DNA of 64,000 nucleotides from Candidatus Woesearchaeota archaeon (GCA_016185755.1 JACPMX010000015.1:1-64000), one strand, 5' to 3'; positions 1 through 64,000 are shown, numbered from the stretch's first letter. Notes: generated by a model from the sequence alone, not told the origin. Numbers and translations: made by a program.

Positions 1-28
1 ATCTGGATTTTCTGCCTTGAAAAGAAAG

Positions 29-103
29 TTTGGAGCTAGCGTAAGCTCCAAAACTGTGCGGACAATCCGCACAGAAGTTTATGGCAGGCTAGCCTGCCAC
101 AAC
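29..103. repeat. three tandem perfect hairpins
   Basis: Three consecutive inverted repeats almost without spacing: 29-37 pairs with 44-52 (9 bp, loop AGCGTA), 54-62 pairs with 66-74 (9 bp, 3-nt loop), and 82-99 is an 18-bp perfect palindrome extended by GTT/AAC at 77-79 and 101-103. GCTAGC occurs in the first and third. They lie just after the stop of the 104-613 gene on the minus strand, so they could act as its terminator or as a palindromic repeat; there is no strong U-run. Confidence 0.6.
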
Positions 104-613
104 TTATTTTTTTGGATTTATGGACTTTCGGGACAGAGCCCGTTCTTTGGCTTTGCTATGGGCAATAATGATGAAAACTGCCGTTAATGCAGAATAATTG
201 GCCAGCATGAACCAGGGCGTGCCCCAGCTTATTCCGTCAAACTTGTAATCGGACAAGGGCCACAAAAACGGCGTCGGGAAAAACCCAAAGGAATGCGTCG
301 GGATGTCAATAAGTATGTGGATTGCCCATGCTGCCAGCGGCCAAAGCCACTTTTTTGATATCAGGTAAACAAGCGCGAAAACAGCAATGAACATTACAAG
401 GCTGTGGGTGAAATTGTAAGCTGAAAACAGCCAGCCCGGAAGCGAATCCAGCGTGGGCCATCCATTGTGAAAACTGCCGTTGACAAGGTTAAGCATAAAT
501 AAAATGCCGAATGACAATATGTCGGGAAGCACCCCGAACAGTGCAGCCAGCCAGACATACCTCTTTTTATGAAAAATTGCATAACTCCAAAGCCCGTGCG
601 CTAGCGTGTCCAT
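104..613 (-). CDS. DUF457/YdjM-like membrane-bound metal-dependent hydrolase
   Basis: A 169-residue integral membrane protein resembling the DUF457/YdjM family of membrane-bound putative metal-dependent hydrolases. It starts MDTLAHGLW and has an LPD motif near residue 30, an HS pair near residue 70 and HILIDIPTH near residue 100; such His/Asp positions are the family's presumed metal ligands. Four or five hydrophobic segments are visible and the tail is basic. The ATG follows a TATA-like CTTAAATAC by about 25 nt, so the transcript is probably leaderless. Family membership is fairly clear; the substrate is unknown. Confidence 0.7.
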   Translation of the reverse strand: MDTLAHGLWSYAIFHKKRYVWLAALFGVLPDILSFGILFMLNLVNGSFHNGWPTLDSLPGWLFSAYNFTHSLVMFIAVFALVYLISKKWLWPLAAWAIHILIDIPTHSFGFFPTPFLWPLSDYKFDGISWGTPWFMLANYSALTAVFIIIAHSKAKERALSRKSINPKK

Positions 614-669
614 TTTAATTTTTTAACATCTTAGTATTTAAGTTTAGGCATGCCCTTAGTATGCATTGG

Positions 670-1224
670 CTACTCAATTTCTATCATTATCGTTTCCATA
701 AGAATGGGAAAATCATCATAGCCTGCTTTCTTGTTCAGATGGCCCCCGTCATGCACGATATTCAATTCTGCATTGAGGTTTTTTGCCAGTTCATTGCTCA
801 CTTCAAGTGAAATGTACTCGTCATTGTCCCCTGCAAAAACAAAAAACTTGCTGCAGCTCTGCCTTATTTTGCCCCAGTTGAATTCCTTGCCTACAAAAGT
901 CCTGTTTAGCTCGTCATATTGGCTTCCAAGAGGCTTGTGGAATCCCGAAACAAGCATTGCTGCCTTTATTTTTTTGCTCGTTTTTTCTAGGTAGTCCAGA
1001 ATGAATGCAGCCCCAAGGCTGTGCCCTATAAGCACAGTCTCTTCGCTTATTTTGCCTTCAAATTGTGAAAAAACCCGCAGCCAGCTTTCAAGGCTCTGGT
1101 CAAGCGGGGTTGGCATTTTTGGGACAGTCACTTCATAGCCCTGGCCTTCCAGCTGCCTCTTAAGCCATGGGAACCAGTTGTCCTCAGGGTTTGAGTAGAC
1201 TCCGTGGATAATTATGAAGTTCAT
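670..1224 (-). CDS. RBBP9/YdeN-family serine hydrolase (alpha/beta fold)
   Basis: A 184-residue cytoplasmic alpha/beta hydrolase of the small RBBP9/YdeN type. Residues 4-8 (IIIHG) form the first strand and oxyanion loop, GHSLG at 67-71 carries the nucleophile Ser69, an Asp follows in FAGDNDEY near residue 130, and DGGHLN near residue 160 supplies the catalytic His, so the triad looks intact. Length is typical of the family. The ATG lies 12 nt after the hepT stop, so it may be the third gene of the mntA-hepT transcript. The natural substrate is unknown. Confidence 0.8.
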   Translation of the reverse strand: MNFIIIHGVYSNPEDNWFPWLKRQLEGQGYEVTVPKMPTPLDQSLESWLRVFSQFEGKISEETVLIGHSLGAAFILDYLEKTSKKIKAAMLVSGFHKPLGSQYDELNRTFVGKEFNWGKIRQSCSKFFVFAGDNDEYISLEVSNELAKNLNAELNIVHDGGHLNKKAGYDDFPILMETIMIEIE

Positions 1225-1236
1225 TTTTTAGATAAT

Positions 1237-1647
1237 TTATTTTATTGTCTTTTCTATTTGTTCTACGAATTTTTTAACATCTTTTTTCAATTCTTCTGTA
1301 ATTGCTTCATATACTAGCTTATTATTTATCTGCCCATACTGGTGAGCTATGAAGTTTCGCATGCCTTTTGCATCTTTTAAATGGTTATAAAGCTCATTAT
1401 CTATTACTCCATTTTCTTCCAATATTTTGAATGAATCTGCATCATCTTCAGGAATTCTAAATTTTTTTTGGGTAATTACAATAAATGCCATATCAGTAAC
1501 CGCCTCAATCACTTTCTCAAAATATCTTTCACATGCTGCTCTGACAATTTTATTTGATTCGTATCCTTCAAGCGTATTCGGCACAGCCTCCATTAATTCG
1601 TCCAAATACTTTTGAATTTCATTTATCTTTTCATTTATCTTACTCAA
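1237..1647 (-). CDS. hepT: HepT-like (DUF86) ribonuclease toxin
   Basis: A 136-residue all-helical protein with the HEPN-type motif R97-x4-H102-x-Y104, the signature of HepT (DUF86) toxins, which are RNA-targeting and neutralised by MntA. It overlaps the end of the nucleotidyltransferase gene by 4 nt (TTGA), the usual MntA-HepT arrangement. The start is a TTG with GGGTGA about 7 nt upstream; no in-frame ATG lies near. The motif is complete, so the toxin should be active. A housekeeping role of a HEPN-MNT pair cannot be excluded. Confidence 0.85.
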   Translation of the reverse strand: MSKINEKINEIQKYLDELMEAVPNTLEGYESNKIVRAACERYFEKVIEAVTDMAFIVITQKKFRIPEDDADSFKILEENGVIDNELYNHLKDAKGMRNFIAHQYGQINNKLVYEAITEELKKDVKKFVEQIEKTIK

Positions 1648-2243
1648 GCGGCTTCACCCAATATCCTTTTTGTTCTAATGAAGAAATCTTCATCTTTTAG
1701 GTACTTTATAGTAAACAAACTATTATCAAAATTTCCTTTTTTGTATAATATTTTATGGGAGCTGGCAATAGAGCGCTTAATCTTCTGGGGAAGGACATTA
1801 AATACTTGTATGTCTGCCTTTTCAGAAAAATTTCCTAGAATTCTCACTCTGAATCTGTCAGCCTCTTCCCTTTCTATCTTGTCAAATACAACACATATGT
1901 CTATGTCAGACCTTGGTGTAACAATACCAGTTACTCTTGAACCAAAAAGAAGTATTGCTTCAATCTTATCTTTTAATTCATCCTGCAAAATAAATTGAAC
2001 AGCTTTGTCAATAATCTTTTTTGCATCTTGATCTTTTTTTAATCTGAACTCTCTGTCAAACTTAGAAATTTCTTTGATAAACTCCAATTTTGGCTTTATG
2101 TCTCTGCTTAATCTGTTCCTTTCTGACTGCTTTAACGGCAAGCCATCTAATTGTTTTAGGATTATCTCCAATTCCTTTTTCCCAAATATCTTTCTTGCGT
2201 TTTTGTTATGCTTTAAAAATTCACTTAGCAAAATAATCACCAC
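1644..2243 (-). CDS. mntA: MntA-like nucleotidyltransferase antitoxin with N-terminal extension
   Basis: A 199-residue protein whose C-terminal half is a minimal nucleotidyltransferase domain with GS-x10-D-x-D (G101 S102, D113, D115). In HepT/MntA systems this enzyme AMPylates the tyrosine of the HepT R-x4-H-x-Y motif. The first 93 residues are a basic helical extension absent from the smallest MntA proteins and could hold a helix-turn-helix; that is a guess. The start appears to be GTG (2243, or 2240), about 25 nt after a TATA box. Two TTAGGTTA direct repeats sit between TATA and start. Composition is AT-rich, consistent with an acquired module. Confidence 0.82.
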   Translation of the reverse strand: MVIILLSEFLKHNKNARKIFGKKELEIILKQLDGLPLKQSERNRLSRDIKPKLEFIKEISKFDREFRLKKDQDAKKIIDKAVQFILQDELKDKIEAILLFGSRVTGIVTPRSDIDICVVFDKIEREEADRFRVRILGNFSEKADIQVFNVLPQKIKRSIASSHKILYKKGNFDNSLFTIKYLKDEDFFIRTKRILGEAA

Positions 2244-2286
2244 TTAGGTTATAATAACTATAATTTAGGTTAAAAGTATTTAAAGG
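2244..2286 (-). promoter_or_regulatory. mntA-hepT promoter with TTAGGTTA direct repeats
   Basis: TTAGGTTA occurs at 2244-2251 and 2265-2272, exactly 21 bp apart (two helical turns), flanking a small inverted repeat. On the minus strand a TATA-like CTTTAAATAC lies just upstream. The repeats therefore cover the predicted start of transcription, where an autoregulatory antitoxin would bind. The operator role is inferred from position. Confidence 0.45.
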
Positions 2287-2329
2287 TTTTGGTTTTATTT
2301 TGAGTTAATCTTTTTATTTTCGGCTCCTG

Positions 2330-2426
2330 CATCACCAACAGCCGGTGGTGGGAATTTGTAGAGTAACTACTACAAGATGGTAAAAAATAGAAAGATTTAA
2401 ATAGTAGTTACTTAATTATTCTCTTT
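2330..2426 (+). promoter_or_regulatory. structured promoter region of the small secreted protein
   Basis: Contains a hairpin built on CACCAAC/GGTGGTG (about 2331-2350), a hairpin around 2357-2375, and an 11-bp perfect inverted repeat AGTAACTACTA (2362-2372) / TAGTAGTTACT (2402-2412) bracketing the TATA-like GATTTAAAT at 2394-2402. The ATG at 2427 lies about 28 nt after the TATA box, so the transcript is probably leaderless and the repeat arms could be operator half-sites. Confidence 0.45.
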
Positions 2427-2741
2427 ATGAAGAAAGCTTTAACTTCAATAATTGCAAGTGCTTTGCTGAGTTTAGCTCCTCAAACTGTCATGGCTCAAAC
2501 AGAATCAAATAAACCTCCCACTAGCAAGACAATTAAGTATGAAATATGTGATTTTAACACTGGCGCAAGTTTGGGATATTTTGGCGTAGGCTTATTAACA
2601 GAAAAAGGAAGAAAATGTTTTGCTTCTAACATGAAACCTTACTTAAGTCCAGAAGGAAGTGAGAGCTGCACCGTTTTTGTTCAAGACAGTAAATACGCCA
2701 ATAAGAATTGCCCAAAAGAAGTATTTGATCAAATACATTGA
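2427..2741 (+). CDS. small secreted cysteine-containing protein
   Basis: A 104-residue protein with a classical signal peptide: basic MKK, a hydrophobic stretch to about residue 20, and a signal-peptidase-like VMAQ site. The mature part of about 80 residues has four cysteines (in YEICDF, GRKCFAS, SESCTVF and KNCPKE), which could form two disulfides. I recognise no domain. It stands alone between the toxin-antitoxin operon and the reductase block and is AT-rich. A small extracellular structural, adhesive or inhibitory protein is possible. Confidence 0.7.
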   Translation: MKKALTSIIASALLSLAPQTVMAQTESNKPPTSKTIKYEICDFNTGASLGYFGVGLLTEKGRKCFASNMKPYLSPEGSESCTVFVQDSKYANKNCPKEVFDQIH

Positions 2742-2806
2742 TTGAAATCTAAAAGTTTTCAAATATTCGTCTAATTCTAATGACTTCTCATGCCAAAACT
2801 ACACTA

Positions 2807-2871
2807 CTTATTGCGTCGCTTAATTCTTTGAATTAAACAAACTTTTGTTTTCCAAAAGTACACGCAATAAG
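2807..2871. other. three-way-junction element (possible ncRNA)
   Basis: A perfect 10-bp basal stem (CTTATTGCGT 2807-2816 with ACGCAATAAG 2862-2871) encloses two perfect 7-bp hairpins (2820-2826/2830-2836 with loop TTT; 2841-2847/2853-2859 with a 5-nt loop). It lies between two convergent genes. There is no long U-tract, so it is not a simple intrinsic terminator. Function unknown; an RNA element or a small palindromic mobile repeat are the options. Confidence 0.55.
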
Positions 2872-2915
2872 CCGAAAAGATTAAAGCCCAAAATGTCTAA
2901 TAGTTTAATTTAAAC

Positions 2916-4676
2916 CTATCTCCTCAAAAACCCGCTTAAAGTTATCTGCTCGTCCCTTTTTGAGCTCAGGTAAATAACCTGCCCTTCCCTCGAGCCGAGC
3001 CTGTAGACAGAAATTCCCTTGCATCCCAGCTCAAAAGCCATCATGAATACTTTCTCGATGTCTTCAACAGTGGCGTCTTTCGGCAGCGTTACAGTCTTGC
3101 TTATTCCGTTGTCAACATGCTTCTGGAAGGCAGCCTGCATCCTTACATGCCATTCCGGCGCTATGTCGCTCCCCACAGCAAATACCTTTTTTATTTTATC
3201 CGGAATCTCCCCGATGCCTTTTATCGAGCCTTCCCTGTTTATTTTTTCAACAATCTCGTCTTTGTACAATTTGCTTTCAATCAGGACTTTTTTCAGGTTC
3301 TTGTCAAAATACGTTAATGTTTTCCCTTCTGCAGTCCTTCTTGCATAGCTTAAGGCAAACAAAGGCTCTATGCCGCTTGAAGTGTCGGCAATTATGCTTA
3401 TCGTTCCAGTAGGGGCGATTGTTGTCCTCGTTGCATTTCTTAAGGGCATGTGGCAGCCCTTGAAATGCCTGCTTTTCCTGTTCCATAGGCTGTTTTTCCA
3501 TTCAGGAAAAGCGCCCCTCTTTCCAGCCAGCTCAAGCGATGCAATGCCTGCCTCTTTTGATATGAATTTCATCACCTCTTCTGCTTTTTTCAGGCCTTCT
3601 TCAGAATCATATGGGATTTTTAGCTTTACAAGCATGTCTGCAAACCCCATTACCCCAAGCCCAATCTTCCTGTTTTTGCGCACAATATCGGTGTTTTCCT
3701 TCAATGGGTAACTGCACATGTCAATAACATTGTCCAGGAAATGAACCGCTGCATGTATTGTTTTTTTCAGCTTTTCATAGTCAATTTTTCCGTTTTGCGC
3801 CATGTTGGAGAGGTTTACGCTGCCAAGATTGCAGGATTCATAAGCCAATAATGGCTGCTCCCCGCAGCTGTCAGTGGACTCGATTTTTCCGAGGGAAGGC
3901 GTTGGGTTGAATTCATTGATCCTGTCAATGAAAATAACTCCCGGATCCCCGTTAAGCCATGCCTGCTCGCAGATTAGCCTGAAAATCCTCCTTGCGCTTT
4001 CCTTTTTAACAGTTTTTTTTGTTCTTGGATTTGCCAGCTTGTAGCTCCTGTTTTTCTTGGCATCCTGCATGAACTTGTCGGTTATGGCCACAGAGACATT
4101 GAAGTTTGTCAATGTATTCTCCGTGCTCTTGACTGTTATGAAATCCTCTATGTCGGGATGGTCAGCATTCAGGATGCCCATGTTGGCCCCCCTTAAGGTG
4201 CCTCCAAGCTTTATCTGCTCCGTTGCAGCGTCAAAAACCTTCATGAATGAAACAGGGCCGGAAGTAAGGCCCGAGCTTTCTATGATGTCGCCTTTCGGCC
4301 TTAACCTTGAAAAATTGAAGCCCGTTCCAGCCCCGGTCTTGTGTATCAATGCAGTATTGTGAAGCGTCTGGAATATTGAGCTTATCCCGTCTTCAATAGG
4401 AAGCACGAAGCATGCTGCCAATTGCTGCAGCTTTCTTCCGGCATTCAATAATGTCGGGGAGTTCGGCAAAAAATCGAGCGAAGCCATCAAATTGTAGAAA
4501 TCCTTTTCTGCTTCCTTGGCATTGCCCTTGTATTTTGCATCTGCCTGCGCAATGTTCTTTGCAACTCTCCTGAACATGTCTTCAGGCTTTTCTGTTACCT
4601 TTCCCTTGTCATTTTTTTTGAGGTATCTCTGCTCAAGGATAAGAATTGCATTTTTTGACAGTTTAAGCTTTGGCAT
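2916..4676 (-). CDS. nrdJ: class II (B12-dependent) ribonucleotide reductase, short form
   Basis: A 586-residue adenosylcobalamin-dependent ribonucleotide reductase, reducing ribonucleotides to deoxyribonucleotides. Hallmarks in order: FLPNSPTLLNAG (about 70-81), LAACFVLP with the first active-site Cys, HKTGAGTGFNFSRLRP, LRGANMGILNADHPDIEDF, SCGEQPLLAYESCNLGSVN with the radical-relay Cys region, and PTGTISIIADTSSGIEP. Unlike the larger paralogue at 6617-9169 it has no N-terminal ATP-cone and stops just after GSREGQVIYL, without the C-terminal Cys pair or zinc ribbon that normally re-reduces the active site; no frameshifted remnant of that tail follows the stop. It may depend on a tail in trans. 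It lies 1 nt after tag, in one operon. Confidence 0.92.
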   Translation of the reverse strand: MPKLKLSKNAILILEQRYLKKNDKGKVTEKPEDMFRRVAKNIAQADAKYKGNAKEAEKDFYNLMASLDFLPNSPTLLNAGRKLQQLAACFVLPIEDGISSIFQTLHNTALIHKTGAGTGFNFSRLRPKGDIIESSGLTSGPVSFMKVFDAATEQIKLGGTLRGANMGILNADHPDIEDFITVKSTENTLTNFNVSVAITDKFMQDAKKNRSYKLANPRTKKTVKKESARRIFRLICEQAWLNGDPGVIFIDRINEFNPTPSLGKIESTDSCGEQPLLAYESCNLGSVNLSNMAQNGKIDYEKLKKTIHAAVHFLDNVIDMCSYPLKENTDIVRKNRKIGLGVMGFADMLVKLKIPYDSEEGLKKAEEVMKFISKEAGIASLELAGKRGAFPEWKNSLWNRKSRHFKGCHMPLRNATRTTIAPTGTISIIADTSSGIEPLFALSYARRTAEGKTLTYFDKNLKKVLIESKLYKDEIVEKINREGSIKGIGEIPDKIKKVFAVGSDIAPEWHVRMQAAFQKHVDNGISKTVTLPKDATVEDIEKVFMMAFELGCKGISVYRLGSREGQVIYLSSKRDEQITLSGFLRR

Positions 4677-4677
4677 T

Positions 4678-5238
4678 TTATTTGATTTCCCTGTGCCTGA
4701 AGCAGTTTACAGTGTGGTCATTGACCATTCCGGCAGCCTGCATGAATGCATAGCAAATGGTCGAGCCCACAAAATTGAACCCCCTCTTCTTTAAGTCATT
4801 GCTCATTGCGTCAGATTCCTTTGTTCTGGCCGGCACCTGTTTTAAACCTTTCCATGAATTTTTTATAGGCTTGCAGTTTACGAATTGCCAGATGTACCTG
4901 TCAAATGAGCCGAATTCCTTCTTCACCTGCAAAAAAGCCCTTGCGTTCCTTATCGCTGACCTGATTTTCAGCCTGTTTCTTATTATGCCTTCATTTGCCA
5001 TCAGCTTTTTCACTTTCTTTTCACCGTATTTTGCTATCTTGGCTGCATCAAATTTGTCAAATGCTTTCCTGTAATTTTCCCTTTTTTTAAGCACGGTAAT
5101 CCAGCTCAGCCCTGCCTGCGCCCCCTCCAAAACAAGAAGCTCGAACAGTCTTCTGTCGTCATGCAGCGGCACTCCCCATTCCCTGTCATGGTATTCGATG
5201 TAAATTTTTTCTTTTGCAGCCCATCCGCACCTTTCCAT
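4678..5238 (-). CDS. tag: DNA-3-methyladenine glycosylase I
   Basis: A 186-residue Tag-family base-excision enzyme that removes 3-methyladenine from alkylated DNA. It opens MERCGWA, the normal Tag N-terminus, followed by YHDREWGVPLHDDRRLFELL, EGAQAGLSW, and C-terminal NFVGSTICYAFMQA and GMVNDHTVNCF; early and late Cys/His residues supply the family's structural zinc site. The ATG at 5238 is preferred over a TTG three codons upstream because it gives the canonical start. A TATA-like GTTTATAATT lies about 25 nt upstream. Repair and nucleotide reduction genes are co-transcribed here. Confidence 0.92.
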   Translation of the reverse strand: MERCGWAAKEKIYIEYHDREWGVPLHDDRRLFELLVLEGAQAGLSWITVLKKRENYRKAFDKFDAAKIAKYGEKKVKKLMANEGIIRNRLKIRSAIRNARAFLQVKKEFGSFDRYIWQFVNCKPIKNSWKGLKQVPARTKESDAMSNDLKKRGFNFVGSTICYAFMQAAGMVNDHTVNCFRHREIK

Positions 5239-5255
5239 GCAGTGCAAGACAAGCT

Positions 5256-5321
5256 AGTTAATTATAAACTTAGTGCTTTTTTCCAAAAAATTTATATAAA
5301 AATCAGGCAATAATCCAAATC
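5256..5321. promoter_or_regulatory. divergent promoters of tag-nrdJ and the carbinolamine dehydratase
   Basis: On the plus strand TTTATATAAA (about 5289-5298) lies about 28 nt before the ATG at 5322. On the minus strand GTTTATAATT (about 5256-5266) lies about 25 nt before the tag ATG at 5238. Both spacings fit leaderless archaeal transcription. Confidence 0.6.
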
Positions 5322-5600
5322 ATGGAGCACTTATCCATCAGGGAAATCCACGATAGACTTTCTGAGCTTGAAGGATGGGAGATGCACGGAAATGAAATTG
5401 TTAAGGAATTTGAGTTCAGCAACTTCAAAGACGCGATGGAATTCGCTCAGAAAATAGGGGAAGAGGCTGAAAGAGAAAACCACCATCCTGACATCAACAT
5501 TAATTATAACAAAGTTACCTTAAGGCTGACAACACATGATGCTGATGGGCTGACTTACAAGGACTTCAAGCTGGCGAAGATAATTGAGCAGCTGGTTTAG
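5322..5600 (+). CDS. pterin-4a-carbinolamine dehydratase-like protein
   Basis: A 92-residue PCD/DCoH family protein, full length for the family. The conserved motif ENHHPDININYNKVTL (about residues 49-64) holds the active-site His-His-Pro, and the downstream T-HDADGLTYKD segment also matches. PCDs dehydrate 4a-hydroxytetrahydropterin produced by aromatic amino-acid hydroxylases; none is seen here, and archaeal copies are often suspected of another pterin-related role. It is a single gene with its own TATA box, probably leaderless. Confidence 0.88.
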   Translation: MEHLSIREIHDRLSELEGWEMHGNEIVKEFEFSNFKDAMEFAQKIGEEAERENHHPDININYNKVTLRLTTHDADGLTYKDFKLAKIIEQLV

Positions 5601-5635
5601 AAAAATTTTTATACATAGGCCTAAAAATACAAGTC

Positions 5636-5890
5636 ATGGATAGGATTACAAAATCCCTTGTTGCGCTTGTAGCAGGTGCCGCGGTTGTTTTTATTTATGC
5701 AACTAGCGCAGGTGCAAACAATAATCTGGCGTCTTTTTCTGTTCAAAGCTATGGAACTCAATTCAAAAATTACACTGCTCCAGCTAAACAAAAAGAAGAA
5801 AAGCCTCTCCAAACAGCTCACCTCAATCGTAAAGGCGTGTTTGGTAAGCCTGATACGGGGCTTGAAAATTTGGCTGGATATTATACTTAA
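5636..5890 (+). CDS. small exported protein of unknown function
   Basis: An 84-residue protein with a signal peptide (MDRITK, a hydrophobic segment about 8-24, and a small-residue TSAGA cleavage region), then a Ser/Asn-rich segment and a basic stretch containing KQKEEK. It has no cysteines and no domain I recognise. A TATA-like TTTTTATAC about 27 nt before the ATG indicates a leaderless transcript independent of the upstream gene. Its end overlaps the convergent adenosyltransferase gene by 4 nt. Confidence 0.6.
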   Translation: MDRITKSLVALVAGAAVVFIYATSAGANNNLASFSVQSYGTQFKNYTAPAKQKEEKPLQTAHLNRKGVFGKPDTGLENLAGYYT

Positions 5891-6489
5891 TACTCAATCC
5901 CCTTCCTTGCAACAATCCCTTTCTGCCAAGGATGTTTTATTCCCTGGACGACATTGACGTAATCCGCAGCTTCCATCAGCTCTTTTGGGGCATCCCTTCC
6001 TGTCAGGACCAATTCTACTTTCCCATGCTCTTTCACGACATCAAGGACTTCTTTTATAGGGATCAAGTCTTTCGCAAGGACGCAGTTTATCTCGTCCAGG
6101 ATTATCAAGTCATAATTGCCGCTTTTTATCATATTCTTTGCATGCTCCCACCCCTGCATTGCAGCATCCTTTTCCTTGACATCAGGCTGGAAGACAAAAG
6201 ATCCTGTCCTGTCTGCAAATTCCTGCAGGTGCTTCTGCCTCAGCGCATCAACCCCAAACTGCTCTATCGAGAAGCCGAGCTTTTTTGCAGAGTAAATCTC
6301 CCCGGTAAATCCGCTCTTCAAAAACTGTATCATGTGGACTTTCAGGTTGTTGCCTATAGCCCTCATCGCCAATCCAAGCGATGATGTTGTCTTTCCCTTT
6401 CCGTCCCCTGTTATCACATGCACCAGTCCCAGTTCTGCAGCATTATCCCCCTGCACTTTTATCGGCTTGCTGATTTTTGTCAAGGACAT
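5887..6489 (-). CDS. cobO: corrinoid (cob(I)alamin) adenosyltransferase
   Basis: A 200-residue CobA/CobO/BtuR-type adenosyltransferase, transferring the adenosyl group from ATP to cob(I)alamin and so making the coenzyme needed by the two class II reductases on either side. Evidence is the P-loop GDGKGKTTSSLGLAMRA (about residues 27-43), KVHMIQFLKSG, LIILDEIN in the Walker-B-like region, and VLTGRDAPKELMEAADYV followed by IKHPWQKGIVARKGIEY at the C-terminus, all typical. Length is normal. No cobalamin riboswitch or de novo corrin genes are visible, so corrinoid is presumably salvaged. Confidence 0.93.
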   Translation of the reverse strand: MSLTKISKPIKVQGDNAAELGLVHVITGDGKGKTTSSLGLAMRAIGNNLKVHMIQFLKSGFTGEIYSAKKLGFSIEQFGVDALRQKHLQEFADRTGSFVFQPDVKEKDAAMQGWEHAKNMIKSGNYDLIILDEINCVLAKDLIPIKEVLDVVKEHGKVELVLTGRDAPKELMEAADYVNVVQGIKHPWQKGIVARKGIEY

Positions 6490-6616
6490 TTTAAAACTCG
6501 ATTTTAAGATTTTAATTTTTTATCGGTGTTTCGTTGTGTGTAAATAATTCTAATTGGCTATAATGTCCAACAATATATCGCCCTTTTTTAAAGATTAGAA
6601 TAAATTAAAAAAAGAA

Positions 6617-9169
6617 TTACATGCAAAGGCCCCATCCGCATCCCGGGCAGTGCAGGCATCCTTCTTTCAGCTCTACTTTTGTGCCGCACTCCGGGCAGTT
6701 CTTTATGGTTAATTTTGTTGCCGGCTTTGCCTCATTGCCATTGCCGTTTGCAAAAACCAGCCCGCTTTCCGATTCTTTTATAGTCTTCTTCATTTCAGGA
6801 TTTATATCAATTTTCTCCTCTTCCTTCTTCTCTTTTGCCTTTGGAGCGACAAGAACCTGGTCCTTGATGCTTGAGTCCCTGAACACGGTAACATCCTTGC
6901 AGCCCAGCTTGTAAGCCAGAATGTAGGAGTCCCTCATGTGCTCTACTGTTGCATCTGCCGGGAAATTATTTGTTTTTGATATGCTTGAATCGACCCATTT
7001 CTGGAATGATGCAAGAGCCATTATATGCTCTTCCGGGGTTATGTCCATTGCGGTTACAAGGGCGTTTCTTATATTTTCAGGCACATAATCTATGTTTTGG
7101 ATGCTTCCCTTGTGCTCGTTTATGTCTTCCATCAGCTTTTCATTCAGCAAGCCTTCCTCCCTCAGCACTTTCTCTGCAGCAGGGTCAACATAAAAAAAGC
7201 TGCCTACCTTTACATTTTTCTCATAAACAAGGCTGTAGACAGGCTCCATCCCTGATGAGCAGCCTGCAATCATTGAAATGCTGCCAGTAGGCGCAATAAT
7301 TGTTGTATACCCATTCCTTATTCCATATTTCTTGATGTCAGCGCTTAGCTTGTCCCAGTCAAAGTGCCATTCCTCCCTTAAGTCAGCGCCTCTTATCGGC
7401 AGCCTTCCTTTCCTGTAGAAGCTCTTGTCATAGTAAGGCAGGTTTCCTCTTGCCTTTGCCAGCTCGATGCTTTCAACCTTGCTCCAGTAAGCGATGAACT
7501 CCATCAGCTGCTCCATGAATTTCCTGCCTTCCTCTGTGTTGTAAGGGATTTTCAATTCGTAAAGCAAGTCACCCACTCCCATCACTCCCAAGCCTATCTT
7601 TCTTGTTGACAGGCTCATCTCCTCTATTGCCTTTAAAGGGAAATTATTCACATCAATAACATTGTCAAGCAGCCTTGTGCAGCTTCTCACAACCACTTTT
7701 AGGGATTCCCAGTCAACAAATACATCCCCCTCATCATTTTGTTTTGCAAAGGCCCATACATTAATGCTGCCAAGATTGCATGGCTCGTTTGGGTAAAGTA
7801 GCACCTCTCCGCAGGGGTTTGTTGTAACTATAGGCCCAAGGTGTTCGTAAAACGGGTTTGTATCATTAACTTTGTCAAAGAAAATGACTCCAGGCTCGGC
7901 ACTCTCCCATGCCTGGTAAACAATCTTGTCAAACAGCACTCTTGGGTTTACATGCTTCACAACATTTCCGTCCTTTGGATTCACCAATGGGTAAGGTGTG
8001 TTGTTCTCATAATGCTCCCAGAAATCAGGCATTATCAGCACGCTTATGTTGAAATTCCTCAATGCCTTGTTGCCGTCCTTTGCTGTTATGAATTTCTCAA
8101 TGTCGGGATGGTTGCTGTTCAGGATGCCCATGTTGGCCCCTCTTCTTATCCCTCCTTGTTTAATCACCTCTGTCATTGTGTCAAACAGGCGCATGAAGCT
8201 CAATGGCCCTGACGCGACTCCGCCTGTAGAGCTTACAAAGTCGCCTTCCGGCCTCAGCTTGCTGAAATTGTAGCCCATTCCACCTCCTGCTTTGAAAACA
8301 ATGGCAGTATTCTTCAGAGTCTCCATTATTCCGTCTATTGAGTCTGGAACGTCCAAAACGAAGCATGCGCTTCCCATTCCCAACGGGTTTCCGAAATTTG
8401 CAATTGCCGGAGTATTTGGCATGAACAGCTTGTGTGTCATCAAATTGTAAAACTCATCAACGTTGCCTTCATAATTGTCAAATTCGCCTTTCTTTATCAT
8501 GTCAAACAGCTTGCTCCAGGTGACTTTCATCTGCTTGTTCCTGTTGAACCTGTCGTACATTCTCTTCAATGCCTCAAGATGGTACCTGTTCAGCCTGTAA
8601 TTTCCGATTCCACACTGTTCTTCATGCACAGCCGGCTTGAAATCCTCAACCATGTTGACCGGCTGCAGCCCGTTTATGTCAAAGATTCTCGCGTCATAGA
8701 ACAAATCCGGCAATGCTGCATGCACGGCAACTCTCGTGAACAGCTGCTTCGGCGTTTCTATCAGTTTGCCTGTCGCATCCTTCCTCAAGTATCTTGCTTT
8801 CAAAACCCTTAATGCATTGACATCAAAGCGCTTGTCAACTTCATCGATTTCATCCTTTTCCAAAACTAATTGCTTTTCTTTTCTTAATTCTGACCTTTGC
8901 TGCCTGTAAAGAATGTAAGCCTTTGCTGTTGCTGCATGCCCTGCCTCAATCAGCACCTTTTCAGCTGTGTCCTGTATCTGCTCAACTGAGGGAGTTTTGT
9001 CCAGATTTTCCAGCTCTGCGACCACCCTGTCGCTGAGCAATTTGGCATGGCTCTTGTCCTTCCCCCCAACTGACCTTGCAGCCTTCCATATAGCTGCAGT
9101 TATCTTTGCCTGGTCAAATCCCACTACGCTTCCGTCCCTCTTCCTTATCCTGGAAATTTTTGAATCCAT
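6617..9169 (-). CDS. nrdJ: class II (B12-dependent) ribonucleotide reductase with ATP-cone and zinc tail
   Basis: An 850-residue adenosylcobalamin-dependent ribonucleotide reductase. Residues about 5-95 form an ATP-cone (IRKRDGSVVGFDQAKI...), the allosteric activity domain. The catalytic barrel shows MPNTPAIANFG, GSACFVLDVPDS, KAGGGMGYNFSKLRPEGD, RRGANMGILNSNHPDIEKF, NPCGEVLLYPNEPCNLGSIN and PTGSISMIAGCSSGMEPV. The C-terminus ends in a zinc-ribbon-like tail (CPECG...CLHCPGCGWGLCM) that carries the redox cysteines. It is the complete counterpart of the short nrdJ at 2916-4676. Two NrdR-box-like sites lie 41-88 nt upstream of the ATG, suggesting transcriptional control by deoxynucleotide status. 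Confidence 0.95.
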   Translation of the reverse strand: MDSKISRIRKRDGSVVGFDQAKITAAIWKAARSVGGKDKSHAKLLSDRVVAELENLDKTPSVEQIQDTAEKVLIEAGHAATAKAYILYRQQRSELRKEKQLVLEKDEIDEVDKRFDVNALRVLKARYLRKDATGKLIETPKQLFTRVAVHAALPDLFYDARIFDINGLQPVNMVEDFKPAVHEEQCGIGNYRLNRYHLEALKRMYDRFNRNKQMKVTWSKLFDMIKKGEFDNYEGNVDEFYNLMTHKLFMPNTPAIANFGNPLGMGSACFVLDVPDSIDGIMETLKNTAIVFKAGGGMGYNFSKLRPEGDFVSSTGGVASGPLSFMRLFDTMTEVIKQGGIRRGANMGILNSNHPDIEKFITAKDGNKALRNFNISVLIMPDFWEHYENNTPYPLVNPKDGNVVKHVNPRVLFDKIVYQAWESAEPGVIFFDKVNDTNPFYEHLGPIVTTNPCGEVLLYPNEPCNLGSINVWAFAKQNDEGDVFVDWESLKVVVRSCTRLLDNVIDVNNFPLKAIEEMSLSTRKIGLGVMGVGDLLYELKIPYNTEEGRKFMEQLMEFIAYWSKVESIELAKARGNLPYYDKSFYRKGRLPIRGADLREEWHFDWDKLSADIKKYGIRNGYTTIIAPTGSISMIAGCSSGMEPVYSLVYEKNVKVGSFFYVDPAAEKVLREEGLLNEKLMEDINEHKGSIQNIDYVPENIRNALVTAMDITPEEHIMALASFQKWVDSSISKTNNFPADATVEHMRDSYILAYKLGCKDVTVFRDSSIKDQVLVAPKAKEKKEEEKIDINPEMKKTIKESESGLVFANGNGNEAKPATKLTIKNCPECGTKVELKEGCLHCPGCGWGLCM

Positions 9170-9209
9170 TTTTTAAGCCCTCTTTGCATTATTTTACTAC
9201 TAGCACGAA

Positions 9210-9257
9210 ACACTATATGTTGTGTGTCAGGTATCGTCTATCCACTATATGTTGTGG
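9210..9257. promoter_or_regulatory. tandem NrdR-box-like operators
   Basis: ACACTATATGTTGTGT (9210-9225) and CCACTATATGTTGTGG (9242-9257) are imperfect palindromes sharing a 14-bp core, 32 bp apart centre to centre. The first matches the bacterial NrdR-box consensus (acaCwAtATaTwGtgt) at all but one position, and the three-turn spacing is the known NrdR arrangement. They overlie the predicted transcription start of the large nrdJ; TATA-like candidates lie at about 9261-9267 and 9274-9285. No nrdR gene is in the window. Confidence 0.75.
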
Positions 9258-9301
9258 TTTTATTTAATGACTCTTATATTTAAAGTTTATGCTTTTACTG
9301 T

Positions 9302-9409
9302 ATGGAAGCAAATTTGATTTGCCAAAAACCTAGCCAAAAAGGAAGATTTCAAGGTTTAAAAAGCTTGGGTAAGGATGTCCAGTGGCATTTTTTTGATCCC
9401 TTTGGCTGA
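9302..9409 (+). CDS. possible 35-aa leaderless small protein
   Basis: A 35-codon frame from ATG 9302 starting MEANLICQKP and ending in the aromatic stretch WHFFDPFG. The TATA-like CTTATATTTAAAG (9273-9285) is about 25 nt upstream, fitting a leaderless start, and is shared back-to-back with the nrdJ promoter. It is not homologous to anything I recognise and could be chance, but promoter geometry and intergenic position favour expression. Confidence 0.35.
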   Translation: MEANLICQKPSQKGRFQGLKSLGKDVQWHFFDPFG

Positions 9410-9463
9410 TAAAAGAGAAGCATTTTAAAAAGAAGCGTGATTCACTGCACTTAGGCAGGAAAA

Positions 9464-9586
9464 ATGATAGATTACAAGATTATCAAGTTTTGCAGAACGT
9501 GCAAAAAAAGATTTGTCGTCCACAAGGTTGATGCAAAAAAAAACTATTGCGACGACTGCCAGCGGAAATTCAATAAAGATTATTGA
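9464..9586 (+). CDS. 40-aa zinc-ribbon microprotein
   Basis: A 40-residue protein, MIDYKIIKFCRTCKK to CDDCQRKFNKDY, with two CxxC knuckles (C10-x2-C13 and C29-x2-C32) separated by 15 residues: a minimal zinc ribbon rich in Lys/Arg, suggesting nucleic-acid binding. It ends 9 nt before the cold-shock gene, whose ribosome-binding site overlaps its stop, so the two form an operon. A TATA-like CATTTTAAAAAG (9421-9432) and a weak Shine-Dalgarno sequence precede it. A helper for an RNA chaperone is plausible but inferred. Confidence 0.7.
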   Translation: MIDYKIIKFCRTCKKRFVVHKVDAKKNYCDDCQRKFNKDY

Positions 9587-9595
9587 GGAGGAAAA

Positions 9596-9817
9596 ATGAA
9601 AGGTAAAATGAAGTTTTTTAATAGGGAGAAGGGTTTTGGATTTATAGCAGGAGAGGACGGGAAAGAATATTTCGTCCATAAGACCGGAGTTAATGAAGGG
9701 ATCACATTGAATGATAATGACTCAGTCACATTTGATGTTACAGAAGGCGACAGGGGCCTGAAAGCTGTGAATGTCAGCAAAGATGCAGCAGGCAGCGGAG
9801 ACGCCCAAAGCGAGTAA
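9596..9817 (+). CDS. cold-shock domain RNA/DNA-binding protein
   Basis: A 73-residue CspA-type protein: a single OB-fold with RNP1-like EKGFGFI and RNP2-like EYFVH, starting MKGKMKFFNREKGFGF and ending in an acidic, flexible tail. Such proteins bind single-stranded RNA/DNA and melt secondary structure. Cold-shock proteins are mostly bacterial but occur in some archaea, probably by transfer. The start is fixed by a strong ribosome-binding site, GAGGAGG, overlapping the stop of the zinc-ribbon microprotein. Confidence 0.93.
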   Translation: MKGKMKFFNREKGFGFIAGEDGKEYFVHKTGVNEGITLNDNDSVTFDVTEGDRGLKAVNVSKDAAGSGDAQSE

Positions 9818-9861
9818 TCCCCATAATTAAGGGACAATGTATTTTCTCCTTTATTTTTTAA

Positions 9862-10401
9862 ATGGCAATAATCAAAGTTAAGGGGCATGAATTTGCTGCT
9901 GCCATAATCAAGGACTCTTTTGACAGGAGGGCAGTGCAATATAAGAACAGGATAGCTGCAGCCTTAAGGAAAATCGGGATAAGAGAAGATGATGTGGACA
10001 TCGAGCTTGAGGCTGTTTCAGCCAAAAGAGCCCCTGCTTCCGCTTCCTGGTACATAGGGGGGCATCGCCTGCATTACAGCTATAAATCGCCAAATAAATA
10101 TGTTGAAAATCTTTATGCTGTTTTTAAGGTGATTGAGCTTGAAGTTAATGCATTGCTTGCCGGGCAAAAAACCATGCAGGAATTCATCGGCGAGTTTTCC
10201 GAGAGCGGCGATTTTGAGGATAAGCGGAAGGAAGCTCGCGAGACCCTGGGGGTTGCGCCTGACACCCTGGACTTGGGCCATATAGACTCCAGATACAAAG
10301 ATTTGGCAAAGAAGTATCATCCGGACATGCCTGAAGGGGACATCGGCAAATTCAGGGAAATCAATAATGCCCACAAAATCTTAAGAAGGGAATTGCAGTA
10401 G
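9862..10401 (+). CDS. protein with C-terminal J-domain
   Basis: A 179-residue protein whose last 50 or so residues form a J-domain-like hairpin: RYKDLAKKYHPDMPEGD with the diagnostic HPD at 153-155, then FREINNAHKILRREL. J-domains stimulate Hsp70 ATPase. The first 120 residues (starting MAIIKVKGHEFAAAI) are not a domain I recognise; they look like a mixed alpha/beta fold with a helical linker. Placing the J-domain at the C-terminus is unlike DnaJ, so this is probably a specialised co-chaperone or targeting protein. No dnaK is in the window. Confidence 0.75.
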   Translation: MAIIKVKGHEFAAAIIKDSFDRRAVQYKNRIAAALRKIGIREDDVDIELEAVSAKRAPASASWYIGGHRLHYSYKSPNKYVENLYAVFKVIELEVNALLAGQKTMQEFIGEFSESGDFEDKRKEARETLGVAPDTLDLGHIDSRYKDLAKKYHPDMPEGDIGKFREINNAHKILRRELQ

Positions 10402-10409
10402 CTTCAGGG

Positions 10410-10754
10410 TTAATCCTTTCCCAGCGCTTCCAGAATCCTGTCGAGCTTTTCGTTTATCATGTCAAACTCCTTTCTGTCAGGGCTCTTTTCAGGGTTTTCA
10501 CCTTTCCTGAAGCAGTTATTGCAGTAAATTGGCCTGCTCCCCGTTGGCCTGAAAGGGACTTCGCACCTTGCACCGCATTTGTCACAGGTTGCAGTGTGCA
10601 TCTCAACATCTTTTCTGAAATCTCTCCTGTCATCATCTCTGAACCTTCCTGAATCTCTTCTCTCAGGCCTGTCAGAATCCCTGAATCTTCCTGAATCCCG
10701 AAAGCCGGGCCTGGAATCCCTTTTTCCCGATCTTTTGTTGCTGAAGTTTCTCAT
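10410..10754 (-). CDS. Arg/Asp-rich protein with CxxC-x17-CxxC zinc domain
   Basis: A 114-residue protein. The first half is low-complexity and highly charged, with repeated RDSGRFRD/RDS units, like the RGG/RD tails of RNA-binding proteins. The second half is a zinc domain, C-DKC-GARCEVPFRPTG followed by IYCNNC, the small CxxC...CxxC family common in DPANN and CPR genomes, then a helix (NEKLDRILEALG). A shorter paralogue with the same CEVPF/AEVPF and YCxxC signature is at 60005-60148. An RNA- or ribosome-associated role is a guess. Confidence 0.7.
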   Translation of the reverse strand: MRNFSNKRSGKRDSRPGFRDSGRFRDSDRPERRDSGRFRDDDRRDFRKDVEMHTATCDKCGARCEVPFRPTGSRPIYCNNCFRKGENPEKSPDRKEFDMINEKLDRILEALGKD

Positions 10755-10841
10755 GAAACTGGAATAGTGGACGGGTATTTATAAGAGTTATGGTAATTTG
10801 TTTTTAATTTGATTAACGAAGAACAAGATACTATCTTTATT

Positions 10842-12380
10842 TCATTTCACTCCGACACTTTTCCCCAACTTTCCCAGTTTCTCCCCTTCCATGAACTTGG
10901 TTAAAACATCCTTCAATTCAGAAATCTTGACCCTTATCTGTTCCGTTGTGTCCCTGCTTCTTATTGTGACAGAATCATCTTCAAGGCTTTCAAAATCAAT
11001 GGTTACTGTCGCATAAATCCCAGTTTCATCTGCCCTTGCGTACCTTCTTCCTATAGAGCCGCTTAAGTCAAAAGTGCATGCCCACCGCTGCTTTAATTCA
11101 TCGTAAACACCTCTTGCCTTCTTGACAACATCTGCCTTATTTGAAACAAGGGGGAAAATCCCGATTTTCACCGGAGCAAGCTTAGGATGCAGCCTCAAAA
11201 CAACATTTTCCCTTGCCTTGTCATAACTGTAAGCGTCAAACAGGAACACAAGGAATGCCCTCTCAACGCCTTGTGACGGCTCGCAAATGACATGGGGCAG
11301 TATCTTCTTCTTTGACTCTTCGTCAAACAATGAAAGGTCAGCCTTGGAATGCTCCATGTGCTGCTTCAGGTCAAAATCTGTTCTATTAGACAATCCCTGC
11401 AGCTCCCTCCACCCAAATGGGAACTCATACTCCAGATCCCATGTATCCAGAGCATAGTGGGACAGCTCATCCTTCACATGCTGCCTTATCCTGAAATGCT
11501 CCGGGTTGGCGCCAAGCTCGACAAACCATTTGTGCATGGATGCAAGCCAGTATGCATGCCACTTTGTCCTTATTATTTTCTTTGAAAGGCATTGCCTTAT
11601 TGTCAGCTTGCCCATATTTTTTTTATTCTTCTGCATTTCAGCAGACAGGACGTTTAATTCATAGTCAGACACCTCTTCAATAAAAATGCACTCATCCTGC
11701 TTTTCGGGATGCACGAAATACTCCAGCTCCATCTGCTCGAACTCCCTCATCCTGAATAGAAACTCTCTCGGGGAAATCTCATTCCTGAATGATTTTCCGA
11801 TCTGCGCGATTCCAAATGGCAATTTCAGCCTTGCATTTTCCTGCACCAGCTTGAAATCGGCAAAAATAATCTGTGCTGTCTCCGGCCTCAAATAGGCAAC
11901 AGAGCCCTGCACAGGCCCCACATTTGTAGAGAACATCAGGTTGAATTTTTTCGGCTCAGAAAGCTCGCTGCCGCATTTTTGGCACTTTATCCTGTGGCCT
12001 TTCAGCTTCTCCGCTATCTCGTCAAGCGGCATGCCTGCAGTAGGAATTTTCAGCTTGTCTTCAATCAAAGTGTCTCCCCTGAACCTTGAGCCGCATTTTT
12101 TGCAGTCGACAATTACATCAGTGAAGCCATCGACATGGCCGCTTGCTTTCCACACGTTTGGGTTTGTTATTATGCTGCCGTCAATGCCTACAACATCATC
12201 CCTTTGCTGCACAAAAGTCTTCCACCATTCTTTCTTGATGTTGTTCTTAAGCTCAACACCCAGATGCCCAAAATCATAGAACCCCGCTATTCCGCCATAA
12301 ATTTCAGCGCTCGGATACACAAAGCCTTTCCTCTTGCAGAAAACAGCCATCTCGTCAATGGTAAGCTTTGGTTTTTCCAT
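10842..12380 (-). CDS. glyS: glycyl-tRNA synthetase (archaeal/eukaryotic alpha2 type)
   Basis: A class II aminoacyl-tRNA synthetase charging tRNA-Gly, 512 residues from the chosen ATG. It shows the GlyRS N-terminus (CKRKGFVYPSAEIYGG), a zinc-binding insertion with two CxxC pairs (CKKCGSRF and CQKCGSEL), motif 2 (FRNEISPREFLFRMREFEQ) and motif 3 (HVICEPSQGVERAFLVFLFD), then the HGTP anticodon-binding domain (LAPVKIGIFPLVSN). An upstream in-frame TTG would add 18 residues, but ATG 12380 (MEKPKLTIDE) is the conserved start. The 5' region contains an elaborate four-way-junction element (12441-12535). Confidence 0.95.
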   Translation of the reverse strand: MEKPKLTIDEMAVFCKRKGFVYPSAEIYGGIAGFYDFGHLGVELKNNIKKEWWKTFVQQRDDVVGIDGSIITNPNVWKASGHVDGFTDVIVDCKKCGSRFRGDTLIEDKLKIPTAGMPLDEIAEKLKGHRIKCQKCGSELSEPKKFNLMFSTNVGPVQGSVAYLRPETAQIIFADFKLVQENARLKLPFGIAQIGKSFRNEISPREFLFRMREFEQMELEYFVHPEKQDECIFIEEVSDYELNVLSAEMQKNKKNMGKLTIRQCLSKKIIRTKWHAYWLASMHKWFVELGANPEHFRIRQHVKDELSHYALDTWDLEYEFPFGWRELQGLSNRTDFDLKQHMEHSKADLSLFDEESKKKILPHVICEPSQGVERAFLVFLFDAYSYDKARENVVLRLHPKLAPVKIGIFPLVSNKADVVKKARGVYDELKQRWACTFDLSGSIGRRYARADETGIYATVTIDFESLEDDSVTIRSRDTTEQIRVKISELKDVLTKFMEGEKLGKLGKSVGVK

Positions 12381-12440
12381 TTTTGTCAGGGATTTTTCAG
12401 CATTATTTTCTATTTTCAACCCGCCTTCGGCCAATTAGTG

Positions 12441-12535
12441 CTCGGCTTTTGCTGTCTTTCAGGCACAAAAGCCTCGCCAATTATTCATTGAGTAAATGCG
12501 AGGCAAAAATTAGTGGCAGGACAATTTTTGCCGAG
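12441..12535. other. perfect four-way-junction (cloverleaf) element
   Basis: A 95-nt element in which a closing stem CTCGG/CCGAG (12441-12445/12531-12535) encloses three back-to-back hairpins with no unpaired junction bases: CTTTTG/CAAAAG (12446-12451/12466-12471), CCTCGC/GCGAGG (12472-12477/12498-12503) and CAAAAATT/AATTTTTG (12504-12511/12523-12530). It lies between a TerC-like gene and glyS, both on the minus strand, so as RNA it would be in the glyS 5' leader. A further small hairpin GTTGC-GAA-GCAAC lies at 12546-12558. I recognise no riboswitch or T-box. Confidence 0.65.
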
Positions 12536-12620
12536 TGTAATTTTGGTTGCGAAGCAACAGTTTTAATTTTTATACATTTTAATATCTTAACTTTTAAATT
12601 ATTTACCTTTATTTTTAATT

Positions 12621-13583
12621 TTATTGTTTTTTAACCTCCCTGTAGGACTTCCAGAAGAAATACCCTATGATTATGAAAGTCACTGCAGGGGAGAACCAGT
12701 CTGGTATGTGGCTTATGAAGTAAAGCAATGGATGCATGCTTTCCCTGACATAGTGGCCGAAGCTGTGCAAAACCATGATGCAGCCAAGCGCCAATATTGA
12801 GTACATTGCCCCATTCTTCAGGTACTTGTACTTCTTGACATTTTCTATGTTGCTTATGGTAAGCTGCCTCACCACCAAAGCCCCTATGCCGTTGCCTATC
12901 AATATCAGCGGGATTGAAAATGTGAACGCAAAAGCGCCAAGTATGCCGTCAATGGAGAATGTTGCGTCTATGACTTCAAGGTAAAGTATCTTGCTCATGT
13001 CAGACATTGCACCGGCCCCTTCAATCATCTGCTGCTCCGCCCTTTCCGCATTTTCCTTGAAGCCGTGGGTTATAAAAAAGGCAGTCGAGCCGATTACAGC
13101 GCCAAATGCCATGTTCGGATTGGCTTTGTTGGCGGCAAAAACAAAGGTTGCCAGCACTATGGAGACAACGGCAAAAAACCATATCCCCTGCCTATGGAAA
13201 AATTTCTCGCCTATCAGCCCGTAATGCTTCTCCTCCAAAAAAAGCCAGTGAAAAAACAAAAATATCAGGAATGTGCCTCCGCCCATCAGGAGTATCGGAG
13301 AAGATTCCTCAATCATCTCTTTTATATGGGGATCGTTGCTGAACGAGGCTGTAAAAGCCTCTATCGGACCGAGACTGGGGTTGTTTGCCCAGATTATCAG
13401 CCACGGCAGCATACCCCTCACAAGAAAAACAGCAATCAAAATGCCCCATATCAGGAACCATCTTCTTGCCTTCTTGGACATGGTGCCGAGAACTTCAGCA
13501 TTTATGATGGCGTTGTCCACGCTGATTATTATCTCAAAAAGGCCCAGGCCAAGAACAACTATTATGATTGAAGCTATGTCCAT
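12621..13583 (-). CDS. DUF475/TerC-superfamily integral membrane protein
   Basis: A 320-residue polytopic membrane protein of the DUF475 branch of the TerC superfamily. Two acidic membrane motifs typical of the family are present: FEIIISVDNAIINAEVL near residue 17 and EVIDATFSIDGILGAFAF near residue 204, together with about eight hydrophobic segments. Related TerC and Alx proteins act in metal (manganese) export or tellurite resistance; the ion here is not determined. ATG 13583 is preferred to a TTG one codon upstream. It is transcribed toward glyS but separated from it by about 240 nt. Confidence 0.88.
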   Translation of the reverse strand: MDIASIIIVVLGLGLFEIIISVDNAIINAEVLGTMSKKARRWFLIWGILIAVFLVRGMLPWLIIWANNPSLGPIEAFTASFSNDPHIKEMIEESSPILLMGGGTFLIFLFFHWLFLEEKHYGLIGEKFFHRQGIWFFAVVSIVLATFVFAANKANPNMAFGAVIGSTAFFITHGFKENAERAEQQMIEGAGAMSDMSKILYLEVIDATFSIDGILGAFAFTFSIPLILIGNGIGALVVRQLTISNIENVKKYKYLKNGAMYSILALGCIMVLHSFGHYVRESMHPLLYFISHIPDWFSPAVTFIIIGYFFWKSYREVKKQ

Positions 13584-13659
13584 CAAAGGTAGATAATGGA
13601 AACCAGCTTAAAAATATTTCTGCAATAAATTAATAAAACCCGGGTGGTTGCCTTCCTCT

Positions 13660-14874
13660 ATGCGCCCGTTAACCCATAAATACTCGCCAAAAACCGCAAA
13701 AGAGATTGTTGGACAGGATGAGGCAATAGAAAAGCTGAAAAATTTCGTAGCCGGCTTTGCAAGGCAGAAGAAGAAGTCAGCCTTAATCTACGGCCCGAGC
13801 GGAACAGGCAAGACATGCTCAGTTTATGCAATAGCAAATGAATTTGGACTTGAGATTATTGAAGTCAATGCATCAGATTTCAGGAATTCAGAGCAGATAA
13901 ACCAGAAAGTGGGAAATGCCATAAAGCAGCAAAGCCTGTTTGCAAGGGGAAAAATAATACTTGTTGATGAAATAGACGGATTGTCCGGCCATCAGGACAG
14001 GGGGGGGATACAGGCCATAACTAAGCTGATAGAAAACTCCGCATTTCCAATAATTTTGACTGCAACAAACCCCTTTGACAACAAGTTCAGCTCCTTAAGA
14101 AGCAAGTCCAATATGGTGGAGTTCAGGGCTTTGGATTACCTGTCTGTTTACAGTATCCTGAAAAATGTCTGCGGAAATGAGAATATAAGGCACGAAGACG
14201 AGGTGCTTAAGATGCTTTGCAGGAGATGCAGCGGCGATGCAAGGGCTGCCATAAACGACCTGCAGCTTCTGGCCCAGGACAAGAAAGAGCTGACAAAGGA
14301 AAGCCTCGGGGAATTGTCTGACAGGAACAGGACAGACAATATAATGACTGCACTGAACAAGATATTCAAGACAACGGATTTGAAAATCGCAGTATCCGCT
14401 TTTGACAATGTTGACGAGGACTTGGACGAGCAGCTGCTCTGGATTGATGAAAACCTGCCGAAAGAATATGCAAAGCCTGAAGACCTTGCAAGGGCATACG
14501 AGATGCTGAGCAAGGCTGATGTCTTCAGCAGGAGAATAAGGAGATGGCAGCATTACCGGTTTCTTGTTTACATCAATGCATTGATAACTGCCGGAATTGC
14601 ATCCGCCAAAAGAGAAAAATACAAAAATTTGGTTGAGTACAAGCCTACGGGCAGAATTTTGAAGCTGTGGTGGGCCAGCCAGAAGGCTGCAAAGAAAAAG
14701 GATATTGCAGGCAAGATAGCTGAAAAGACACATTCCTCAAAAAAAGAGATTTTGAAGAGCACGATGCCTTACCTTCCTGTGATGTTCAGGAGCAAGGAGA
14801 TGAGGGGCAATATTGTCAGGGAGCTTGGCCTGAATGAAGAGGAAGTCGAATGGCTGACTAAAGCTTCTGCTTGA
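13660..14874 (+). CDS. rfcL: replication factor C large subunit
   Basis: A 404-residue AAA+ clamp-loader subunit. RfcL with RfcS loads the PCNA sliding clamp at primer-template junctions. Visible are the N-terminal THKYSPKTAKEIVGQ, Walker A GPSGTGKT, Walker B ILVDEIDGLSG, the SRC-type region (CSGDARAAINDLQ) and a helical C-terminal collar. Length fits the shorter archaeal RfcL proteins; no obvious PIP box is seen at the C-terminus. ATG 13660 is chosen over a TTG at 13648 because MRPLTHKY is the conserved start. Confidence 0.95.
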   Translation: MRPLTHKYSPKTAKEIVGQDEAIEKLKNFVAGFARQKKKSALIYGPSGTGKTCSVYAIANEFGLEIIEVNASDFRNSEQINQKVGNAIKQQSLFARGKIILVDEIDGLSGHQDRGGIQAITKLIENSAFPIILTATNPFDNKFSSLRSKSNMVEFRALDYLSVYSILKNVCGNENIRHEDEVLKMLCRRCSGDARAAINDLQLLAQDKKELTKESLGELSDRNRTDNIMTALNKIFKTTDLKIAVSAFDNVDEDLDEQLLWIDENLPKEYAKPEDLARAYEMLSKADVFSRRIRRWQHYRFLVYINALITAGIASAKREKYKNLVEYKPTGRILKLWWASQKAAKKKDIAGKIAEKTHSSKKEILKSTMPYLPVMFRSKEMRGNIVRELGLNEEEVEWLTKASA

Positions 14875-14923
14875 TTTTATTATCAATTAAACATTTAAAT
14901 ACTTGATAAAACTTATGATAAAA

Positions 14924-17341
14924 ATGGAGCTGCCTAAAAACTATGATGCAAAAGAAGCCGAGCCCAGATTGGTGGAATTCTGGGAAAAGGAACGTGTGTT
15001 TGCATTTAACCCTGAAAGCAAGGCTGAAATATTCTCGATAGATACTCCTCCGCCTACCGTAAGCGGAAAGATGCATATAGGCCATTCATTCTCATATTCC
15101 CAGCAGGATTTTGTCGCAAGATTCCAGAGAATGCTTGGAAAGAATATTTTCTACCCTTTTGGCGTGGATGATAACGGCCTTGCAACAGAAAGGATGATTG
15201 AAAAGATGAAAAATGTCAGGGGGCAATTCATGGCAAGGCAGGAATTTGTCAAGCTCTGCTATCTTACAGTTGAGGAGTTAAGGGACGATTTTGTTTATGA
15301 CTGGAAGCGCCTTGGGACAAGCGCTGATTTCAATATATTCTATTCAACAATAAATAGGCACTCCCAAAAAATATCTCAGAAAAGCTTCATTGATCTATAC
15401 AGGATGAAAAGATGCTACAGGAAAGAAGGCCCCACAATCTGGTGCCCTGAATGCCAGACTGCAATTGCACAGGTTGAGATGAGGGATGAGGAAAAAACCA
15501 CTAATCTGGTTTATATCGAGGCTAAGACGGAAAAAGGGGAGCCGCTTGTGTTCGCAACAACAAGGCCGGAATTGTACCCGTCATGCGTTGGCATGTCAGT
15601 AAATCCAAATGACGAAAGGTACAGGAAGTACATCGGCCAAAAAGTCATAATGCCGCTGACGAATGCAAAAATAGAGCTAACAACGGATGAGATGATTGAC
15701 CCCACTTTCGGAACAGGCGTTGTTTACTTCTGCAGTTCTGGTGACGCTCAATTCCTCGACTGGGAAACAAGGCACACAATTCAAAACAAGATTTACATCC
15801 TAAATTTTGACGGCACCATGAATGAAAAGGCCGGGCAATACAAGGGCCTGACGATTGCGGAAACAAGAAAAAAAATAGTCGAGGATTTAAGCAAACTGGG
15901 GGCAATCAAGAAAACAGAGCCGCTAAAGCACTCAGTCAATGTCCACGAAAGATGCGGGACAACTGTCGAGTACATGGTTTCCAGGCAATGGTACATAAAA
16001 TACCTTGACCTGAAGGATGATTTCATAAAATACGGCAGAAAAATAAAATGGTATCCGGAGCATATGCGGGCAAGGTACGAAAACTGGATAAAAGGGCTGA
16101 AATGGGATTGGAACATATCAAGGCAAAGGCATTTTGGAATACCAATTCCTGTTTGGTACTGCAAGAAATGCAGTGAAATTGTTGTTGCAGATGAAAAGCA
16201 ATTGCCGGTTGATCCTTTAGTTGACAAGCCGTTGCACAAGTGCAAATGCGGCTCCAATGAATTCATTGGCGAAAAAGATGTTCTTGACACATGGGCAACC
16301 TCTTCCTTGACCCCGGACATTGCAATCGGGCTGTTTGACAAGAAACTGCAAAAAAAGCTGCATCCGATGAGCCTAAGGCCCCAGGCCCACGACATAATCA
16401 CATTCTGGCTTTTCAACACTGTTGTAAAGAGTTATTTCCACCATAAGGAAATCCCCTGGAGTAATGTTATGATTTCAGGCTGGGCCCTCGATCCTCATGG
16501 CAAGAAGATGTCAAAGTCAAAAGGAAATGTTGTTGACCCGAGGGAGATGATTTCAAAATATTCGGCTGACTCATTAAGGTTCTGGGCTGCCGGCTCAAGG
16601 CTCGGAGATGACTTGCCGTTCCAGGAGAAAGACCTGGTCACAGGAAGCAAGTTTACTGTCAAAATCTGGAATGCCTCAAAATTTGCATTCATGCACCTTG
16701 CTGACTACGATAGGAAAAAGCCTGCAAAGCTCGAGCTGATGGACATGTGGATTTTGTCAAAGCTGAGCAGGGTTGTAAAGGCGTCAACTGAAAATTTCCT
16801 TAATTACGAGTACTCCCACACAAAGCTTGAGGCAGAAACTTTCTTCTGGCACACTTTCTGCGACAATTACCTTGAGATAATAAAGGACAGATTGTATAAT
16901 GCAGACAAGAGGGGTAAAGAAGCAAGATTATCAGCCCAATACGCGCTGTACAACACCTTGCTTTCTATAATAAAATTGATGGCCCCCATAATGCCGTTTA
17001 TAACAGAGGAGCTTTATCAGCTATATTATAAAAATCATGAGAAGATAAAATCAATCCATATTTCAAAATGGCCTGAAATAAGCATGATTGACGAGCACGC
17101 GGAGCATGTCGGTGATTTTGTTGTCGATGTTGTTGAGTTTGTCAGGAGACAGAAGACAGCAAAACAGGTTTCATTGAAAACCCCTGTCAAGAAGCTTACG
17201 ATAAAGGCAAGCATCGAGGAGAAGGACTTTGATGATGTTGAGGCAGAAATAAAGGCAGCCACCACAGCAGAAAACATTATTTTCGAGCCGATGAGGGGAA
17301 GGGCTCCTGAGAAGAAGCTGGAAATTGAGATTGAGTTTTGA
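14924..17341 (+). CDS. valS: valyl-tRNA synthetase
   Basis: A class Ia synthetase of 805 residues charging tRNA-Val. It has PPTVSGKMHIGHSFSYSQ (HIGH motif), the CP1 editing domain (TTRPELYPSCVGMSVNP), a CxxC pair (CPEC) and a second zinc-like cluster (CKKCSE..., CKCGS), and HGKKMSKSKGNVVDPREM (KMSKS motif). The C-terminal coiled-coil arm of bacterial ValRS is missing, as in compact archaeal enzymes. The TATA-like CATTTAAATAC (14891-14901) places the transcript start at about 14922, so leaderless ATG 14924 (MELPKNYD) is preferred over ATG 14915 or a TTG at 14903. Confidence 0.95.
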   Translation: MELPKNYDAKEAEPRLVEFWEKERVFAFNPESKAEIFSIDTPPPTVSGKMHIGHSFSYSQQDFVARFQRMLGKNIFYPFGVDDNGLATERMIEKMKNVRGQFMARQEFVKLCYLTVEELRDDFVYDWKRLGTSADFNIFYSTINRHSQKISQKSFIDLYRMKRCYRKEGPTIWCPECQTAIAQVEMRDEEKTTNLVYIEAKTEKGEPLVFATTRPELYPSCVGMSVNPNDERYRKYIGQKVIMPLTNAKIELTTDEMIDPTFGTGVVYFCSSGDAQFLDWETRHTIQNKIYILNFDGTMNEKAGQYKGLTIAETRKKIVEDLSKLGAIKKTEPLKHSVNVHERCGTTVEYMVSRQWYIKYLDLKDDFIKYGRKIKWYPEHMRARYENWIKGLKWDWNISRQRHFGIPIPVWYCKKCSEIVVADEKQLPVDPLVDKPLHKCKCGSNEFIGEKDVLDTWATSSLTPDIAIGLFDKKLQKKLHPMSLRPQAHDIITFWLFNTVVKSYFHHKEIPWSNVMISGWALDPHGKKMSKSKGNVVDPREMISKYSADSLRFWAAGSRLGDDLPFQEKDLVTGSKFTVKIWNASKFAFMHLADYDRKKPAKLELMDMWILSKLSRVVKASTENFLNYEYSHTKLEAETFFWHTFCDNYLEIIKDRLYNADKRGKEARLSAQYALYNTLLSIIKLMAPIMPFITEELYQLYYKNHEKIKSIHISKWPEISMIDEHAEHVGDFVVDVVEFVRRQKTAKQVSLKTPVKKLTIKASIEEKDFDDVEAEIKAATTAENIIFEPMRGRAPEKKLEIEIEF

Positions 17342-17405
17342 AATGATAAAGTTTAAATAGAGATAGTCAAAAGTTTGATATACAAAATTTTTTGAGGTGG
17401 GAAAA

Positions 17406-18371
17406 ATGAGCGTACAATTATTTCCTGGAGTTACAGTTTCTGGCAAATACATAATTGAGTATGCCGATGAATTTAAAAGACCTAGTTTAGACCCATTTGA
17501 AATAATCGTGCAAAAAGCAGCAGCTCGATTCTCACGACAATTCGGAATACGACCTTTTGTTGATGACGAAAGAAGTTACTTTACCGCAGTTGAGTTAGCA
17601 AGAAAAGGATGGCAACCAGATAGGGCTGTTGCACTTTTGTTACCCAGTAATCACGGAACAGCAGTTGAAAATGATGTCGGGCAAGCAGGTCATGATGACT
17701 CATTATCAGGACCCATAACACCACAGCATGACTCCAGTAGTTCAAATGGTGATGGGCAAAATGGATATCTAACTAAACCTTCAAGAAATGTTTATGAAAG
17801 AACGGAAGTTAACTCGCATTTTAGAATACCCCTTCATAAGTTAATGTCACATAAAGACCCTAAAAAACCTTTAGGTGATGGCAGAGGTGTTCAATATGGA
17901 GAATTTACTACAATTATTGATGCTAATCGAGCTGCTGATTTACTGTTAAATAGGAGAAAGGCACATTATTATGACTTATCAATTGATAGAAAGTTTGAAG
18001 ATCCATCAGCAAACGATCTTGGTGAGGACGACGAGGGGTTCCCGCTTGAGTTTAAACCAGGTGCATATGTTGCAAATACCTTAACAATTAAAGCAGTTCC
18101 CTATGTTTCTGGACGACAACAAAGAGCATTTGCAAAATTGGTCCAAACCTTAAGAAGTCCTACACAGACTGAAGGAAGGCAAGGAAAACTAATGAAACTA
18201 TATGATGATTTAAAGAGATTTGGGACGAGCTTGATTCCTTCAAGAGATTTGCATAACCAACTAATGGCATCGCTTGAGGCTGCTGTTAATGGAAACCTCA
18301 AAATAGATGTTTACTTAAAAGTGCCAAGTGATGGTAGTCATGTATTTGGATATGGAATTAGGCGAATATAA
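17406..18371 (+). CDS. orphan protein of unknown function
   Basis: A 321-residue soluble protein I do not recognise. Residues 1-85 look alpha/beta (IIEYADEFKRPS...), about 95-130 are a low-complexity Ser/Gly/Asp/His/Gln linker, and about 145-320 form a second domain with HFRIPLHKLMSHKD, an acidic NDLGEDDEGFPLEF loop and a basic helix FAKLVQTLRSPTQTEGR. There is no signal peptide or TM segment. The start is fixed by GAGGTGG seven nt upstream (a GTG inside that motif is an artefact). Base composition is more AT-rich than valS and cysS on either side, suggesting acquisition or a lineage-specific gene. Confidence 0.65.
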   Translation: MSVQLFPGVTVSGKYIIEYADEFKRPSLDPFEIIVQKAAARFSRQFGIRPFVDDERSYFTAVELARKGWQPDRAVALLLPSNHGTAVENDVGQAGHDDSLSGPITPQHDSSSSNGDGQNGYLTKPSRNVYERTEVNSHFRIPLHKLMSHKDPKKPLGDGRGVQYGEFTTIIDANRAADLLLNRRKAHYYDLSIDRKFEDPSANDLGEDDEGFPLEFKPGAYVANTLTIKAVPYVSGRQQRAFAKLVQTLRSPTQTEGRQGKLMKLYDDLKRFGTSLIPSRDLHNQLMASLEAAVNGNLKIDVYLKVPSDGSHVFGYGIRRI

Positions 18372-18375
18372 TTTT

Positions 18376-19776
18376 TTATTTTCCCTTTTTCCACCTAACC
18401 CCGTCTTTAGTGTCCTCAAGAATAATCCCTTTTTCTTTTAATTGATTTCTTATCTCGTCTGCTTTTGCAAAATCCTTTTCCTTCCTGGCTCTTTCCCTTT
18501 CTTCAATCAGTTTTTTCAGTTTCGGGTTTAACCTTTCTTCTTTCTCGACAAGAATTCCAAGTATTTTGTCAATGTCATTCATGAAATTAATTATTTTTTT
18601 TGCACCAGCCTTGCCGATTTTGCCTTCCATCAACAAGGAATTGACTTCCTTGACAAAATCAAAAACATAAGACAATGCGGAGCTTATATTCAAGTCATCG
18701 TCCATTGCACTTTCAAAATCTTTTTTAGTTTTTTGGATTATGTCATTTATTTCTTTATTTTTCAGGTTGTTTTTTGTTTCCCTGAGCTTGATCATGAAAT
18801 CATTCAGCCTCTGAACTGCATTGTCAGCAGCCTTGACAGCTTCTTCAGTGAAATTCAGCTGCACCCTGTAATGAGCGGAAAGCAAAAGATACCTAATCGC
18901 TTTTGGATTATACCCTTTGCCCAACAAGTCCCGGAGCGTAAAGAAGTTTCCCAGTGATTTGGACATTTTCTGCCCGTTCACAAGCAAATGCTCGTTGTGG
19001 AACCAGTAATTCGCGAATTTTTTCTTTGTTGAAGCCTCGCTTTGCGCTATCTCATTCTCATGATGCGGAAATACAAGGTCAATTCCTCCTGCATGAATGT
19101 CAAAATGCTCGCCTAAATACTTCATTGACATTGCGCTGCATTCAATATGCCAGCCAGGCCTTCCGTCCCCAATCTCAGTTTTCCATACAACATTGCCGTC
19201 TTCCTTGTCATAAGCCTTCCACAATGCAAAATCCTTTGCCTCCCCCTTTTCATATGAGTCCTGCTTGACCCTAGCCCCCTCTCTCAATTCTTCTATTTTG
19301 GTATGGGACAGCTTTCCATAATCTTCGTATTTTGAAATGTCATAGTATATACTTCCATCCTCGCTCTTGTATGCAATTTTATCTTTCAGAAGTTTTTTGA
19401 TTATTGCAACCATTTCCTTGACATGCTCTGTCGCCCTTGGGTAAATATCTGCTTTGTCGATATTTAATGTCTCAATATCATCAAAGAAAGCCTTTTCATA
19501 TCTTCCCGTGTATTCATTTAAAGAAATCCCTTCCTTATTGGCTCCTTTTATCGTCTTGTCATCAACATCAGTTATGTTCATGACATGCTTTACTTTATAG
19601 CCTGAATATTTCAAATAACGCTTAAGGATATCACTACAAATGTAAGCCCGGAAGTTGCCGATGTGAGCGAAATCGTAAACCGTCGGGCCGCAAGTGTACA
19701 ATTTGACATTTTTGCCTTTAATTGGCTTAAAGATTTCTTTTTTTCTTGTCAACGTGTTATACAATTGCAATGGCAT
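18376..19776 (-). CDS. cysS: cysteinyl-tRNA synthetase
   Basis: A 466-residue class I synthetase charging tRNA-Cys. It shows the N-terminal YTCGPTVYDFAHIGNFRAYI (zinc Cys and HIGN), the zinc-binding WHIECSAMSMKYLGEHFDIHAGGIDL with HHENEIAQSEA, and KMSKSLGNFFTLRDLL (KMSKS). The C-terminal helical domain (LNDFMIKLRETKNN..., ERARKEKDFAKADEIRNQLKEKGI) is complete and length is standard. It starts 51 nt after the tRNA-Cys gene on the same strand, placing the enzyme next to its own substrate. Confidence 0.96.
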   Translation of the reverse strand: MPLQLYNTLTRKKEIFKPIKGKNVKLYTCGPTVYDFAHIGNFRAYICSDILKRYLKYSGYKVKHVMNITDVDDKTIKGANKEGISLNEYTGRYEKAFFDDIETLNIDKADIYPRATEHVKEMVAIIKKLLKDKIAYKSEDGSIYYDISKYEDYGKLSHTKIEELREGARVKQDSYEKGEAKDFALWKAYDKEDGNVVWKTEIGDGRPGWHIECSAMSMKYLGEHFDIHAGGIDLVFPHHENEIAQSEASTKKKFANYWFHNEHLLVNGQKMSKSLGNFFTLRDLLGKGYNPKAIRYLLLSAHYRVQLNFTEEAVKAADNAVQRLNDFMIKLRETKNNLKNKEINDIIQKTKKDFESAMDDDLNISSALSYVFDFVKEVNSLLMEGKIGKAGAKKIINFMNDIDKILGILVEKEERLNPKLKKLIEERERARKEKDFAKADEIRNQLKEKGIILEDTKDGVRWKKGK

Positions 19777-19826
19777 TTTTATTAGAATTGTTCAGTCAGT
19801 TTTTAATTCTTTTTATTGAAAAAAAG

Positions 19827-19941
19827 AGCGAGGGATGGGATTCGAACCCATGAATAAGCGGGAATTGCGCAGTTCATCGCTTGTAAAAAGCTCATATGGC
19901 TGCTTTGCAGCCGCTCCCCTTAACCGCTTGGGCACCCTCGC
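19827..19941 (-). tRNA. tRNA-Cys(GCA) with a 42-nt intron
   Basis: Exon 1 is 19905-19941, the intron 19863-19904, exon 2 19827-19862; the spliced tRNA is 73 nt. The acceptor GCGAGGG pairs with CCCTCGC, the anticodon arm is AGCGG-CTGCAAC-CCGCT with anticodon GCA, the T arm is ATGGG-TTCGAAT-CCCAT, and the discriminator is U73, the tRNA-Cys identity base. CCA is not encoded. The intron sits at 37/38. Bulges AAA and TTC flank a four-pair helix with one C-A mismatch, a relaxed bulge-helix-bulge for the archaeal splicing endonuclease, extended by GCAG/CTGC inside the intron. T7 follows (19819-19825), a terminator before cysS. Confidence 0.93.
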
Positions 19942-20064
19942 ATCTAGCTAAAACAATGAAACAGAACTAGCAACAAAAATCACATCTATAATAATCTTGC
20001 CTAATCATGAATAGGATAAAACCCCGATGCATATATAAATGTTTATTTTTATTCATTCTTTCCC

Positions 20065-20166
20065 TTATTTGTCCAGGCCGCGGCTGTTGAAGTCTACAGA
20101 TTCCAAGCTCTCAAGGAATTCCTCGAATTCACGGTCCGCAGAGTTTAGTTTTGTCTTTTGTACCAA
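20065..20166 (-). CDS. 33-aa acidic small protein
   Basis: A 33-codon frame from TTG 20166, reading MVQKTKLNSA then FEEFLESLESVDFNSRG. A near-perfect ribosome-binding site GGAGGTG lies 6 nt upstream, which is why I regard it as real although it starts with TTG. The predicted product is one acidic amphipathic helix. It lies in the region upstream of tRNA-Cys, behind a strong TATA box at about 20309-20320. Function unknown. Confidence 0.5.
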   Translation of the reverse strand: MVQKTKLNSADREFEEFLESLESVDFNSRGLDK

Positions 20167-20215
20167 TTTTAACACCTCCGAATTGTTTAGAAAAAAAGTA
20201 TGGTTAAAATCGGCA

Positions 20216-20287
20216 TTAACACATCACATGATAGGCAGGCCTAAAACTATACAGAATGCTAATTCCCGCCCATGTGTTATTTGCCAT
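20216..20287 (-). CDS. possible 23-aa leaderless leader peptide
   Basis: ATG 20287 falls at the predicted transcription start, 27-28 nt downstream of the strong minus-strand TATA box. The frame reads MANNTWAGISILYSFRP and ends VMC, 49 nt before the 33-aa gene. It could be a leader peptide or chance; no homologue recognised. Confidence 0.25.
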   Translation of the reverse strand: MANNTWAGISILYSFRPAYHVMC

Positions 20288-20308
20288 TTCTGGAATGCTT
20301 ATAACAAG

Positions 20309-20320
20309 CTTATATATAAA
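20309..20320 (-). promoter_or_regulatory. strong TATA box
   Basis: On the minus strand GTTTATATATAAG preceded by an A-rich BRE-like CAAAAA. The same promoter core recurs at about 47196-47208 (minus) and, with a different flank, at about 59909-59921 (plus). Confidence 0.55.
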
Positions 20321-20370
20321 CTTTTTGTTTTCATGCCTTTTAGCTGTGCAATTTACTGCATTTGTAGCAT

Positions 20371-21594
20371 TTAGCTTTGCTGTTCCTGGCTCTGCTGGTT
20401 CAGCTCGTTCAGCTGCCTCAATGACTCGCATGACTGCCTGAGGTGCTTGTTGCTTATCTTGTCGCACACAGAATAATCCTTGTTGTCCAGCACGAATGTC
20501 ATGTAGCACGAATCCCTCCTGCTGTCGGTCGATATGTCATTGCAAATGGAATTTTCATTTGTTTCTTTTGCTATAGTGGAATAGCACAGGTCCTTTATTC
20601 TTGGGTTGCTTATTTTCAGGCAAAATTCTTTGCTGCGCTGCACTTCCCCGATGTTGCCTATGCAGGTGTCTTTGAGATCGGGCACTTCAATGCCGTTGCA
20701 CTGCTGCAATGCTTTTGCAGGGTCGACCCTTGCCAGCTCTTTTATATCGTCAAGAGTCTCGCTCGACATCAACAAAGGCGGCTCAGCTTTCTGGCAGTCG
20801 GAGCAGCTTCCTTTTTCCTGCTCTTCGCATATGCTGTTGCCGCAGCAGGGGAATATGGGCTTGTTTATGCACACATCATTCTCTGTTAAATCATCCGTGC
20901 ATGGATTGTTGTCATTGCATTCAATGCTCTGCTTTTCGCATTCTTTGCAGGCTCCGCCGCAGTCAATTTTTTCTTCATCCTGGTTTTTCAGGCCGTCAAA
21001 GCAGGTTTCCTTCTTTGCGAAAGATGCGATTTTCACAGGCAGGGTTGCAACAGCTTTTTTGCCGTCGTATTCCACAATGACTCTCAGGATATAATTGCCC
21101 GGCGCGGTGTCTTTTGGGATCAGCATTGTAGTCTGGGTGGACCCAAAAGTTTCTATAGCCCTTGTCTCTATTTTTTGGGTTATTATCCTGTTAGTGTTAG
21201 GCTCGATAACTTCCTGCTTTATGATTACATCATACCTTTTTGACGAGCCCAGGTTTGACAGTTCCTTGATGAAAGTAATGCTGCTTCCAGGCTCCGCAGT
21301 TGTTGTTATCGGCTCAAGGTTCAGGTCAAGAAGCTCTGACGGGGCTTTAGATGCGCCGAAATAAAAAAATGATGAAACCCCGAGCAATGAAATGAAAATG
21401 AATATAACCACAAGTGCAGTCGTGTGCGACAAATGAATTTCGTGCCTTATGGTTGTCCCGAAGATTGAGCCTATTGCATCATCAATTTCCCTGCCGGAAT
21501 AGCCGTATTTCAGCAAAAAATTCCTTATCGTAGAAGCACTATAACCTTTTTGGGCAAACTCCCTGACATAATCTGCCAAGCTCTTTTTTTGCAT
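20371..21594 (-). CDS. membrane-anchored cysteine-rich surface protein
   Basis: A 407-residue protein. The cytoplasmic N-terminus (MQKKSLADYVREFAQKGYS...) is a short helical domain, followed by one TM segment (about 55-77, ALVVIFIFISLLGVSSFFYF). The extracellular part has an Ig-like beta domain (about 90-205), a Cys/Asp-rich region with DEEKIDCGGACKEC and CNDNNPCTDDL (calcium-binding-like knots), then repeated Cys-pair units of the form C-x-I-x(n)-KDLCY/RDSCY up to the C-terminus. ATG 21594 is preferred to an upstream start. It is divergent from the large surface operon at 21.85 kb and shares its Cys-rich style, so a joint role in the envelope is likely. Confidence 0.7.
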   Translation of the reverse strand: MQKKSLADYVREFAQKGYSASTIRNFLLKYGYSGREIDDAIGSIFGTTIRHEIHLSHTTALVVIFIFISLLGVSSFFYFGASKAPSELLDLNLEPITTTAEPGSSITFIKELSNLGSSKRYDVIIKQEVIEPNTNRIITQKIETRAIETFGSTQTTMLIPKDTAPGNYILRVIVEYDGKKAVATLPVKIASFAKKETCFDGLKNQDEEKIDCGGACKECEKQSIECNDNNPCTDDLTENDVCINKPIFPCCGNSICEEQEKGSCSDCQKAEPPLLMSSETLDDIKELARVDPAKALQQCNGIEVPDLKDTCIGNIGEVQRSKEFCLKISNPRIKDLCYSTIAKETNENSICNDISTDSRRDSCYMTFVLDNKDYSVCDKISNKHLRQSCESLRQLNELNQQSQEQQS

Positions 21595-21679
21595 CAAAAG
21601 TTTTCTTTGATATATCCTATTTAAATGTTGTTGATGTAATTTCAAACATTGGCTTTTTGCACACTGCACTCTTAATATA

Positions 21680-21849
21680 AATACTTTATTTATGCTTTTT
21701 TTAGTATATTTTAAATACTTTTGATGTACTAAATTATTATATTAATACTTTATTTATACTTAATTTAGCATAAAAATCTAAATCTATAATAATAAACTTT
21801 AAATATTAATACTTAAATTAGGCTATATAATGTATATATTAAGGTAAAA
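21680..21849 (+). promoter_or_regulatory. AT-rich operator/promoter region with repeats
   Basis: Two near-identical 27-29 bp units starting AATACTTTATTTAT lie at about 21680-21708 and 21745-21773, with a partial third at 21809-21827. Inverted CTAAATTA (21729-21736) / TAATTTAG (21761-21768) and AGTAT/ATACT arms overlap them. GGCTATATAATG (21821-21832) is a TATA candidate for the ATG at 21850. The ribbon-helix-helix protein encoded immediately downstream is the obvious candidate ligand; binding is inferred. Confidence 0.5.
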
Positions 21850-22023
21850 ATGAGTATCCAAATACGAATTACTGTATCTAAGGAAATAAACAATCTGCTT
21901 GAAAGAGTTTCTAAGAAGCTTGGCAAGAAAAAATCAATGCTTGCCAGGGAGCTGATGGAGCAGAAGATGTACGATTTGGAATTGATACAGAAAGAGCTGA
22001 AGGAAATGGAAAAGGAAAAATGA
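21850..22023 (+). CDS. ribbon-helix-helix DNA-binding protein
   Basis: A 57-residue protein starting MSIQIRITVSKEINNLLERV, with a strand (IQIRITV) followed by two helices, the Arc/MetJ/CopG-type ribbon-helix-helix fold, and a Lys/Glu-rich C-terminal helix. Such proteins are dimeric repressors or antitoxins. Its stop overlaps the next start (ATGA), making it the first gene of the surface operon and its likely regulator, and no toxin is adjacent. Repeats upstream could be its operator. Confidence 0.75.
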   Translation: MSIQIRITVSKEINNLLERVSKKLGKKKSMLARELMEQKMYDLELIQKELKEMEKEK

Positions 22024-24155
22024 ATTTTCAAAAAAAATCCCAGACATCGATATTCATGATAATGGGGCTTATAATCATAATAGGCGGAGTCATATTCTTC
22101 TACTCCACGCAAAAAATCAAGGAGCCGTTCGAGCCGGAAATAAATATCGTGCAGGAGGAGATTCCGCTTGAATTCTCTCCGATAAGGGAATACGCAAATT
22201 CGTGCATTTATTCTGTGGGTGTTGATGGCCTGAAAATAATGGGCGAGCAGGGCGGCTACATCAGCTTTTCGGACAGGAGCCTTAACAGGGAGCAGTTCAC
22301 AATAACACAGAACCCGACTGAAAGCGATGCCGTTATTTTTGCAAAAGAGTCTGAACTGAAAATTCCTTACTGGTGGTACCTTAAGTCGGCAAACAGCTGC
22401 AGGGGAGACTGCAGGTTTGCATCCAAAAGGCCCGAATTAAGGCAGGCAGACAATTCAATCGAGAAGCAGCTCGAGCGCTACATCGACCTGAAGCTGAAAG
22501 AATGCATCAATAATTTCGAGCCTTTTGCCGCGCAGGGAATCAAGGTAAGCGAGTCGGGAAAAATAAAAACGGACGTGACAATAGGCCCGGATGAAGTTAT
22601 TGTAATTGTTGATTACCCTTTAAACGCGGAAAGCGGGGATGCAAAATCGAAGCTCAGCCAGTTTGTCGTCAGGCTTCCTGTCAATCTCGACAGGGTGTAC
22701 GAGCTTGCAACAAAGATAACCAACATGGAAATGAAGCACCGCTATCTTGAGAAGCATGCGCTTAACCTTGTTGTTGCATTCTCGGGAGTAAGCGGGGAAA
22801 AGCTGCCCCCGATGTCGGACATGCAGTTCAAGTTCGGAAGCTCGACGAGCTGGAAAAAAACGGATGTAAAAAACAAGATAACATCATTGCTGATTTCCTA
22901 CGTTCCATTGTTCCAGGTGGACGGCACTTACAATTACGAGAGAAACACGTTCAACTCGGAGCTGAAGCAGAGGCTTTATGACTCTACAATAATTCCCGTG
23001 GCCAACAGCTCCTTCAGGGACTTGTCGGCTTATTTCACCTATCTTGACTTCTGGCCTGCTTATTTTGACTTGAACTGCAAAGGGGAAAAATGCATGCCGA
23101 GCTCGGCAAACAGCCTTATTTCGATGTTCGGAATACAACAGTACAGGTTTGCCTATGACTTGTCATTCCCTGTTCTTGTGGAAATCCAGGATCCGTTTGC
23201 ACTGAACGGCAAGGGCTACACATTCAGTTTCTTCCTTGAAGGGAATGTCAGGAACAACAAGCCCATGCCTGCTGATTTTGCGCCTTTGGAAATGGCGTCG
23301 CTTTCCGAAAGCTCGCTTCTTTGCGATGCAAGGACAAGCGGCAACATAACCGTGAATGTTGCAAATGCCGCAACGAGAAAGCCGGTTGATGACGCGCAGG
23401 TGCTTTACACAGTTGCCGGCGAGAGCTGCTTTATCGGCTCAACAAATGCAGAGGGCATGCTGATTGAGCAGTTTCCTACAGGCGTAGGTGGCTTTTTGAC
23501 TTTTGTAAGGGACGGCTACGTGGGAAAATCGGCCGAGTTTGACGCAAGGCCAAAGACAAGCGATGCGGTAAAAGTGGAGCTGCAGCCAATCCACGCAAAA
23601 AAGCTCATTGTCAAAAAGAAAAATGTGGCCAAGACAGCAAGCGGGTGGCAGTTTGTTGATTCGCCTGTTGATTTGACCAGCAGGGAAAGCGCCACTGTTA
23701 CTTTGACTAGATACGGGGAAAATGAGCTGGACCTGCCGGCAATTGCAAATTATGAAGGAAGCCAAAAAGAGCCGAGCGAGATAGAAATAGCGGCGGGAAA
23801 TTACGCTGCTGAAATAAACCTGGTGCTTGATGAAAGGATAATAATTCCGGAGAAGCAGAAATGCGTGAAGAAGGATATCTTCGGCGCAAAAGAATGCTTC
23901 ACAATACCAAAAATTGACTTTGGCGAGAAGTCCACGCCCGGCCAGGAAACTTTTCCCGAAGGCGGCCTTAAGCTGAATTTCACGATAAATGCCGATGAGC
24001 TGGAAAGCCACGAGGCAATAGTGCTCTACGCAGTCAGCATAGACCTTGCCAGCGTTCCGGAGCAAAACAGGATTGTAGAGGACGTAGAGCAGATTGGCAA
24101 GATAGAGGAGTACTCAAAAACATACCAATTGGCCTTGCAGCCAAAATTCCAATGA
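22020..24155 (+). CDS. pilin-like N-anchored surface protein A (module 1)
   Basis: A 711-residue protein with a short basic start (MNFQKKSQTSIF), one TM segment (about 10-30) and a large extracellular part. The KSQ before the hydrophobic helix resembles an archaeal type IV pilin-like (class III) signal, but the usual Glu at +5 is absent, so processing is uncertain. Landmarks are YANSCIYSVGVDG (about 60), IPYWWYLKSANSC, KECINNFEPF, RFAYDLSFPVLVEIQDPF and a carboxypeptidase-regulatory-like beta domain (about 440-510). It is clearly paralogous to 35542-37467, which shares IPYWW, CINNF-PF and the RFAYDLSFPV/HFTYDISYPV region. Function unknown; probably a structural or assembly component with the neighbouring giant proteins. 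Confidence 0.75.
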   Translation: MNFQKKSQTSIFMIMGLIIIIGGVIFFYSTQKIKEPFEPEINIVQEEIPLEFSPIREYANSCIYSVGVDGLKIMGEQGGYISFSDRSLNREQFTITQNPTESDAVIFAKESELKIPYWWYLKSANSCRGDCRFASKRPELRQADNSIEKQLERYIDLKLKECINNFEPFAAQGIKVSESGKIKTDVTIGPDEVIVIVDYPLNAESGDAKSKLSQFVVRLPVNLDRVYELATKITNMEMKHRYLEKHALNLVVAFSGVSGEKLPPMSDMQFKFGSSTSWKKTDVKNKITSLLISYVPLFQVDGTYNYERNTFNSELKQRLYDSTIIPVANSSFRDLSAYFTYLDFWPAYFDLNCKGEKCMPSSANSLISMFGIQQYRFAYDLSFPVLVEIQDPFALNGKGYTFSFFLEGNVRNNKPMPADFAPLEMASLSESSLLCDARTSGNITVNVANAATRKPVDDAQVLYTVAGESCFIGSTNAEGMLIEQFPTGVGGFLTFVRDGYVGKSAEFDARPKTSDAVKVELQPIHAKKLIVKKKNVAKTASGWQFVDSPVDLTSRESATVTLTRYGENELDLPAIANYEGSQKEPSEIEIAAGNYAAEINLVLDERIIIPEKQKCVKKDIFGAKECFTIPKIDFGEKSTPGQETFPEGGLKLNFTINADELESHEAIVLYAVSIDLASVPEQNRIVEDVEQIGKIEEYSKTYQLALQPKFQ

Positions 24156-24301
24156 ACATCATAAAAATAACAGTAGTGGCTAAAAGGGAATTTTCAGAGC
24201 ATTATGAGGTAAGGGAGTACAGGAAGCATGCTTCCGAGCAGCTTGTCGTAAGGAAATACGCAATGGGCATCGGCAAGCTTGTTGTTGACGAAGAAAGATA
24301 A
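24152..24301 (+). CDS. 49-aa basic small protein
   Basis: A 49-residue basic protein (MNIIKITVVAKREFSEHYEV... to GIGKLVVDEER) between proteins A and B of module 1. The ATG overlaps the previous stop (ATGA), and the next ATG is 1 nt past its stop, so translation is coupled. The pattern suggests a beta strand, a helix and another strand, possibly a DNA-binding or subunit-interface protein. No family recognised. Confidence 0.65.
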   Translation: MNIIKITVVAKREFSEHYEVREYRKHASEQLVVRKYAMGIGKLVVDEER

Positions 24302-24302
24302 A

Positions 24303-27300
24303 ATGAACAAGGAAAAATATTTGGGAGTTGTCGCATCGTTTTTGATAGTCCTTGTGCTTACAATTCCATTCTACACAACAGTAGTTTACGCAGCAATAAG
24401 CAGCGTAAGCATCAGGGGAGGCGACGGAATAGAAGGCTTTGCAAAGGCAAATGATTTCCTGAACGTGAATGTGCAGGCGTCGATAGCCGGGGATTCAATA
24501 ACAAATAACCAGGTTGTTCTCGGCTCATCCACTCAGTTTGACAAGTGTGTTCCTTCTGCAAACAACGGCTCTGAATGCACCCTGAGGTTTCCGGGCAACG
24601 GCACAGAATCTTTTGATCCAAAATCAGCTGCCTTCACAGTAAATTTGTTCAAGGATGACAGCTCTCTTGACGATTCGAAATCAGGCAGCATAACAATAGA
24701 CAACAAAGCTCCCCAGGTCAAGCTTAGCTCCCAGCCAAAATTCTCGTCGCAGCAGAATGTTGTTATTGAATATGATGTCACGGATCTCTCATGCGATGAC
24801 CCAAGCTGCAGCGGCAAATGTGTAGGGTTAAAAAATATAGAATTATACACAAAAGACGGCGCATTCAAGCAGGCCATTGACCCTGCAACGAGCAGCTGCA
24901 ATGCAAAATCAAGCATAAGCATAGACTCCAAGATATTCAATGACGGGAAAAATTCAGTTTTCGCAAAAGCGACTGACAAGTTCAATCAGGTATCATCGGA
25001 AACATCTGCAACATTTGATGTTGACAGCACAGGCCCCTCAATTATTGCAGGCTCATTCGAGATTTTAAGGAAGGGGATCAGCATCAGCACATTTTCTTCA
25101 GCGGGGATTAATGTTGATGTTGCGGTTAACATATCGGGAAATAGCCTGGATTTGAATTCTGTAAGGGCAGATTTGTCCGAATTGAATCCGTCACAAAACC
25201 TCAAAAATGTTAAAGCCTCGTGCTCTATTGATAGCGTTAGCAGGTGCAAGTGGAGCATTGAATTAAACCCCGGCACAGGCGGCCTCAAAACCATAGCAAT
25301 AAATGCTTCTGACGTATCTGGAAACAAGGAAAGCGCAGCAATAACAAAATTCCTTTCCATTGATGAAACAGGGCCCGTTGTTTTGTCTTTGTCCACAGGC
25401 ACGGAACAAAACGTTGCAAAGGCAAGCGGGAATACTGTAATTGCTGAATTTGAAGAAGCAACGGGCTTAGTGCCCGAGGATGTATTTTTAAATGTTGGCA
25501 GCAGCAAAATAAAGGCAACTAGCTGCGGCAAAGAGGCTAACTGGTTCTGCATTTGGAACAATGTTAATTTTGCCGGCGCTGCCAGTGTGTCGGTGGATCA
25601 CGAATCCCTGGACATTCTTGGCATTGATGCAGCAGGCGACATATCCCTTGATGTAATAGTAGATGCGCAGCTTCCTGTGCTTAAAAGCATCAACATAACC
25701 AATGTAGGCGGCTTGGCGCAGGCATTTCCCGGATTCGCGAAAATAGGGGATAAAATCTCTGTCGTTGCAAACATGACAGAAGAAAATGACCTTTCAGCCA
25801 CAGCTGACTTTTCAAAATTCATAAGCGGGGCTTCAAATGTAGCAGGCCAATGCGAGAGGATACAGGCTGATGAGCACATATGCACCTGGCTCACTGAATC
25901 CATCAACCTTCAGGCTTCCGATGTCATAACCTTCAATTTCAGCGACGATGCCGGAAACACGCTGATTCTCACAAGGTCTTTCAAGACTTTTGGAGTTGAG
26001 AATGCGACAGTGCCTGACTTCTGGAGCAACACAGTTGACTGCTCTCCAGCAACAATAGACAGGGAGCTTGGGCCGCTGTTAAACCAGCGGGTATTCTGCC
26101 AGGTAAGCCTGAGGCAAAAATCAGGCACAAAGGCAGTTTCAACAATATTTATCGGGCCTGCCGCCTGCTCCGGTGATTCCTCAATTATACAAAGCGTTGA
26201 TACTTTGAAGACAGAAGTCGGAAGCTCTTCGCCTGTAATAAAAGTAACGCTGAAAAAGGATGACTTCAAAATAAACAATGCAAGCCTATCCTGCTCATTT
26301 AATATATTCTCGAAAATAGGCAGCTCGACAACCGTAACAAAAAACCCTGAAATCGAGAATGTAAAGATAAGCCTTGCATTTTCCAATTTGCCTCTTGGAG
26401 AATTAAGCGAGGAAGTTAAGGGCAAAATAAAAGAAGCTAAAGAAGACGCGGAAGGAATCTGGGAAATCATAGGAGTTATGAACAAGATTGTGTTCTATGC
26501 GAAGAAGATATGCAGCTTGTTTGGTACTTTGTACAACATCATCTCAATTCTGTTTTCTGTTGCCCTTTTGCTCGGTTATTCAAAAGAAGCTTGTGAAAAT
26601 TTACCATATATTGGATGGATTTGCAGGGGCGCGCTCCAGCCAACCGCGACTGCGACTTGTGTAACTGAGAGCAGTGTAAGGGACACCACGCAGGAAGGCC
26701 TCATCGGATATGGCCAAAAATTCTGCAGGTTTGTGAATTGCCAGTGGAATCCTGAATTTATTGAGAAATATTGGTCAGGGCCTGTAAAGAACACACTGAA
26801 TAATCTCCCGCTCACCAAGTACATTAGTAAAGATATTACACAATATATGGATCCAAAATCCAATTTGATTGTTGCAACAGCATTCGCATGCCTTCCCGGA
26901 ATTATATACGGCTTGGATAAATACAGGCAAATCAAATGCCTGTATGCAGATTGCCTGCAAAATGCTGTTGGAAAGGAAGGGTTGCCGGTGACTGCATGCG
27001 AGGATCAAAAAACATATGCAACCTGCAAATATATCACGGGGGAGATATTTGCAATAATTCCTTATACTGCATTCATTGATCATTTCATGGGATTGGTAAA
27101 AAATGCTTTATCAAATCCGTTCTCTGCCCTTGGAGCCGGAATATCGGCCTTGTGCTGGTCGTTCTGTAAATTTGAGCTTCCGGGCGCAACAGCTCTTTAC
27201 CAAGGATGCGAATTCGTAAAGCTATTCTCAACAATGGGCGTAGTGTTAGGGGAAATTAAAGGAATTATAGATCAAGGCTTCCAGATAAGGGAGGATTACT

Positions 27301-27386
27301 GCTCAAGGCTGGATGATGAGGAAGACGATAAAAAAGATGATAAAAAAGATGAAGAGCTTACAAAAACAAGCGGGGCAAAGACATGA
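24303..27386 (+). CDS. large secreted Ig-like, cysteine-rich protein B (module 1)
   Basis: A 1027-residue protein with a signal peptide (MNKEKYLGVVASFLIVLVL, cleavage near VVYAA), then a series of Ig-like beta domains (about 35-640) with the VDSTGP/IDETGP/IDNKAP linkers typical of big archaeal surface proteins. From about residue 660 comes a helical region with hydrophobic segments (about 735-765 and others) and conserved Cys pairs (FCRFVNCQW, CKYITGEIF, CWSFCKF), ending in an acidic/basic tail EEDDKKDDKKDEE. Both the start and the Cys-helical C-region resemble the 2203-residue protein at 37586. ATG 24303 is preferred to a TTG at 24279. Role unknown; an adhesin or surface-layer-like scaffold is likely. 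Confidence 0.75.
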   Translation: MNKEKYLGVVASFLIVLVLTIPFYTTVVYAAISSVSIRGGDGIEGFAKANDFLNVNVQASIAGDSITNNQVVLGSSTQFDKCVPSANNGSECTLRFPGNGTESFDPKSAAFTVNLFKDDSSLDDSKSGSITIDNKAPQVKLSSQPKFSSQQNVVIEYDVTDLSCDDPSCSGKCVGLKNIELYTKDGAFKQAIDPATSSCNAKSSISIDSKIFNDGKNSVFAKATDKFNQVSSETSATFDVDSTGPSIIAGSFEILRKGISISTFSSAGINVDVAVNISGNSLDLNSVRADLSELNPSQNLKNVKASCSIDSVSRCKWSIELNPGTGGLKTIAINASDVSGNKESAAITKFLSIDETGPVVLSLSTGTEQNVAKASGNTVIAEFEEATGLVPEDVFLNVGSSKIKATSCGKEANWFCIWNNVNFAGAASVSVDHESLDILGIDAAGDISLDVIVDAQLPVLKSINITNVGGLAQAFPGFAKIGDKISVVANMTEENDLSATADFSKFISGASNVAGQCERIQADEHICTWLTESINLQASDVITFNFSDDAGNTLILTRSFKTFGVENATVPDFWSNTVDCSPATIDRELGPLLNQRVFCQVSLRQKSGTKAVSTIFIGPAACSGDSSIIQSVDTLKTEVGSSSPVIKVTLKKDDFKINNASLSCSFNIFSKIGSSTTVTKNPEIENVKISLAFSNLPLGELSEEVKGKIKEAKEDAEGIWEIIGVMNKIVFYAKKICSLFGTLYNIISILFSVALLLGYSKEACENLPYIGWICRGALQPTATATCVTESSVRDTTQEGLIGYGQKFCRFVNCQWNPEFIEKYWSGPVKNTLNNLPLTKYISKDITQYMDPKSNLIVATAFACLPGIIYGLDKYRQIKCLYADCLQNAVGKEGLPVTACEDQKTYATCKYITGEIFAIIPYTAFIDHFMGLVKNALSNPFSALGAGISALCWSFCKFELPGATALYQGCEFVKLFSTMGVVLGEIKGIIDQGFQIREDYCSRLDDEEDDKKDDKKDEELTKTSGAKT

Positions 27387-27727
27387 ATAAATCAGGCGAG
27401 AAATTCGGAATTGGATTGTTCATTGTATTGGCCGCTATGTCAGTTTCGCTGATTTCTTTCATGACAGAAGAGAGCAAAATAACTGGATTTGTCAGTTACG
27501 AAGCCAATAATCTTGATTTATTGGAGTTTGACGATATGAAATCGCTTGGGTACATGGCTTCCGGAAATTATTACATTGACGGTGAAGGAATTGTCTACTG
27601 GACTGATGATGAGGACAAGCCTGCAGTGGCTATGGTGAAATCAGTAAGCGAGAGCGAGAAAAGCAGGCACATCTACATTGATGATGAAGGAAGAATCGGC
27701 TATGTTTTGGATGTGAACGAAAAATGA
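27383..27727 (+). CDS. small N-anchored surface protein
   Basis: A 114-residue protein with one TM segment (about 9-27) followed by ITGFVSYE, the ITG-type sequence often seen just outside the membrane anchor in DPANN surface proteins. Its C-terminal 75 residues (LGYMASGNYYIDGEGIVYWT..., IYIDDEGRIGYV) resemble residues about 60-115 of the 2227-residue protein that follows, suggesting a common domain made by duplication. It overlaps both neighbours by 4 nt (ATGA). Confidence 0.65.
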   Translation: MNKSGEKFGIGLFIVLAAMSVSLISFMTEESKITGFVSYEANNLDLLEFDDMKSLGYMASGNYYIDGEGIVYWTDDEDKPAVAMVKSVSESEKSRHIYIDDEGRIGYVLDVNEK

Positions 27728-30700
27728 AGAAATTAATTAAGAATAAAATAGCAAAAGGAATTGTCAGCCTGATTACAATAGTCATTTTGCTTTCATCCAT
27801 ACTTGCATCATCAATATTCTATGAGAATAACATAACTGCAAATGTTGTAAAAGAGGCTTCAGGAGCAGAAACAGCTAGGATTACCATAATAGAAGTAAAT
27901 GATATCAGGGAATTAAATCAGCTTAATGAAGGCTGGTACCGGATAGTTAATGGATACGTGTTCTATCTCGAGCATTTTGACTCTTATGTCCCGCTTTACA
28001 TACATGTAAGGAATATTGAACAGCAGAACGCTTTGCTCGGCATTGATGAAGACGGCACTATATTTTTTGACAATACTTTTGGCAATTCAGATGAGTTTGT
28101 TGAAGAGCAGGTCATTGAGCAGGCTGAAGATGAAATTGCTGAAAATCAGATTACTGGAGAGGTTACTGGATTGGAGGAAAATCAAAATAATATTATAAAA
28201 TCTTCTTCAGACCCTGTAACTGGTTTTATACCTGCGTATAATCCGACTACAACAAGAAAAGTTAGTGTTTCTTACAAGCCGGTTCCACAGCAATATGAAA
28301 AATTTGTCAAAGATGCAGCAAAAGAATACAAAATTAATGAGAATCTCTTGAAATCATTAATAAATGTAGAAAGCGGATATAACTCAAAGGCAAAAAGCCC
28401 TGTAGGGGCAGTTGGGCTTGGCCAGCTGATGCCAGCAACAGCAAAAGGACTTGGACTATATGTTGACCCGGTGCTAGTCAAAGAAACATCTAAGCTTACA
28501 CCAGCAGAGAAGTCCAGAAAAACACAGCTAGAGCTAAATCCTAGTGTAAGTGATGATGAAAGGCTTGACCCGCAAAAAAATATTTTTGCTTCTGCAAGAT
28601 ACTTAAGTGATTTGTATAAGAAATATAATGGAGATGAAGTGCTGATAATCGCCGCTTATAATGCAGGGGAAGGCAAAGTGACTAGATTTGGAAATATTCC
28701 GCCTTATGACGAGACAAGAAAGCACGTTACCGCAGTGTTGCTGGGCAAGGAAATGTTTGATAATGGACTTTATGTTGAGGAGACAATAACCGCAACGTAT
28801 GAACAGCCTATTAGCCTTGGTGTAAAAGATTTTTCATCCGGACAGCTGCCGATTTATAACACAAAAATTTTTGCCCAGACAAAAACCGGGCAAAAACTCA
28901 TTGCCCAGGCAGCTGAGCCAGAGCATGCGCCAAGCATATGGGCAAGGGCAGGGGAGTTTTTTGGCGGCATAGTTGATGCAGGAAAAAGAGTAGTTGGCAT
29001 AAAGCCTGTGCCTCCTCCAGCCCCTCCAAAGCCGGCAGAGCTTTATCAGGATGGCGACAGGGTAGTTCAATTTATAGATGGAATTGGCACAGTTATACTG
29101 ACAAGAAAAAATGGTGCATGGGCACTTGGGCCAATCAGGTATAACGATGAAGAGATGCAAACATTGCTTAAGGATGGAACTTATTCTTATTATGAGACTT
29201 CTGATATGTCCAGGCTGGAATTTAAAGAGACTGAATTCGGATATGATTTCTATGTTGACAAAGAGACACAAAGAGGATATGTTCTAGTTGAGGGGGAAAG
29301 AGGTTATCAAAGATTTTATTTAGTTACTACAGATTCAGAAACTGGAAAAAAATCCTATTCTGTGGATGGAGGCAAGTACATGCTTACAATATCTCCTCCT
29401 GTTAGGGCGCCTTTAGAGCTTCCTCCAAGGCCAGAACCTGAGCAGAAAGAACCTGAAGAGATATCTGAAGAAGGGCCACAAGTTCCTTCAAATTTTGAAA
29501 ATGGTGACAAAATAGTGACCAAAGAAGGAGTTACTTATACAAGAGAAACTACCAATGCTGGAGAAATAATCTGGGTCCCGGATAAAGGATGTGCTTTAGT
29601 TGCCGGAAAGGACTGCACGGCAATTCCGGAGTTTAGCATAAACACCATACTTGGCAAAGGCTCTGTCTTTATACCAGTTGAAACTCCGAAAGAAGCGCTT
29701 CCGGATTTTATTATAAGAAGCGGGGGAGGGCTATACAGGATAGATCTAGGAGCAGGGGATGTAGCTGATGCTTCTAACACTCCAGAGGGTAATTTTGAAT
29801 ACAAGGGATTGGACGGCAGCGAATATTTATACAATCCACGCGAGGATAAATTCTTTATAAAAAGAGATGGAAAATATATAGACATCAATTATAAACCAGA
29901 ACAGCCACCTGTCCCGCCAAAAATAAATGTAAAATTTACAGGCAGCGGATTTGAAATTTTGGAGGAGGATGGGAAACTGTCTTATGTGACTTCTGACGGA
30001 TTTTATTATAAAGCATGGGAAAATACTAATGACGGCACTTACTCTGTTGATGTAGGCGGCTCTGAATACAGAATTGATAAGGATGGGCAACCTAAACTAG
30101 TCGCTAAGCCGGCAGAAGCACCTTTGCCTCAAGAAGGAATACCCTCAGCAGGGAGGCTGCTTATAGATGAAAAACCCCAGCAAACTGCTGTGCAAAAAGA
30201 GTTTAGATGGTATAATCCATTCACATGGTTCGGCGGAGAAGAAATTTCTCAGCCAGCTGAAACAGAACAGAGTCAAACCCAGCAGATTCCAATCGATCTT
30301 GATGCAAGAAGAAAATGGTTTAGCAATGAAATCCAAAGCTTGGAAAGGCAGTATGAGGAAAAAAGAAGTTTAGGGGCAGAAAGTGATCAAACAAGAGATT
30401 TGGAAATTAGGATTGGCACCTTAAAGAACACAGCGCCTCCGAGTGAAGAATATAAGAAGCTTGCAGAAGCATCGGGAGTTAATCTTCAGGAATTGGCTCA
30501 AAGATTCGGGCCTAAAAGTATTAACGAGCTTGCAGTCCAGGACATTAGTGATGAATTATTGTATAACAGGTTGGGTTCCCAATTTCAACGCGGCGGCACA
30601 ACATATGAATTAAGGATTAATGACAAAACCAAAGAGCTTCAAGTTTACGCAAAAGGCGCAGGAGAGCCCGTAATTGACTCTGCACTTCCGACTTTGCTGC

Positions 30701-33700
30701 CTAATCCTACAGGACAAGAAACTCCAGTTCCTGCTCCGGCAGCCCCTACGCCGGAACCTGATGTAGAAGATGTGAGGGCTGTATCAAATCCACAACAAAC
30801 TGAAATTGAGAAAAAAATTGCTGAAATGCAGCAGAGAGCAGCAGAGCCTGTTCCTGATGACGTGCAGCAAAGAATCGCAGGTTATGAAGAAGGCTCAGGA
30901 TATTTGCCAAGGACTGCACAAGCTGGTGGTGGCTCAGCGAGGGCAAGTAGTTTGCCGCAAGGCTCCTTTACAGGAGTTTCCAGCTCAGGAGAAAATCTTT
31001 ACCTGGAATGGAAAAATGGGGCGTGGTACGCGAAGTCTTGCACTAAATATGGTTGTGGAAACACCTTTAATTGGAATGGTGAATTTAAAATAACACCCGG
31101 CATGTCAAACAGCTTCTGGGGAATACCTGGCTCTGATGAGGATTATCCGAAATCTCATAGAGAAGTTATAAAACAGCTTGAAGGAAAATCATATGAGGAT
31201 GGCCTTAAGGCTTTGCAACAGTATGCGGATGCTAAAAAGGCACTTGGAGACACTTCAGTTGCTGTGACATTAGGCTCTCAGGATTACAATAATTTCCAGA
31301 AGAGTTCAGCGCCTGCACCGCCAGCTTCAGTGCCTCCTCCACCAGGTGCTGGCTCCGCATCTCTTCCTGCTGTGCCACCTCCTCCAGCATCTAGTAAAGG
31401 AGCCGTATCTACAGGTACTTCAATTCCAGAAGTCAACGATATTAATAGAGTTAACGTAGGAAGATTGACAAGAGTAACGGGAGATCCTGACGTGCCTGAC
31501 GGACTTTATTATAGAGAATGCTACGCTTGCCCTATGCAACAATGGACAGGTTCATATATAAATAATGACCCAAAACAACCAGACTTTAAGCCTTTTGATA
31601 AGCTCCCGTACATTGCAACTGTAACGTTTAGCAATGGCCAGAAAGCTTCCCAAACTATCTATGCTTCTAATCTGGATGAAGCTAAAGAAATAGCAAGAGT
31701 GGATTATCCTGGAGCTACAGTGGCGTCAAGGTCCGCCACCAGAAGCACTAGCTCAGCTTCTGCAGCAACGAGGGAGTGGGTAGCAGGAACAATTGGTAAC
31801 CAAGATTATGTGACTAACGGCCCGGAAAGGCGTCCAGTTCCGGCTGGCACTGATGCAGGTCAGTATGCAGCCGAATTAAATATAATGGACAAACTCAAAG
31901 TCGATTATGCCAAATTCCGCAGTATAAATGGTCTTCAAGACGATGCCACCGCATTAGACGCATTTAAGGCCGATCGAGTGGCAAAGGGCGGAGATTCCCA
32001 GTTCATTGACCAGGCATTGCAAAAATCTGCAAAAACTCAGCCTTCTTCAGCCAATGAGGTTAGGCAGCTTAGAGATGAATCTGGGAATCCGATTGAGAGA
32101 TGGATAGTACCTGGTGTCAAAGGCTCTATAAGCACAGATGAGTTAATGAACAACAAAAATTATTATGAAAAATATTTGCGCCAGCAATATTCAAAAAATC
32201 CATCTGCTCCGATATACGGACTTGAGGGTGTCGATCCAAATGAACAAAGAATTGCGAGAGAAGTATTTACAATTAAATCTAATGATCCAAACTATATGTC
32301 AGCTCTTGCTGCAAGCGCCGAAATATATCCTGATTCAAAAAACTTGCTCACACAAATAGTACTTAGCAAGGGAAAAGATTCGGTTGCTTACAAGGCATTG
32401 GATGATAATGCAAAAAAAGACATGGATGTTCATCTCTACAATAATGATTTAGCAAAAAAGGCTGGAGTAAAGTACTATCCGCAGAATCCAGATGATACTA
32501 AATTTGTCAGTAATGATGGATATGTGGTAAGAGTGAATGAAGTAAGCGGAAAACCAGTTGCAACTAAAACAGATGTAAAGTATCAAGGGGCAGTTGGGAC
32601 TCAAGAACAAGCTGCCAATGAAAAACGCGCGCAGGCAATTCAAGCAGCAGGTCTTACCGAAACAAAAGATGGAAGAATTGTGGATCCTGACACTAAATTT
32701 GAATATCCAAAACTTGACTTTGACCCAGCCACAGCAACATGGTCAGTCGATAAGTCCGTTAAAACACCCCCTGCACAAATAACATTGCTGGACGGAAGGA
32801 AAATTTCAATGGACCCCGGAAAGTATACAACAAGCGATGGATTTGGAATTTACAGGGACGCAACAGGCACTCTTTATAATCAGCTTGGAATTGTTTTAAC
32901 AAAGGGACAGGTTAAAACATCAAAACCTTTCGGCAAGATTGATACGGAAGTTTCTTTTGATATAGTAGACGGCAAGATTGATGCAAATAAGCCAACAGGG
33001 GCAAAAATTGCCGGATACCAAATTTCACCGGAAACTTATGCGCAGCTTGAGGGATATTTGAAAGCAGCCGGTAAGGAAGGAAACGTAGTTTGGAAGGACG
33101 AACAAGGACCTAGATTTACCCAAGCCAATCCGCTGATAGTAACGAACGGAAAAGACATATTTGCAGTTTCTTATGGTTTTAAGGAAGGACAGGACGGAAT
33201 AACCGGAGCTGGAACAGTAATAAACAGCAATTTCAAAAACGGACTTCCTTTGTCGATAAAAACTACATCAGAGGATGGGAAAATTACAATTACCGAGATA
33301 AAAGAGTTTAAAGAAATTGAAATAAAGGGGCCGGACGGCAAAATTACAAAGGAACTAGTGTACGAAGTAAAAAGCTGGACAATGATCGATCAAGATTTCG
33401 CGCTTCCCAACCAAAAAATACCACTGATATCCACAAAAGAATATGAGGTAAATAAAGATGGAAAGCAAATAAGTGACAAGTACACTATCTTATCAAAAAA
33501 TGCAATAACGGGAGAACCAATAATCATCAGTATTGTAGATGGTAACGATAAATACAAAATAGAGTTTATTAAGTCCGATGGAACTCCAGTCGGATTTTTC
33601 GAAGGAACAGTTCCTATGTATAAAAATGGACAGCCATTGACAAATGAGCAATTGCAGGAATTGCAGCAGAAGAATCCGGCATTATACAGCAAACTAAGGG

Positions 33701-34407
33701 AAAACACAAAACTCCATGACCAATACAAATCACAGAGATTCTTCGCTGAAGTAGAGCGCGTTCTCACAGAATTCCAGGGCCTCGGCTACTATGCGACACT
33801 ATTCTTTGACGAGGACTCGTTGCTGGCATGGCGCGACAATGTTGACAGGATGTTTGCGACATTATACCTGGGCACAGAGTACTGGAGCAGCGCAATCTGC
33901 AGCCAGTATCTTGATGGCGAAAATGACGGAATAGCATATGCCGAAACTCCGCAGGGGCTTGCTCAAGTTGGAGCCCACATAGAGGCAACAAGGTCAGAGC
34001 CGATAATCACCCCTGAAGGCACAGAATTCAATTATAGGATAACCTTCAATGTCAGGAACGGCGACTACGACAAGGACCCGAGAGCTCCCGAGGAAATGCA
34101 TGTAAATGTTATATTGAGAGGCGAAAGGGCAGTGACCGTGTTCAAGGAAGAGCAAAAAGTGAAGAGGGGCTCGTCATTCGGAAGAATAGGAAGAAACGCG
34201 ATTGCAAAGGCAAGCACCGCATTCTACAATGAGGTATGCCTCACTTTTGACAATACTCCGTTAAGGTGGAAGGTAAGCAATAATGAAGTATGCAACATAA
34301 TACAGGAATCGTCCGGAGCTGCAACGACAGTATCAACGCCAGCTTCAGCACCAGCTTCTGGCGGCGGCGCAGGAACAGCGCCTCCAGGCGACATTAATGA
34401 CTTCTAA
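27724..34407 (+). CDS. giant secreted protein with lytic transglycosylase (SLT) domain
   Basis: A 2227-residue protein: TM anchor or signal (about 10-32); an N-domain (about 50-115); linkers with ITGEVTG and VTGFIPAY; then an SLT/goose-lysozyme-like domain (about 190-345) with LINVESGYNSKAKSPVGAVG (catalytic Glu216), GLGQLMPATA, IIAAYNAGEGKV and PPYDETRKHV, so the murein-cleaving fold looks intact, with an unusual 30-residue insert before LDPQKNIFASARYL. After that come short beta-repeat units, Pro/Ala linkers (around 425, 1010, 1200) and a conserved-looking C-terminal domain (about 1995-2190). Composition changes near 33.7 kb. The SLT domain should cut bacterial peptidoglycan; the target and use in an archaeon are inferred. 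Confidence 0.85.
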   Translation: MKKLIKNKIAKGIVSLITIVILLSSILASSIFYENNITANVVKEASGAETARITIIEVNDIRELNQLNEGWYRIVNGYVFYLEHFDSYVPLYIHVRNIEQQNALLGIDEDGTIFFDNTFGNSDEFVEEQVIEQAEDEIAENQITGEVTGLEENQNNIIKSSSDPVTGFIPAYNPTTTRKVSVSYKPVPQQYEKFVKDAAKEYKINENLLKSLINVESGYNSKAKSPVGAVGLGQLMPATAKGLGLYVDPVLVKETSKLTPAEKSRKTQLELNPSVSDDERLDPQKNIFASARYLSDLYKKYNGDEVLIIAAYNAGEGKVTRFGNIPPYDETRKHVTAVLLGKEMFDNGLYVEETITATYEQPISLGVKDFSSGQLPIYNTKIFAQTKTGQKLIAQAAEPEHAPSIWARAGEFFGGIVDAGKRVVGIKPVPPPAPPKPAELYQDGDRVVQFIDGIGTVILTRKNGAWALGPIRYNDEEMQTLLKDGTYSYYETSDMSRLEFKETEFGYDFYVDKETQRGYVLVEGERGYQRFYLVTTDSETGKKSYSVDGGKYMLTISPPVRAPLELPPRPEPEQKEPEEISEEGPQVPSNFENGDKIVTKEGVTYTRETTNAGEIIWVPDKGCALVAGKDCTAIPEFSINTILGKGSVFIPVETPKEALPDFIIRSGGGLYRIDLGAGDVADASNTPEGNFEYKGLDGSEYLYNPREDKFFIKRDGKYIDINYKPEQPPVPPKINVKFTGSGFEILEEDGKLSYVTSDGFYYKAWENTNDGTYSVDVGGSEYRIDKDGQPKLVAKPAEAPLPQEGIPSAGRLLIDEKPQQTAVQKEFRWYNPFTWFGGEEISQPAETEQSQTQQIPIDLDARRKWFSNEIQSLERQYEEKRSLGAESDQTRDLEIRIGTLKNTAPPSEEYKKLAEASGVNLQELAQRFGPKSINELAVQDISDELLYNRLGSQFQRGGTTYELRINDKTKELQVYAKGAGEPVIDSALPTLLPNPTGQETPVPAPAAPTPEPDVEDVRAVSNPQQTEIEKKIAEMQQRAAEPVPDDVQQRIAGYEEGSGYLPRTAQAGGGSARASSLPQGSFTGVSSSGENLYLEWKNGAWYAKSCTKYGCGNTFNWNGEFKITPGMSNSFWGIPGSDEDYPKSHREVIKQLEGKSYEDGLKALQQYADAKKALGDTSVAVTLGSQDYNNFQKSSAPAPPASVPPPPGAGSASLPAVPPPPASSKGAVSTGTSIPEVNDINRVNVGRLTRVTGDPDVPDGLYYRECYACPMQQWTGSYINNDPKQPDFKPFDKLPYIATVTFSNGQKASQTIYASNLDEAKEIARVDYPGATVASRSATRSTSSASAATREWVAGTIGNQDYVTNGPERRPVPAGTDAGQYAAELNIMDKLKVDYAKFRSINGLQDDATALDAFKADRVAKGGDSQFIDQALQKSAKTQPSSANEVRQLRDESGNPIERWIVPGVKGSISTDELMNNKNYYEKYLRQQYSKNPSAPIYGLEGVDPNEQRIAREVFTIKSNDPNYMSALAASAEIYPDSKNLLTQIVLSKGKDSVAYKALDDNAKKDMDVHLYNNDLAKKAGVKYYPQNPDDTKFVSNDGYVVRVNEVSGKPVATKTDVKYQGAVGTQEQAANEKRAQAIQAAGLTETKDGRIVDPDTKFEYPKLDFDPATATWSVDKSVKTPPAQITLLDGRKISMDPGKYTTSDGFGIYRDATGTLYNQLGIVLTKGQVKTSKPFGKIDTEVSFDIVDGKIDANKPTGAKIAGYQISPETYAQLEGYLKAAGKEGNVVWKDEQGPRFTQANPLIVTNGKDIFAVSYGFKEGQDGITGAGTVINSNFKNGLPLSIKTTSEDGKITITEIKEFKEIEIKGPDGKITKELVYEVKSWTMIDQDFALPNQKIPLISTKEYEVNKDGKQISDKYTILSKNAITGEPIIISIVDGNDKYKIEFIKSDGTPVGFFEGTVPMYKNGQPLTNEQLQELQQKNPALYSKLRENTKLHDQYKSQRFFAEVERVLTEFQGLGYYATLFFDEDSLLAWRDNVDRMFATLYLGTEYWSSAICSQYLDGENDGIAYAETPQGLAQVGAHIEATRSEPIITPEGTEFNYRITFNVRNGDYDKDPRAPEEMHVNVILRGERAVTVFKEEQKVKRGSSFGRIGRNAIAKASTAFYNEVCLTFDNTPLRWKVSNNEVCNIIQESSGAATTVSTPASAPASGGGAGTAPPGDINDF

Positions 34408-35164
34408 AATGAAAAAGCCAACTGGTTTCATCGAATGGAACAGCAATATGCTGGCATCCTCGCTAAAGAAAATAAGAATAGAAATAATCTGGATAGTGAT
34501 TTTGGACGCGATATTTTACCTCCTGTCAGGCTACTTTTTCATCTTCTGGCTGCAGAGAGTCCAGGCCAAGATGAATTCGTTCAATATGCCTTCTGACATA
34601 ATGTCGCTGGGCTATGAAAGGGCGCAGCAATTAGTTACGGAAGTGAAGTCGTTTTATTACCTCATATTTTTTTCATTCATCCTGCTTCTGCTTGCCATTA
34701 TATTCCTGGCAGCCGTAGCCAAGGGAATTATATGGGCCAAGACAACCAAAACAAAAATAACTGCAAAATTAATCTCAAAATTTTTGGTGTTAAGCACAAT
34801 ATGGATGGGCTTCTGGTTCGCATTGGTGATTTTGTCGTCATTGCTTGCAGAGCCGGCTTCAGCCCGTTTTTTCATGGCTGCAGCCGCAATTATAGGAATT
34901 TACTTCACTAACATCCTCTATCCCATTTTCATGAAAAGCCAGGCTTATAAGTCCATTTTCAAGGCATTCAGGCTCGGCATATCGAAACTGCACCTTTTTA
35001 TCCTTCCATATATTCTGGCTTTGCTCCTGCTTTATGTCCTGCTGAAAGCAGCAAGTTTTTTGAAATTCCAGCACTCGGGCATTCTTGCCTTTGCTGCTAT
35101 CCTTGCCTATTCAGCCGCTGCGAGGTATTACTTCTCTGAATTGGCTTACGATATAGCCAAATAA
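34397..35164 (+). CDS. six-TM membrane protein C (module 1)
   Basis: A 255-residue integral membrane protein with about six hydrophobic segments, a basic N-terminus, and a conserved loop FKAFRLGISKLHLF between segments 4 and 5. It resembles the 279-residue protein at 44208-45047, which closes module 2 and has the corresponding QKTLSIGIRKAHYV loop. The ATG overlaps the end of the SLT gene by 11 nt. It has no recognised transporter motif; it may be the membrane platform or channel for the surface proteins encoded upstream. Confidence 0.7.
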   Translation: MTSKMKKPTGFIEWNSNMLASSLKKIRIEIIWIVILDAIFYLLSGYFFIFWLQRVQAKMNSFNMPSDIMSLGYERAQQLVTEVKSFYYLIFFSFILLLLAIIFLAAVAKGIIWAKTTKTKITAKLISKFLVLSTIWMGFWFALVILSSLLAEPASARFFMAAAAIIGIYFTNILYPIFMKSQAYKSIFKAFRLGISKLHLFILPYILALLLLYVLLKAASFLKFQHSGILAFAAILAYSAAARYYFSELAYDIAK

Positions 35165-35263
35165 CCGAAAGTTTTATAAATATCATCTATGATTTATATA
35201 TAAATCTATGCTTTTTAAATATATAAAGATATTATTTATATATAAAATAAATATATTACATAT
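35165..35263 (+). promoter_or_regulatory. promoter region of module 2
   Basis: A very AT-rich stretch with several overlapping TATA-like sequences (TTTATAAAT, TTTATATATAAAT, TTTATATATAAAA). The last lies about 27 nt before the ATG at 35264, giving a leaderless start for the AbrB-like gene. Confidence 0.45.
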
Positions 35264-35419
35264 ATGAAATATACGAAAAAACTGATAAGGACAAGCGGCG
35301 GCCTTGTTGTCAGGGTACCATCGGATATAGTAAAAGTCCTTAATCTTACAGAGAAGGATTATGTCGAGATAGACCTCAGCAAAATTGATGTCAGGGCGCT
35401 GAATAAAAAGATGAAATAA
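35264..35419 (+). CDS. AbrB/SpoVT-like DNA-binding protein
   Basis: A 51-residue protein (MKYTKKLIRTSGGLVVRVPS...) with the swapped-hairpin AbrB pattern: basic strand, SGGLVVRVPSDIVKVLNL, then KDYVEIDL. Such dimers are transition-state regulators or MazE-type antitoxins; no toxin gene is next to it. It stands at the head of module 2, just as the ribbon-helix-helix gene heads module 1, so it is the likely regulator of this copy. Confidence 0.75.
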   Translation: MKYTKKLIRTSGGLVVRVPSDIVKVLNLTEKDYVEIDLSKIDVRALNKKMK

Positions 35420-35541
35420 AATTAATTGAAAATGCATGAACAAAGTTAAAATTAGAAAAAATCCAACGATTAACATTAACGAAAAACTCAATAAAAAATC
35501 AAATCAAACATAAAAAATAATTAAAAACATTCAAAAATAAA
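35420..35541 (+). other. A-rich leader of module 2 protein A
   Basis: A strand-asymmetric A-rich tract poor in G, with AAATCAA-like repeats; a similar tract precedes the B gene (37480-37585). It contains a 25-codon Lys/Asn-rich frame (35436-35513) that I do not consider a convincing gene. No Shine-Dalgarno sequence or hairpin is visible. Confidence 0.4.
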
Positions 35542-37467
35542 ATGCATAAAAAAAGAGGTGTAAGGAGCATTCTAATCAGGAGCTCGAAATCACAGGCGGC
35601 AATATTCATAATAATCTCGCTTATTATCATACTCAGCGGCGTGCTCTATTTCTTTTACCAGAGGCAGTCTGTTGACAAAGAGATTGAGATAATACAGCCT
35701 GAAGCTGCCACGGTCAAGCTTTATGTCGAGAACTGAATCAGGACAGCTGCCGAGGACGGGCTGGAAAGAATCGGCCTCAGCGGCGGCTATGTGAACGTCC
35801 CGGACAGCATTGCAAGCGACCGAAGCGCGTATCTTGCAGAGTTTCCGGCAGGCTTCAGAATCCCATACTGGTGGCATGATGGTGTGGAATCAATTCCGTC
35901 AGAGGAATTCATAAACCAGCAGCTTGCATCGCACATTAAGTCAGAGCTGGGCGCCTGCATAAACAATTTCGGGCCTTTTGCCGAAAAATTCCAGATAAGC
36001 GAGCTTAAGGAAGCGGTTGTCAGCGTGCAGTTCAACGAGAACGATGTGTATGTCAATCTTAAGTATCCTCTGGAGATAGCAAGCCATGACGGGACTTTAA
36101 AGCAGCTCATCCAGAATTTTGATTACACTATCCCGATAAGGTTCAGGAAAGTATATGAGCTTGCAAAGCTGGTCATGGAAAGGGAAAACAAGGAATATTT
36201 TCTTGAAAAAAAGACAATAGACCTGTACTCCATAGACAGGGATATACCGACAACTGATGTCGAAGCAACATGCAGCTCAAGAACATGGCAGCTTTCTAGC
36301 ATAAGGGACAAGCTCAAGACGCTGCTCCGCGTCAATTTGCCATACATAAGGGTAAAGGGCACGGACTACAACCCGAACCTTTACGTTCCAAACCCAAGCG
36401 GCAAAAGCATTTATTCCCAGACATATTTCCAGCAGCATTATGTCTGGGAGATAGACAAGGACGAAAAGAAATATAAGAACATGAAAGTTTCTTTTTCATA
36501 CAGCGACTGGCCGCTTGAGCTGTATGCAAGGCCCAGCCAAAACGGCATTTTAAGGTCTAACTCCCAAAAGGGAACCGACATGCTTTCATTCTTCTGCCTG
36601 CATATCTGGCATTTTACATATGATATCAGCTATCCTGTAATGGCCACAGTATTTGACCAGGAAACTGACAGGAACAAAGCATACCGATTCAGCTTTGCAT
36701 TCAAGGTAAGCATTGACCACAACCAGCCCAGCAGGGCAAGCACAGGCACAGCTTTGTTTGAGACAGAGGCTGACCTGTCCTCAGATGAATACTGCAATGA
36801 TGCGCAGAATGAAGTAACCATTTTTACTGTTGACAACGCAACAGGCGATGGCATAAGGGATGTAAACCTTACATTTGTCTGCGGCAGGTTTTACTGCGAT
36901 GCCGGTGCAAGCAACTGGCTCGGGCTTGGGGGCAGCGCAGGCATCACAAAAAGATTCCCAAGCTGCGTCAACGGAATTATAAAAGGATCCAAGCAAGGCT
37001 ATTCTGAATCAAAGTCATTTGTCCAGACGGATGTCGACGGCCGCTCGTACGTGCTTTCACTGAGCCCGATAAAGGAATTCGGCAATTACAGGGTTGTGAA
37101 GCACATGCTGTCAAGCCCCGGAAGCTCGCAGGAGCTCCTGCCAAATGAAAAGGCTTCGATACTGATAAAAGGAAAAGACAATGGCTATGAAGGATTTGCA
37201 GCTTATCCAAGGGAAGAGGCATTCCCTCTTAGGATACCTGATGGCAAGGACGCAGCTTATGAAGTGAGAATATACCTGGTTGATGATGAGAATATAATCG
37301 GAGGGTATATTGGAGACTGGAAAGTAAGCAGAGGCTCATTGAGAGGGGCTGATGAAATTGTTTTCCATGTCCTTGAGCAGGGGCCTGCATCGGATGACGA
37401 GAGATTTTTGTTCATATCGGGCTTAAGCTCGTACTCCAAAAGCATTCCGGCTCCTGAATTGAGGTGA
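35542..37467 (+). pseudogene. pilin-like surface protein A (module 2) with one in-frame TGA
   Basis: A 641-residue reading frame interrupted only by a TGA at 35734-35736 (codon 65). The N-terminus (SKSQAAIFIIISLIIILSG) is the pilin-like anchor, and reading continues in the same frame for 577 more codons with full similarity to 22020-24155: DGLERIGLSGGY, IPYWWHDG, ACINNFGPF, HFTYDISYPV. The TGA aligns with the Cys of YANSCIY in the paralogue, so a TGC or TGT to TGA change, a sequencing error, or recoding would explain it. TGA is a normal stop elsewhere here (for example 22021 and 24153), which argues against a genome-wide reassignment. A GTG at 35791 could restart translation but would lose the anchor. 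Confidence 0.7.
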
Positions 37468-37585
37468 CAATAAAAAAGTTCAGTAACGAAAAGCCCATTG
37501 GCGGAATCTCAATTAAAAAACAACCCAATAACTAAAAATCAATAAAAAGCAATCAATAAAAAAATAAAAAAATCAAATTCAAAAA

Positions 37586-40500
37586 ATGAGGAAGAAATCA
37601 ATTGATATGATTGCTGTGTTCATTTTGCAGCTGGTGATCTCGCTGCCGCTCTACACTGCAAGCGTCTACGGGCTTGAGATATCGAATGTAAGGGTTGCAA
37701 AAGTGTCTTCAAATTCAGCCACGATAGAATGGAGCACTGACAACATGTCAAATGGAAGGGTAAGGTACGGAAAGACAACTGCCCTCGGCTTTACCGAAAG
37801 GCACGACAATTTTATAGGAAACCACACTGTTGCAGTTTTCAACGGGATAGACAGCGACACGAATTATTTCTTTGCAGTCGAGTCAACAGATTTGGCAGGA
37901 AACAGTGCAGTGGACAACAACTCAAACAGCTTTTATGCATTCAGGACAGCTGATATAACCCCCCCTTCCCAAGTCATGGGCTTGGCGCTTGTTTCGGCAG
38001 CATCAAATTCCATAGCCATCTCATGGACCGGCCTGAATATAAACGATTTAAGCCGCTATATAGTCTACAGGAACAGGATTCCAGTTGCAAATTCGACATC
38101 AAGCAGCTTTAATGACACCGGCTTGAGCCCAGGCACGGAGTTCAACTACAAGGTTTCAGCTGCCGACAGCAGCGGCAATGAAGGCCCGCAGTCAGACACT
38201 TTGATAGCATCCACTTTGGGCGTTGACTCAACAGCTCCTGTGATAAGCGGCATAGACATTATTGCAGTAACCGACACTACTGCCAGGGTTACATGGCTTA
38301 CAAGCGAGAACTCAACTTCCACAGTGCTTTACGGCATAAACAATACTGACAGGATTAAAAGCTCTTCTGATTTTGAGTCAAACCACACCGTAGTCATAGA
38401 CGGCCTTGTAAAAAATGCAAATCATGTATTTGCCGTAAAGTCATGCGACCCCTCAAATAATTGCGCAAACTCTTCTATGCAGAATTTCACAGCGGGAAAA
38501 GATACAAAAGCGCCTTTCATAAACCTGAACCTGTCGAGGTTTGTAAACCGGAGAGTTATAGACATTGTCGGCACCACAGAGCCGTTTTCCTCGGTCACTC
38601 TTTTCGTCAATAACATGAACTCCCCTAAAAGAAGCCTTGGCAATAATGAAGTTGGGGCGTCAGGAAAATTTGCATTCAGCCAGATACAGCTTGAGCAGGA
38701 AAATGTGATAAAAATTGTCATGGTTGACAAGTCGGGAAACAAAAACCAGAAAATCTTTGAAGTCGGAATAGACACAGAAGATCCGATAGTCCAGCTGAAG
38801 GAAATTCCGCAGCTTACTTCAAGCTCTCAGCTGCTGGTAAGCGGCTCTGTAAACGAGCCTGTTACAATAAAGGTCTTCGCCGAGACAAATGTCAACGAGT
38901 CATCAAACCCTCCAAAAATAACAGGATTGAATGCGACAAAAATCGGCCAGAACTCTGCTGAGATTCGATGGGACGAGATTAAGGACAAGGACTTCAGCCA
39001 TTATGTAGTTTACCGCGAGGATGCAAGCCCGATTGCAATAACAAAGCCCTCTAATTTCAACCTTTACATTGATGCGCTTGTTGACAGCGGGAAAAGCTAC
39101 ACCTACCAGGTTTCTGCCGTAAATATATTCGGCAGGGAAGGCCCTAAATCCGACCCATTGGCTGTGCAAATTCCAAAAGGCGGCGCAATTTTGAATTTAA
39201 AGCCCGCAGAAGTTGACATTTTTGAAGACTTCAGGAAGCCCTTGCTGTTGGCAAATTCAACCGGCAGCTTCAATTTTACAGTTAAATTAAGCAGGGGAGA
39301 CGGTAATTATAAGATAAAGATTATTTTTGAGGACAGGGCGGAAAACAGCGTGATAATAGATAAAAGCGTGACCTTGGATACAAAAAAGCCGGAAATAAAA
39401 ATATTAAGCCCTCCGAGCGGGGCATTGGTATTTGAGAATGTAGCAAACGAGATAGACATAACCGGCCAGACCAAGCCCAATGCGCGCGTTCATCTGTTTA
39501 TTGACAGGACTCCTTTCAGCTTCTACAATGATACATTTGAAGTAAGCGGGCTTCCAAATGAAGTCCAGGATATTGATGAGACAAAGCTTGACGCAAAATG
39601 CCGCTCATCCCTCGGCTCTACATCTTTTTGCAGGACAGGAGCTGATTTTTCTGTCGATGCAGATGCAAACGGCAATTTCAAGTTTGAAAGGGTGGATTTG
39701 ACAGCCGGAATTTTCCCCCCTGGCAGCAGTGCCCTTAGAATAAGTGAAGTTCCTGTGTCTGACTTCAGGGATTTCCAGCTCAATCCTGAAGGCCAGCAGT
39801 CAAAAAAGGCTACGCTTGTCTTAATTGCAACAGACAAAACCGGCAAAAGAGGCGTTGCCACTCAAACAATAAGGATTGGCACCTGCTGGAGCGGCAACCA
39901 AAGCTGGGATATAATTCCGCTAACCCAGCACCAAAGCCCGCCTTCCGGCCTAAGCACGGAAAGGCTTGCGGAAGGCACGGAAACGCTTTACTTTTTCTTT
40001 AATTATTCCTATATCGGGAGAGGCACATCGCCCATAATAAATGGAATAACAATAAGCAAGGCCTGCGGCACAAGAGAGGTTCTTGACCCAAGATTCAACA
40101 TAAGCTGCCAGGTGATGCCAAGCGGCGTGCCGACACAGCTGATAAAGAAAAGCATCAACCCGGCAGAAAACAGAGTTTCCTATTCAGCTGCGCAGCTCAG
40201 CAGATTCCCAGGAATGGAAAGATTTTTGGAGGATGACTGGAAAAGCTTCTTCAAGTCGCTCAACAAGGAGATGACATTCCCTCTTTTGGTCAGGATAAAT
40301 TACAAGCATGACACAAACAATGACGGAACTCTTGAATCAGAAACACAGACAATCTGCGAGCAGGTAAGCTACACGGTTGACAACACGATCATTGACCCGC
40401 GCAAGGTGCTGCCTGACTGGCTGCTTTTTGATTTTGTGGATTTCCTGCAGGAATCGATAAAAACCCTTACCGATGCGCAGGAGAAGCTGAATAAATTGAT

Positions 40501-43500
40501 TGATTATGTCACAATCGGGTGCTTCACTTCCGGAGGAGCTTATTTCGGGCTGCAGGTTTACAGGAGATGGACTTCATTCTGGGAAGAGAAGGCATATGCC
40601 GGCATCAAGACAGTCGAAAAATTATCCGAGATGTTTGGCATGGGAAAGCTCAAGCTCAATCCTGAGAAGAAGGAAAATGAAGATGAGTGCCAGGCTGTGA
40701 TAAACAGCATAGTGAAGGCAAAAAAAGAATTCAAGCTCAAGTATGTTAATGACATTGACCTGAAAAAATGCTTCCCTGCTACATCTTCTGCATGGGATTT
40801 GGAGGCAAAAACCTGGGAGCTTATGAGGTACAGCTGCGACAGGATTTTTGGCCACTCATCACCTTCAAAATGGACGGAATCAAGGAATGATGATGAATTA
40901 ACGAGAAAGATAGAGAGCATTGAGGGATGCGAAGGCGATGGAAGCATCACAGGTCAGCCGCTGGATGCCATGAACTGCGCGGAATTCGCGAGAAGATATC
41001 CAAGATACAGCAATGCTGCCCAGCTTGGCGCTGACAAGAAGTGCATCTTGTTAAAAGCAAAAACAGCTTCTGGCAGGGTTGGGGACTTTGTTTTTACTGT
41101 CGGTGACTTAATTTCGGATTCTGAGCAGCTCTACAGGCTGGACCATATCCAGCGGCTGGGAGAATTTTCCAGTGAAACCTTTTATGCAGTGAAAAGCCAG
41201 GTAAGCGAGTTTAAGTATATAACTGCCAAGTCAAAAAGCTGCGAGGAAGAATGCCAAATGAGCAATAAGGGAAAAGTGTCGACTCTTGACCATAAAACAA
41301 AAACTATAAAATTGGTAGAGGGTACAAACGGACAAGGCTCTGCTGCAACTTGCATGACAACCCAGGACTGCACATCCCTGAATGCAAAAGATCCAAATAA
41401 TCCATTCAAGCTTCAGGGAAAAGAAGTCAAATACGCACGCAGCGCGGGCTTTACAAGCGACTGCTTTTACAACCCGGACAAGGCAGAGCTTAACAACCCA
41501 ATTGTTGTCAGCAATAATCCTGCCCAAAGCGTGGGATGCTGCTGCATAAGCACACAGGATGAAAAAGGCCAGCCGACAAATTATTACCAGCCCGGTGATG
41601 TCGACCCAAGCGACCCGGCCAAAAAAGTGCACGAGTCCAGAACAAAGCCCGGAGAACCGCCGCAGCCCCAGCCAAATGATGAAAAAGGCTTCACAGACAT
41701 GAAGTGGAGCTACAGGTATTCCAAAGAAAGGTTCCAGGCAATTTCAAATGAAAAGATACGCAGCCAATACCATCCGCACAGGTATATAGAAGACAGGGAT
41801 TTCCCGGCATGCTTTGGCATGGACCACCTTTTCTACAGTGCATTGGGCGAGAAGGAAAAAGCTTTGATGCTAGATCCTGCCAAAGACTATGTTGTGGCAA
41901 CGTTCCAGTGTGCGCACCTTGTAGGAATAAGCCAGAGGCTGCAGTTCATAAAGAATTTGATGGCTTCATTGTCAACTTGCCTGATACAGGTCAGGACAAC
42001 CGGCAGGGGAGATGCCGGGGCATGCAAGGAGCTTTTCACACAATACCTGTGCAATTCATTATGGCAGGTCATCAACTTCGTTACATCAAAAGGATGCGCT
42101 GCAGCAGAGTCTGCAAGCGATCCTAATTACCAGTTGGATGACATGATAGAGCGGGTTAAAGCCGGGGCCAAATCCGTCTCTGATGCTGCAACCGATGTCC
42201 AAAGCACAATCTCGCAGGAATACGGCAATGCAAAGCTTAACGAATTGCTTGGCAGCGGGGAAGAAAGCATTGCAAGGAAAGTTTGCTTGGCTGCATTCGG
42301 CTATGACTGGGAGCTGAATGTAAGGAATCTGATTGATGCTGCATACACTCAGCCATTTGCAACCCTTGTCCAGCCGATAACCCGCTCAAGGGAATTTTTG
42401 ACAATAAACCCTGTTGACCTGAAGCCGAAATACGAGTACAGGGCATCTTGGCTCATTAATCCGGGCTGCGAATTTGAAAGATACGATGTGGAGCTTGCAT
42501 GCGTAGGAAGAAAACAGCTTGACTTATACCCCAACCAGATTAATTGCGGCGCAATTGGAGCGCCTTCGGTCGCATCTGCATTTTCAATAGGGAGCACTCC
42601 TGGAATAAACCAATGCGACTGCATTGGATTGCCTGACGAGAAGCGCAGGTCAGTATTTGTTGGTACGAGGCTGAGGCAGAATGTGTTGGAGGACAAGCCG
42701 GCATTCCACCAGGTCATTGATGATAATTACAGGTACGACCATCTTAAGTTTACCTTGAGGCCCGACAGGAAAATACCTGCCAATATAAAGCCAAACTGCT
42801 TCCCTACAGGCTACGATGACGGGGTCTTTTACGTTCCATTGATAGACAAGACTGCAAAGGATGTTTTTGACTGCAGGATAGACCCGTTGTCAGGCTCTGT
42901 AACACCATGTTGCAGCACTGACCAAACCACAGGCTCAATTTCATGCGGCTCGGGAGATGCATTTGCCTCAAAAAAAGGCACAGCGGAATTTATAGACATA
43001 AGCGTTAACGGCAACAACGCCTTGGGAGGCCGGGAGGATCTGACATTTTTTGCAGGGGAAACATTGAAAGTCGACACTACTGTAAGAAGCGTAGGCCAAA
43101 ACAAATGCCTCAGGCTGACAATTGACGGCCAGCAGCAGGTTGATGAGGTGTTTGAAGGAATACAGCAGTACACACTGCAGGTGCAGCCGACATTCGGCAG
43201 GACTGAAATATCGGAGCCTGCAGGAATCAAGGTCCAGAAAATAAATCTCCTGAATCAAAAAGATGTTTTCATCAACCTGGGATTCTGGGACGCTGACAAT
43301 AACCTGTTCTTTTTTGACGATGAAGACCAGATATATATAGGCAATAAAAACGAGAACAGGAAAAAAATAAGTGAAATAAAAAATTCGCCAAGCGGAAAAA
43401 TGACATTCAAGGACGGCCCTGCTGATGTGGAAGTTTCTGTTGTGAACCAGCAGATTGTAATAAGCAAGGAGAATGCCGAAATTGTTATTGTGTCGGTAGA

Positions 43501-44197
43501 GGCGCAAAGAAACACAAACACAGGAGAGACAATTAAAGACCCTCCAAATAGCGGATTGACGTTTGTCCAGGGCACGATAAGGATATCGCAGCCGACAGAT
43601 GCAACTGCAGCGATACAGCCGCAGGCTTCCCAGTCGAAAAATTTGGTGATCGGGCTGTACCATACAAGCGATGATCCGAATGTCTTTGGGATAAGCTCAT
43701 GCAATTTCAACGACCCGGTCATTACATCGACAGGGGCAAGGCAGGAAAGGCCCATAAGGGTAAACATAGACCAAAAAATATCTGCATCTCCGTTGCAGGG
43801 GCCGATAGTAAGCGGGCCTGCCACAAGGGCAATGCTTCCGTTCAAGAAGGAGAACATAATCATAGCTGCAACAATAACCCACAGCGACGGCGTGGAAACA
43901 CCCGAGCTTGACTGCAAGAGCCCTGACGCCCAGGCTTTCAAGGTTCCCGGCAATTTCAGGGGCAGCGCCAGCTACGAGTTCTATGTAAATCCAAGCGAAA
44001 TAAATTTTGCCGGAGGGTATTCCTGCACGCTTAATGCAAGAAGCGCAAACAAGCAGGCAAGGGTCAACTCAATCCCTGTAAAGTTCGAGGTGCAGTGCGG
44101 CGGCGATAACAATGTATACGGCACATGCGACAAGGATGCAAAATGCAAATCAGGCAGCATTGAAATAACGGGATTAAACTGCTTTGCGAAATCCTAG
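37586..44197 (+). CDS. giant secreted FN3 and cysteine-rich protein B (module 2)
   Basis: A 2203-residue protein. The signal peptide (MRKKSIDMIAVFILQLVISL, cleavage near ASVYG) resembles that of protein B in module 1. At least four fibronectin type III domains follow (about 30-125, 130-215, 220-308, 440-530), plus Ig-like segments with TKAPFINL/TKKPEIKI linkers. From about 790 to 1700 the protein is Cys-rich and partly helical, with a hydrophobic patch (about 970-990), CQAVINSIVKAKK, NCAEFARRYPR and CCCIST. The last 500 residues are again beta-rich. No catalytic motif found. Probably a cell-surface adhesin or structural fibre. Confidence 0.75.
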   Translation: MRKKSIDMIAVFILQLVISLPLYTASVYGLEISNVRVAKVSSNSATIEWSTDNMSNGRVRYGKTTALGFTERHDNFIGNHTVAVFNGIDSDTNYFFAVESTDLAGNSAVDNNSNSFYAFRTADITPPSQVMGLALVSAASNSIAISWTGLNINDLSRYIVYRNRIPVANSTSSSFNDTGLSPGTEFNYKVSAADSSGNEGPQSDTLIASTLGVDSTAPVISGIDIIAVTDTTARVTWLTSENSTSTVLYGINNTDRIKSSSDFESNHTVVIDGLVKNANHVFAVKSCDPSNNCANSSMQNFTAGKDTKAPFINLNLSRFVNRRVIDIVGTTEPFSSVTLFVNNMNSPKRSLGNNEVGASGKFAFSQIQLEQENVIKIVMVDKSGNKNQKIFEVGIDTEDPIVQLKEIPQLTSSSQLLVSGSVNEPVTIKVFAETNVNESSNPPKITGLNATKIGQNSAEIRWDEIKDKDFSHYVVYREDASPIAITKPSNFNLYIDALVDSGKSYTYQVSAVNIFGREGPKSDPLAVQIPKGGAILNLKPAEVDIFEDFRKPLLLANSTGSFNFTVKLSRGDGNYKIKIIFEDRAENSVIIDKSVTLDTKKPEIKILSPPSGALVFENVANEIDITGQTKPNARVHLFIDRTPFSFYNDTFEVSGLPNEVQDIDETKLDAKCRSSLGSTSFCRTGADFSVDADANGNFKFERVDLTAGIFPPGSSALRISEVPVSDFRDFQLNPEGQQSKKATLVLIATDKTGKRGVATQTIRIGTCWSGNQSWDIIPLTQHQSPPSGLSTERLAEGTETLYFFFNYSYIGRGTSPIINGITISKACGTREVLDPRFNISCQVMPSGVPTQLIKKSINPAENRVSYSAAQLSRFPGMERFLEDDWKSFFKSLNKEMTFPLLVRINYKHDTNNDGTLESETQTICEQVSYTVDNTIIDPRKVLPDWLLFDFVDFLQESIKTLTDAQEKLNKLIDYVTIGCFTSGGAYFGLQVYRRWTSFWEEKAYAGIKTVEKLSEMFGMGKLKLNPEKKENEDECQAVINSIVKAKKEFKLKYVNDIDLKKCFPATSSAWDLEAKTWELMRYSCDRIFGHSSPSKWTESRNDDELTRKIESIEGCEGDGSITGQPLDAMNCAEFARRYPRYSNAAQLGADKKCILLKAKTASGRVGDFVFTVGDLISDSEQLYRLDHIQRLGEFSSETFYAVKSQVSEFKYITAKSKSCEEECQMSNKGKVSTLDHKTKTIKLVEGTNGQGSAATCMTTQDCTSLNAKDPNNPFKLQGKEVKYARSAGFTSDCFYNPDKAELNNPIVVSNNPAQSVGCCCISTQDEKGQPTNYYQPGDVDPSDPAKKVHESRTKPGEPPQPQPNDEKGFTDMKWSYRYSKERFQAISNEKIRSQYHPHRYIEDRDFPACFGMDHLFYSALGEKEKALMLDPAKDYVVATFQCAHLVGISQRLQFIKNLMASLSTCLIQVRTTGRGDAGACKELFTQYLCNSLWQVINFVTSKGCAAAESASDPNYQLDDMIERVKAGAKSVSDAATDVQSTISQEYGNAKLNELLGSGEESIARKVCLAAFGYDWELNVRNLIDAAYTQPFATLVQPITRSREFLTINPVDLKPKYEYRASWLINPGCEFERYDVELACVGRKQLDLYPNQINCGAIGAPSVASAFSIGSTPGINQCDCIGLPDEKRRSVFVGTRLRQNVLEDKPAFHQVIDDNYRYDHLKFTLRPDRKIPANIKPNCFPTGYDDGVFYVPLIDKTAKDVFDCRIDPLSGSVTPCCSTDQTTGSISCGSGDAFASKKGTAEFIDISVNGNNALGGREDLTFFAGETLKVDTTVRSVGQNKCLRLTIDGQQQVDEVFEGIQQYTLQVQPTFGRTEISEPAGIKVQKINLLNQKDVFINLGFWDADNNLFFFDDEDQIYIGNKNENRKKISEIKNSPSGKMTFKDGPADVEVSVVNQQIVISKENAEIVIVSVEAQRNTNTGETIKDPPNSGLTFVQGTIRISQPTDATAAIQPQASQSKNLVIGLYHTSDDPNVFGISSCNFNDPVITSTGARQERPIRVNIDQKISASPLQGPIVSGPATRAMLPFKKENIIIAATITHSDGVETPELDCKSPDAQAFKVPGNFRGSASYEFYVNPSEINFAGGYSCTLNARSANKQARVNSIPVKFEVQCGGDNNVYGTCDKDAKCKSGSIEITGLNCFAKS

Positions 44198-44207
44198 AAT
44201 CCTTAAA

Positions 44208-45047
44208 ATGCAAAAAAATATTATTTTTACCTCAATTAAAGAATCACTTTCATCAATCTGGAGAAATAAATTCATGTTTTTTTTGCTTTTTTCTTTGCAA
44301 ATCTTGTTTTTAGTTTTATTCCTTGTCATAAATTACACTTACCAGGCAAGAATGCTAGAGAGCGCAATGGCCATAACAGAATATTTAAACCGGCAGAATC
44401 TTGATGATGCTTCAGTCACCTCAAGCATGCTTCAGGAAAAGGAAATTCTTGGCGATGACCCATTGATGATAAGCAGGAACTTCAATGAAATAGTAGGGAA
44501 TTTCAGGGTTTATCTGGCTCTTATTTTTATTTTATTTGCTGCATTTGCCTCTTTTGCATGGTCTATGACCCACAGGATAACCAACAATAGCAGCCTGAGA
44601 AAAACACTAAAAATTTTTTTCAAGATTTTTGTTGTGTCATTCATTTACCTTGGCTTGATTTTCGCTTTTTTATTTTCCATCATAAACTTTTCATTCACTG
44701 AAATTGCAGCAGAAGGCCAGAAGCTGCTTATGAAGTATATTATTTTCCTGGCTGTTTCAATTGCCCTTCTCTACTTCATGTTTATCTCGCTTTCATTGAT
44801 AGGCAGCACTCGGCTGGGCAATATAGTGCAGAAAACCCTGAGCATAGGCATCAGGAAAGCCCATTACGTCTTTGCATCATATCTTATTGGGATGCTGATG
44901 CTTGCAGCTTCGGCTGTCCTCCTGTATTATTTCATGGAAAAAAACATGCTTTTGCTGCTGCTTTCCCTGGCCTTAATGGTTTTTGCATTTGTATTCCAGA
45001 GAATATTCATGGTCAATATGATTAGAAAATTAGAGTTAGAGTCCTGA
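44208..45047 (+). CDS. six-TM membrane protein C (module 2)
   Basis: A 279-residue membrane protein with about six hydrophobic segments: near residues 25-47, 95-115, 135-160, 172-195, 210-235 and 238-260. The loop QKTLSIGIRKAHYVFASYLI matches FKAFRLGISKLHLFILPYI in the module 1 protein. ATG 44208 is preferred over a TTG at 44184 that overlaps the end of the giant gene. No transport motif recognised. Confidence 0.7.
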   Translation: MQKNIIFTSIKESLSSIWRNKFMFFLLFSLQILFLVLFLVINYTYQARMLESAMAITEYLNRQNLDDASVTSSMLQEKEILGDDPLMISRNFNEIVGNFRVYLALIFILFAAFASFAWSMTHRITNNSSLRKTLKIFFKIFVVSFIYLGLIFAFLFSIINFSFTEIAAEGQKLLMKYIIFLAVSIALLYFMFISLSLIGSTRLGNIVQKTLSIGIRKAHYVFASYLIGMLMLAASAVLLYYFMEKNMLLLLLSLALMVFAFVFQRIFMVNMIRKLELES

Positions 45048-46280
45048 CTATTCAGCCGCTTCTGCAATGGCTTCTTTTGTAGCAGGCTTTTCTCTTTGGC
45101 CTTCATCTGCAATTCTTTCAAGCCTTGACATAGGCTTTGATTCAGGCTCTGCCTCAATCTGCGCCATTCTTCCTTCAACATATTCGGCAACAGCTTCCCC
45201 TTCCAAGCCTTTCTCCATTGCATCCATTTCAAGCATTAATTTAAGGGATGTTTTATCACGGGAATAAAGGCCCCTGTACCTTTCCTCTGTAGTGTTCCTG
45301 TCATTTAATTTAATCCTGGCCTGCGCTTTTAGCTTTGCCGATTGCTTCCCATACCACGGGTTTCTTGGGTCTCCTCCTTCAGCACCCTTCGCCAGTCTTG
45401 AAAATGCCCTGTAGACCGAGTCTTTTGTAACCTCTTCTTCAGCAATGAACCCGTCTTCGCTGCTGAACCTGTCAAACGATTTTCTGTTTATGTGCTCCCC
45501 CTCTTCTGCCATTATGGTTTCTAGATAGGTTTTAACATCAACTCCCCAGCTTCTCGCGGCTTTTGCAATTGCATCATATGAATAGCCGGCCAGCACAACA
45601 ACTCTGCCGTCGCTCATTCTTGTCACTCCGTAAGTAGCTCCCTTGGGCAGATGGCCTGCCCCGATATAGCCTATATCTTCCAGGCTTCTCCCAGATGATA
45701 TGGCTTCCTGCGCCAAAGTTCTTGCGATGCTGGTTCCATAGTAACTAGTCAGATGCTGCCTTAAATTCTCAATTTCAGAAAGCCTTTTCCCGGTCTTGTT
45801 AAGATGAGTTTCTGAAATGTATAAATCAGATGAAAATTTAGAAATCCAAGGATCCCTTATGTCAAAATATGAAGGCATTTCCCTGAAGCTTGAAACAACC
45901 CCGGAATGGATTGTCGTCTCAGGCAACTTGACATATTCAAAATGGCTTGGGCCGTATTTCTCTCCTGCAGCCTTCCAGCCTGCATAGCCCATTGTGCTGT
46001 CATTTTCAGCGCCGAAATTTCCATGCGCCTTAAGGTCATAGGCAGGCACGAAATGCAGCTTGTTTGATGTTCTCCTGACAGCAACCCCGTTTCCATGGGA
46101 GTCGACAAACATGTGAGGCTGCGACGGCACGGAGTCATATGACCATGAAACTTCCGTGTTCTTCAGGCCCTGCATTGAAACGATGCTTTCAGGGGCAATT
46201 TTTGCAGGGGTAACTTTAACAAAAGAAGGCGGTGCAATGTACCTGTTCCTGCTTCCAATACGATAGCTTCCTAGCGGCAT
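45048..46280 (-). CDS. orphan 410-aa soluble protein
   Basis: A 410-residue protein I do not recognise, without signal peptide or TM segment. The N-terminal 120 residues look beta-rich (SYDSVPSQPHMFVDSHGNGV..., PAYDLKAHGNFG). A central region (about 195-250) has GYIGAGHLPKGATYGVTRMSDGR and then YLETIMAEEGEHINRKSFD, whose EExxH grouping could bind metal but is not HExxH. The last 150 residues are charged helices. It converges with the surface operon and is preceded by another orphan on the same strand. Confidence 0.6.
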   Translation of the reverse strand: MPLGSYRIGSRNRYIAPPSFVKVTPAKIAPESIVSMQGLKNTEVSWSYDSVPSQPHMFVDSHGNGVAVRRTSNKLHFVPAYDLKAHGNFGAENDSTMGYAGWKAAGEKYGPSHFEYVKLPETTIHSGVVSSFREMPSYFDIRDPWISKFSSDLYISETHLNKTGKRLSEIENLRQHLTSYYGTSIARTLAQEAISSGRSLEDIGYIGAGHLPKGATYGVTRMSDGRVVVLAGYSYDAIAKAARSWGVDVKTYLETIMAEEGEHINRKSFDRFSSEDGFIAEEEVTKDSVYRAFSRLAKGAEGGDPRNPWYGKQSAKLKAQARIKLNDRNTTEERYRGLYSRDKTSLKLMLEMDAMEKGLEGEAVAEYVEGRMAQIEAEPESKPMSRLERIADEGQREKPATKEAIAEAAE

Positions 46281-46345
46281 TTTTCTTTAGATTTGCATGT
46301 AAGAGAAGAAAATAAAATTAAAAAAAGACAAAAGAAAAATTAAGT

Positions 46346-47005
46346 TTATTGATGCGCGCCTGCTCCTGCATAAGCAGGTGTACCATGGCCTCCGCCAAAG
46401 TATTCCTTTAAACCAGATACATATTGTTTTATTTTTCCCCTTGAAAAAGCAGCTCTTGCTTTTTCTAATATATCATTGATTGAAGGGCCAACTGCTCTTA
46501 GCAAACCTTCTTGGTCTTTTGCACCTTTTATATCAGGTATTGCATCGTGGTTTCCTGATCCAGCAGCCATTTTGGCTGAAGAGCCTTTTTCACCATCTAA
46601 ATCGTTTCTAAGTATACTGTTTTGTGTGTTGCTGCCTGCATAAGCTGTTCCGCTTTGCACATACAAGCCAAGAACTGCATTTATTCCTGCTTGAGTTAGT
46701 ATGCCGTTTGATATGAATCCTTCTGTTTCTAATGCACGCTTTATATCAATATCAGTTGGAGTGGTTTGGAGAGGATCCAAATGGTTTCCTGCAGCATATG
46801 CTTTACCTTTTTCTGAAATATATCTAATAGCTGCCGGTATATCCAGTCCTTTCCCATCTTCTGCTTTAGGAATTTTATACTCTCTTAGCACATTCTCAAA
46901 TTGGGCTGGAGTATTCAAAGAACTCTCAAGAATGCCGACTAATGCATCCAGCGTGCCAGGCACCCCATGTCCAGATTCAGTTCCATGCTTTGTTTCTGTG
47001 CTCAT
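46346..47005 (-). CDS. orphan 219-aa protein
   Basis: A 219-residue soluble protein with no recognised family. It contains helical segments (LDALVGILESSLNTPAQFEN..., ILEKARAAFSRGKIKQYVSG) and recurrent YAG-type tripeptides (AYAAGNHLD, AYAGSN, AYAGAGAHQ), the last ending the protein. The start has a clear Shine-Dalgarno sequence (GGGGGA, 7-8 nt upstream of ATG 47005), unlike the leaderless genes around it. Its leader carries two tandem copies of a 46-bp promoter segment. Confidence 0.6.
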   Translation of the reverse strand: MSTETKHGTESGHGVPGTLDALVGILESSLNTPAQFENVLREYKIPKAEDGKGLDIPAAIRYISEKGKAYAAGNHLDPLQTTPTDIDIKRALETEGFISNGILTQAGINAVLGLYVQSGTAYAGSNTQNSILRNDLDGEKGSSAKMAAGSGNHDAIPDIKGAKDQEGLLRAVGPSINDILEKARAAFSRGKIKQYVSGLKEYFGGGHGTPAYAGAGAHQ

Positions 47006-47079
47006 TTTAATTTCCCCCTTTGTTTTGGTTATGATTTGTTTTTTTATATATTTTGTTGAAAATTTATATGATTTTATTG

Positions 47080-47212
47080 ATTTGTTACTACTTCATTATA
47101 ACAACACTTCTATTTAAGCTTTTCGCTTCTGGAGCATACACATCTAAGCCACCTCCAAAAGAAGCTATTTGTTACTACTTATCAATAACTAAACTTATAT
47201 ATAAACCTTTCG
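47080..47212 (-). promoter_or_regulatory. duplicated promoter of the 219-aa orphan gene
   Basis: Two 46-bp segments, 47080-47125 and 47167-47212, align without gaps at 36 of 46 positions. Read on the minus strand each has CGAAA (BRE-like), a TATA-like core (CTTAAATAG or TTTATATATAAG), and an identical AGTAGTAACAAAT where transcription should start. Between them a GGAGGTGG precedes tiny frames of 9 or 17 codons, possibly a leader peptide or remnant of a displaced gene start. Confidence 0.5.
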
Positions 47213-47315
47213 TTTTTATATATGCTATCTATTTCCTTTCTATATAGTAAATATCTTACTTTAGCTTAAGGGCAAACATTTATAAATCAAATAGATTTAC
47301 GGAAAAAGGGTATTG

Positions 47316-49232
47316 ATGGCTAAAAAAGACAAGAAGCAGTACCAGCAGCCAAAGGAAAATGGACAAAACCAGGCTGCTGCGGAATCGCGGGAAGTTGAAG
47401 CCATGTCAAAGCTCCCCCAGGATGTCCAGGAAAAGCTGAAGACAATAAAAACCAAGCTTGAAAAATTCCAGAAGAAAGTTCTCGAGAAATTTGACAAGTA
47501 CATTGTAGGCATAGCTTTAATGCCGCCTCCAAAGCCCGAGGAGCTCCAGCAGCTCCAGCAGCTCCAGCATCCCCAGACGCCTGAGCAGCCTGCCCCTGAG
47601 CCCAAGCCCGAGGACAAGGACAAGATACATGTGCTTGTCTTGGTTGACGATTCTGACAGCAGGACAATGTCCAAGCTGGAATTGAAGGACAAGCTTACAG
47701 CCATAATAGGCAGCATTGCAACAGAAGTCGATCCAAATATAACGCCCCAGACACTTATTCTTTCAGAGCTGTGGCAGAACTGCTTTGACGCAAAATATGA
47801 GCTATTGCAGCTGATAGCATTGTCAGCCCCGATACATGATACCGGAATGCTGCAGGCAATAAAGATTGCCGAAGTCCACAAGACGATGGTGCTTAAAAAA
47901 TTCGAGAAGTACATTGTCTCTTATGTCCTTGCCGGATCTCTTGTGCAGGGAAAAGCAACACAATCAAGCGACATAGATGTCTGGATTGTCATTGATGACA
48001 CCGATGTAAAGAAAATGACAAGAGTTGAATTAAAGGACAAGCTCAGAGCCATAATAATAGGAATGGGCATAGAAGCCGGTGAACTGACAGGGATAAAAAA
48101 CAAGATCAATATACAGGTTTACATCTTGACTGATTTTTGGGATTCACTGAGGGAAGCAAACCCGGTGATATTCACATTGCTTCGTGACGGGGTTCCATTC
48201 TTTGACAGGGGCATTTTCATGCCCTGGAAGCAGCTTTTGAAGATGGGCAAGATAAAGCCCAGCGCAGAGGCAATAGACATCTTCATGGGCTCCGGAGAGC
48301 AGGTAATAAGGAGGGTTCAGCTGAAACTTAACGAAATCGGCATGGAGGACATTTACTATGCTTTATTGACCCCGAGCCAGGCTGCGTTGATGCTCTATGG
48401 AGTCGCTCCTCCAAGCCCAAAAGAGACAGGCTCATTGATGAGGGACATCTTTGTCCACAAGGAAAAATTACTGGAAGACAAATTCGTCAAGATGCTCGAA
48501 AGGGTTGTTGAAATAAGGAAGGCAATAGAGCACGGCGATAAAAAGGAATTAAGCGGAAAGGATATTGATGAATTATTAAGTGACGGCGACAAGTACCTCA
48601 AGAGAATCAAGAGGCTGTTTACCCAGATTGAAAAGATAAGGGAAGAGAATGAGATGCTGAATGTTTATGACACTATCACGACAGTCATAAGGGATGTCCT
48701 CAAGCTTGAAGGCGTTGAAAAGGCCAAGGACAGCGAGATGATTCACCTGATAGAGGACAAGCTGGTTTCAGAAGGAAAGCTTCCTTCAAAATTTCTGAGG
48801 ACGATACAGGAGCTCATGAAGGCAAAGAAAGACTATGACGAAAAAAAGCTTTCAAAGGTCGAGATAGAAAAAATCCACCGCGACTCTGGCGCACTTATAA
48901 AATTCCTTGTCGAGTACATGCAGAGGAAAAGGGGCAGGGAGCTGGAGAGGCTGAAGATAAGGGTCAAGCACGGCAGCAAGTTTGGAGAGGTTATTTTGCT
49001 TGGGAACGAGGCTTATGTCATACAGGACATAGACAATGAGGAGAAAGAACTGAGCAAAGCAAAAATAAACGCTGACGGAAGCCTTGGCGTTCTTGAAAAA
49101 AGCTCTCTTGAGGAATTGGAAAAGGCTCTTGCATCAATACAAACTCCGCAGAAGGCATCAATCAAAGAGCCTATATTCGAGGACCTGAAAAGAGTCTTTG
49201 GAAAGGATGTAGAGATACTGATGAATTATTAG
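47316..49232 (+). CDS. tandem nucleotidyltransferase-fold protein (one degenerate, one active-looking copy)
   Basis: A 638-residue protein. Residues about 190-290 form a nucleotidyltransferase domain with GS-x10-D-x-D (G207 S208, D219, D221: LAGSLVQGKATQSSDIDVWI). Residues about 45-150 repeat its surroundings (KFDKYIVGIAL versus KFEKYIVSYVL; MSKLELKDKLTAII versus MTRVELKDKLRAII), but the catalytic loop is replaced by a Pro/Gln-rich insert with LQQLQQLQ. Residues about 350-560 are long charged helices, then a small beta domain (about 560-600). It probably adenylylates or nucleotidylates a protein or RNA target, with the first copy as partner domain; target unknown. TATA ATTTATAAAT (47279-47288) supports ATG 47316. 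Confidence 0.75.
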   Translation: MAKKDKKQYQQPKENGQNQAAAESREVEAMSKLPQDVQEKLKTIKTKLEKFQKKVLEKFDKYIVGIALMPPPKPEELQQLQQLQHPQTPEQPAPEPKPEDKDKIHVLVLVDDSDSRTMSKLELKDKLTAIIGSIATEVDPNITPQTLILSELWQNCFDAKYELLQLIALSAPIHDTGMLQAIKIAEVHKTMVLKKFEKYIVSYVLAGSLVQGKATQSSDIDVWIVIDDTDVKKMTRVELKDKLRAIIIGMGIEAGELTGIKNKINIQVYILTDFWDSLREANPVIFTLLRDGVPFFDRGIFMPWKQLLKMGKIKPSAEAIDIFMGSGEQVIRRVQLKLNEIGMEDIYYALLTPSQAALMLYGVAPPSPKETGSLMRDIFVHKEKLLEDKFVKMLERVVEIRKAIEHGDKKELSGKDIDELLSDGDKYLKRIKRLFTQIEKIREENEMLNVYDTITTVIRDVLKLEGVEKAKDSEMIHLIEDKLVSEGKLPSKFLRTIQELMKAKKDYDEKKLSKVEIEKIHRDSGALIKFLVEYMQRKRGRELERLKIRVKHGSKFGEVILLGNEAYVIQDIDNEEKELSKAKINADGSLGVLEKSSLEELEKALASIQTPQKASIKEPIFEDLKRVFGKDVEILMNY

Positions 49233-49326
49233 GCGTATTTCTTAATAAATTTTAAATTATAAAATATATTTTCAAAATAGAATTCAATTAGAAAAGTTAA
49301 TATACTTCAAAATTAATTCCATTTTC

Positions 49327-49878
49327 ATGAAAACTGGCTACAAAGTTTATGACTGCATGACGACAAAGCCGATATCCGTTTCTTCAGAGGCATCTCTGGA
49401 AGAATGCGCGAAGGTTATGGCCAAAAATCACGTCGGTGCCCTTGTAATTAAGGACAACCACGAGTCAAAAGGGCTTATAACCGAGCAGGACATTGTGAGG
49501 GATGTTATAGCTAAAGGAATAAATCCGTTGACTAAAAAGGTAAAAGATTTCATGGCCACAAAGCTGATTACGATAAAGCCGGATGATGACATCTATGATG
49601 CACTGATAAAAATGAAGGACTCCAACATAAGGCACCTGCCTGTTATTGACAACGGCAAGATGGCCGGCCTTTTGACTTTGAAAGACATTCTCAAGATAGA
49701 GCCTTCGCTGTTCGAGCTTCTCGTAGAGAAATTCGAGCTGAGGGAGGCATCAAGGAAGCCAGTGGACAGGATTATCTCGAACGAGGCAATATGCCAGGGC
49801 TGCGGCGCCTATTCGGAGGAAATCACGAAAGTCAAGGGAGCTTTGTTGTGCGAGAAATGCGCAGCAGAGCAGGCTTAA
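49327..49878 (+). CDS. CBS-pair protein with C-terminal zinc ribbon
   Basis: A 183-residue protein with two CBS motifs (about 5-60 and 70-125: VSSEASLEECAKVMAKNHVG, GLITEQDIVRDVI; IKPDDDIYDALIKMKDSNIRHLPV, GLLTLKDILKI), which as a Bateman module bind adenine nucleotides, and a C-terminal zinc ribbon (CQGCGAYSEE...LLCEKC). CBS plus zinc-ribbon proteins are common archaeal energy-sensing regulators. It is a single gene upstream of the pyrimidine operon, separated by a TATA box. Confidence 0.85.
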   Translation: MKTGYKVYDCMTTKPISVSSEASLEECAKVMAKNHVGALVIKDNHESKGLITEQDIVRDVIAKGINPLTKKVKDFMATKLITIKPDDDIYDALIKMKDSNIRHLPVIDNGKMAGLLTLKDILKIEPSLFELLVEKFELREASRKPVDRIISNEAICQGCGAYSEEITKVKGALLCEKCAAEQA

Positions 49879-49973
49879 CCGCAACCCTTAAATATTAAAT
49901 ATGTTTTCTTTTCACCACCTATAGGGTGCACTTTTTCTCAAAAACCCATATTCTGACCATTTTTGTATACTGA

Positions 49974-51469
<1,496 letters not shown>

Positions 51470-51470
51470 G

Positions 51471-52373
51471 ATGCTCAAAACAAATCTATGCAGTATTCAA
51501 TTAAAAAATCCAACAATTCTTGCTTCAGGAATTCTGGGCGTAACAAAAGAGAGCGTTGACAGAATAGGCAAAAGCGGCGCTGGCGCTGTAACCCTGAAAT
51601 CATTGTGCCACGAGGAAAGGGCAGGCAATGCAAACCCCACAATGTTCTCTTATGACGGCACATTCCTTAATGCAGTCGGGCTGCCCGGCCAGGGAATTGA
51701 CTCTGCAATGAAGGATTTTGGAAGGCTTGACAACTTAAGCGTGCCTGTCATTGGAAGCATCTACGGCTACAGGATTGGGCAGTTTGGAGAAGTGGCAAAA
51801 AAGATGGCATCTTTGAAGCCTGCAATGATTGAAGTTGACATCTCATGCCCCCACATGGATTACGGCAAGCCATATTATGCAGACCCCCAGTTGACAGCCA
51901 AAGTTACAAAAACTGTAAAGCAGAATACTGGCAAAATACCGGTCAGCATTAAACTAAGCCCGAACGTCTATGACATAAAGGAAATAGCCCATGCAGCTGA
52001 AAAGTCAGGGGCTGATGCGATAACTGCAATCAACACGGCAACAGGAATGGTGATAGACATTAATGCTAAAAAGCCGATTCTCGCAAATAAAATCGGCGGG
52101 ATTTCAGGTCCTGCACTGAAGCCTATTGCCGTACGGTGCGTCTATGAAATTTATGAAACTGTTAATATACCTATAATCGGAACCGGGGGAGTCACATACG
52201 GAAAAGATGCGATTGAAATGGTGATGGCCGGCGCAACCGCTGTTGGAATAGGGACAGGCATTTACTATAGGGGAAATGAAGTATTCAGGAAAGTCTGCGA
52301 TGAAATGATTCAATGGATGAAAAAGAATAAAGTAAAAAACCTTGGCGAAATACAGGGGGCAGCCCATAAATGA
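51471..52373 (+). CDS. pyrD: dihydroorotate dehydrogenase catalytic subunit (class 1B type)
   Basis: A 300-residue FMN enzyme oxidising dihydroorotate to orotate. The start is MLKTNLCSIQLKNPTILASGILG; the active-site base region IEVDISCPHMDYG has the Cys typical of class 1; then SIKLSPNV, ITAINTATGMVID, GGISGPALKPIA, IIGTGGV and MAGATAVGIGTG (FMN phosphate site). The downstream pyrK provides the electron-transfer subunit, so the class 1B (NAD-linked) complex is expected. It is 1 nt after pyrI and overlaps the next gene by 4 nt. Confidence 0.95.
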   Translation: MLKTNLCSIQLKNPTILASGILGVTKESVDRIGKSGAGAVTLKSLCHEERAGNANPTMFSYDGTFLNAVGLPGQGIDSAMKDFGRLDNLSVPVIGSIYGYRIGQFGEVAKKMASLKPAMIEVDISCPHMDYGKPYYADPQLTAKVTKTVKQNTGKIPVSIKLSPNVYDIKEIAHAAEKSGADAITAINTATGMVIDINAKKPILANKIGGISGPALKPIAVRCVYEIYETVNIPIIGTGGVTYGKDAIEMVMAGATAVGIGTGIYYRGNEVFRKVCDEMIQWMKKNKVKNLGEIQGAAHK

Positions 52374-53023
52374 TGAGATTTAAGTCAATAAGCGAATGGA
52401 AAAATTACTGCTTCAATACCCATAAAGCTTACCTTAAAAACAGGTATTTTTCCTGCTGGATAAAACAAAAAAAAGTTGATATTTTCAATTATACTTCATT
52501 GGAAAAAGGCGCTCTGCAGGATATAAAAAAATCCGTGGAAGGCGCGCTAAGGCTGTGCAAAGGCAGCTCCAAAGTGACGATGCTCACCCGCAATCCAAGT
52601 GAGCTAAACTTTGCGGTAAAAAACAGCATCCTGATTGGAAAGGATATTATGAAAATGGTGAAAAAATCAAGAAAAAAGGATAAGAGCTGCAGTGCACGCA
52701 TCTTTTTGGCCAACAAAAGAGCTGCAGGCAATGGGCTCCTAAGGTTCGGAGATGCATTGACTTATGTTTCGGATGGCATGACAATTTTTACTTTTGACCC
52801 TTCAGTAAAATATCCGAAGAGATTTTTCAGGGACGAGGTTAAGCATGAAATATACCATCTTCTGGGGCTCAATGCCTACCATGAAGACACCGAAGTTAAA
52901 GGCTATGGGAAACTTTCAAAATGCAACATGGAGTACAATGCGCCATCTGAAATATTGTGCCAAAAATGCAGGGATGGCTTGATGTCGTTTTGGGAAGGGG
53001 TGAAAAATGCAAAATCAAGCTGA
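52370..53023 (+). CDS. compact archaemetzincin-like zinc metalloprotease
   Basis: A 217-residue protein with the zinc-protease motif H159-E-x-x-H163-x-x-G-L and a downstream CNM (185-187) and CxxC (197-200), recalling archaemetzincin (HExxHxxGxxH...CxM...CxxC). Differences: the third His is displaced two residues (His171 instead of 169) and the last cysteine spacing is short, so this is a divergent form. Residues 1-150 have no recognised domain. It is buried in the pyrimidine operon, overlapping pyrD (ATGA) and, by 17 nt, pyrK. A processing or quality-control protease co-expressed with pyrimidine enzymes is possible but unproven. Confidence 0.75.
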   Translation: MMRFKSISEWKNYCFNTHKAYLKNRYFSCWIKQKKVDIFNYTSLEKGALQDIKKSVEGALRLCKGSSKVTMLTRNPSELNFAVKNSILIGKDIMKMVKKSRKKDKSCSARIFLANKRAAGNGLLRFGDALTYVSDGMTIFTFDPSVKYPKRFFRDEVKHEIYHLLGLNAYHEDTEVKGYGKLSKCNMEYNAPSEILCQKCRDGLMSFWEGVKNAKSS

Positions 53024-53816
53024 AACCTGCAAAACAGATATTCCACAAATGCTGGAAATTGCCGATGTTGTGCAGGAAGGCAAAAGCCAGAAATCATTTT
53101 TCTTCAGGCATTCAATCGATTCCAAGCCCGGCCAATTCATAATGGTCTGGCTGCCAAGTGTTGATGAAAAGCCAATGGCGGTTTCATACCGCAGCAAAAA
53201 TGAATTTGCTTTCACATCGCAGGCAATTGGGATTTTCACAAATGCTCTTGACAGGCTGAAGAAAGGCGATAAATTGGGAATAAGGGGCCCTTATGGAAAT
53301 TCATTCTCGCTAAAAAACAACTCTTGTGTTGTTGCAGGGGGGGTTGGCATATCGTCTGTTTCCACTTTGATTGATTCCTTAAAAAATCCATTAATAATCT
53401 ACGGCGCAAGAAGCAAAGAGAATTTGATTTACATGAAAAGATATGAGGATAAAAAGATGATTATTGCAACAGACGACGGCTCTTTTGGAAGAAAAGGCTT
53501 CACAACAGATGCTTTGGATGAATTGCTGTCCACTAAAAAGATAAAAATAGTCTACACCTGCGGCCCTGAAATCATGATGAAGAAAATTTTTGAGATATGC
53601 CGAAAGCATAAGGTCGAGCTTGAGGCATCTCTTGAAAGGTACATGGCATGCGGCTTCGGCATATGCGGCAAGTGCATGATAAATGACAGGATATGCTGCA
53701 TTGACGGGCCAATCTTTAATTCAAAGCAATTAAATCAAATGCCGGATTTCGGTAATTTCGCAAGATTGAAGAGCGGAAGGAAAGTTACTTTGAAGGAATA
53801 TCATTCGGTGCACTAA
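53007..53816 (+). CDS. pyrK: dihydroorotate dehydrogenase electron-transfer subunit
   Basis: A 269-residue ferredoxin-reductase-like protein passing electrons from PyrD to NAD. A FAD-binding beta barrel comes first (about 1-100, with FIMVWLPSVDEKPMAVSYRS), then the nucleotide-binding domain (VVAGGVGISSVSTLID, IYGARSKENLIY), and a C-terminal 2Fe-2S site CGFGICGKCMINDRICCIDGP. The spacing before the last Cys is shorter than in Bacillus PyrK. The start overlaps the preceding gene and is preceded by GGGGTG. Confidence 0.93.
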   Translation: MQNQAETCKTDIPQMLEIADVVQEGKSQKSFFFRHSIDSKPGQFIMVWLPSVDEKPMAVSYRSKNEFAFTSQAIGIFTNALDRLKKGDKLGIRGPYGNSFSLKNNSCVVAGGVGISSVSTLIDSLKNPLIIYGARSKENLIYMKRYEDKKMIIATDDGSFGRKGFTTDALDELLSTKKIKIVYTCGPEIMMKKIFEICRKHKVELEASLERYMACGFGICGKCMINDRICCIDGPIFNSKQLNQMPDFGNFARLKSGRKVTLKEYHSVH

Positions 53817-53817
53817 A

Positions 53818-55017
53818 ATGTCAATCCTAATTAAAAACTGCCGGATACTTGTAAAAGACAAGCTCTATGTTAAAAACATCCTCATTAAAAATGGCAAAAT
53901 AGCCAAAATAACAAACAAAGAGCTTAAGGCAGACAAAATAATTGATGCAAAAAACAACCTTGTGCTGCCTGGGCTGATCGATGTCCATGTCCACTTCAGG
54001 GAGCCTGGACTAACTCATAAAGAGGATTTTCTTACAGGAAGCATGGCTGCTGCAAAGGGAGGCATTACGACAATTCTTGACATGCCCAACACCATTCCGC
54101 CTACAACAACAATTGTAGCGCTGGAAGAGAAAAGAAAACTTGCGGCAAAAAGCATAGTCAACTACGGCTTTAATTTCGGCGCATCCGGCAACATCTCTGA
54201 CATCAAAAAAGCGAAAAATATTGCTGCAGTCAAACTGTACATGGACCCCACAACCGGAGACTTAAAGACTGACGATTTGGAATTAATAAAGGATGTTTTG
54301 AAAGCATCCAAACTCATAATAGCGCATGCAGAGGAGGACAATGTAAAAAGCCTGATAGAAATCATGGCCAAAAACAAGATAAAAAATCATCTTCATGTCG
54401 CGCATGTAAGCTCTGAAATGGAGCTGAATCACGCCAAATCAAGAAAGCTGAAAAATGTCACTGTTGAAGTCACCCCGCACCATCTGTTCATGAATGAAAA
54501 AGATTTGCAAGCCCTTGGCGCTTTTGCGGAAATGAAGCCAAGACTTAAAACAGAAAATGATCAAAAAGCATTGTGGCATGGAATTAATAATGGAATGGTG
54601 GATGTCATTGCATCCGACCATGCGCCTCATCTGAAAGAGGAAAAAGAAAAAGCAAATTATCCTTTTGGAGTTCCGGGGGTAGAGACGATGCTGCCTTTGC
54701 TTCTTGACGCCTTCAATAAAAACATGATAACACTGCCAAAAATAATGGAGCTCTGCTGCGAAAACCCTGCCAAAATATTCCGGATAAAGAACAAGGGGTT
54801 GCTGAAGGAAGGCTATGATGCAGACCTGGTCATTGCCGACATTGAAAAAAGGCAGGCTGTAAGGAGCGAGGATTTGCTCACAAAATGCAAATGGAGCCCT
54901 TTTGAGGGGAAAATATTAAAAGGATGGCCTGTGGCAACAATCATAAACGGAAATGTTGTTTACGATAACGGCCAGATTTTTGGCATAAAGGCAAAAGAGG
55001 TTCAATATGGCAGATAA
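53818..55017 (+). CDS. pyrC: dihydroorotase
   Basis: A 399-residue amidohydrolase cyclising carbamoyl aspartate to dihydroorotate. GLIDVHVHFREPGLTHKEDF gives the binuclear metal HxH; the His ligands in IIAHAEED and LHVAHVSS and the late Asp in VIASDHAPHLKEEK complete the site. It is a type I (longer) dihydroorotase. It follows pyrK by 1 nt and overlaps pyrE by 11 nt. Confidence 0.96.
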   Translation: MSILIKNCRILVKDKLYVKNILIKNGKIAKITNKELKADKIIDAKNNLVLPGLIDVHVHFREPGLTHKEDFLTGSMAAAKGGITTILDMPNTIPPTTTIVALEEKRKLAAKSIVNYGFNFGASGNISDIKKAKNIAAVKLYMDPTTGDLKTDDLELIKDVLKASKLIIAHAEEDNVKSLIEIMAKNKIKNHLHVAHVSSEMELNHAKSRKLKNVTVEVTPHHLFMNEKDLQALGAFAEMKPRLKTENDQKALWHGINNGMVDVIASDHAPHLKEEKEKANYPFGVPGVETMLPLLLDAFNKNMITLPKIMELCCENPAKIFRIKNKGLLKEGYDADLVIADIEKRQAVRSEDLLTKCKWSPFEGKILKGWPVATIINGNVVYDNGQIFGIKAKEVQYGR

Positions 55018-55633
55018 AATTGCTGAGACTTTGCTGAGTCTAAATGCAGTAATGCTCCGCACAAGTCCTCCTTTCAGGTGGGTTTCAGGCATTTTGTCGC
55101 CTATCTACACCGACAACAGGATCCTCATGAGCTACACGAAGGAAAGGGAATTCATAGTAAATTCTTTCATAAAATTAATAAGGAAAAATAAGCTTGAATT
55201 TGACGGCTTTGCAGGAACTGCAACAGCAGGCATACCATGGGCTGCATGGCTAAGCCAGAAATTCAGGAAGCCGATGGTGTATGTGAGAAGCGAGGCAAAA
55301 GACCACGGAAAGGAGAACCTTGTGGAAGGCAAGGTCCAGGAAGGGAAAAAATACATTGTTGTCGAGGATCTGATAAGCACGGGAAGCAGCTCGATAAATA
55401 CCATAAATGCAGTGCGCGGGAAAGGCGGAATTGTGGAAAGCTGCATTGCGATTTTCACTTACGAACTAGAAAAATCCAAAAGCTGCTTTGAATCTGCAAA
55501 TGTAAAACTGCTCACGCTTACGGATTTCACCAGCTTTGTTAAGACAGCCATGAAGAAAAAATACATTTCAAAAGAGCAGTTAACCCACATAATTGACTGG
55601 AAGAAAAATCCTGAAGGATGGGTTGCAGTATGA
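55007..55633 (+). CDS. pyrE: orotate phosphoribosyltransferase
   Basis: A 208-residue type I phosphoribosyltransferase making OMP from orotate and PRPP. SPIYTDNR near residue 31, GFAGTATAGIPWAAWLS, VYVRSEAKDHGKEN (flexible loop) and the PRPP motif YIVVEDLISTGSSSINT are present. Length and start are typical; it overlaps pyrC, and its stop overlaps the next small gene (ATGA). Confidence 0.96.
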   Translation: MADKIAETLLSLNAVMLRTSPPFRWVSGILSPIYTDNRILMSYTKEREFIVNSFIKLIRKNKLEFDGFAGTATAGIPWAAWLSQKFRKPMVYVRSEAKDHGKENLVEGKVQEGKKYIVVEDLISTGSSSINTINAVRGKGGIVESCIAIFTYELEKSKSCFESANVKLLTLTDFTSFVKTAMKKKYISKEQLTHIIDWKKNPEGWVAV

Positions 55634-55722
55634 CGATGAATCAATTTAGCAAAGATTTTTGGGCGTTATACGTTTTGCTGGGAATTTTGCTTGCAGCATT
55701 TGTTTACAGGATAGTGGTTTAA
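55630..55722 (+). CDS. 30-aa single-TM microprotein inside the pyr operon
   Basis: A 30-residue peptide, MTMNQFSKDF followed by a hydrophobic helix (WALYVLLGILLAAFVY) and ending RIVV: one membrane segment. Its ATG overlaps the pyrE stop (ATGA) and its stop is 1 nt before the pyrF ATG, so it is coupled exactly like the real genes around it, and the gap is fully explained by it. I know of no such peptide in pyrimidine operons. It might tether or tune an operon enzyme, or belong to a membrane complex with the PyrD-PyrK oxidoreductase. Confidence 0.65.
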   Translation: MTMNQFSKDFWALYVLLGILLAAFVYRIVV

Positions 55723-55723
55723 A

Positions 55724-56416
55724 ATGCAGATAATAAAGCTGAAAAAATCAATAATACCGAGCTGCGATGTTGGCAGCCTGGAAAAATTAAGCAAGTTAGT
55801 CAGGGCAACCTGTTCTGTGAAAGGTGTTGGAGCTTACAAAATCGGGTTTGAGTTAGTTATACCTTTCGGCATGCAAAGTGTTGTGAAAACAATAAGAAAG
55901 CATACAAAACTGCCAATCATATATGACCATCAGAAGGCCGGAACAGACATTCCCGATATGGGGGAAAAATTCATGAAAGCATGCAGGCTTGCTGATGCTG
56001 TCATTTTATTCCCGCAGGCAGGGCCTGAAACTGAAGCGGCATGGATAAAAGCAGCTCAGCAGGCAAAGATGAATGTCATAATTGGCGGAGAAATGACGCA
56101 TCAGGCTTACTTGAAAGAAACAGGGGGATTTATTGATGATGATGCGCCAAAAAAGATGTACGAAATCGCTTCCTCAATGGGCGTTGCAGATTTTGTGATT
56201 CCCGGCAACAAGCCTGAAAAGGCAATGGAATACGTCAATTTGATAAAAAACAAAATCAGCAATCCGGTATTCTACAGCCCTGGCCTGATTATGCAGGGCG
56301 GAAGCATAGGCGTCTTGGCAAAGCAGCTTGACTCGTGGCATGCAATTGTCGGAAGAGCGATTTACGAGGCAAAAGACATGAAGAAAGCATGCGAAGAATT
56401 GGCGAAAGAATTATAA
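55724..56416 (+). CDS. pyrF: orotidine 5'-phosphate decarboxylase
   Basis: A 230-residue TIM-barrel decarboxylase completing UMP synthesis. Residues about 38-85 carry the substrate strand and loop, GAYKIGFELVIPFGM, and the active-site segment YDHQKAGTDIPDMG, where the Asp-x-Lys-x-x-Asp of textbook enzymes appears as Asp-x-x-Lys-x-x-x-Asp. Later, ADFVIPGNKPE and FYSPGLIMQGG correspond to the phosphate-binding strands, and WHAIVGRAIYEAKD is the C-terminal Gly-Arg loop. The assignment is supported by the last GRAIY motif and operon context. Confidence 0.9.
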   Translation: MQIIKLKKSIIPSCDVGSLEKLSKLVRATCSVKGVGAYKIGFELVIPFGMQSVVKTIRKHTKLPIIYDHQKAGTDIPDMGEKFMKACRLADAVILFPQAGPETEAAWIKAAQQAKMNVIIGGEMTHQAYLKETGGFIDDDAPKKMYEIASSMGVADFVIPGNKPEKAMEYVNLIKNKISNPVFYSPGLIMQGGSIGVLAKQLDSWHAIVGRAIYEAKDMKKACEELAKEL

Positions 56417-56433
56417 AATTTTAAGCGATTGAA

Positions 56434-56874
56434 ATGAAACTGACAAGCCCTGTATTTGCAAATAACGGGACAATCCCCTCAGAATACACCTGTGATGGAA
56501 ACGATTTATCGCCTGAATTGATTATTGATGACGTGCCTTCAAATGCAAAAAGCCTTGTTTTGATAAGCGATGACCCTGACGCGCCTGTCGGCACATGGGA
56601 CCACTGGGTCGTGTTTAACATTCCTGCAGCAACAAAAGAAATCCAAAAAGGAAAAGAGCCGAAAGGCATTGGCGGCAGAAACAGCTGGGGCAGGACAGGC
56701 TACGGAGGCCCATGCCCTCCATCCGGAACACACAGGTATTTCTTCAAGCTTTATGCTTTGGATATTATGCTCAATCTGCCGCAAGGCGCAGCAAAAAAAG
56801 ACATTGAAAAGGAAATGCAAGGGCATATTGCTGCAAAAGCGGAATTGATGGGAACTTACAAGAGAAGCAGATAA
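56434..56874 (+). CDS. YbhB/YbcL family PEBP-like protein
   Basis: A 146-residue Raf-kinase-inhibitor-like/PEBP protein. DDPDAPVGTWDHWVVFNIP (ligand-pocket strand), GRTGYGGPCPPSGTHRYFFKLYALD and the N-terminal YTCDGNDLSPEL are the family signatures. Its biochemical role in prokaryotes is unknown; a phosphate-type ligand site is conserved. It follows pyrF by 17 nt and may be read with the operon. Confidence 0.93.
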   Translation: MKLTSPVFANNGTIPSEYTCDGNDLSPELIIDDVPSNAKSLVLISDDPDAPVGTWDHWVVFNIPAATKEIQKGKEPKGIGGRNSWGRTGYGGPCPPSGTHRYFFKLYALDIMLNLPQGAAKKDIEKEMQGHIAAKAELMGTYKRSR

Positions 56875-57062
56875 AAATGAATATCGCTGTATGCGATGTC
56901 TAATTGCTGCCGTGCTTAAATAAGAAAAGATTTAAACTGCTTCTTAAAAGATTGACAGATTGGCTGGATAGACTGAGGCAAAATAAGGAAATTTAAAATG
57001 CCAGACATTTTTGCAAAACTTTAGTGGGAAGATTTTTAAAGCTCTATAATCTAATTGCGTTT

Positions 57063-57701
57063 ATGATGTTGGATGTGCCGTTCTATGAAAATAAATTGGA
57101 AGGAAACCAATGCATGCAGGCTTCTATGAAGTCTGTTTTGAAGCATTTTCTCGATAAAGAATTCAGTTTGCAGGAGCTGGACAGGCTTACCGGAAGGAAA
57201 AAAGGCTTTTGGACATGGACATCCCAAATTGTTACAGTCTTGCACGATTTAGGCTTGGATTTAAAATATTACTCAAAAACAGATTTGGGGCCTTTTTTGG
57301 AAGGCGAACCCTTCATTAGAAAACATTTTGGCAAAGACGCGGACAAGATACTGAAATTTACGGATTTGCCGGAGGTTATGAAGTCAATCAAAAAATTAAA
57401 AAAATACGGCGTATTTGAAAAAAAGAGGCTTTCTTTTGATGATATAGCAAATTACATAAAACAGCAGCATGTGCCCTTGATGCTGATAGACTGGAACAAA
57501 ATTGCAGGGATAAAGGGTTCTTTCCAGGGGCATCTTGTTGTTGTAACTGGATTTGACGAAGAAAATGTTTTTTATCACGAATCAGGCCCAAGAAATCCTG
57601 CACCTGATAAGCAGGTTTCTAAGAAAATTTTTATGGAAGCCTGGAATGCCAATGGGACCGATAATGATGTTGTTATAGTTTTCGGGAAAAGAAAAGTCTA
57701 G
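57063..57701 (+). CDS. C39-like papain-fold peptidase
   Basis: A 212-residue protein with Q16-C17 in EGNQCMQASMKSVLKH, the N-terminal catalytic pair of C39-like papain-fold peptidases, and a late His in FQGHLVVVTGFD followed by NVFYHESGP carrying Asp/Asn-type residues. No signal peptide, ABC transporter or bacteriocin precursor is adjacent, so it is a stand-alone cytoplasmic member. The TATA-like TTTTTAAAG (57033-57041) puts the transcript start near 57063, so ATG 57063 is preferred to a GTG at 57024. The substrate is unknown. Confidence 0.75.
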   Translation: MMLDVPFYENKLEGNQCMQASMKSVLKHFLDKEFSLQELDRLTGRKKGFWTWTSQIVTVLHDLGLDLKYYSKTDLGPFLEGEPFIRKHFGKDADKILKFTDLPEVMKSIKKLKKYGVFEKKRLSFDDIANYIKQQHVPLMLIDWNKIAGIKGSFQGHLVVVTGFDEENVFYHESGPRNPAPDKQVSKKIFMEAWNANGTDNDVVIVFGKRKV

Positions 57702-57714
57702 AAACTTAAACAAA

Positions 57715-58872
57715 ATGCCAAGCTGCAAATCAGTCTACGACCCGCAGGAAGACAGCACCATGCTGGAAAAATATGTCCGGCAATACGCTAAAGGCAAAGT
57801 GCTTGACATCGGAACAGGCTCGGGAATACAGGCAATTGCAGCAGCGCAAAGCAAGAATGTGATTTCAGTCCTTGCGACTGACATCCAGAAAGGAGTGATT
57901 GATTACTGCAAAAAATGCATTAAGAACAGAAAAATAAAATTCATGCAGTCGAATTTGTTCAGGAATATAAAAGGGAAATTCGACACCATAATATTCAATC
58001 CCCCTTATCTTCCCCAGGAGCTTAAGGTCAAGGATTTAACCATAGATGGCGGCAAAAAAGGCTATGAAGTCATTGAAAGATTTTTGAAAGATGCCAATAA
58101 TTTCCTAAAGCCTGAGGGGATAATCCTCATGGTTTTCTCATCTTTGACAAAAAAAGAAAAAGTCGAGGAATTCATCAAAAACAGCCTGCTTGATTTTAGG
58201 GAGCTGGAGAATCAGCACATATTCTTTGAAGACCTGTACGTTTACTTGCTCAGAAAAAATGAATTTTTGAAAAAAATTGAAGCTAAAGGAATTTCAAGCG
58301 TGGAATACCTGGCAAAAGGCCACAGGGGGATAATTTTCACAGGCATCTTCAAAAGCAGAAAAATCGCAGTCAAGGCAAAAAATCCCAAAAGCGCTGCATC
58401 AGGAAGAATCCAGAACGAGGCAAAGTGGCTGGAAAAGCTCAACAGGCTCGGAATAGGCCCGAAGCTGGCTTTTGCAGGGGATGATTATTTTGCCTGCAGG
58501 TATATTGAAGGCGATTTCATACTCGAATTCATCAAAAAATCAAATAAGGCACAGATAAGGCAAGCCATTAAAAAAATATTCATGCAGATGCTTGCGCTTG
58601 ATAAGTTGGGCATAGACAAGGAAGAGATGCACCGCCCCCTGAAGCACGTCATAGTAAGCGGGAACAAGCCATGCCTTGTTGACTTTGAAAAGGTGCATTA
58701 CTCAAAAAATCCCAAGAATGTGACCCAGTTCTGCCAGTTTATACTGAATTCGGGGGAGCTGCTTGAAGAAAAGGGAATAGCGCCGGACAGGCAAAAAATA
58801 ATGAGGCTGGCAAAGATTTATAAAAATAGCAGGAACAAGGTGGATTTTGGGAAAATAATTGGTGCAATATGA
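57715..58872 (+). CDS. fusion of HemK/Mtq2-like methyltransferase and COG2112-type kinase
   Basis: A 385-residue two-domain protein. Residues 1-190 are a class I SAM methyltransferase: VLDIGTGSGIQAIAA (SAM site) and N95-P-P-Y, the motif of amide or base N-methyltransferases such as HemK/Mtq2, which methylate the GGQ glutamine of release factors. Residues about 195-385 resemble the RIO/Bud32-like kinases of COG2112: IEAKGISSVEYLAKGHRGIIF, IAVKAK (Lys), NEAKWLEKLNRLGIGPKLAF, ADDYFACRYIEG and a catalytic-loop-like MHRPLKHVIVSGNKPCLVDFEK (DFE instead of DFG). Both halves look complete. The link could couple translation-factor methylation with phosphorylation; this is inference. Confidence 0.85.
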   Translation: MPSCKSVYDPQEDSTMLEKYVRQYAKGKVLDIGTGSGIQAIAAAQSKNVISVLATDIQKGVIDYCKKCIKNRKIKFMQSNLFRNIKGKFDTIIFNPPYLPQELKVKDLTIDGGKKGYEVIERFLKDANNFLKPEGIILMVFSSLTKKEKVEEFIKNSLLDFRELENQHIFFEDLYVYLLRKNEFLKKIEAKGISSVEYLAKGHRGIIFTGIFKSRKIAVKAKNPKSAASGRIQNEAKWLEKLNRLGIGPKLAFAGDDYFACRYIEGDFILEFIKKSNKAQIRQAIKKIFMQMLALDKLGIDKEEMHRPLKHVIVSGNKPCLVDFEKVHYSKNPKNVTQFCQFILNSGELLEEKGIAPDRQKIMRLAKIYKNSRNKVDFGKIIGAI

Positions 58873-59840
58873 GGATAAAGAAAAAACATCTTATCGGCAT
58901 TGCAGTTGCTGCCGCAATAATCATAGCGGCGTTTTTCTACTTCAAGCCCTTTCAAAAGCCGGAGCCAAAGCCGGAAGAAAAAGATGATATAATCTGGCTT
59001 GTTGACAGCCAAGGCTATCTTGTTTATCCTCCTGACCGGGGGGAGATAAAATTTGCAAGGGAGAATTATGGTGAAACCGAAAACCTCACTATAAGCAGGA
59101 TTATTTACCCAAGCAGGAACGGCAATGTATATGGCCTGCTTGTATTGCCAAAGAGCGCATCAGACCTGATGCCGGGCATTGTCTTGCTTCCGGGAGCAGG
59201 AGTTTCAAAAGAAAGCGAGCTTGAGCTTGCAAAGAAGATTTCTTCGCTTGGCGCAGCTGTACTGACAATAGACCAAAGAGGTACAGGGGAGACAACCGGC
59301 AGGGTTAACACGATTGAGCAGGATTATGCTGATTTTATTAATGCAAGGGAGCCTTCGCAGCATCTGATGGTTTATGATGCATTGCGCGCTTACGACTTGC
59401 TGTACAGCGCACCTTTTGTAGATCCTGGCAGGATAATCATTGCAGGCGAAAGCCTTGGAGGCAGAATCGCTGTTATAGCTGCTGCCATTGACAGGAACAT
59501 AGAAGGGGTATTGGCTATAAGCTCTGCAGGCTTTGGCTTTGAGATGACCAATGACACAAGAGTCAATGCATTCCTCAATTCAATTGATTCCGACCATTAC
59601 ATTGACCAGATAAGCCCAAGGAAGCTGGTCATGATGCACAATGCGTATGATACAAAGATACCATTAAGCTCTGCTGCAAAGAGCTATTCAAAGGCACTTG
59701 AGCCGAAGCAGTTCATTTTGGTCAATGACACAGGCTGCGACCACGGCTACTGCGACAGCATGCATGAAGGCTTGGTTGCCGCCTTGGATTACCTCGTTGA
59801 TATAAGGTCAAGGACTTTGGTGAGCTTGCCTTCAGGATAA
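58869..59840 (+). CDS. membrane-anchored alpha/beta hydrolase
   Basis: A 323-residue serine hydrolase with an N-terminal signal anchor (about 8-25, MRIKKKHLIGIAVAAAIIIA) and a Pro/Glu/Lys linker, so the enzyme is probably outside the membrane. LLPGAG (oxyanion strand), TIDQRGTGET, GESLGGRIAVIAAA (nucleophile Ser), HNAYDTKIPLSSA (Asp) and CDHGYCD (His) form the triad. It resembles dipeptidyl-peptidase- or acetyl-esterase-like hydrolases; substrate unknown. It overlaps the methyltransferase-kinase gene by 4 nt (ATGA). Confidence 0.82.
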   Translation: MRIKKKHLIGIAVAAAIIIAAFFYFKPFQKPEPKPEEKDDIIWLVDSQGYLVYPPDRGEIKFARENYGETENLTISRIIYPSRNGNVYGLLVLPKSASDLMPGIVLLPGAGVSKESELELAKKISSLGAAVLTIDQRGTGETTGRVNTIEQDYADFINAREPSQHLMVYDALRAYDLLYSAPFVDPGRIIIAGESLGGRIAVIAAAIDRNIEGVLAISSAGFGFEMTNDTRVNAFLNSIDSDHYIDQISPRKLVMMHNAYDTKIPLSSAAKSYSKALEPKQFILVNDTGCDHGYCDSMHEGLVAALDYLVDIRSRTLVSLPSG

Positions 59841-59908
59841 ATTTATGCTGTTATTTTCATATATAATCCACTCGTTTAGGTGCTTTCGGAAGTGCTGCAC
59901 AAAAGCAA

Positions 59909-60004
59909 ACCTTTATATATAACCTCTGCATACTTACCTATGGTACATCGAAAAGGCTATTTCTAGTATTTTCGTGTAACTAAGTATAATCGGGTGAGTA
60001 AAGA
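59909..60004 (+). promoter_or_regulatory. promoter and leader of the 47-aa zinc protein
   Basis: A strong TATA box (TTTATATATAACC, 59909-59921) predicts transcription from about 59943, leaving a 60-nt leader that ends GGTGAGTAAAGA before ATG 60005, with GGTGA as a ribosome-binding site. This leadered promoter is unlike the leaderless ones nearby. Confidence 0.5.
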
Positions 60005-60148
60005 ATGCGATATGGAAGTTTTGAGAACAGAACTATGCATAAGATAAAATGTTCAGACTGCGGCGCAGATGCAGAAGTGCCATTTGAGCCAAAAGCAGGA
60101 AGAGCAGTTTATTGCAGAGACTGTTATAGCAAGAAGAGAAGGTTCTAG
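60005..60148 (+). CDS. 47-aa CxxC...CxxC zinc protein
   Basis: A 47-residue protein (MRYGSFENRT..., KIKCSDCGADAEVPFEPKAG, RAVYCRDCYSKKRRF) with CxxC at 16-19 and 37-40 and a basic end. It is the short form of the zinc domain in the 10410-10754 protein: DCG/KCG, EVPF, and VYC/IYC before the second pair correspond. An alternative start is Met11. Probably nucleic-acid-binding; function unknown. Confidence 0.7.
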   Translation: MRYGSFENRTMHKIKCSDCGADAEVPFEPKAGRAVYCRDCYSKKRRF

Positions 60149-60260
60149 GATTACGATCCAAGTTCACTAGTTTCTCAGATTTTATTTTTTCTTTTTTTTT
60201 GATTTTTTGGACTTTAGCCATAAGTCTATCTTTTTAAATAAAGACTGTTTTCTTTGTTTA

Positions 60261-60959
60261 ATGCAAGATACAATTAGAGCCGATAAGCTAATTGAAGAGA
60301 TGTTAATTGCAATATTACTTAAAGATACTCAAGCGAGGGTTGCAGTTATTGGACCTTCTACACTGGATCAAGACCATACTACCTTGTTTTTAAGTGATTT
60401 GTTGGCAGGAACTGAAGGTGAATTGCTAGTTGTGGACATACCGGAAGAAAGATTAAGGGGAACTTATGGTTCACTTCGCACATTGAAAAGCCAAATGGCT
60501 CAGATGAGACAAGTATACCCTCACCTAAAAGAGCCAACTTATCTTGAAGAAAATCTTTTTACTTTAAAGGGGATACCATCTGGCAGCATAGACTTTCTCT
60601 TGGATCATTCAGCATTGGGATGGATAGCTTTAAACATTCCAGAACCTGTTCCTCCTTATGAGGAAGCGGCATCCCAAGTTATAGCCAAATATAAGGCATT
60701 AATAAAACCTGACGGAACGATTATGCTGGCTGGCAGAAAGAGTCATTTTGATGGATCAAAAGATTCCGCTTGGCAAATAGACGTTGCTCATTTATTAGCA
60801 GCCAATCAGTTGAATGCTAAAATTGTCTCAATCAAAGATATTGATTTAAGAAATAGATTTCCAGAAATTTGTGATTTGAGAGACAAGAAGGGATTTGCAA
60901 GCGGATACCGAGGCCAATATTATCCTTGTGACACTGTAGCTTTATGCACTAAAGGATGA
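60261..60959 (+). CDS. SAM-methyltransferase-like Rossmann protein
   Basis: A 232-residue protein. AVIGPSTLDQDHT is in the place of the SAM glycine loop but lacks GxGxG, LLVVDIPEERL follows (acidic ribose-binding end), then SIDFLLDHSALGWI and LIKPDGTIMLAG, a late methyltransferase strand. The order is that of class I methyltransferases, but the degenerate SAM loop makes activity uncertain. The TATA-like TTTTTAAATA (about 60231-60240) lies about 25 nt before ATG 60261, supporting this start over an upstream TTG. AT-rich and without operon partners. Confidence 0.6.
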   Translation: MQDTIRADKLIEEMLIAILLKDTQARVAVIGPSTLDQDHTTLFLSDLLAGTEGELLVVDIPEERLRGTYGSLRTLKSQMAQMRQVYPHLKEPTYLEENLFTLKGIPSGSIDFLLDHSALGWIALNIPEPVPPYEEAASQVIAKYKALIKPDGTIMLAGRKSHFDGSKDSAWQIDVAHLLAANQLNAKIVSIKDIDLRNRFPEICDLRDKKGFASGYRGQYYPCDTVALCTKG

Positions 60960-60969
60960 TAGCAAAAAA

Positions 60970-62145
60970 TCATTGCTTTTCGTACCAAATCCTATAAATC
61001 ATTCCAGAATAATCATCGCTTACATACATGACCCCTTCTTTGTCGAAAATGACATCAACAGGCCTGCCTGATACTTTTTCATCCTGAAGCCAGCCTGCTG
61101 CAAAATCACTGATTTCATTAGTTTCCATGTTTATCCTGACGACCTTGTAGCCGGTCTTCTCTTTCCTGTTCCACGAGCCGTGGTAGGCGACAAACAAGTC
61201 GCCTTTATATTGCGAAGGAAAATTGTCTCCAAAATTGAAAGCCAATCCCAAGGGAGCCGAATGGGCAGGGATGTCAATGTAGCTTGGAGCCTCAAACGGC
61301 TCCATGCAGGGATTCCGGATATAGGTGTTTTTGTCGAATTCCCCATCGTGAATGTTCTTCCCGTAGCAAACCGGCCAGCCGTAGTTCCTGCCTTCTTTAA
61401 TAATATTTATCTCGTCAGGCGGCAGGTCATCCCCGAGCAAATCCCTTGAGTTTTCGGTTGAATACATTTCTTTTGTTTCATGATGGAAAACAAATCCGAC
61501 AGCATTCCTTATTCCGCTTGCATAAACATCGCAATTCCCATCCGGGCTGCATTTCAGAATAGAAGCCCTTCTTTCATCATTTTCAATGCAGACATTGCAG
61601 CTTGAGCCAATGCTGACAAACAAATTGCTGCCATTAATCCTTATTGTTCTTGTCCAGTGGCCTCCACTTGGCAAATCAATTATGTGCTCGATTGTCGATT
61701 TATCGGCAGTCAAGTCATCTTTTAATCTTGCTTTAATCACGCTGTTTTCATTCGCAACATACATATGATCATCTTTGAAAGCAATCCCATGCGGCCTTTT
61801 CAGTCCGTTAATCACTTTGATTATTTCATCTGCTTTTCCATCTTTATTTTTGTCAGGCAAAGCCACTACCACTCCAGAATTCGGAAGGCTGGCAAACAAT
61901 ACATCATTATAGAATTCCATAAATCTTACGCCTTTGCTTGGCCCGGGAACATTAAACAGGCTTTTTCCAAGTTCAGAGGCGAAAATGCCAATTTCAAAGC
62001 CTGCTGGAAGATTTATATTTTTTAAGGCAGGATTTCGTGGACTTTCTTGTGTAGTTTGATTATCTAACTCATTTGTCACATTATTTGTAGCACATCCATA
62101 AACAAAAATAATTGCCAATAAAAATAAAATTTTTTTATTTTGCAT
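60970..62145 (-). CDS. sorbosone-dehydrogenase-like PQQ-type beta-propeller lipoprotein
   Basis: A 391-residue exported protein with a lipobox (IFVYGC, Cys about residue 18), so lipid-anchored. The rest is a six-bladed propeller of the glucose/sorbosone dehydrogenase family: KGVRFMEF, PHGIAFKDD, GGHWTRTI, ASGIRNAVGFVFH, GRNYGWPVCYG, SAPLGLAFN and VAYHGSWNRKEKTGYKVVR (PQQ-pocket type residues), ending YVSDDYSGMIYRIWY. PQQ biosynthesis is not visible, so activity with an acquired cofactor or another role is open. ATG 62145 is preferred; a TATA box on the minus strand lies about 28 nt upstream. Confidence 0.87.
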   Translation of the reverse strand: MQNKKILFLLAIIFVYGCATNNVTNELDNQTTQESPRNPALKNINLPAGFEIGIFASELGKSLFNVPGPSKGVRFMEFYNDVLFASLPNSGVVVALPDKNKDGKADEIIKVINGLKRPHGIAFKDDHMYVANENSVIKARLKDDLTADKSTIEHIIDLPSGGHWTRTIRINGSNLFVSIGSSCNVCIENDERRASILKCSPDGNCDVYASGIRNAVGFVFHHETKEMYSTENSRDLLGDDLPPDEINIIKEGRNYGWPVCYGKNIHDGEFDKNTYIRNPCMEPFEAPSYIDIPAHSAPLGLAFNFGDNFPSQYKGDLFVAYHGSWNRKEKTGYKVVRINMETNEISDFAAGWLQDEKVSGRPVDVIFDKEGVMYVSDDYSGMIYRIWYEKQ

Positions 62146-62220
62146 ATACACTAATATGGCTCCGTTTTATTTAAACATTTTGAAAAGATTTAAATACAAA
62201 TTTCAAGTTTTCTTTGCCTT

Positions 62221-62982
62221 ATGCAATGGCGCCTTATAGAGCAAGCACCTTATTCTGCAGCAATGAACATGGCCATAGACAATGCCATTTACGAAAGCGT
62301 TGCCAGCGGAAGGGAAAACCCGACAATAAGGTTCTACAAGTGGATGCCGAGCTCAATTTCCATTGGCGCTTACCAGGATCCCGGGGAAATCAATCTGGAA
62401 GCATGCAAAAAGCACAGCATTGGCATCGTAAGAAGGATGACGGGCGGAAGGGCTGTTTTTCATGATAAATCCGATTTCACATACAGCGTTATTGCCCCAA
62501 TCAGGGTTTTCAATTACAGCATAGGGAGCGCTTACAGGCAGATTTGCTCTTGGATGATAAACTCACTGAAGGAATTGGGAATAAAATCTTCATTGGAAAA
62601 CAAGAACGACATTGTTGTAAATGGAAAGAAAATTTCAGGCAATGCGGCAAAGGCAATGGACAAGGGAATCTACCTTCAGCACGGCACTCTGGTGTATGAC
62701 ATTGACATGGACGTGATGCCGGAAGTTTTGAATATATCAAAAGAGCCTGTAATGGAAAAAGTGACATCAATCCTGCAGCATAAAAAAGCAAGCCAGGAAA
62801 AAATCTACAATGCATTGAAAAATAACTTTGCAAAAGGCAAGGAAATCAAAACTGAAGACTTGTCAAAATATGAATTGATGCGGGCAGAAGACTTGGCAAA
62901 AACAAAATACAATCATTTAACGCTTCCGTCAGGCACTTTGCTCAGGAATAAAGGCGCTTGCTATGTGGAGAGAGGAGGTTAA
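62221..62982 (+). CDS. lplA: lipoate-protein ligase A family protein
   Basis: A 253-residue BPL/LplA/LipB-type enzyme attaching lipoate to E2 or H proteins. GIVRRMTGGRAVFHDKSDFTYS (lipoate-AMP loop with the RRxTGGRAVFH motif), LENKNDIVVNGKKISGNAAK (catalytic Lys) and YLQHGTLVYDIDMDVM are present; the C-terminal accessory domain is short. The neighbouring convergent gene is a lipoyl-dependent E2 component, which fits. TATA GATTTAAATAC (62189-62199) is 27 nt upstream, so leaderless. Confidence 0.92.
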   Translation: MQWRLIEQAPYSAAMNMAIDNAIYESVASGRENPTIRFYKWMPSSISIGAYQDPGEINLEACKKHSIGIVRRMTGGRAVFHDKSDFTYSVIAPIRVFNYSIGSAYRQICSWMINSLKELGIKSSLENKNDIVVNGKKISGNAAKAMDKGIYLQHGTLVYDIDMDVMPEVLNISKEPVMEKVTSILQHKKASQEKIYNALKNNFAKGKEIKTEDLSKYELMRAEDLAKTKYNHLTLPSGTLLRNKGACYVERGG

Positions 62983-63199
62983 AATTAAATCTGAACAAGA
63001 AAAAATAAGCTACAAATATTTTGTAAGTGGTACTTTAGTAGGAATAGCAGGAGGAATTTTTGGCAATATACTAGTTAATTCAATGTATAGGTTTATAGAC
63101 CAAAATCCTAGAGGACATAACTTAATTACACTTATAGTAGGTTTTATTGGATTTATTTTAGTTATATTAGTTGCCTATATGAAGTTAAGAAAAAATTAA
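62963..63199 (+). CDS. two-TM small membrane protein
   Basis: A 78-residue protein with two predicted membrane helices (about 20-43, YFVSGTLVGIAGGIFGNIL; about 52-73, LITLIVGFIGFILVILVAYM) separated by a short polar loop, and a Lys/Glu-rich N-terminus. It overlaps the end of lplA by 20 nt in another frame and is more AT-rich, so it may be acquired or fast-evolving; the frame carries a good hydrophobic pattern. No family recognised. Confidence 0.55.
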   Translation: MWREEVKIKSEQEKISYKYFVSGTLVGIAGGIFGNILVNSMYRFIDQNPRGHNLITLIVGFIGFILVILVAYMKLRKN

Positions 63200-63201
63200 T
63201 C

Positions 63202-64000
63202 TTATTCAAACTCGCATAATTCCAATCTAACAATCATGTCCATCATGAACCTTGCTGCCTGCGCCCCGTCAACAATACGATGATCGTAAGTCAATGACAA
63301 CGGCAGCATCTTTCTTATCTCGACTTTTCCGTTTTTTGCAACAGGCTTCTCCATTATCCTTCCGACCCCGAGAATCGCGCTTTCAGGGTAGTTTATGATT
63401 GGCGTGAAGAATTGCACTCCAACAGAGCCGAGATTTGAGATTGAAAATGTCCCTCCTTTCAAGTCCATCAAATTCACTTTCCTGCTTCTTGCATCGCTTG
63501 CCAGCTTTTCAACATCTTTCGCGATTGTCTTTACATCCTTTGCATCTGCCCCCTTTACAACAGGCACAAACAGCCCTTCTTCAGTGTCGACTGCAACACC
63601 TATATTGTAATATTTCTTCAGCACAATCTCTTCCCCTTCAAGAGAAGCATTAAGGTAAGGATGCTCTTTCAGGCACATCGCAGCTGCTTTTACAATGTAG
63701 GGCAGGAATGTCAGCTTGATGCCGTCTTTTTCATATTCTGCCTTTTCCTTTTCCCTCAATGCAGCCAGTTCTGTCACATCAAATTCATGCATGTTTGTCA
63801 ATTGCGCTGCTGTGAATATGGATTCTGACATTTTGGAAGCGACAGTTTTCTTTACCCCATGCAATGGAGTTCTTTCAACATACCCGAAGAAATCATATTT
63901 TCTTGTTACTTTGATTCCGGCAGGCGCAGCCAACTCTTCTTTTTTTGGAGTTGTTCCGGATGTTTTTTGCACATCTTCTATTGTGATTCTTCCTTCAGGC
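63202..64000 (-). CDS. dihydrolipoamide acyltransferase (E2), C-terminal part
   Basis: The 3' portion of an E2 component of a 2-oxoacid dehydrogenase complex, continuing past the window edge. The visible frame begins within the E1/E3-binding domain (PEGRITIEDV), then a linker and the catalytic acyltransferase domain: PLHGVKKTVASKMSES, FDVTELAALREKEKAEY, KYYNIGVAVDTEEGLFVPVVKGAD, GGTFSISNLGSVG, SAILGVGRI and LTYDHRIVDGAQAARFM (catalytic His/Asp: DHRxxDG). The N-terminal lipoyl domain must lie beyond 64000. The adjacent lipoate ligase would lipoylate it. Confidence 0.93.
   Translation of the reverse strand, partial: PEGRITIEDVQKTSGTTPKKEELAAPAGIKVTRKYDFFGYVERTPLHGVKKTVASKMSESIFTAAQLTNMHEFDVTELAALREKEKAEYEKDGIKLTFLPYIVKAAAMCLKEHPYLNASLEGEEIVLKKYYNIGVAVDTEEGLFVPVVKGADAKDVKTIAKDVEKLASDARSRKVNLMDLKGGTFSISNLGSVGVQFFTPIINYPESAILGVGRIMEKPVAKNGKVEIRKMLPLSLTYDHRIVDGAQAARFMMDMIVRLELCEFE

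Follow-up and report, generated by a model that had tools for sequence, protein, structure and literature searches.

Two tandem modules of surface protein genes, each with the order A-B-C, were found in the window, i.e., the whole stretch of 64,000 nucleotides analyzed here. Its host genome, of a Woesearchaeota archaeon, has 1.25 Mb in 16 contigs. The A, B and C proteins of the two modules are homologous in pairs, the doubling is ancient, and the A-B-C order is conserved widely in Woesearchaeales. Checked for unrelated pairs and for lack of conservation of the order, the locus showed neither. Module 1 also carries a giant protein, D, with a lytic transglycosylase (SLT) domain. We give an even chance to the reading that these genes code for an extracellular contact (adhesion) apparatus anchored in the membrane, with D facing the partner cell.

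Organization of the locus

Both modules lie on the plus strand where an earlier note on this DNA had placed them. It had read the first as a small regulator followed by A, B and C, but had left out S and D, which occupy ~7 kb after B1; the full order of module 1 is R1-A1-B1-S-D-C1. The module comprises R1 (57 aa, 21850..22023), A1 (711 aa, 22020..24155), B1 (1027–1035 aa, 24279..27386, the ATG at 24303 being the likelier start), S (114 aa, 27383..27727), D (2227 aa, 27724..34407) and C1, a polytopic membrane protein of 255 aa (34397..35164). Module 2 comprises R2 (51 aa, 35264..35419), A2 (641 codons, 35542..37467), B2 (2203 aa, 37586..44197) and C2 (279–287 aa, six predicted TM helices, 44184..45047). 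The "coupled starts" claimed before were present at R1/A1, B1/S, S/D, D/C1 and B2/C2, with overlaps of 4–14 nt. Gaps separate A1-B1 (123 nt), C1-R2 (99 nt), R2-A2 (122 nt) and A2-B2 (118 nt).

The divergent upstream neighbor UPm (20371..21669, minus strand; 432 aa, start uncertain) has one TM helix and 22 Cys, and the Pfam scan gave no family for it. The genus, G022, G023 and G030 keep this divergent arrangement; in G119 and G121 UPm adjoins A and points the same way. UPm may be part of the system.

Homology between the two modules

All three pairs proposed by the earlier note turned out to be homologous. A1 and A2 were related by BLASTP (E 6e-33, 26% identity over 412 columns). For C1 and C2 pairwise BLAST was weak (E 0.016), and hhalign of the C1-only against the C2-only alignment gave a probability of 97.6% and an E value of 2.9e-12 over 227 columns.

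Between B1 and B2, pairwise BLAST recognized the signal peptide only (E 0.001), and hhalign of 11 against 11 sequences stayed below significance (E 0.15). The evidence for their homology is a profile of the Cys-rich helical domain (residues ~1412–1522 of B2), built from 18 B2 proteins only and thus trained without B1 sequences. All its top non-B2 matches were B1 proteins and short B-like ORFs, with E values of 3.2e-4 for the B1 of the window and 1.4e-7 for the best B1, the first non-B ORF following at 1.6. In G022, G023 and G030 a third A adjoins a short B-like gene of about 320–375 aa. The match of these short genes to the Cys-helical domain points to that domain as the core of B.

Export signals and domains

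The assignment to a surface system of a DPANN archaeon was supported by the prepilin-type signal and CnaB/TTR-like domains of A, and by the signal helix and Ig-like row of B. In 85 of the 92 A proteins we found a class-III-like (prepilin-type) signal, [KR][GSA] before Q, running directly into a hydrophobic helix, the single TM helix of A1. Among these 85, [KR] stood at −2 in 84 and [GSA] at −1 in all, with Q at +1. Position +5 was Phe (81), Tyr (3) or Ile (1), and never Glu. The search for linked pilus genes covered the motor ATPase and the prepilin peptidase, and found neither a secretion ATPase nor a prepilin peptidase adjoining the locus. T2SSE-family ATPases and a prepilin peptidase were present in 10/10 genomes checked, on other contigs or far away. 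The label "pilin-like" for A thus holds for the signal, but not for position +5 or for linkage to motor genes.

The structure models reached low to moderate confidence, with a mean pLDDT of 68 for A and 65 for B1. The A model had a helix at its N terminus, an alpha/beta region for which no clear relative appeared, and beta domains towards its C terminus; for the latter Foldseek gave CnaB/transthyretin-like matches (e.g., 8bdw, target TM 0.65; 5aq0, target TM 0.79). The B1 model had a signal helix, an Ig-like row, a long helix and, with low confidence, a Cys-rich helical end. B2 has a signal peptide, FN3/Ig domains (Pfam fn3, E 2.2e-17) and 48 Cys. The Ig/FN3-type domains in B aside, Pfam and NCBIfam searches found no family for A, B or C, and a PDB sequence search with the A and B1 profiles gave no useful relative. 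This agrees with the earlier note, which knew of no characterized system with this set.

The A gene of module 2 is split by an in-frame TGA (35734–35736), which the earlier note had missed. At the aligned position, A1 and intact A2 proteins have a conserved Cys. The A2 of G001 also has a stop, a TAG located nine codons later, and the remaining A2 starts compared were open. Selenocysteine or another recoding, considered because the stop falls on a conserved Cys codon, was rejected for the TGA: the other aligned A2 proteins have Cys there, and G001 keeps its Cys codon before the later TAG. Independent nonsense mutations or errors of the metagenome-assembled genomes are likelier. Unless the stop is an assembly error, module 2 is probably impaired in the host genome and, A2 being interrupted, may not function.

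Proteins S and D

S, with one TM helix in a KD scan, is similar to the N-terminal part of D, as shown by a match with the D profile. D starts with a TM/signal helix. Its N-terminal ~150 aa and C-terminal ~200 aa are conserved, and the middle varies in length and content, the whole protein ranging from 794 to 3,407 aa across the genus. In the window, D has an intact SLT domain (residues ~195–322, DNA about 28306–28692, plus strand; Pfam SLT, E 2.6e-25). Aligned with solved lytic transglycosylases, it places ESGY over ESAF and AAYNAG over AAYNAG, and it has both the catalytic Glu in E-S-x-[YF] and the later A-Y-N-A-G. Murein cleavage is a predicted activity of D.

At least four species of the genus have SLT in D: the host, G013, G018 and G009. 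The D of G013, of 3,407 aa, also has PG_binding_1 over its cut-off, and the SLT of G009 lies where a contig ends, D being spread there over two frames. In the remaining D proteins scanned, which are the majority, SLT was absent, so a bacterial target is not general. Separate SLT genes were found just upstream of the locus in four further members of the genus, G001, G004, G010 and G016, and in three of these four an A-like gene of ~255 aa adjoins the SLT gene. The idea that SLT generally accompanies A/B was rejected, since 19 of the 20 SLT loci found elsewhere in relatives lacked A/B within 5 kb; the remaining one was the D of G018.

Conservation and age of the doubling

The A1 + A2 profile matched 55 of 59 relatives. 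With a wider A profile, 237 of the 279 genomes sampled from the phylum gave matches at E ≤ 1e-10. As this count takes in shorter paralogues that have only the N-terminal part in common, it is an upper estimate of how many carry the full system. Genomes carry several diverged copies of the A family. B was directly 3′ of A in every locus read, 26 in the order and 20 more, all of them picked for strong A matches; the B of G248 was confirmed by a later profile search.

In the genus and family of the host the order is R1-A1-B1-(S)-D-C1-R2-A2-B2-C2, now and then with extra small genes. Several other families of the order have A1-B1-D-C1-A2-B2-(C2). In a few the order is permuted (G044, G045, G037), and some sampled stretches had one module only. 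In other orders of the class (G094, G207, G209, G223, G248 and G306) we found a single A with a B of 1,214–2,068 aa, followed by C in three of the six loci (G094, G209, G223).

A tree of 92 A proteins, made by a quick method and midpoint-rooted, had two clades with 100% SH-aLRT support. One holds A1, from the order only, and the other A2 together with the single A proteins of other orders; A1 and A2 each include sequences from many families of the order. Since A1 and A2 are two deep clades, they are ancient paralogues, the doubling is old, and a recent tandem duplication was rejected. Because A2 groups with the single A proteins, it is more likely module 2 that corresponds to the unit found across the phylum, and module 1 with D that the order has elaborated.

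Sensitive profile searches of G171 (668,961 bp, split reverse gyrase), which is presumably Nanobdella aerobiophila, found no homologue of A, the B domain, C or D. An identification of the locus with the attachment organelle of Nanobdella by homology was thus not supported, and the locus is probably not that known organelle.

Regulators and promoters

In an alignment of 12 relatives, R1 and R2 of this family were each preceded by a conserved promoter/operator region of their own; the two regions differ, and both have TATA-like boxes and repeated sites. The one before R1 (21740..21849, plus strand) has a TATA-like box and repeated sites. The one before R2 (35165..35263, plus strand) is AT-rich, with a TATA-like box after a purine-rich box. 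Two different conserved promoter regions make separate transcription of the modules plausible, and in the family of the host modules 1 and 2 are probably transcribed separately.

The earlier note had seen in the two regulators a means of alternative expression. Distinct promoters were found in the family of the host, but neither R1 nor R2 was detected in most other families sampled, which makes switching between the modules a conjecture. R1 is kept in many members of the family of the host and, outside it, in G048 only among the sampled loci; R2 is kept in the family. In other families the genes frequently abut, with few-base gaps or overlaps. The labels ribbon-helix-helix for R1, which had no match in the Pfam scan, and AbrB-like for R2 are putative, made by reading the sequences by eye.

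Proposed function and alternatives

Beyond the observed export signals, domain types, gene order and age of the doubling, we infer a topology, an assembly, a partner and a function for the apparatus. The membrane base would consist of C and the helical end of B. After cleavage by the prepilin peptidase of the genome, A would dock on this base, B would span the envelope outward, and D would be the exposed, partner-facing part. The D of the host, with its lytic transglycosylase, may open or hold the murein of a bacterial partner; the presence of this domain suggests that at least one partner is bacterial.

Support for a contact apparatus comes from (i) the homology of A, B and C and the arrangement they keep within Woesearchaeales, with a single unit in other orders, (ii) the prepilin-type signal on A and the peptidase in all ten genomes checked, and (iii) adhesin-type domains, CnaB/TTR-like in A and Ig/FN3 in B. 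Conserved ends with a variable middle, as in D, are expected of a partner-facing protein. Against it stands G171, from the group with an imaged attachment organelle, in which homologues of A, B, C and D were not found. An attachment organelle thus seems possible in this phylum without these genes. The lack of SLT in most D proteins scanned and the limited confidence of the structure models also count against it.

We found no description of an A-B-C-D cluster in the open-licence literature searched. No characterized system matched its set of families; the broad idea of a surface apparatus itself is not new. Among the closest known systems is fam00969 of "module 98" (Castelle et al. 2021, PMC8204110), from Pacearchaeota and Woesearchaeota. 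Its giant murein-transglycosylase proteins have up to 3,000 aa, an SLT domain and a proposed extracellular role, and in the passages found they are described as a protein family without gene context. D fits this published description in size (up to 3,000 aa) and SLT, the only features by which we likened the two. In D, however, SLT is optional, and D belongs to a conserved A-B-S-D-C operon. Others have proposed that giant transglycosylase proteins of these lineages act on bacterial walls (PMC8204110; PMC9723730, on predatory Woesearchaeota). Archaeal peptidoglycan hydrolases have been found to kill bacteria (PMC12352652). Gram-positive sortase-type pilins and CnaB adhesins (BcpA, SpaA, the TIE protein of B. 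anthracis) share CnaB/transthyretin-like domains with the C-terminal part of A, but the resemblance is of single-domain folds only, and A has a different signal and anchor.

A general envelope or S-layer made of A and B (with D), having A as stalk, B as canopy, C as anchor and SLT as accessory, is in our view unlikely. It would suit the near-ubiquity in the phylum sample and the rows of Ig-like domains, an architecture common in S-layer proteins such as SlaA/SlaB, Sap and SbsB; Sap, SbsB and SlaB were among the Foldseek matches, though these are generic. No sequence relation was found, however, and neither D nor the Cys-helical domain of B resembles S-layer proteins. A variable, murein-active D in the same operon would be odd for an S-layer, and the prepilin-type signal of A and the several diverged copies of the family per genome also speak against it.

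Quite unlikely is a filament built by a type IV filament motor from A as its pilin-like subunit, in which B, C and D would have accessory or tip roles. A resembles archaeal type IV pilins and other class III signal proteins in its signal and the hydrophobic helix after it, and both T2SSE-family ATPases and the peptidase are encoded in the genomes. It departs from them at +5, where Phe replaces Glu, and in its size of about 700 aa, with several outer domains in a large multidomain ectodomain; the search for linked genes, which covered the motor ATPase and the prepilin peptidase, found none at the locus.

That the genes are mere neighbors without a common function, with D and SLT as unrelated passengers, we consider very improbable. 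D does vary in content, the order is permuted in a few families (see above), and most SLT genes elsewhere are not near A/B; but the order is kept in most sampled families of Woesearchaeales and as a single unit in other orders, and many of the genes overlap. We give hardly any credence to the idea that these genes specify the cone-shaped attachment organelle imaged in Nanobdella aerobiophila and in strain YN1. That organelle is a large envelope-anchored contact structure from the same phylum, its proteins unknown, and has been suggested to be ubiquitous there (PMC11420986, PMC11104419). The cluster is widespread in the phylum, but the G171 searches came back empty.

The contact apparatus can be extended to a wider, doubtful reading. 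A-B-C would be the core of contact in most of the phylum, an organelle so far undescribed and lacking only in the hyperthermophilic Nanobdella group and a minority of other lineages. In Woesearchaeales this core would have been doubled and the variable, partner-facing D added, in some species with a murein lyase, and some of these archaea would attach to or prey on bacteria.

Significance

How DPANN archaea recognize and hold their partners is an open question, and the protein composition of the imaged DPANN attachment organelle is unknown (PMC11420986). With the cluster described here, a defined and conserved set of genes that is very common among Woesearchaeales, there are named genes to localize. 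Giant murein transglycosylases, noted earlier as isolated proteins, are now tied to a conserved operon, and with this link it becomes directly testable whether some Woesearchaeota live on bacteria. The locus is a candidate apparatus by which these tiny, symbiotic-type archaea may touch, and perhaps attack, other microbes.

Genomic surroundings of the double module

The second gene for the surface protein with a prepilin-type signal (A2) is broken in the window by an in-frame TGA at 35734-35736. In the related genome G001 (loci L050 and L049), A2 is broken by a TAG nine codons downstream of the position of the window's TGA, giving two distinct stops within one short stretch of A2. The reading frames were open in all other A2 genes compared.

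Two genera of the family had a third A gene upstream of the double module, adjoining a short B-like gene (L063:5110-8274, L065:4478-7789 and L067:6277-9506). The latter encoded about 320-375 aa, hardly more than the Cys-helical domain.

The lytic-transglycosylase (SLT) domain, carried in the window by giant protein D, was also found in separate genes. Upstream of the locus in genomes G010, G001 and G016, these directly adjoin short A-like genes (about 255 aa); such pairs were located in G050-like upstream loci at L104:4116-6468, L115:1509-3624 and L116:2921-5238, each locus being read along its reverse strand. A separate recurring context (L199, L212, L213 and L218, the last a stretch of the window's own genome) had SLT proteins of about 1,080-1,180 aa where complete, with several genes of about 340-400 aa as neighbours.

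Also upstream, the window has a 115-base tRNA match (19827-19941, reverse strand) by Rfam and none by ARAGORN, probably a tRNA gene containing an intron. Just upstream of the locus in several relatives (L063, L065, L067, L069, L071, L143 and L144), a ~650-730-aa protein matched the CysRS profile, and is probably a different class I aminoacyl-tRNA synthetase. A CysRS-like gene likewise lies upstream in the window.

Downstream, two convergent reverse-strand genes follow (45048-46280 and 46346-47005). The first, encoding 410 aa without a Pfam family, is kept at the locus end throughout the family.
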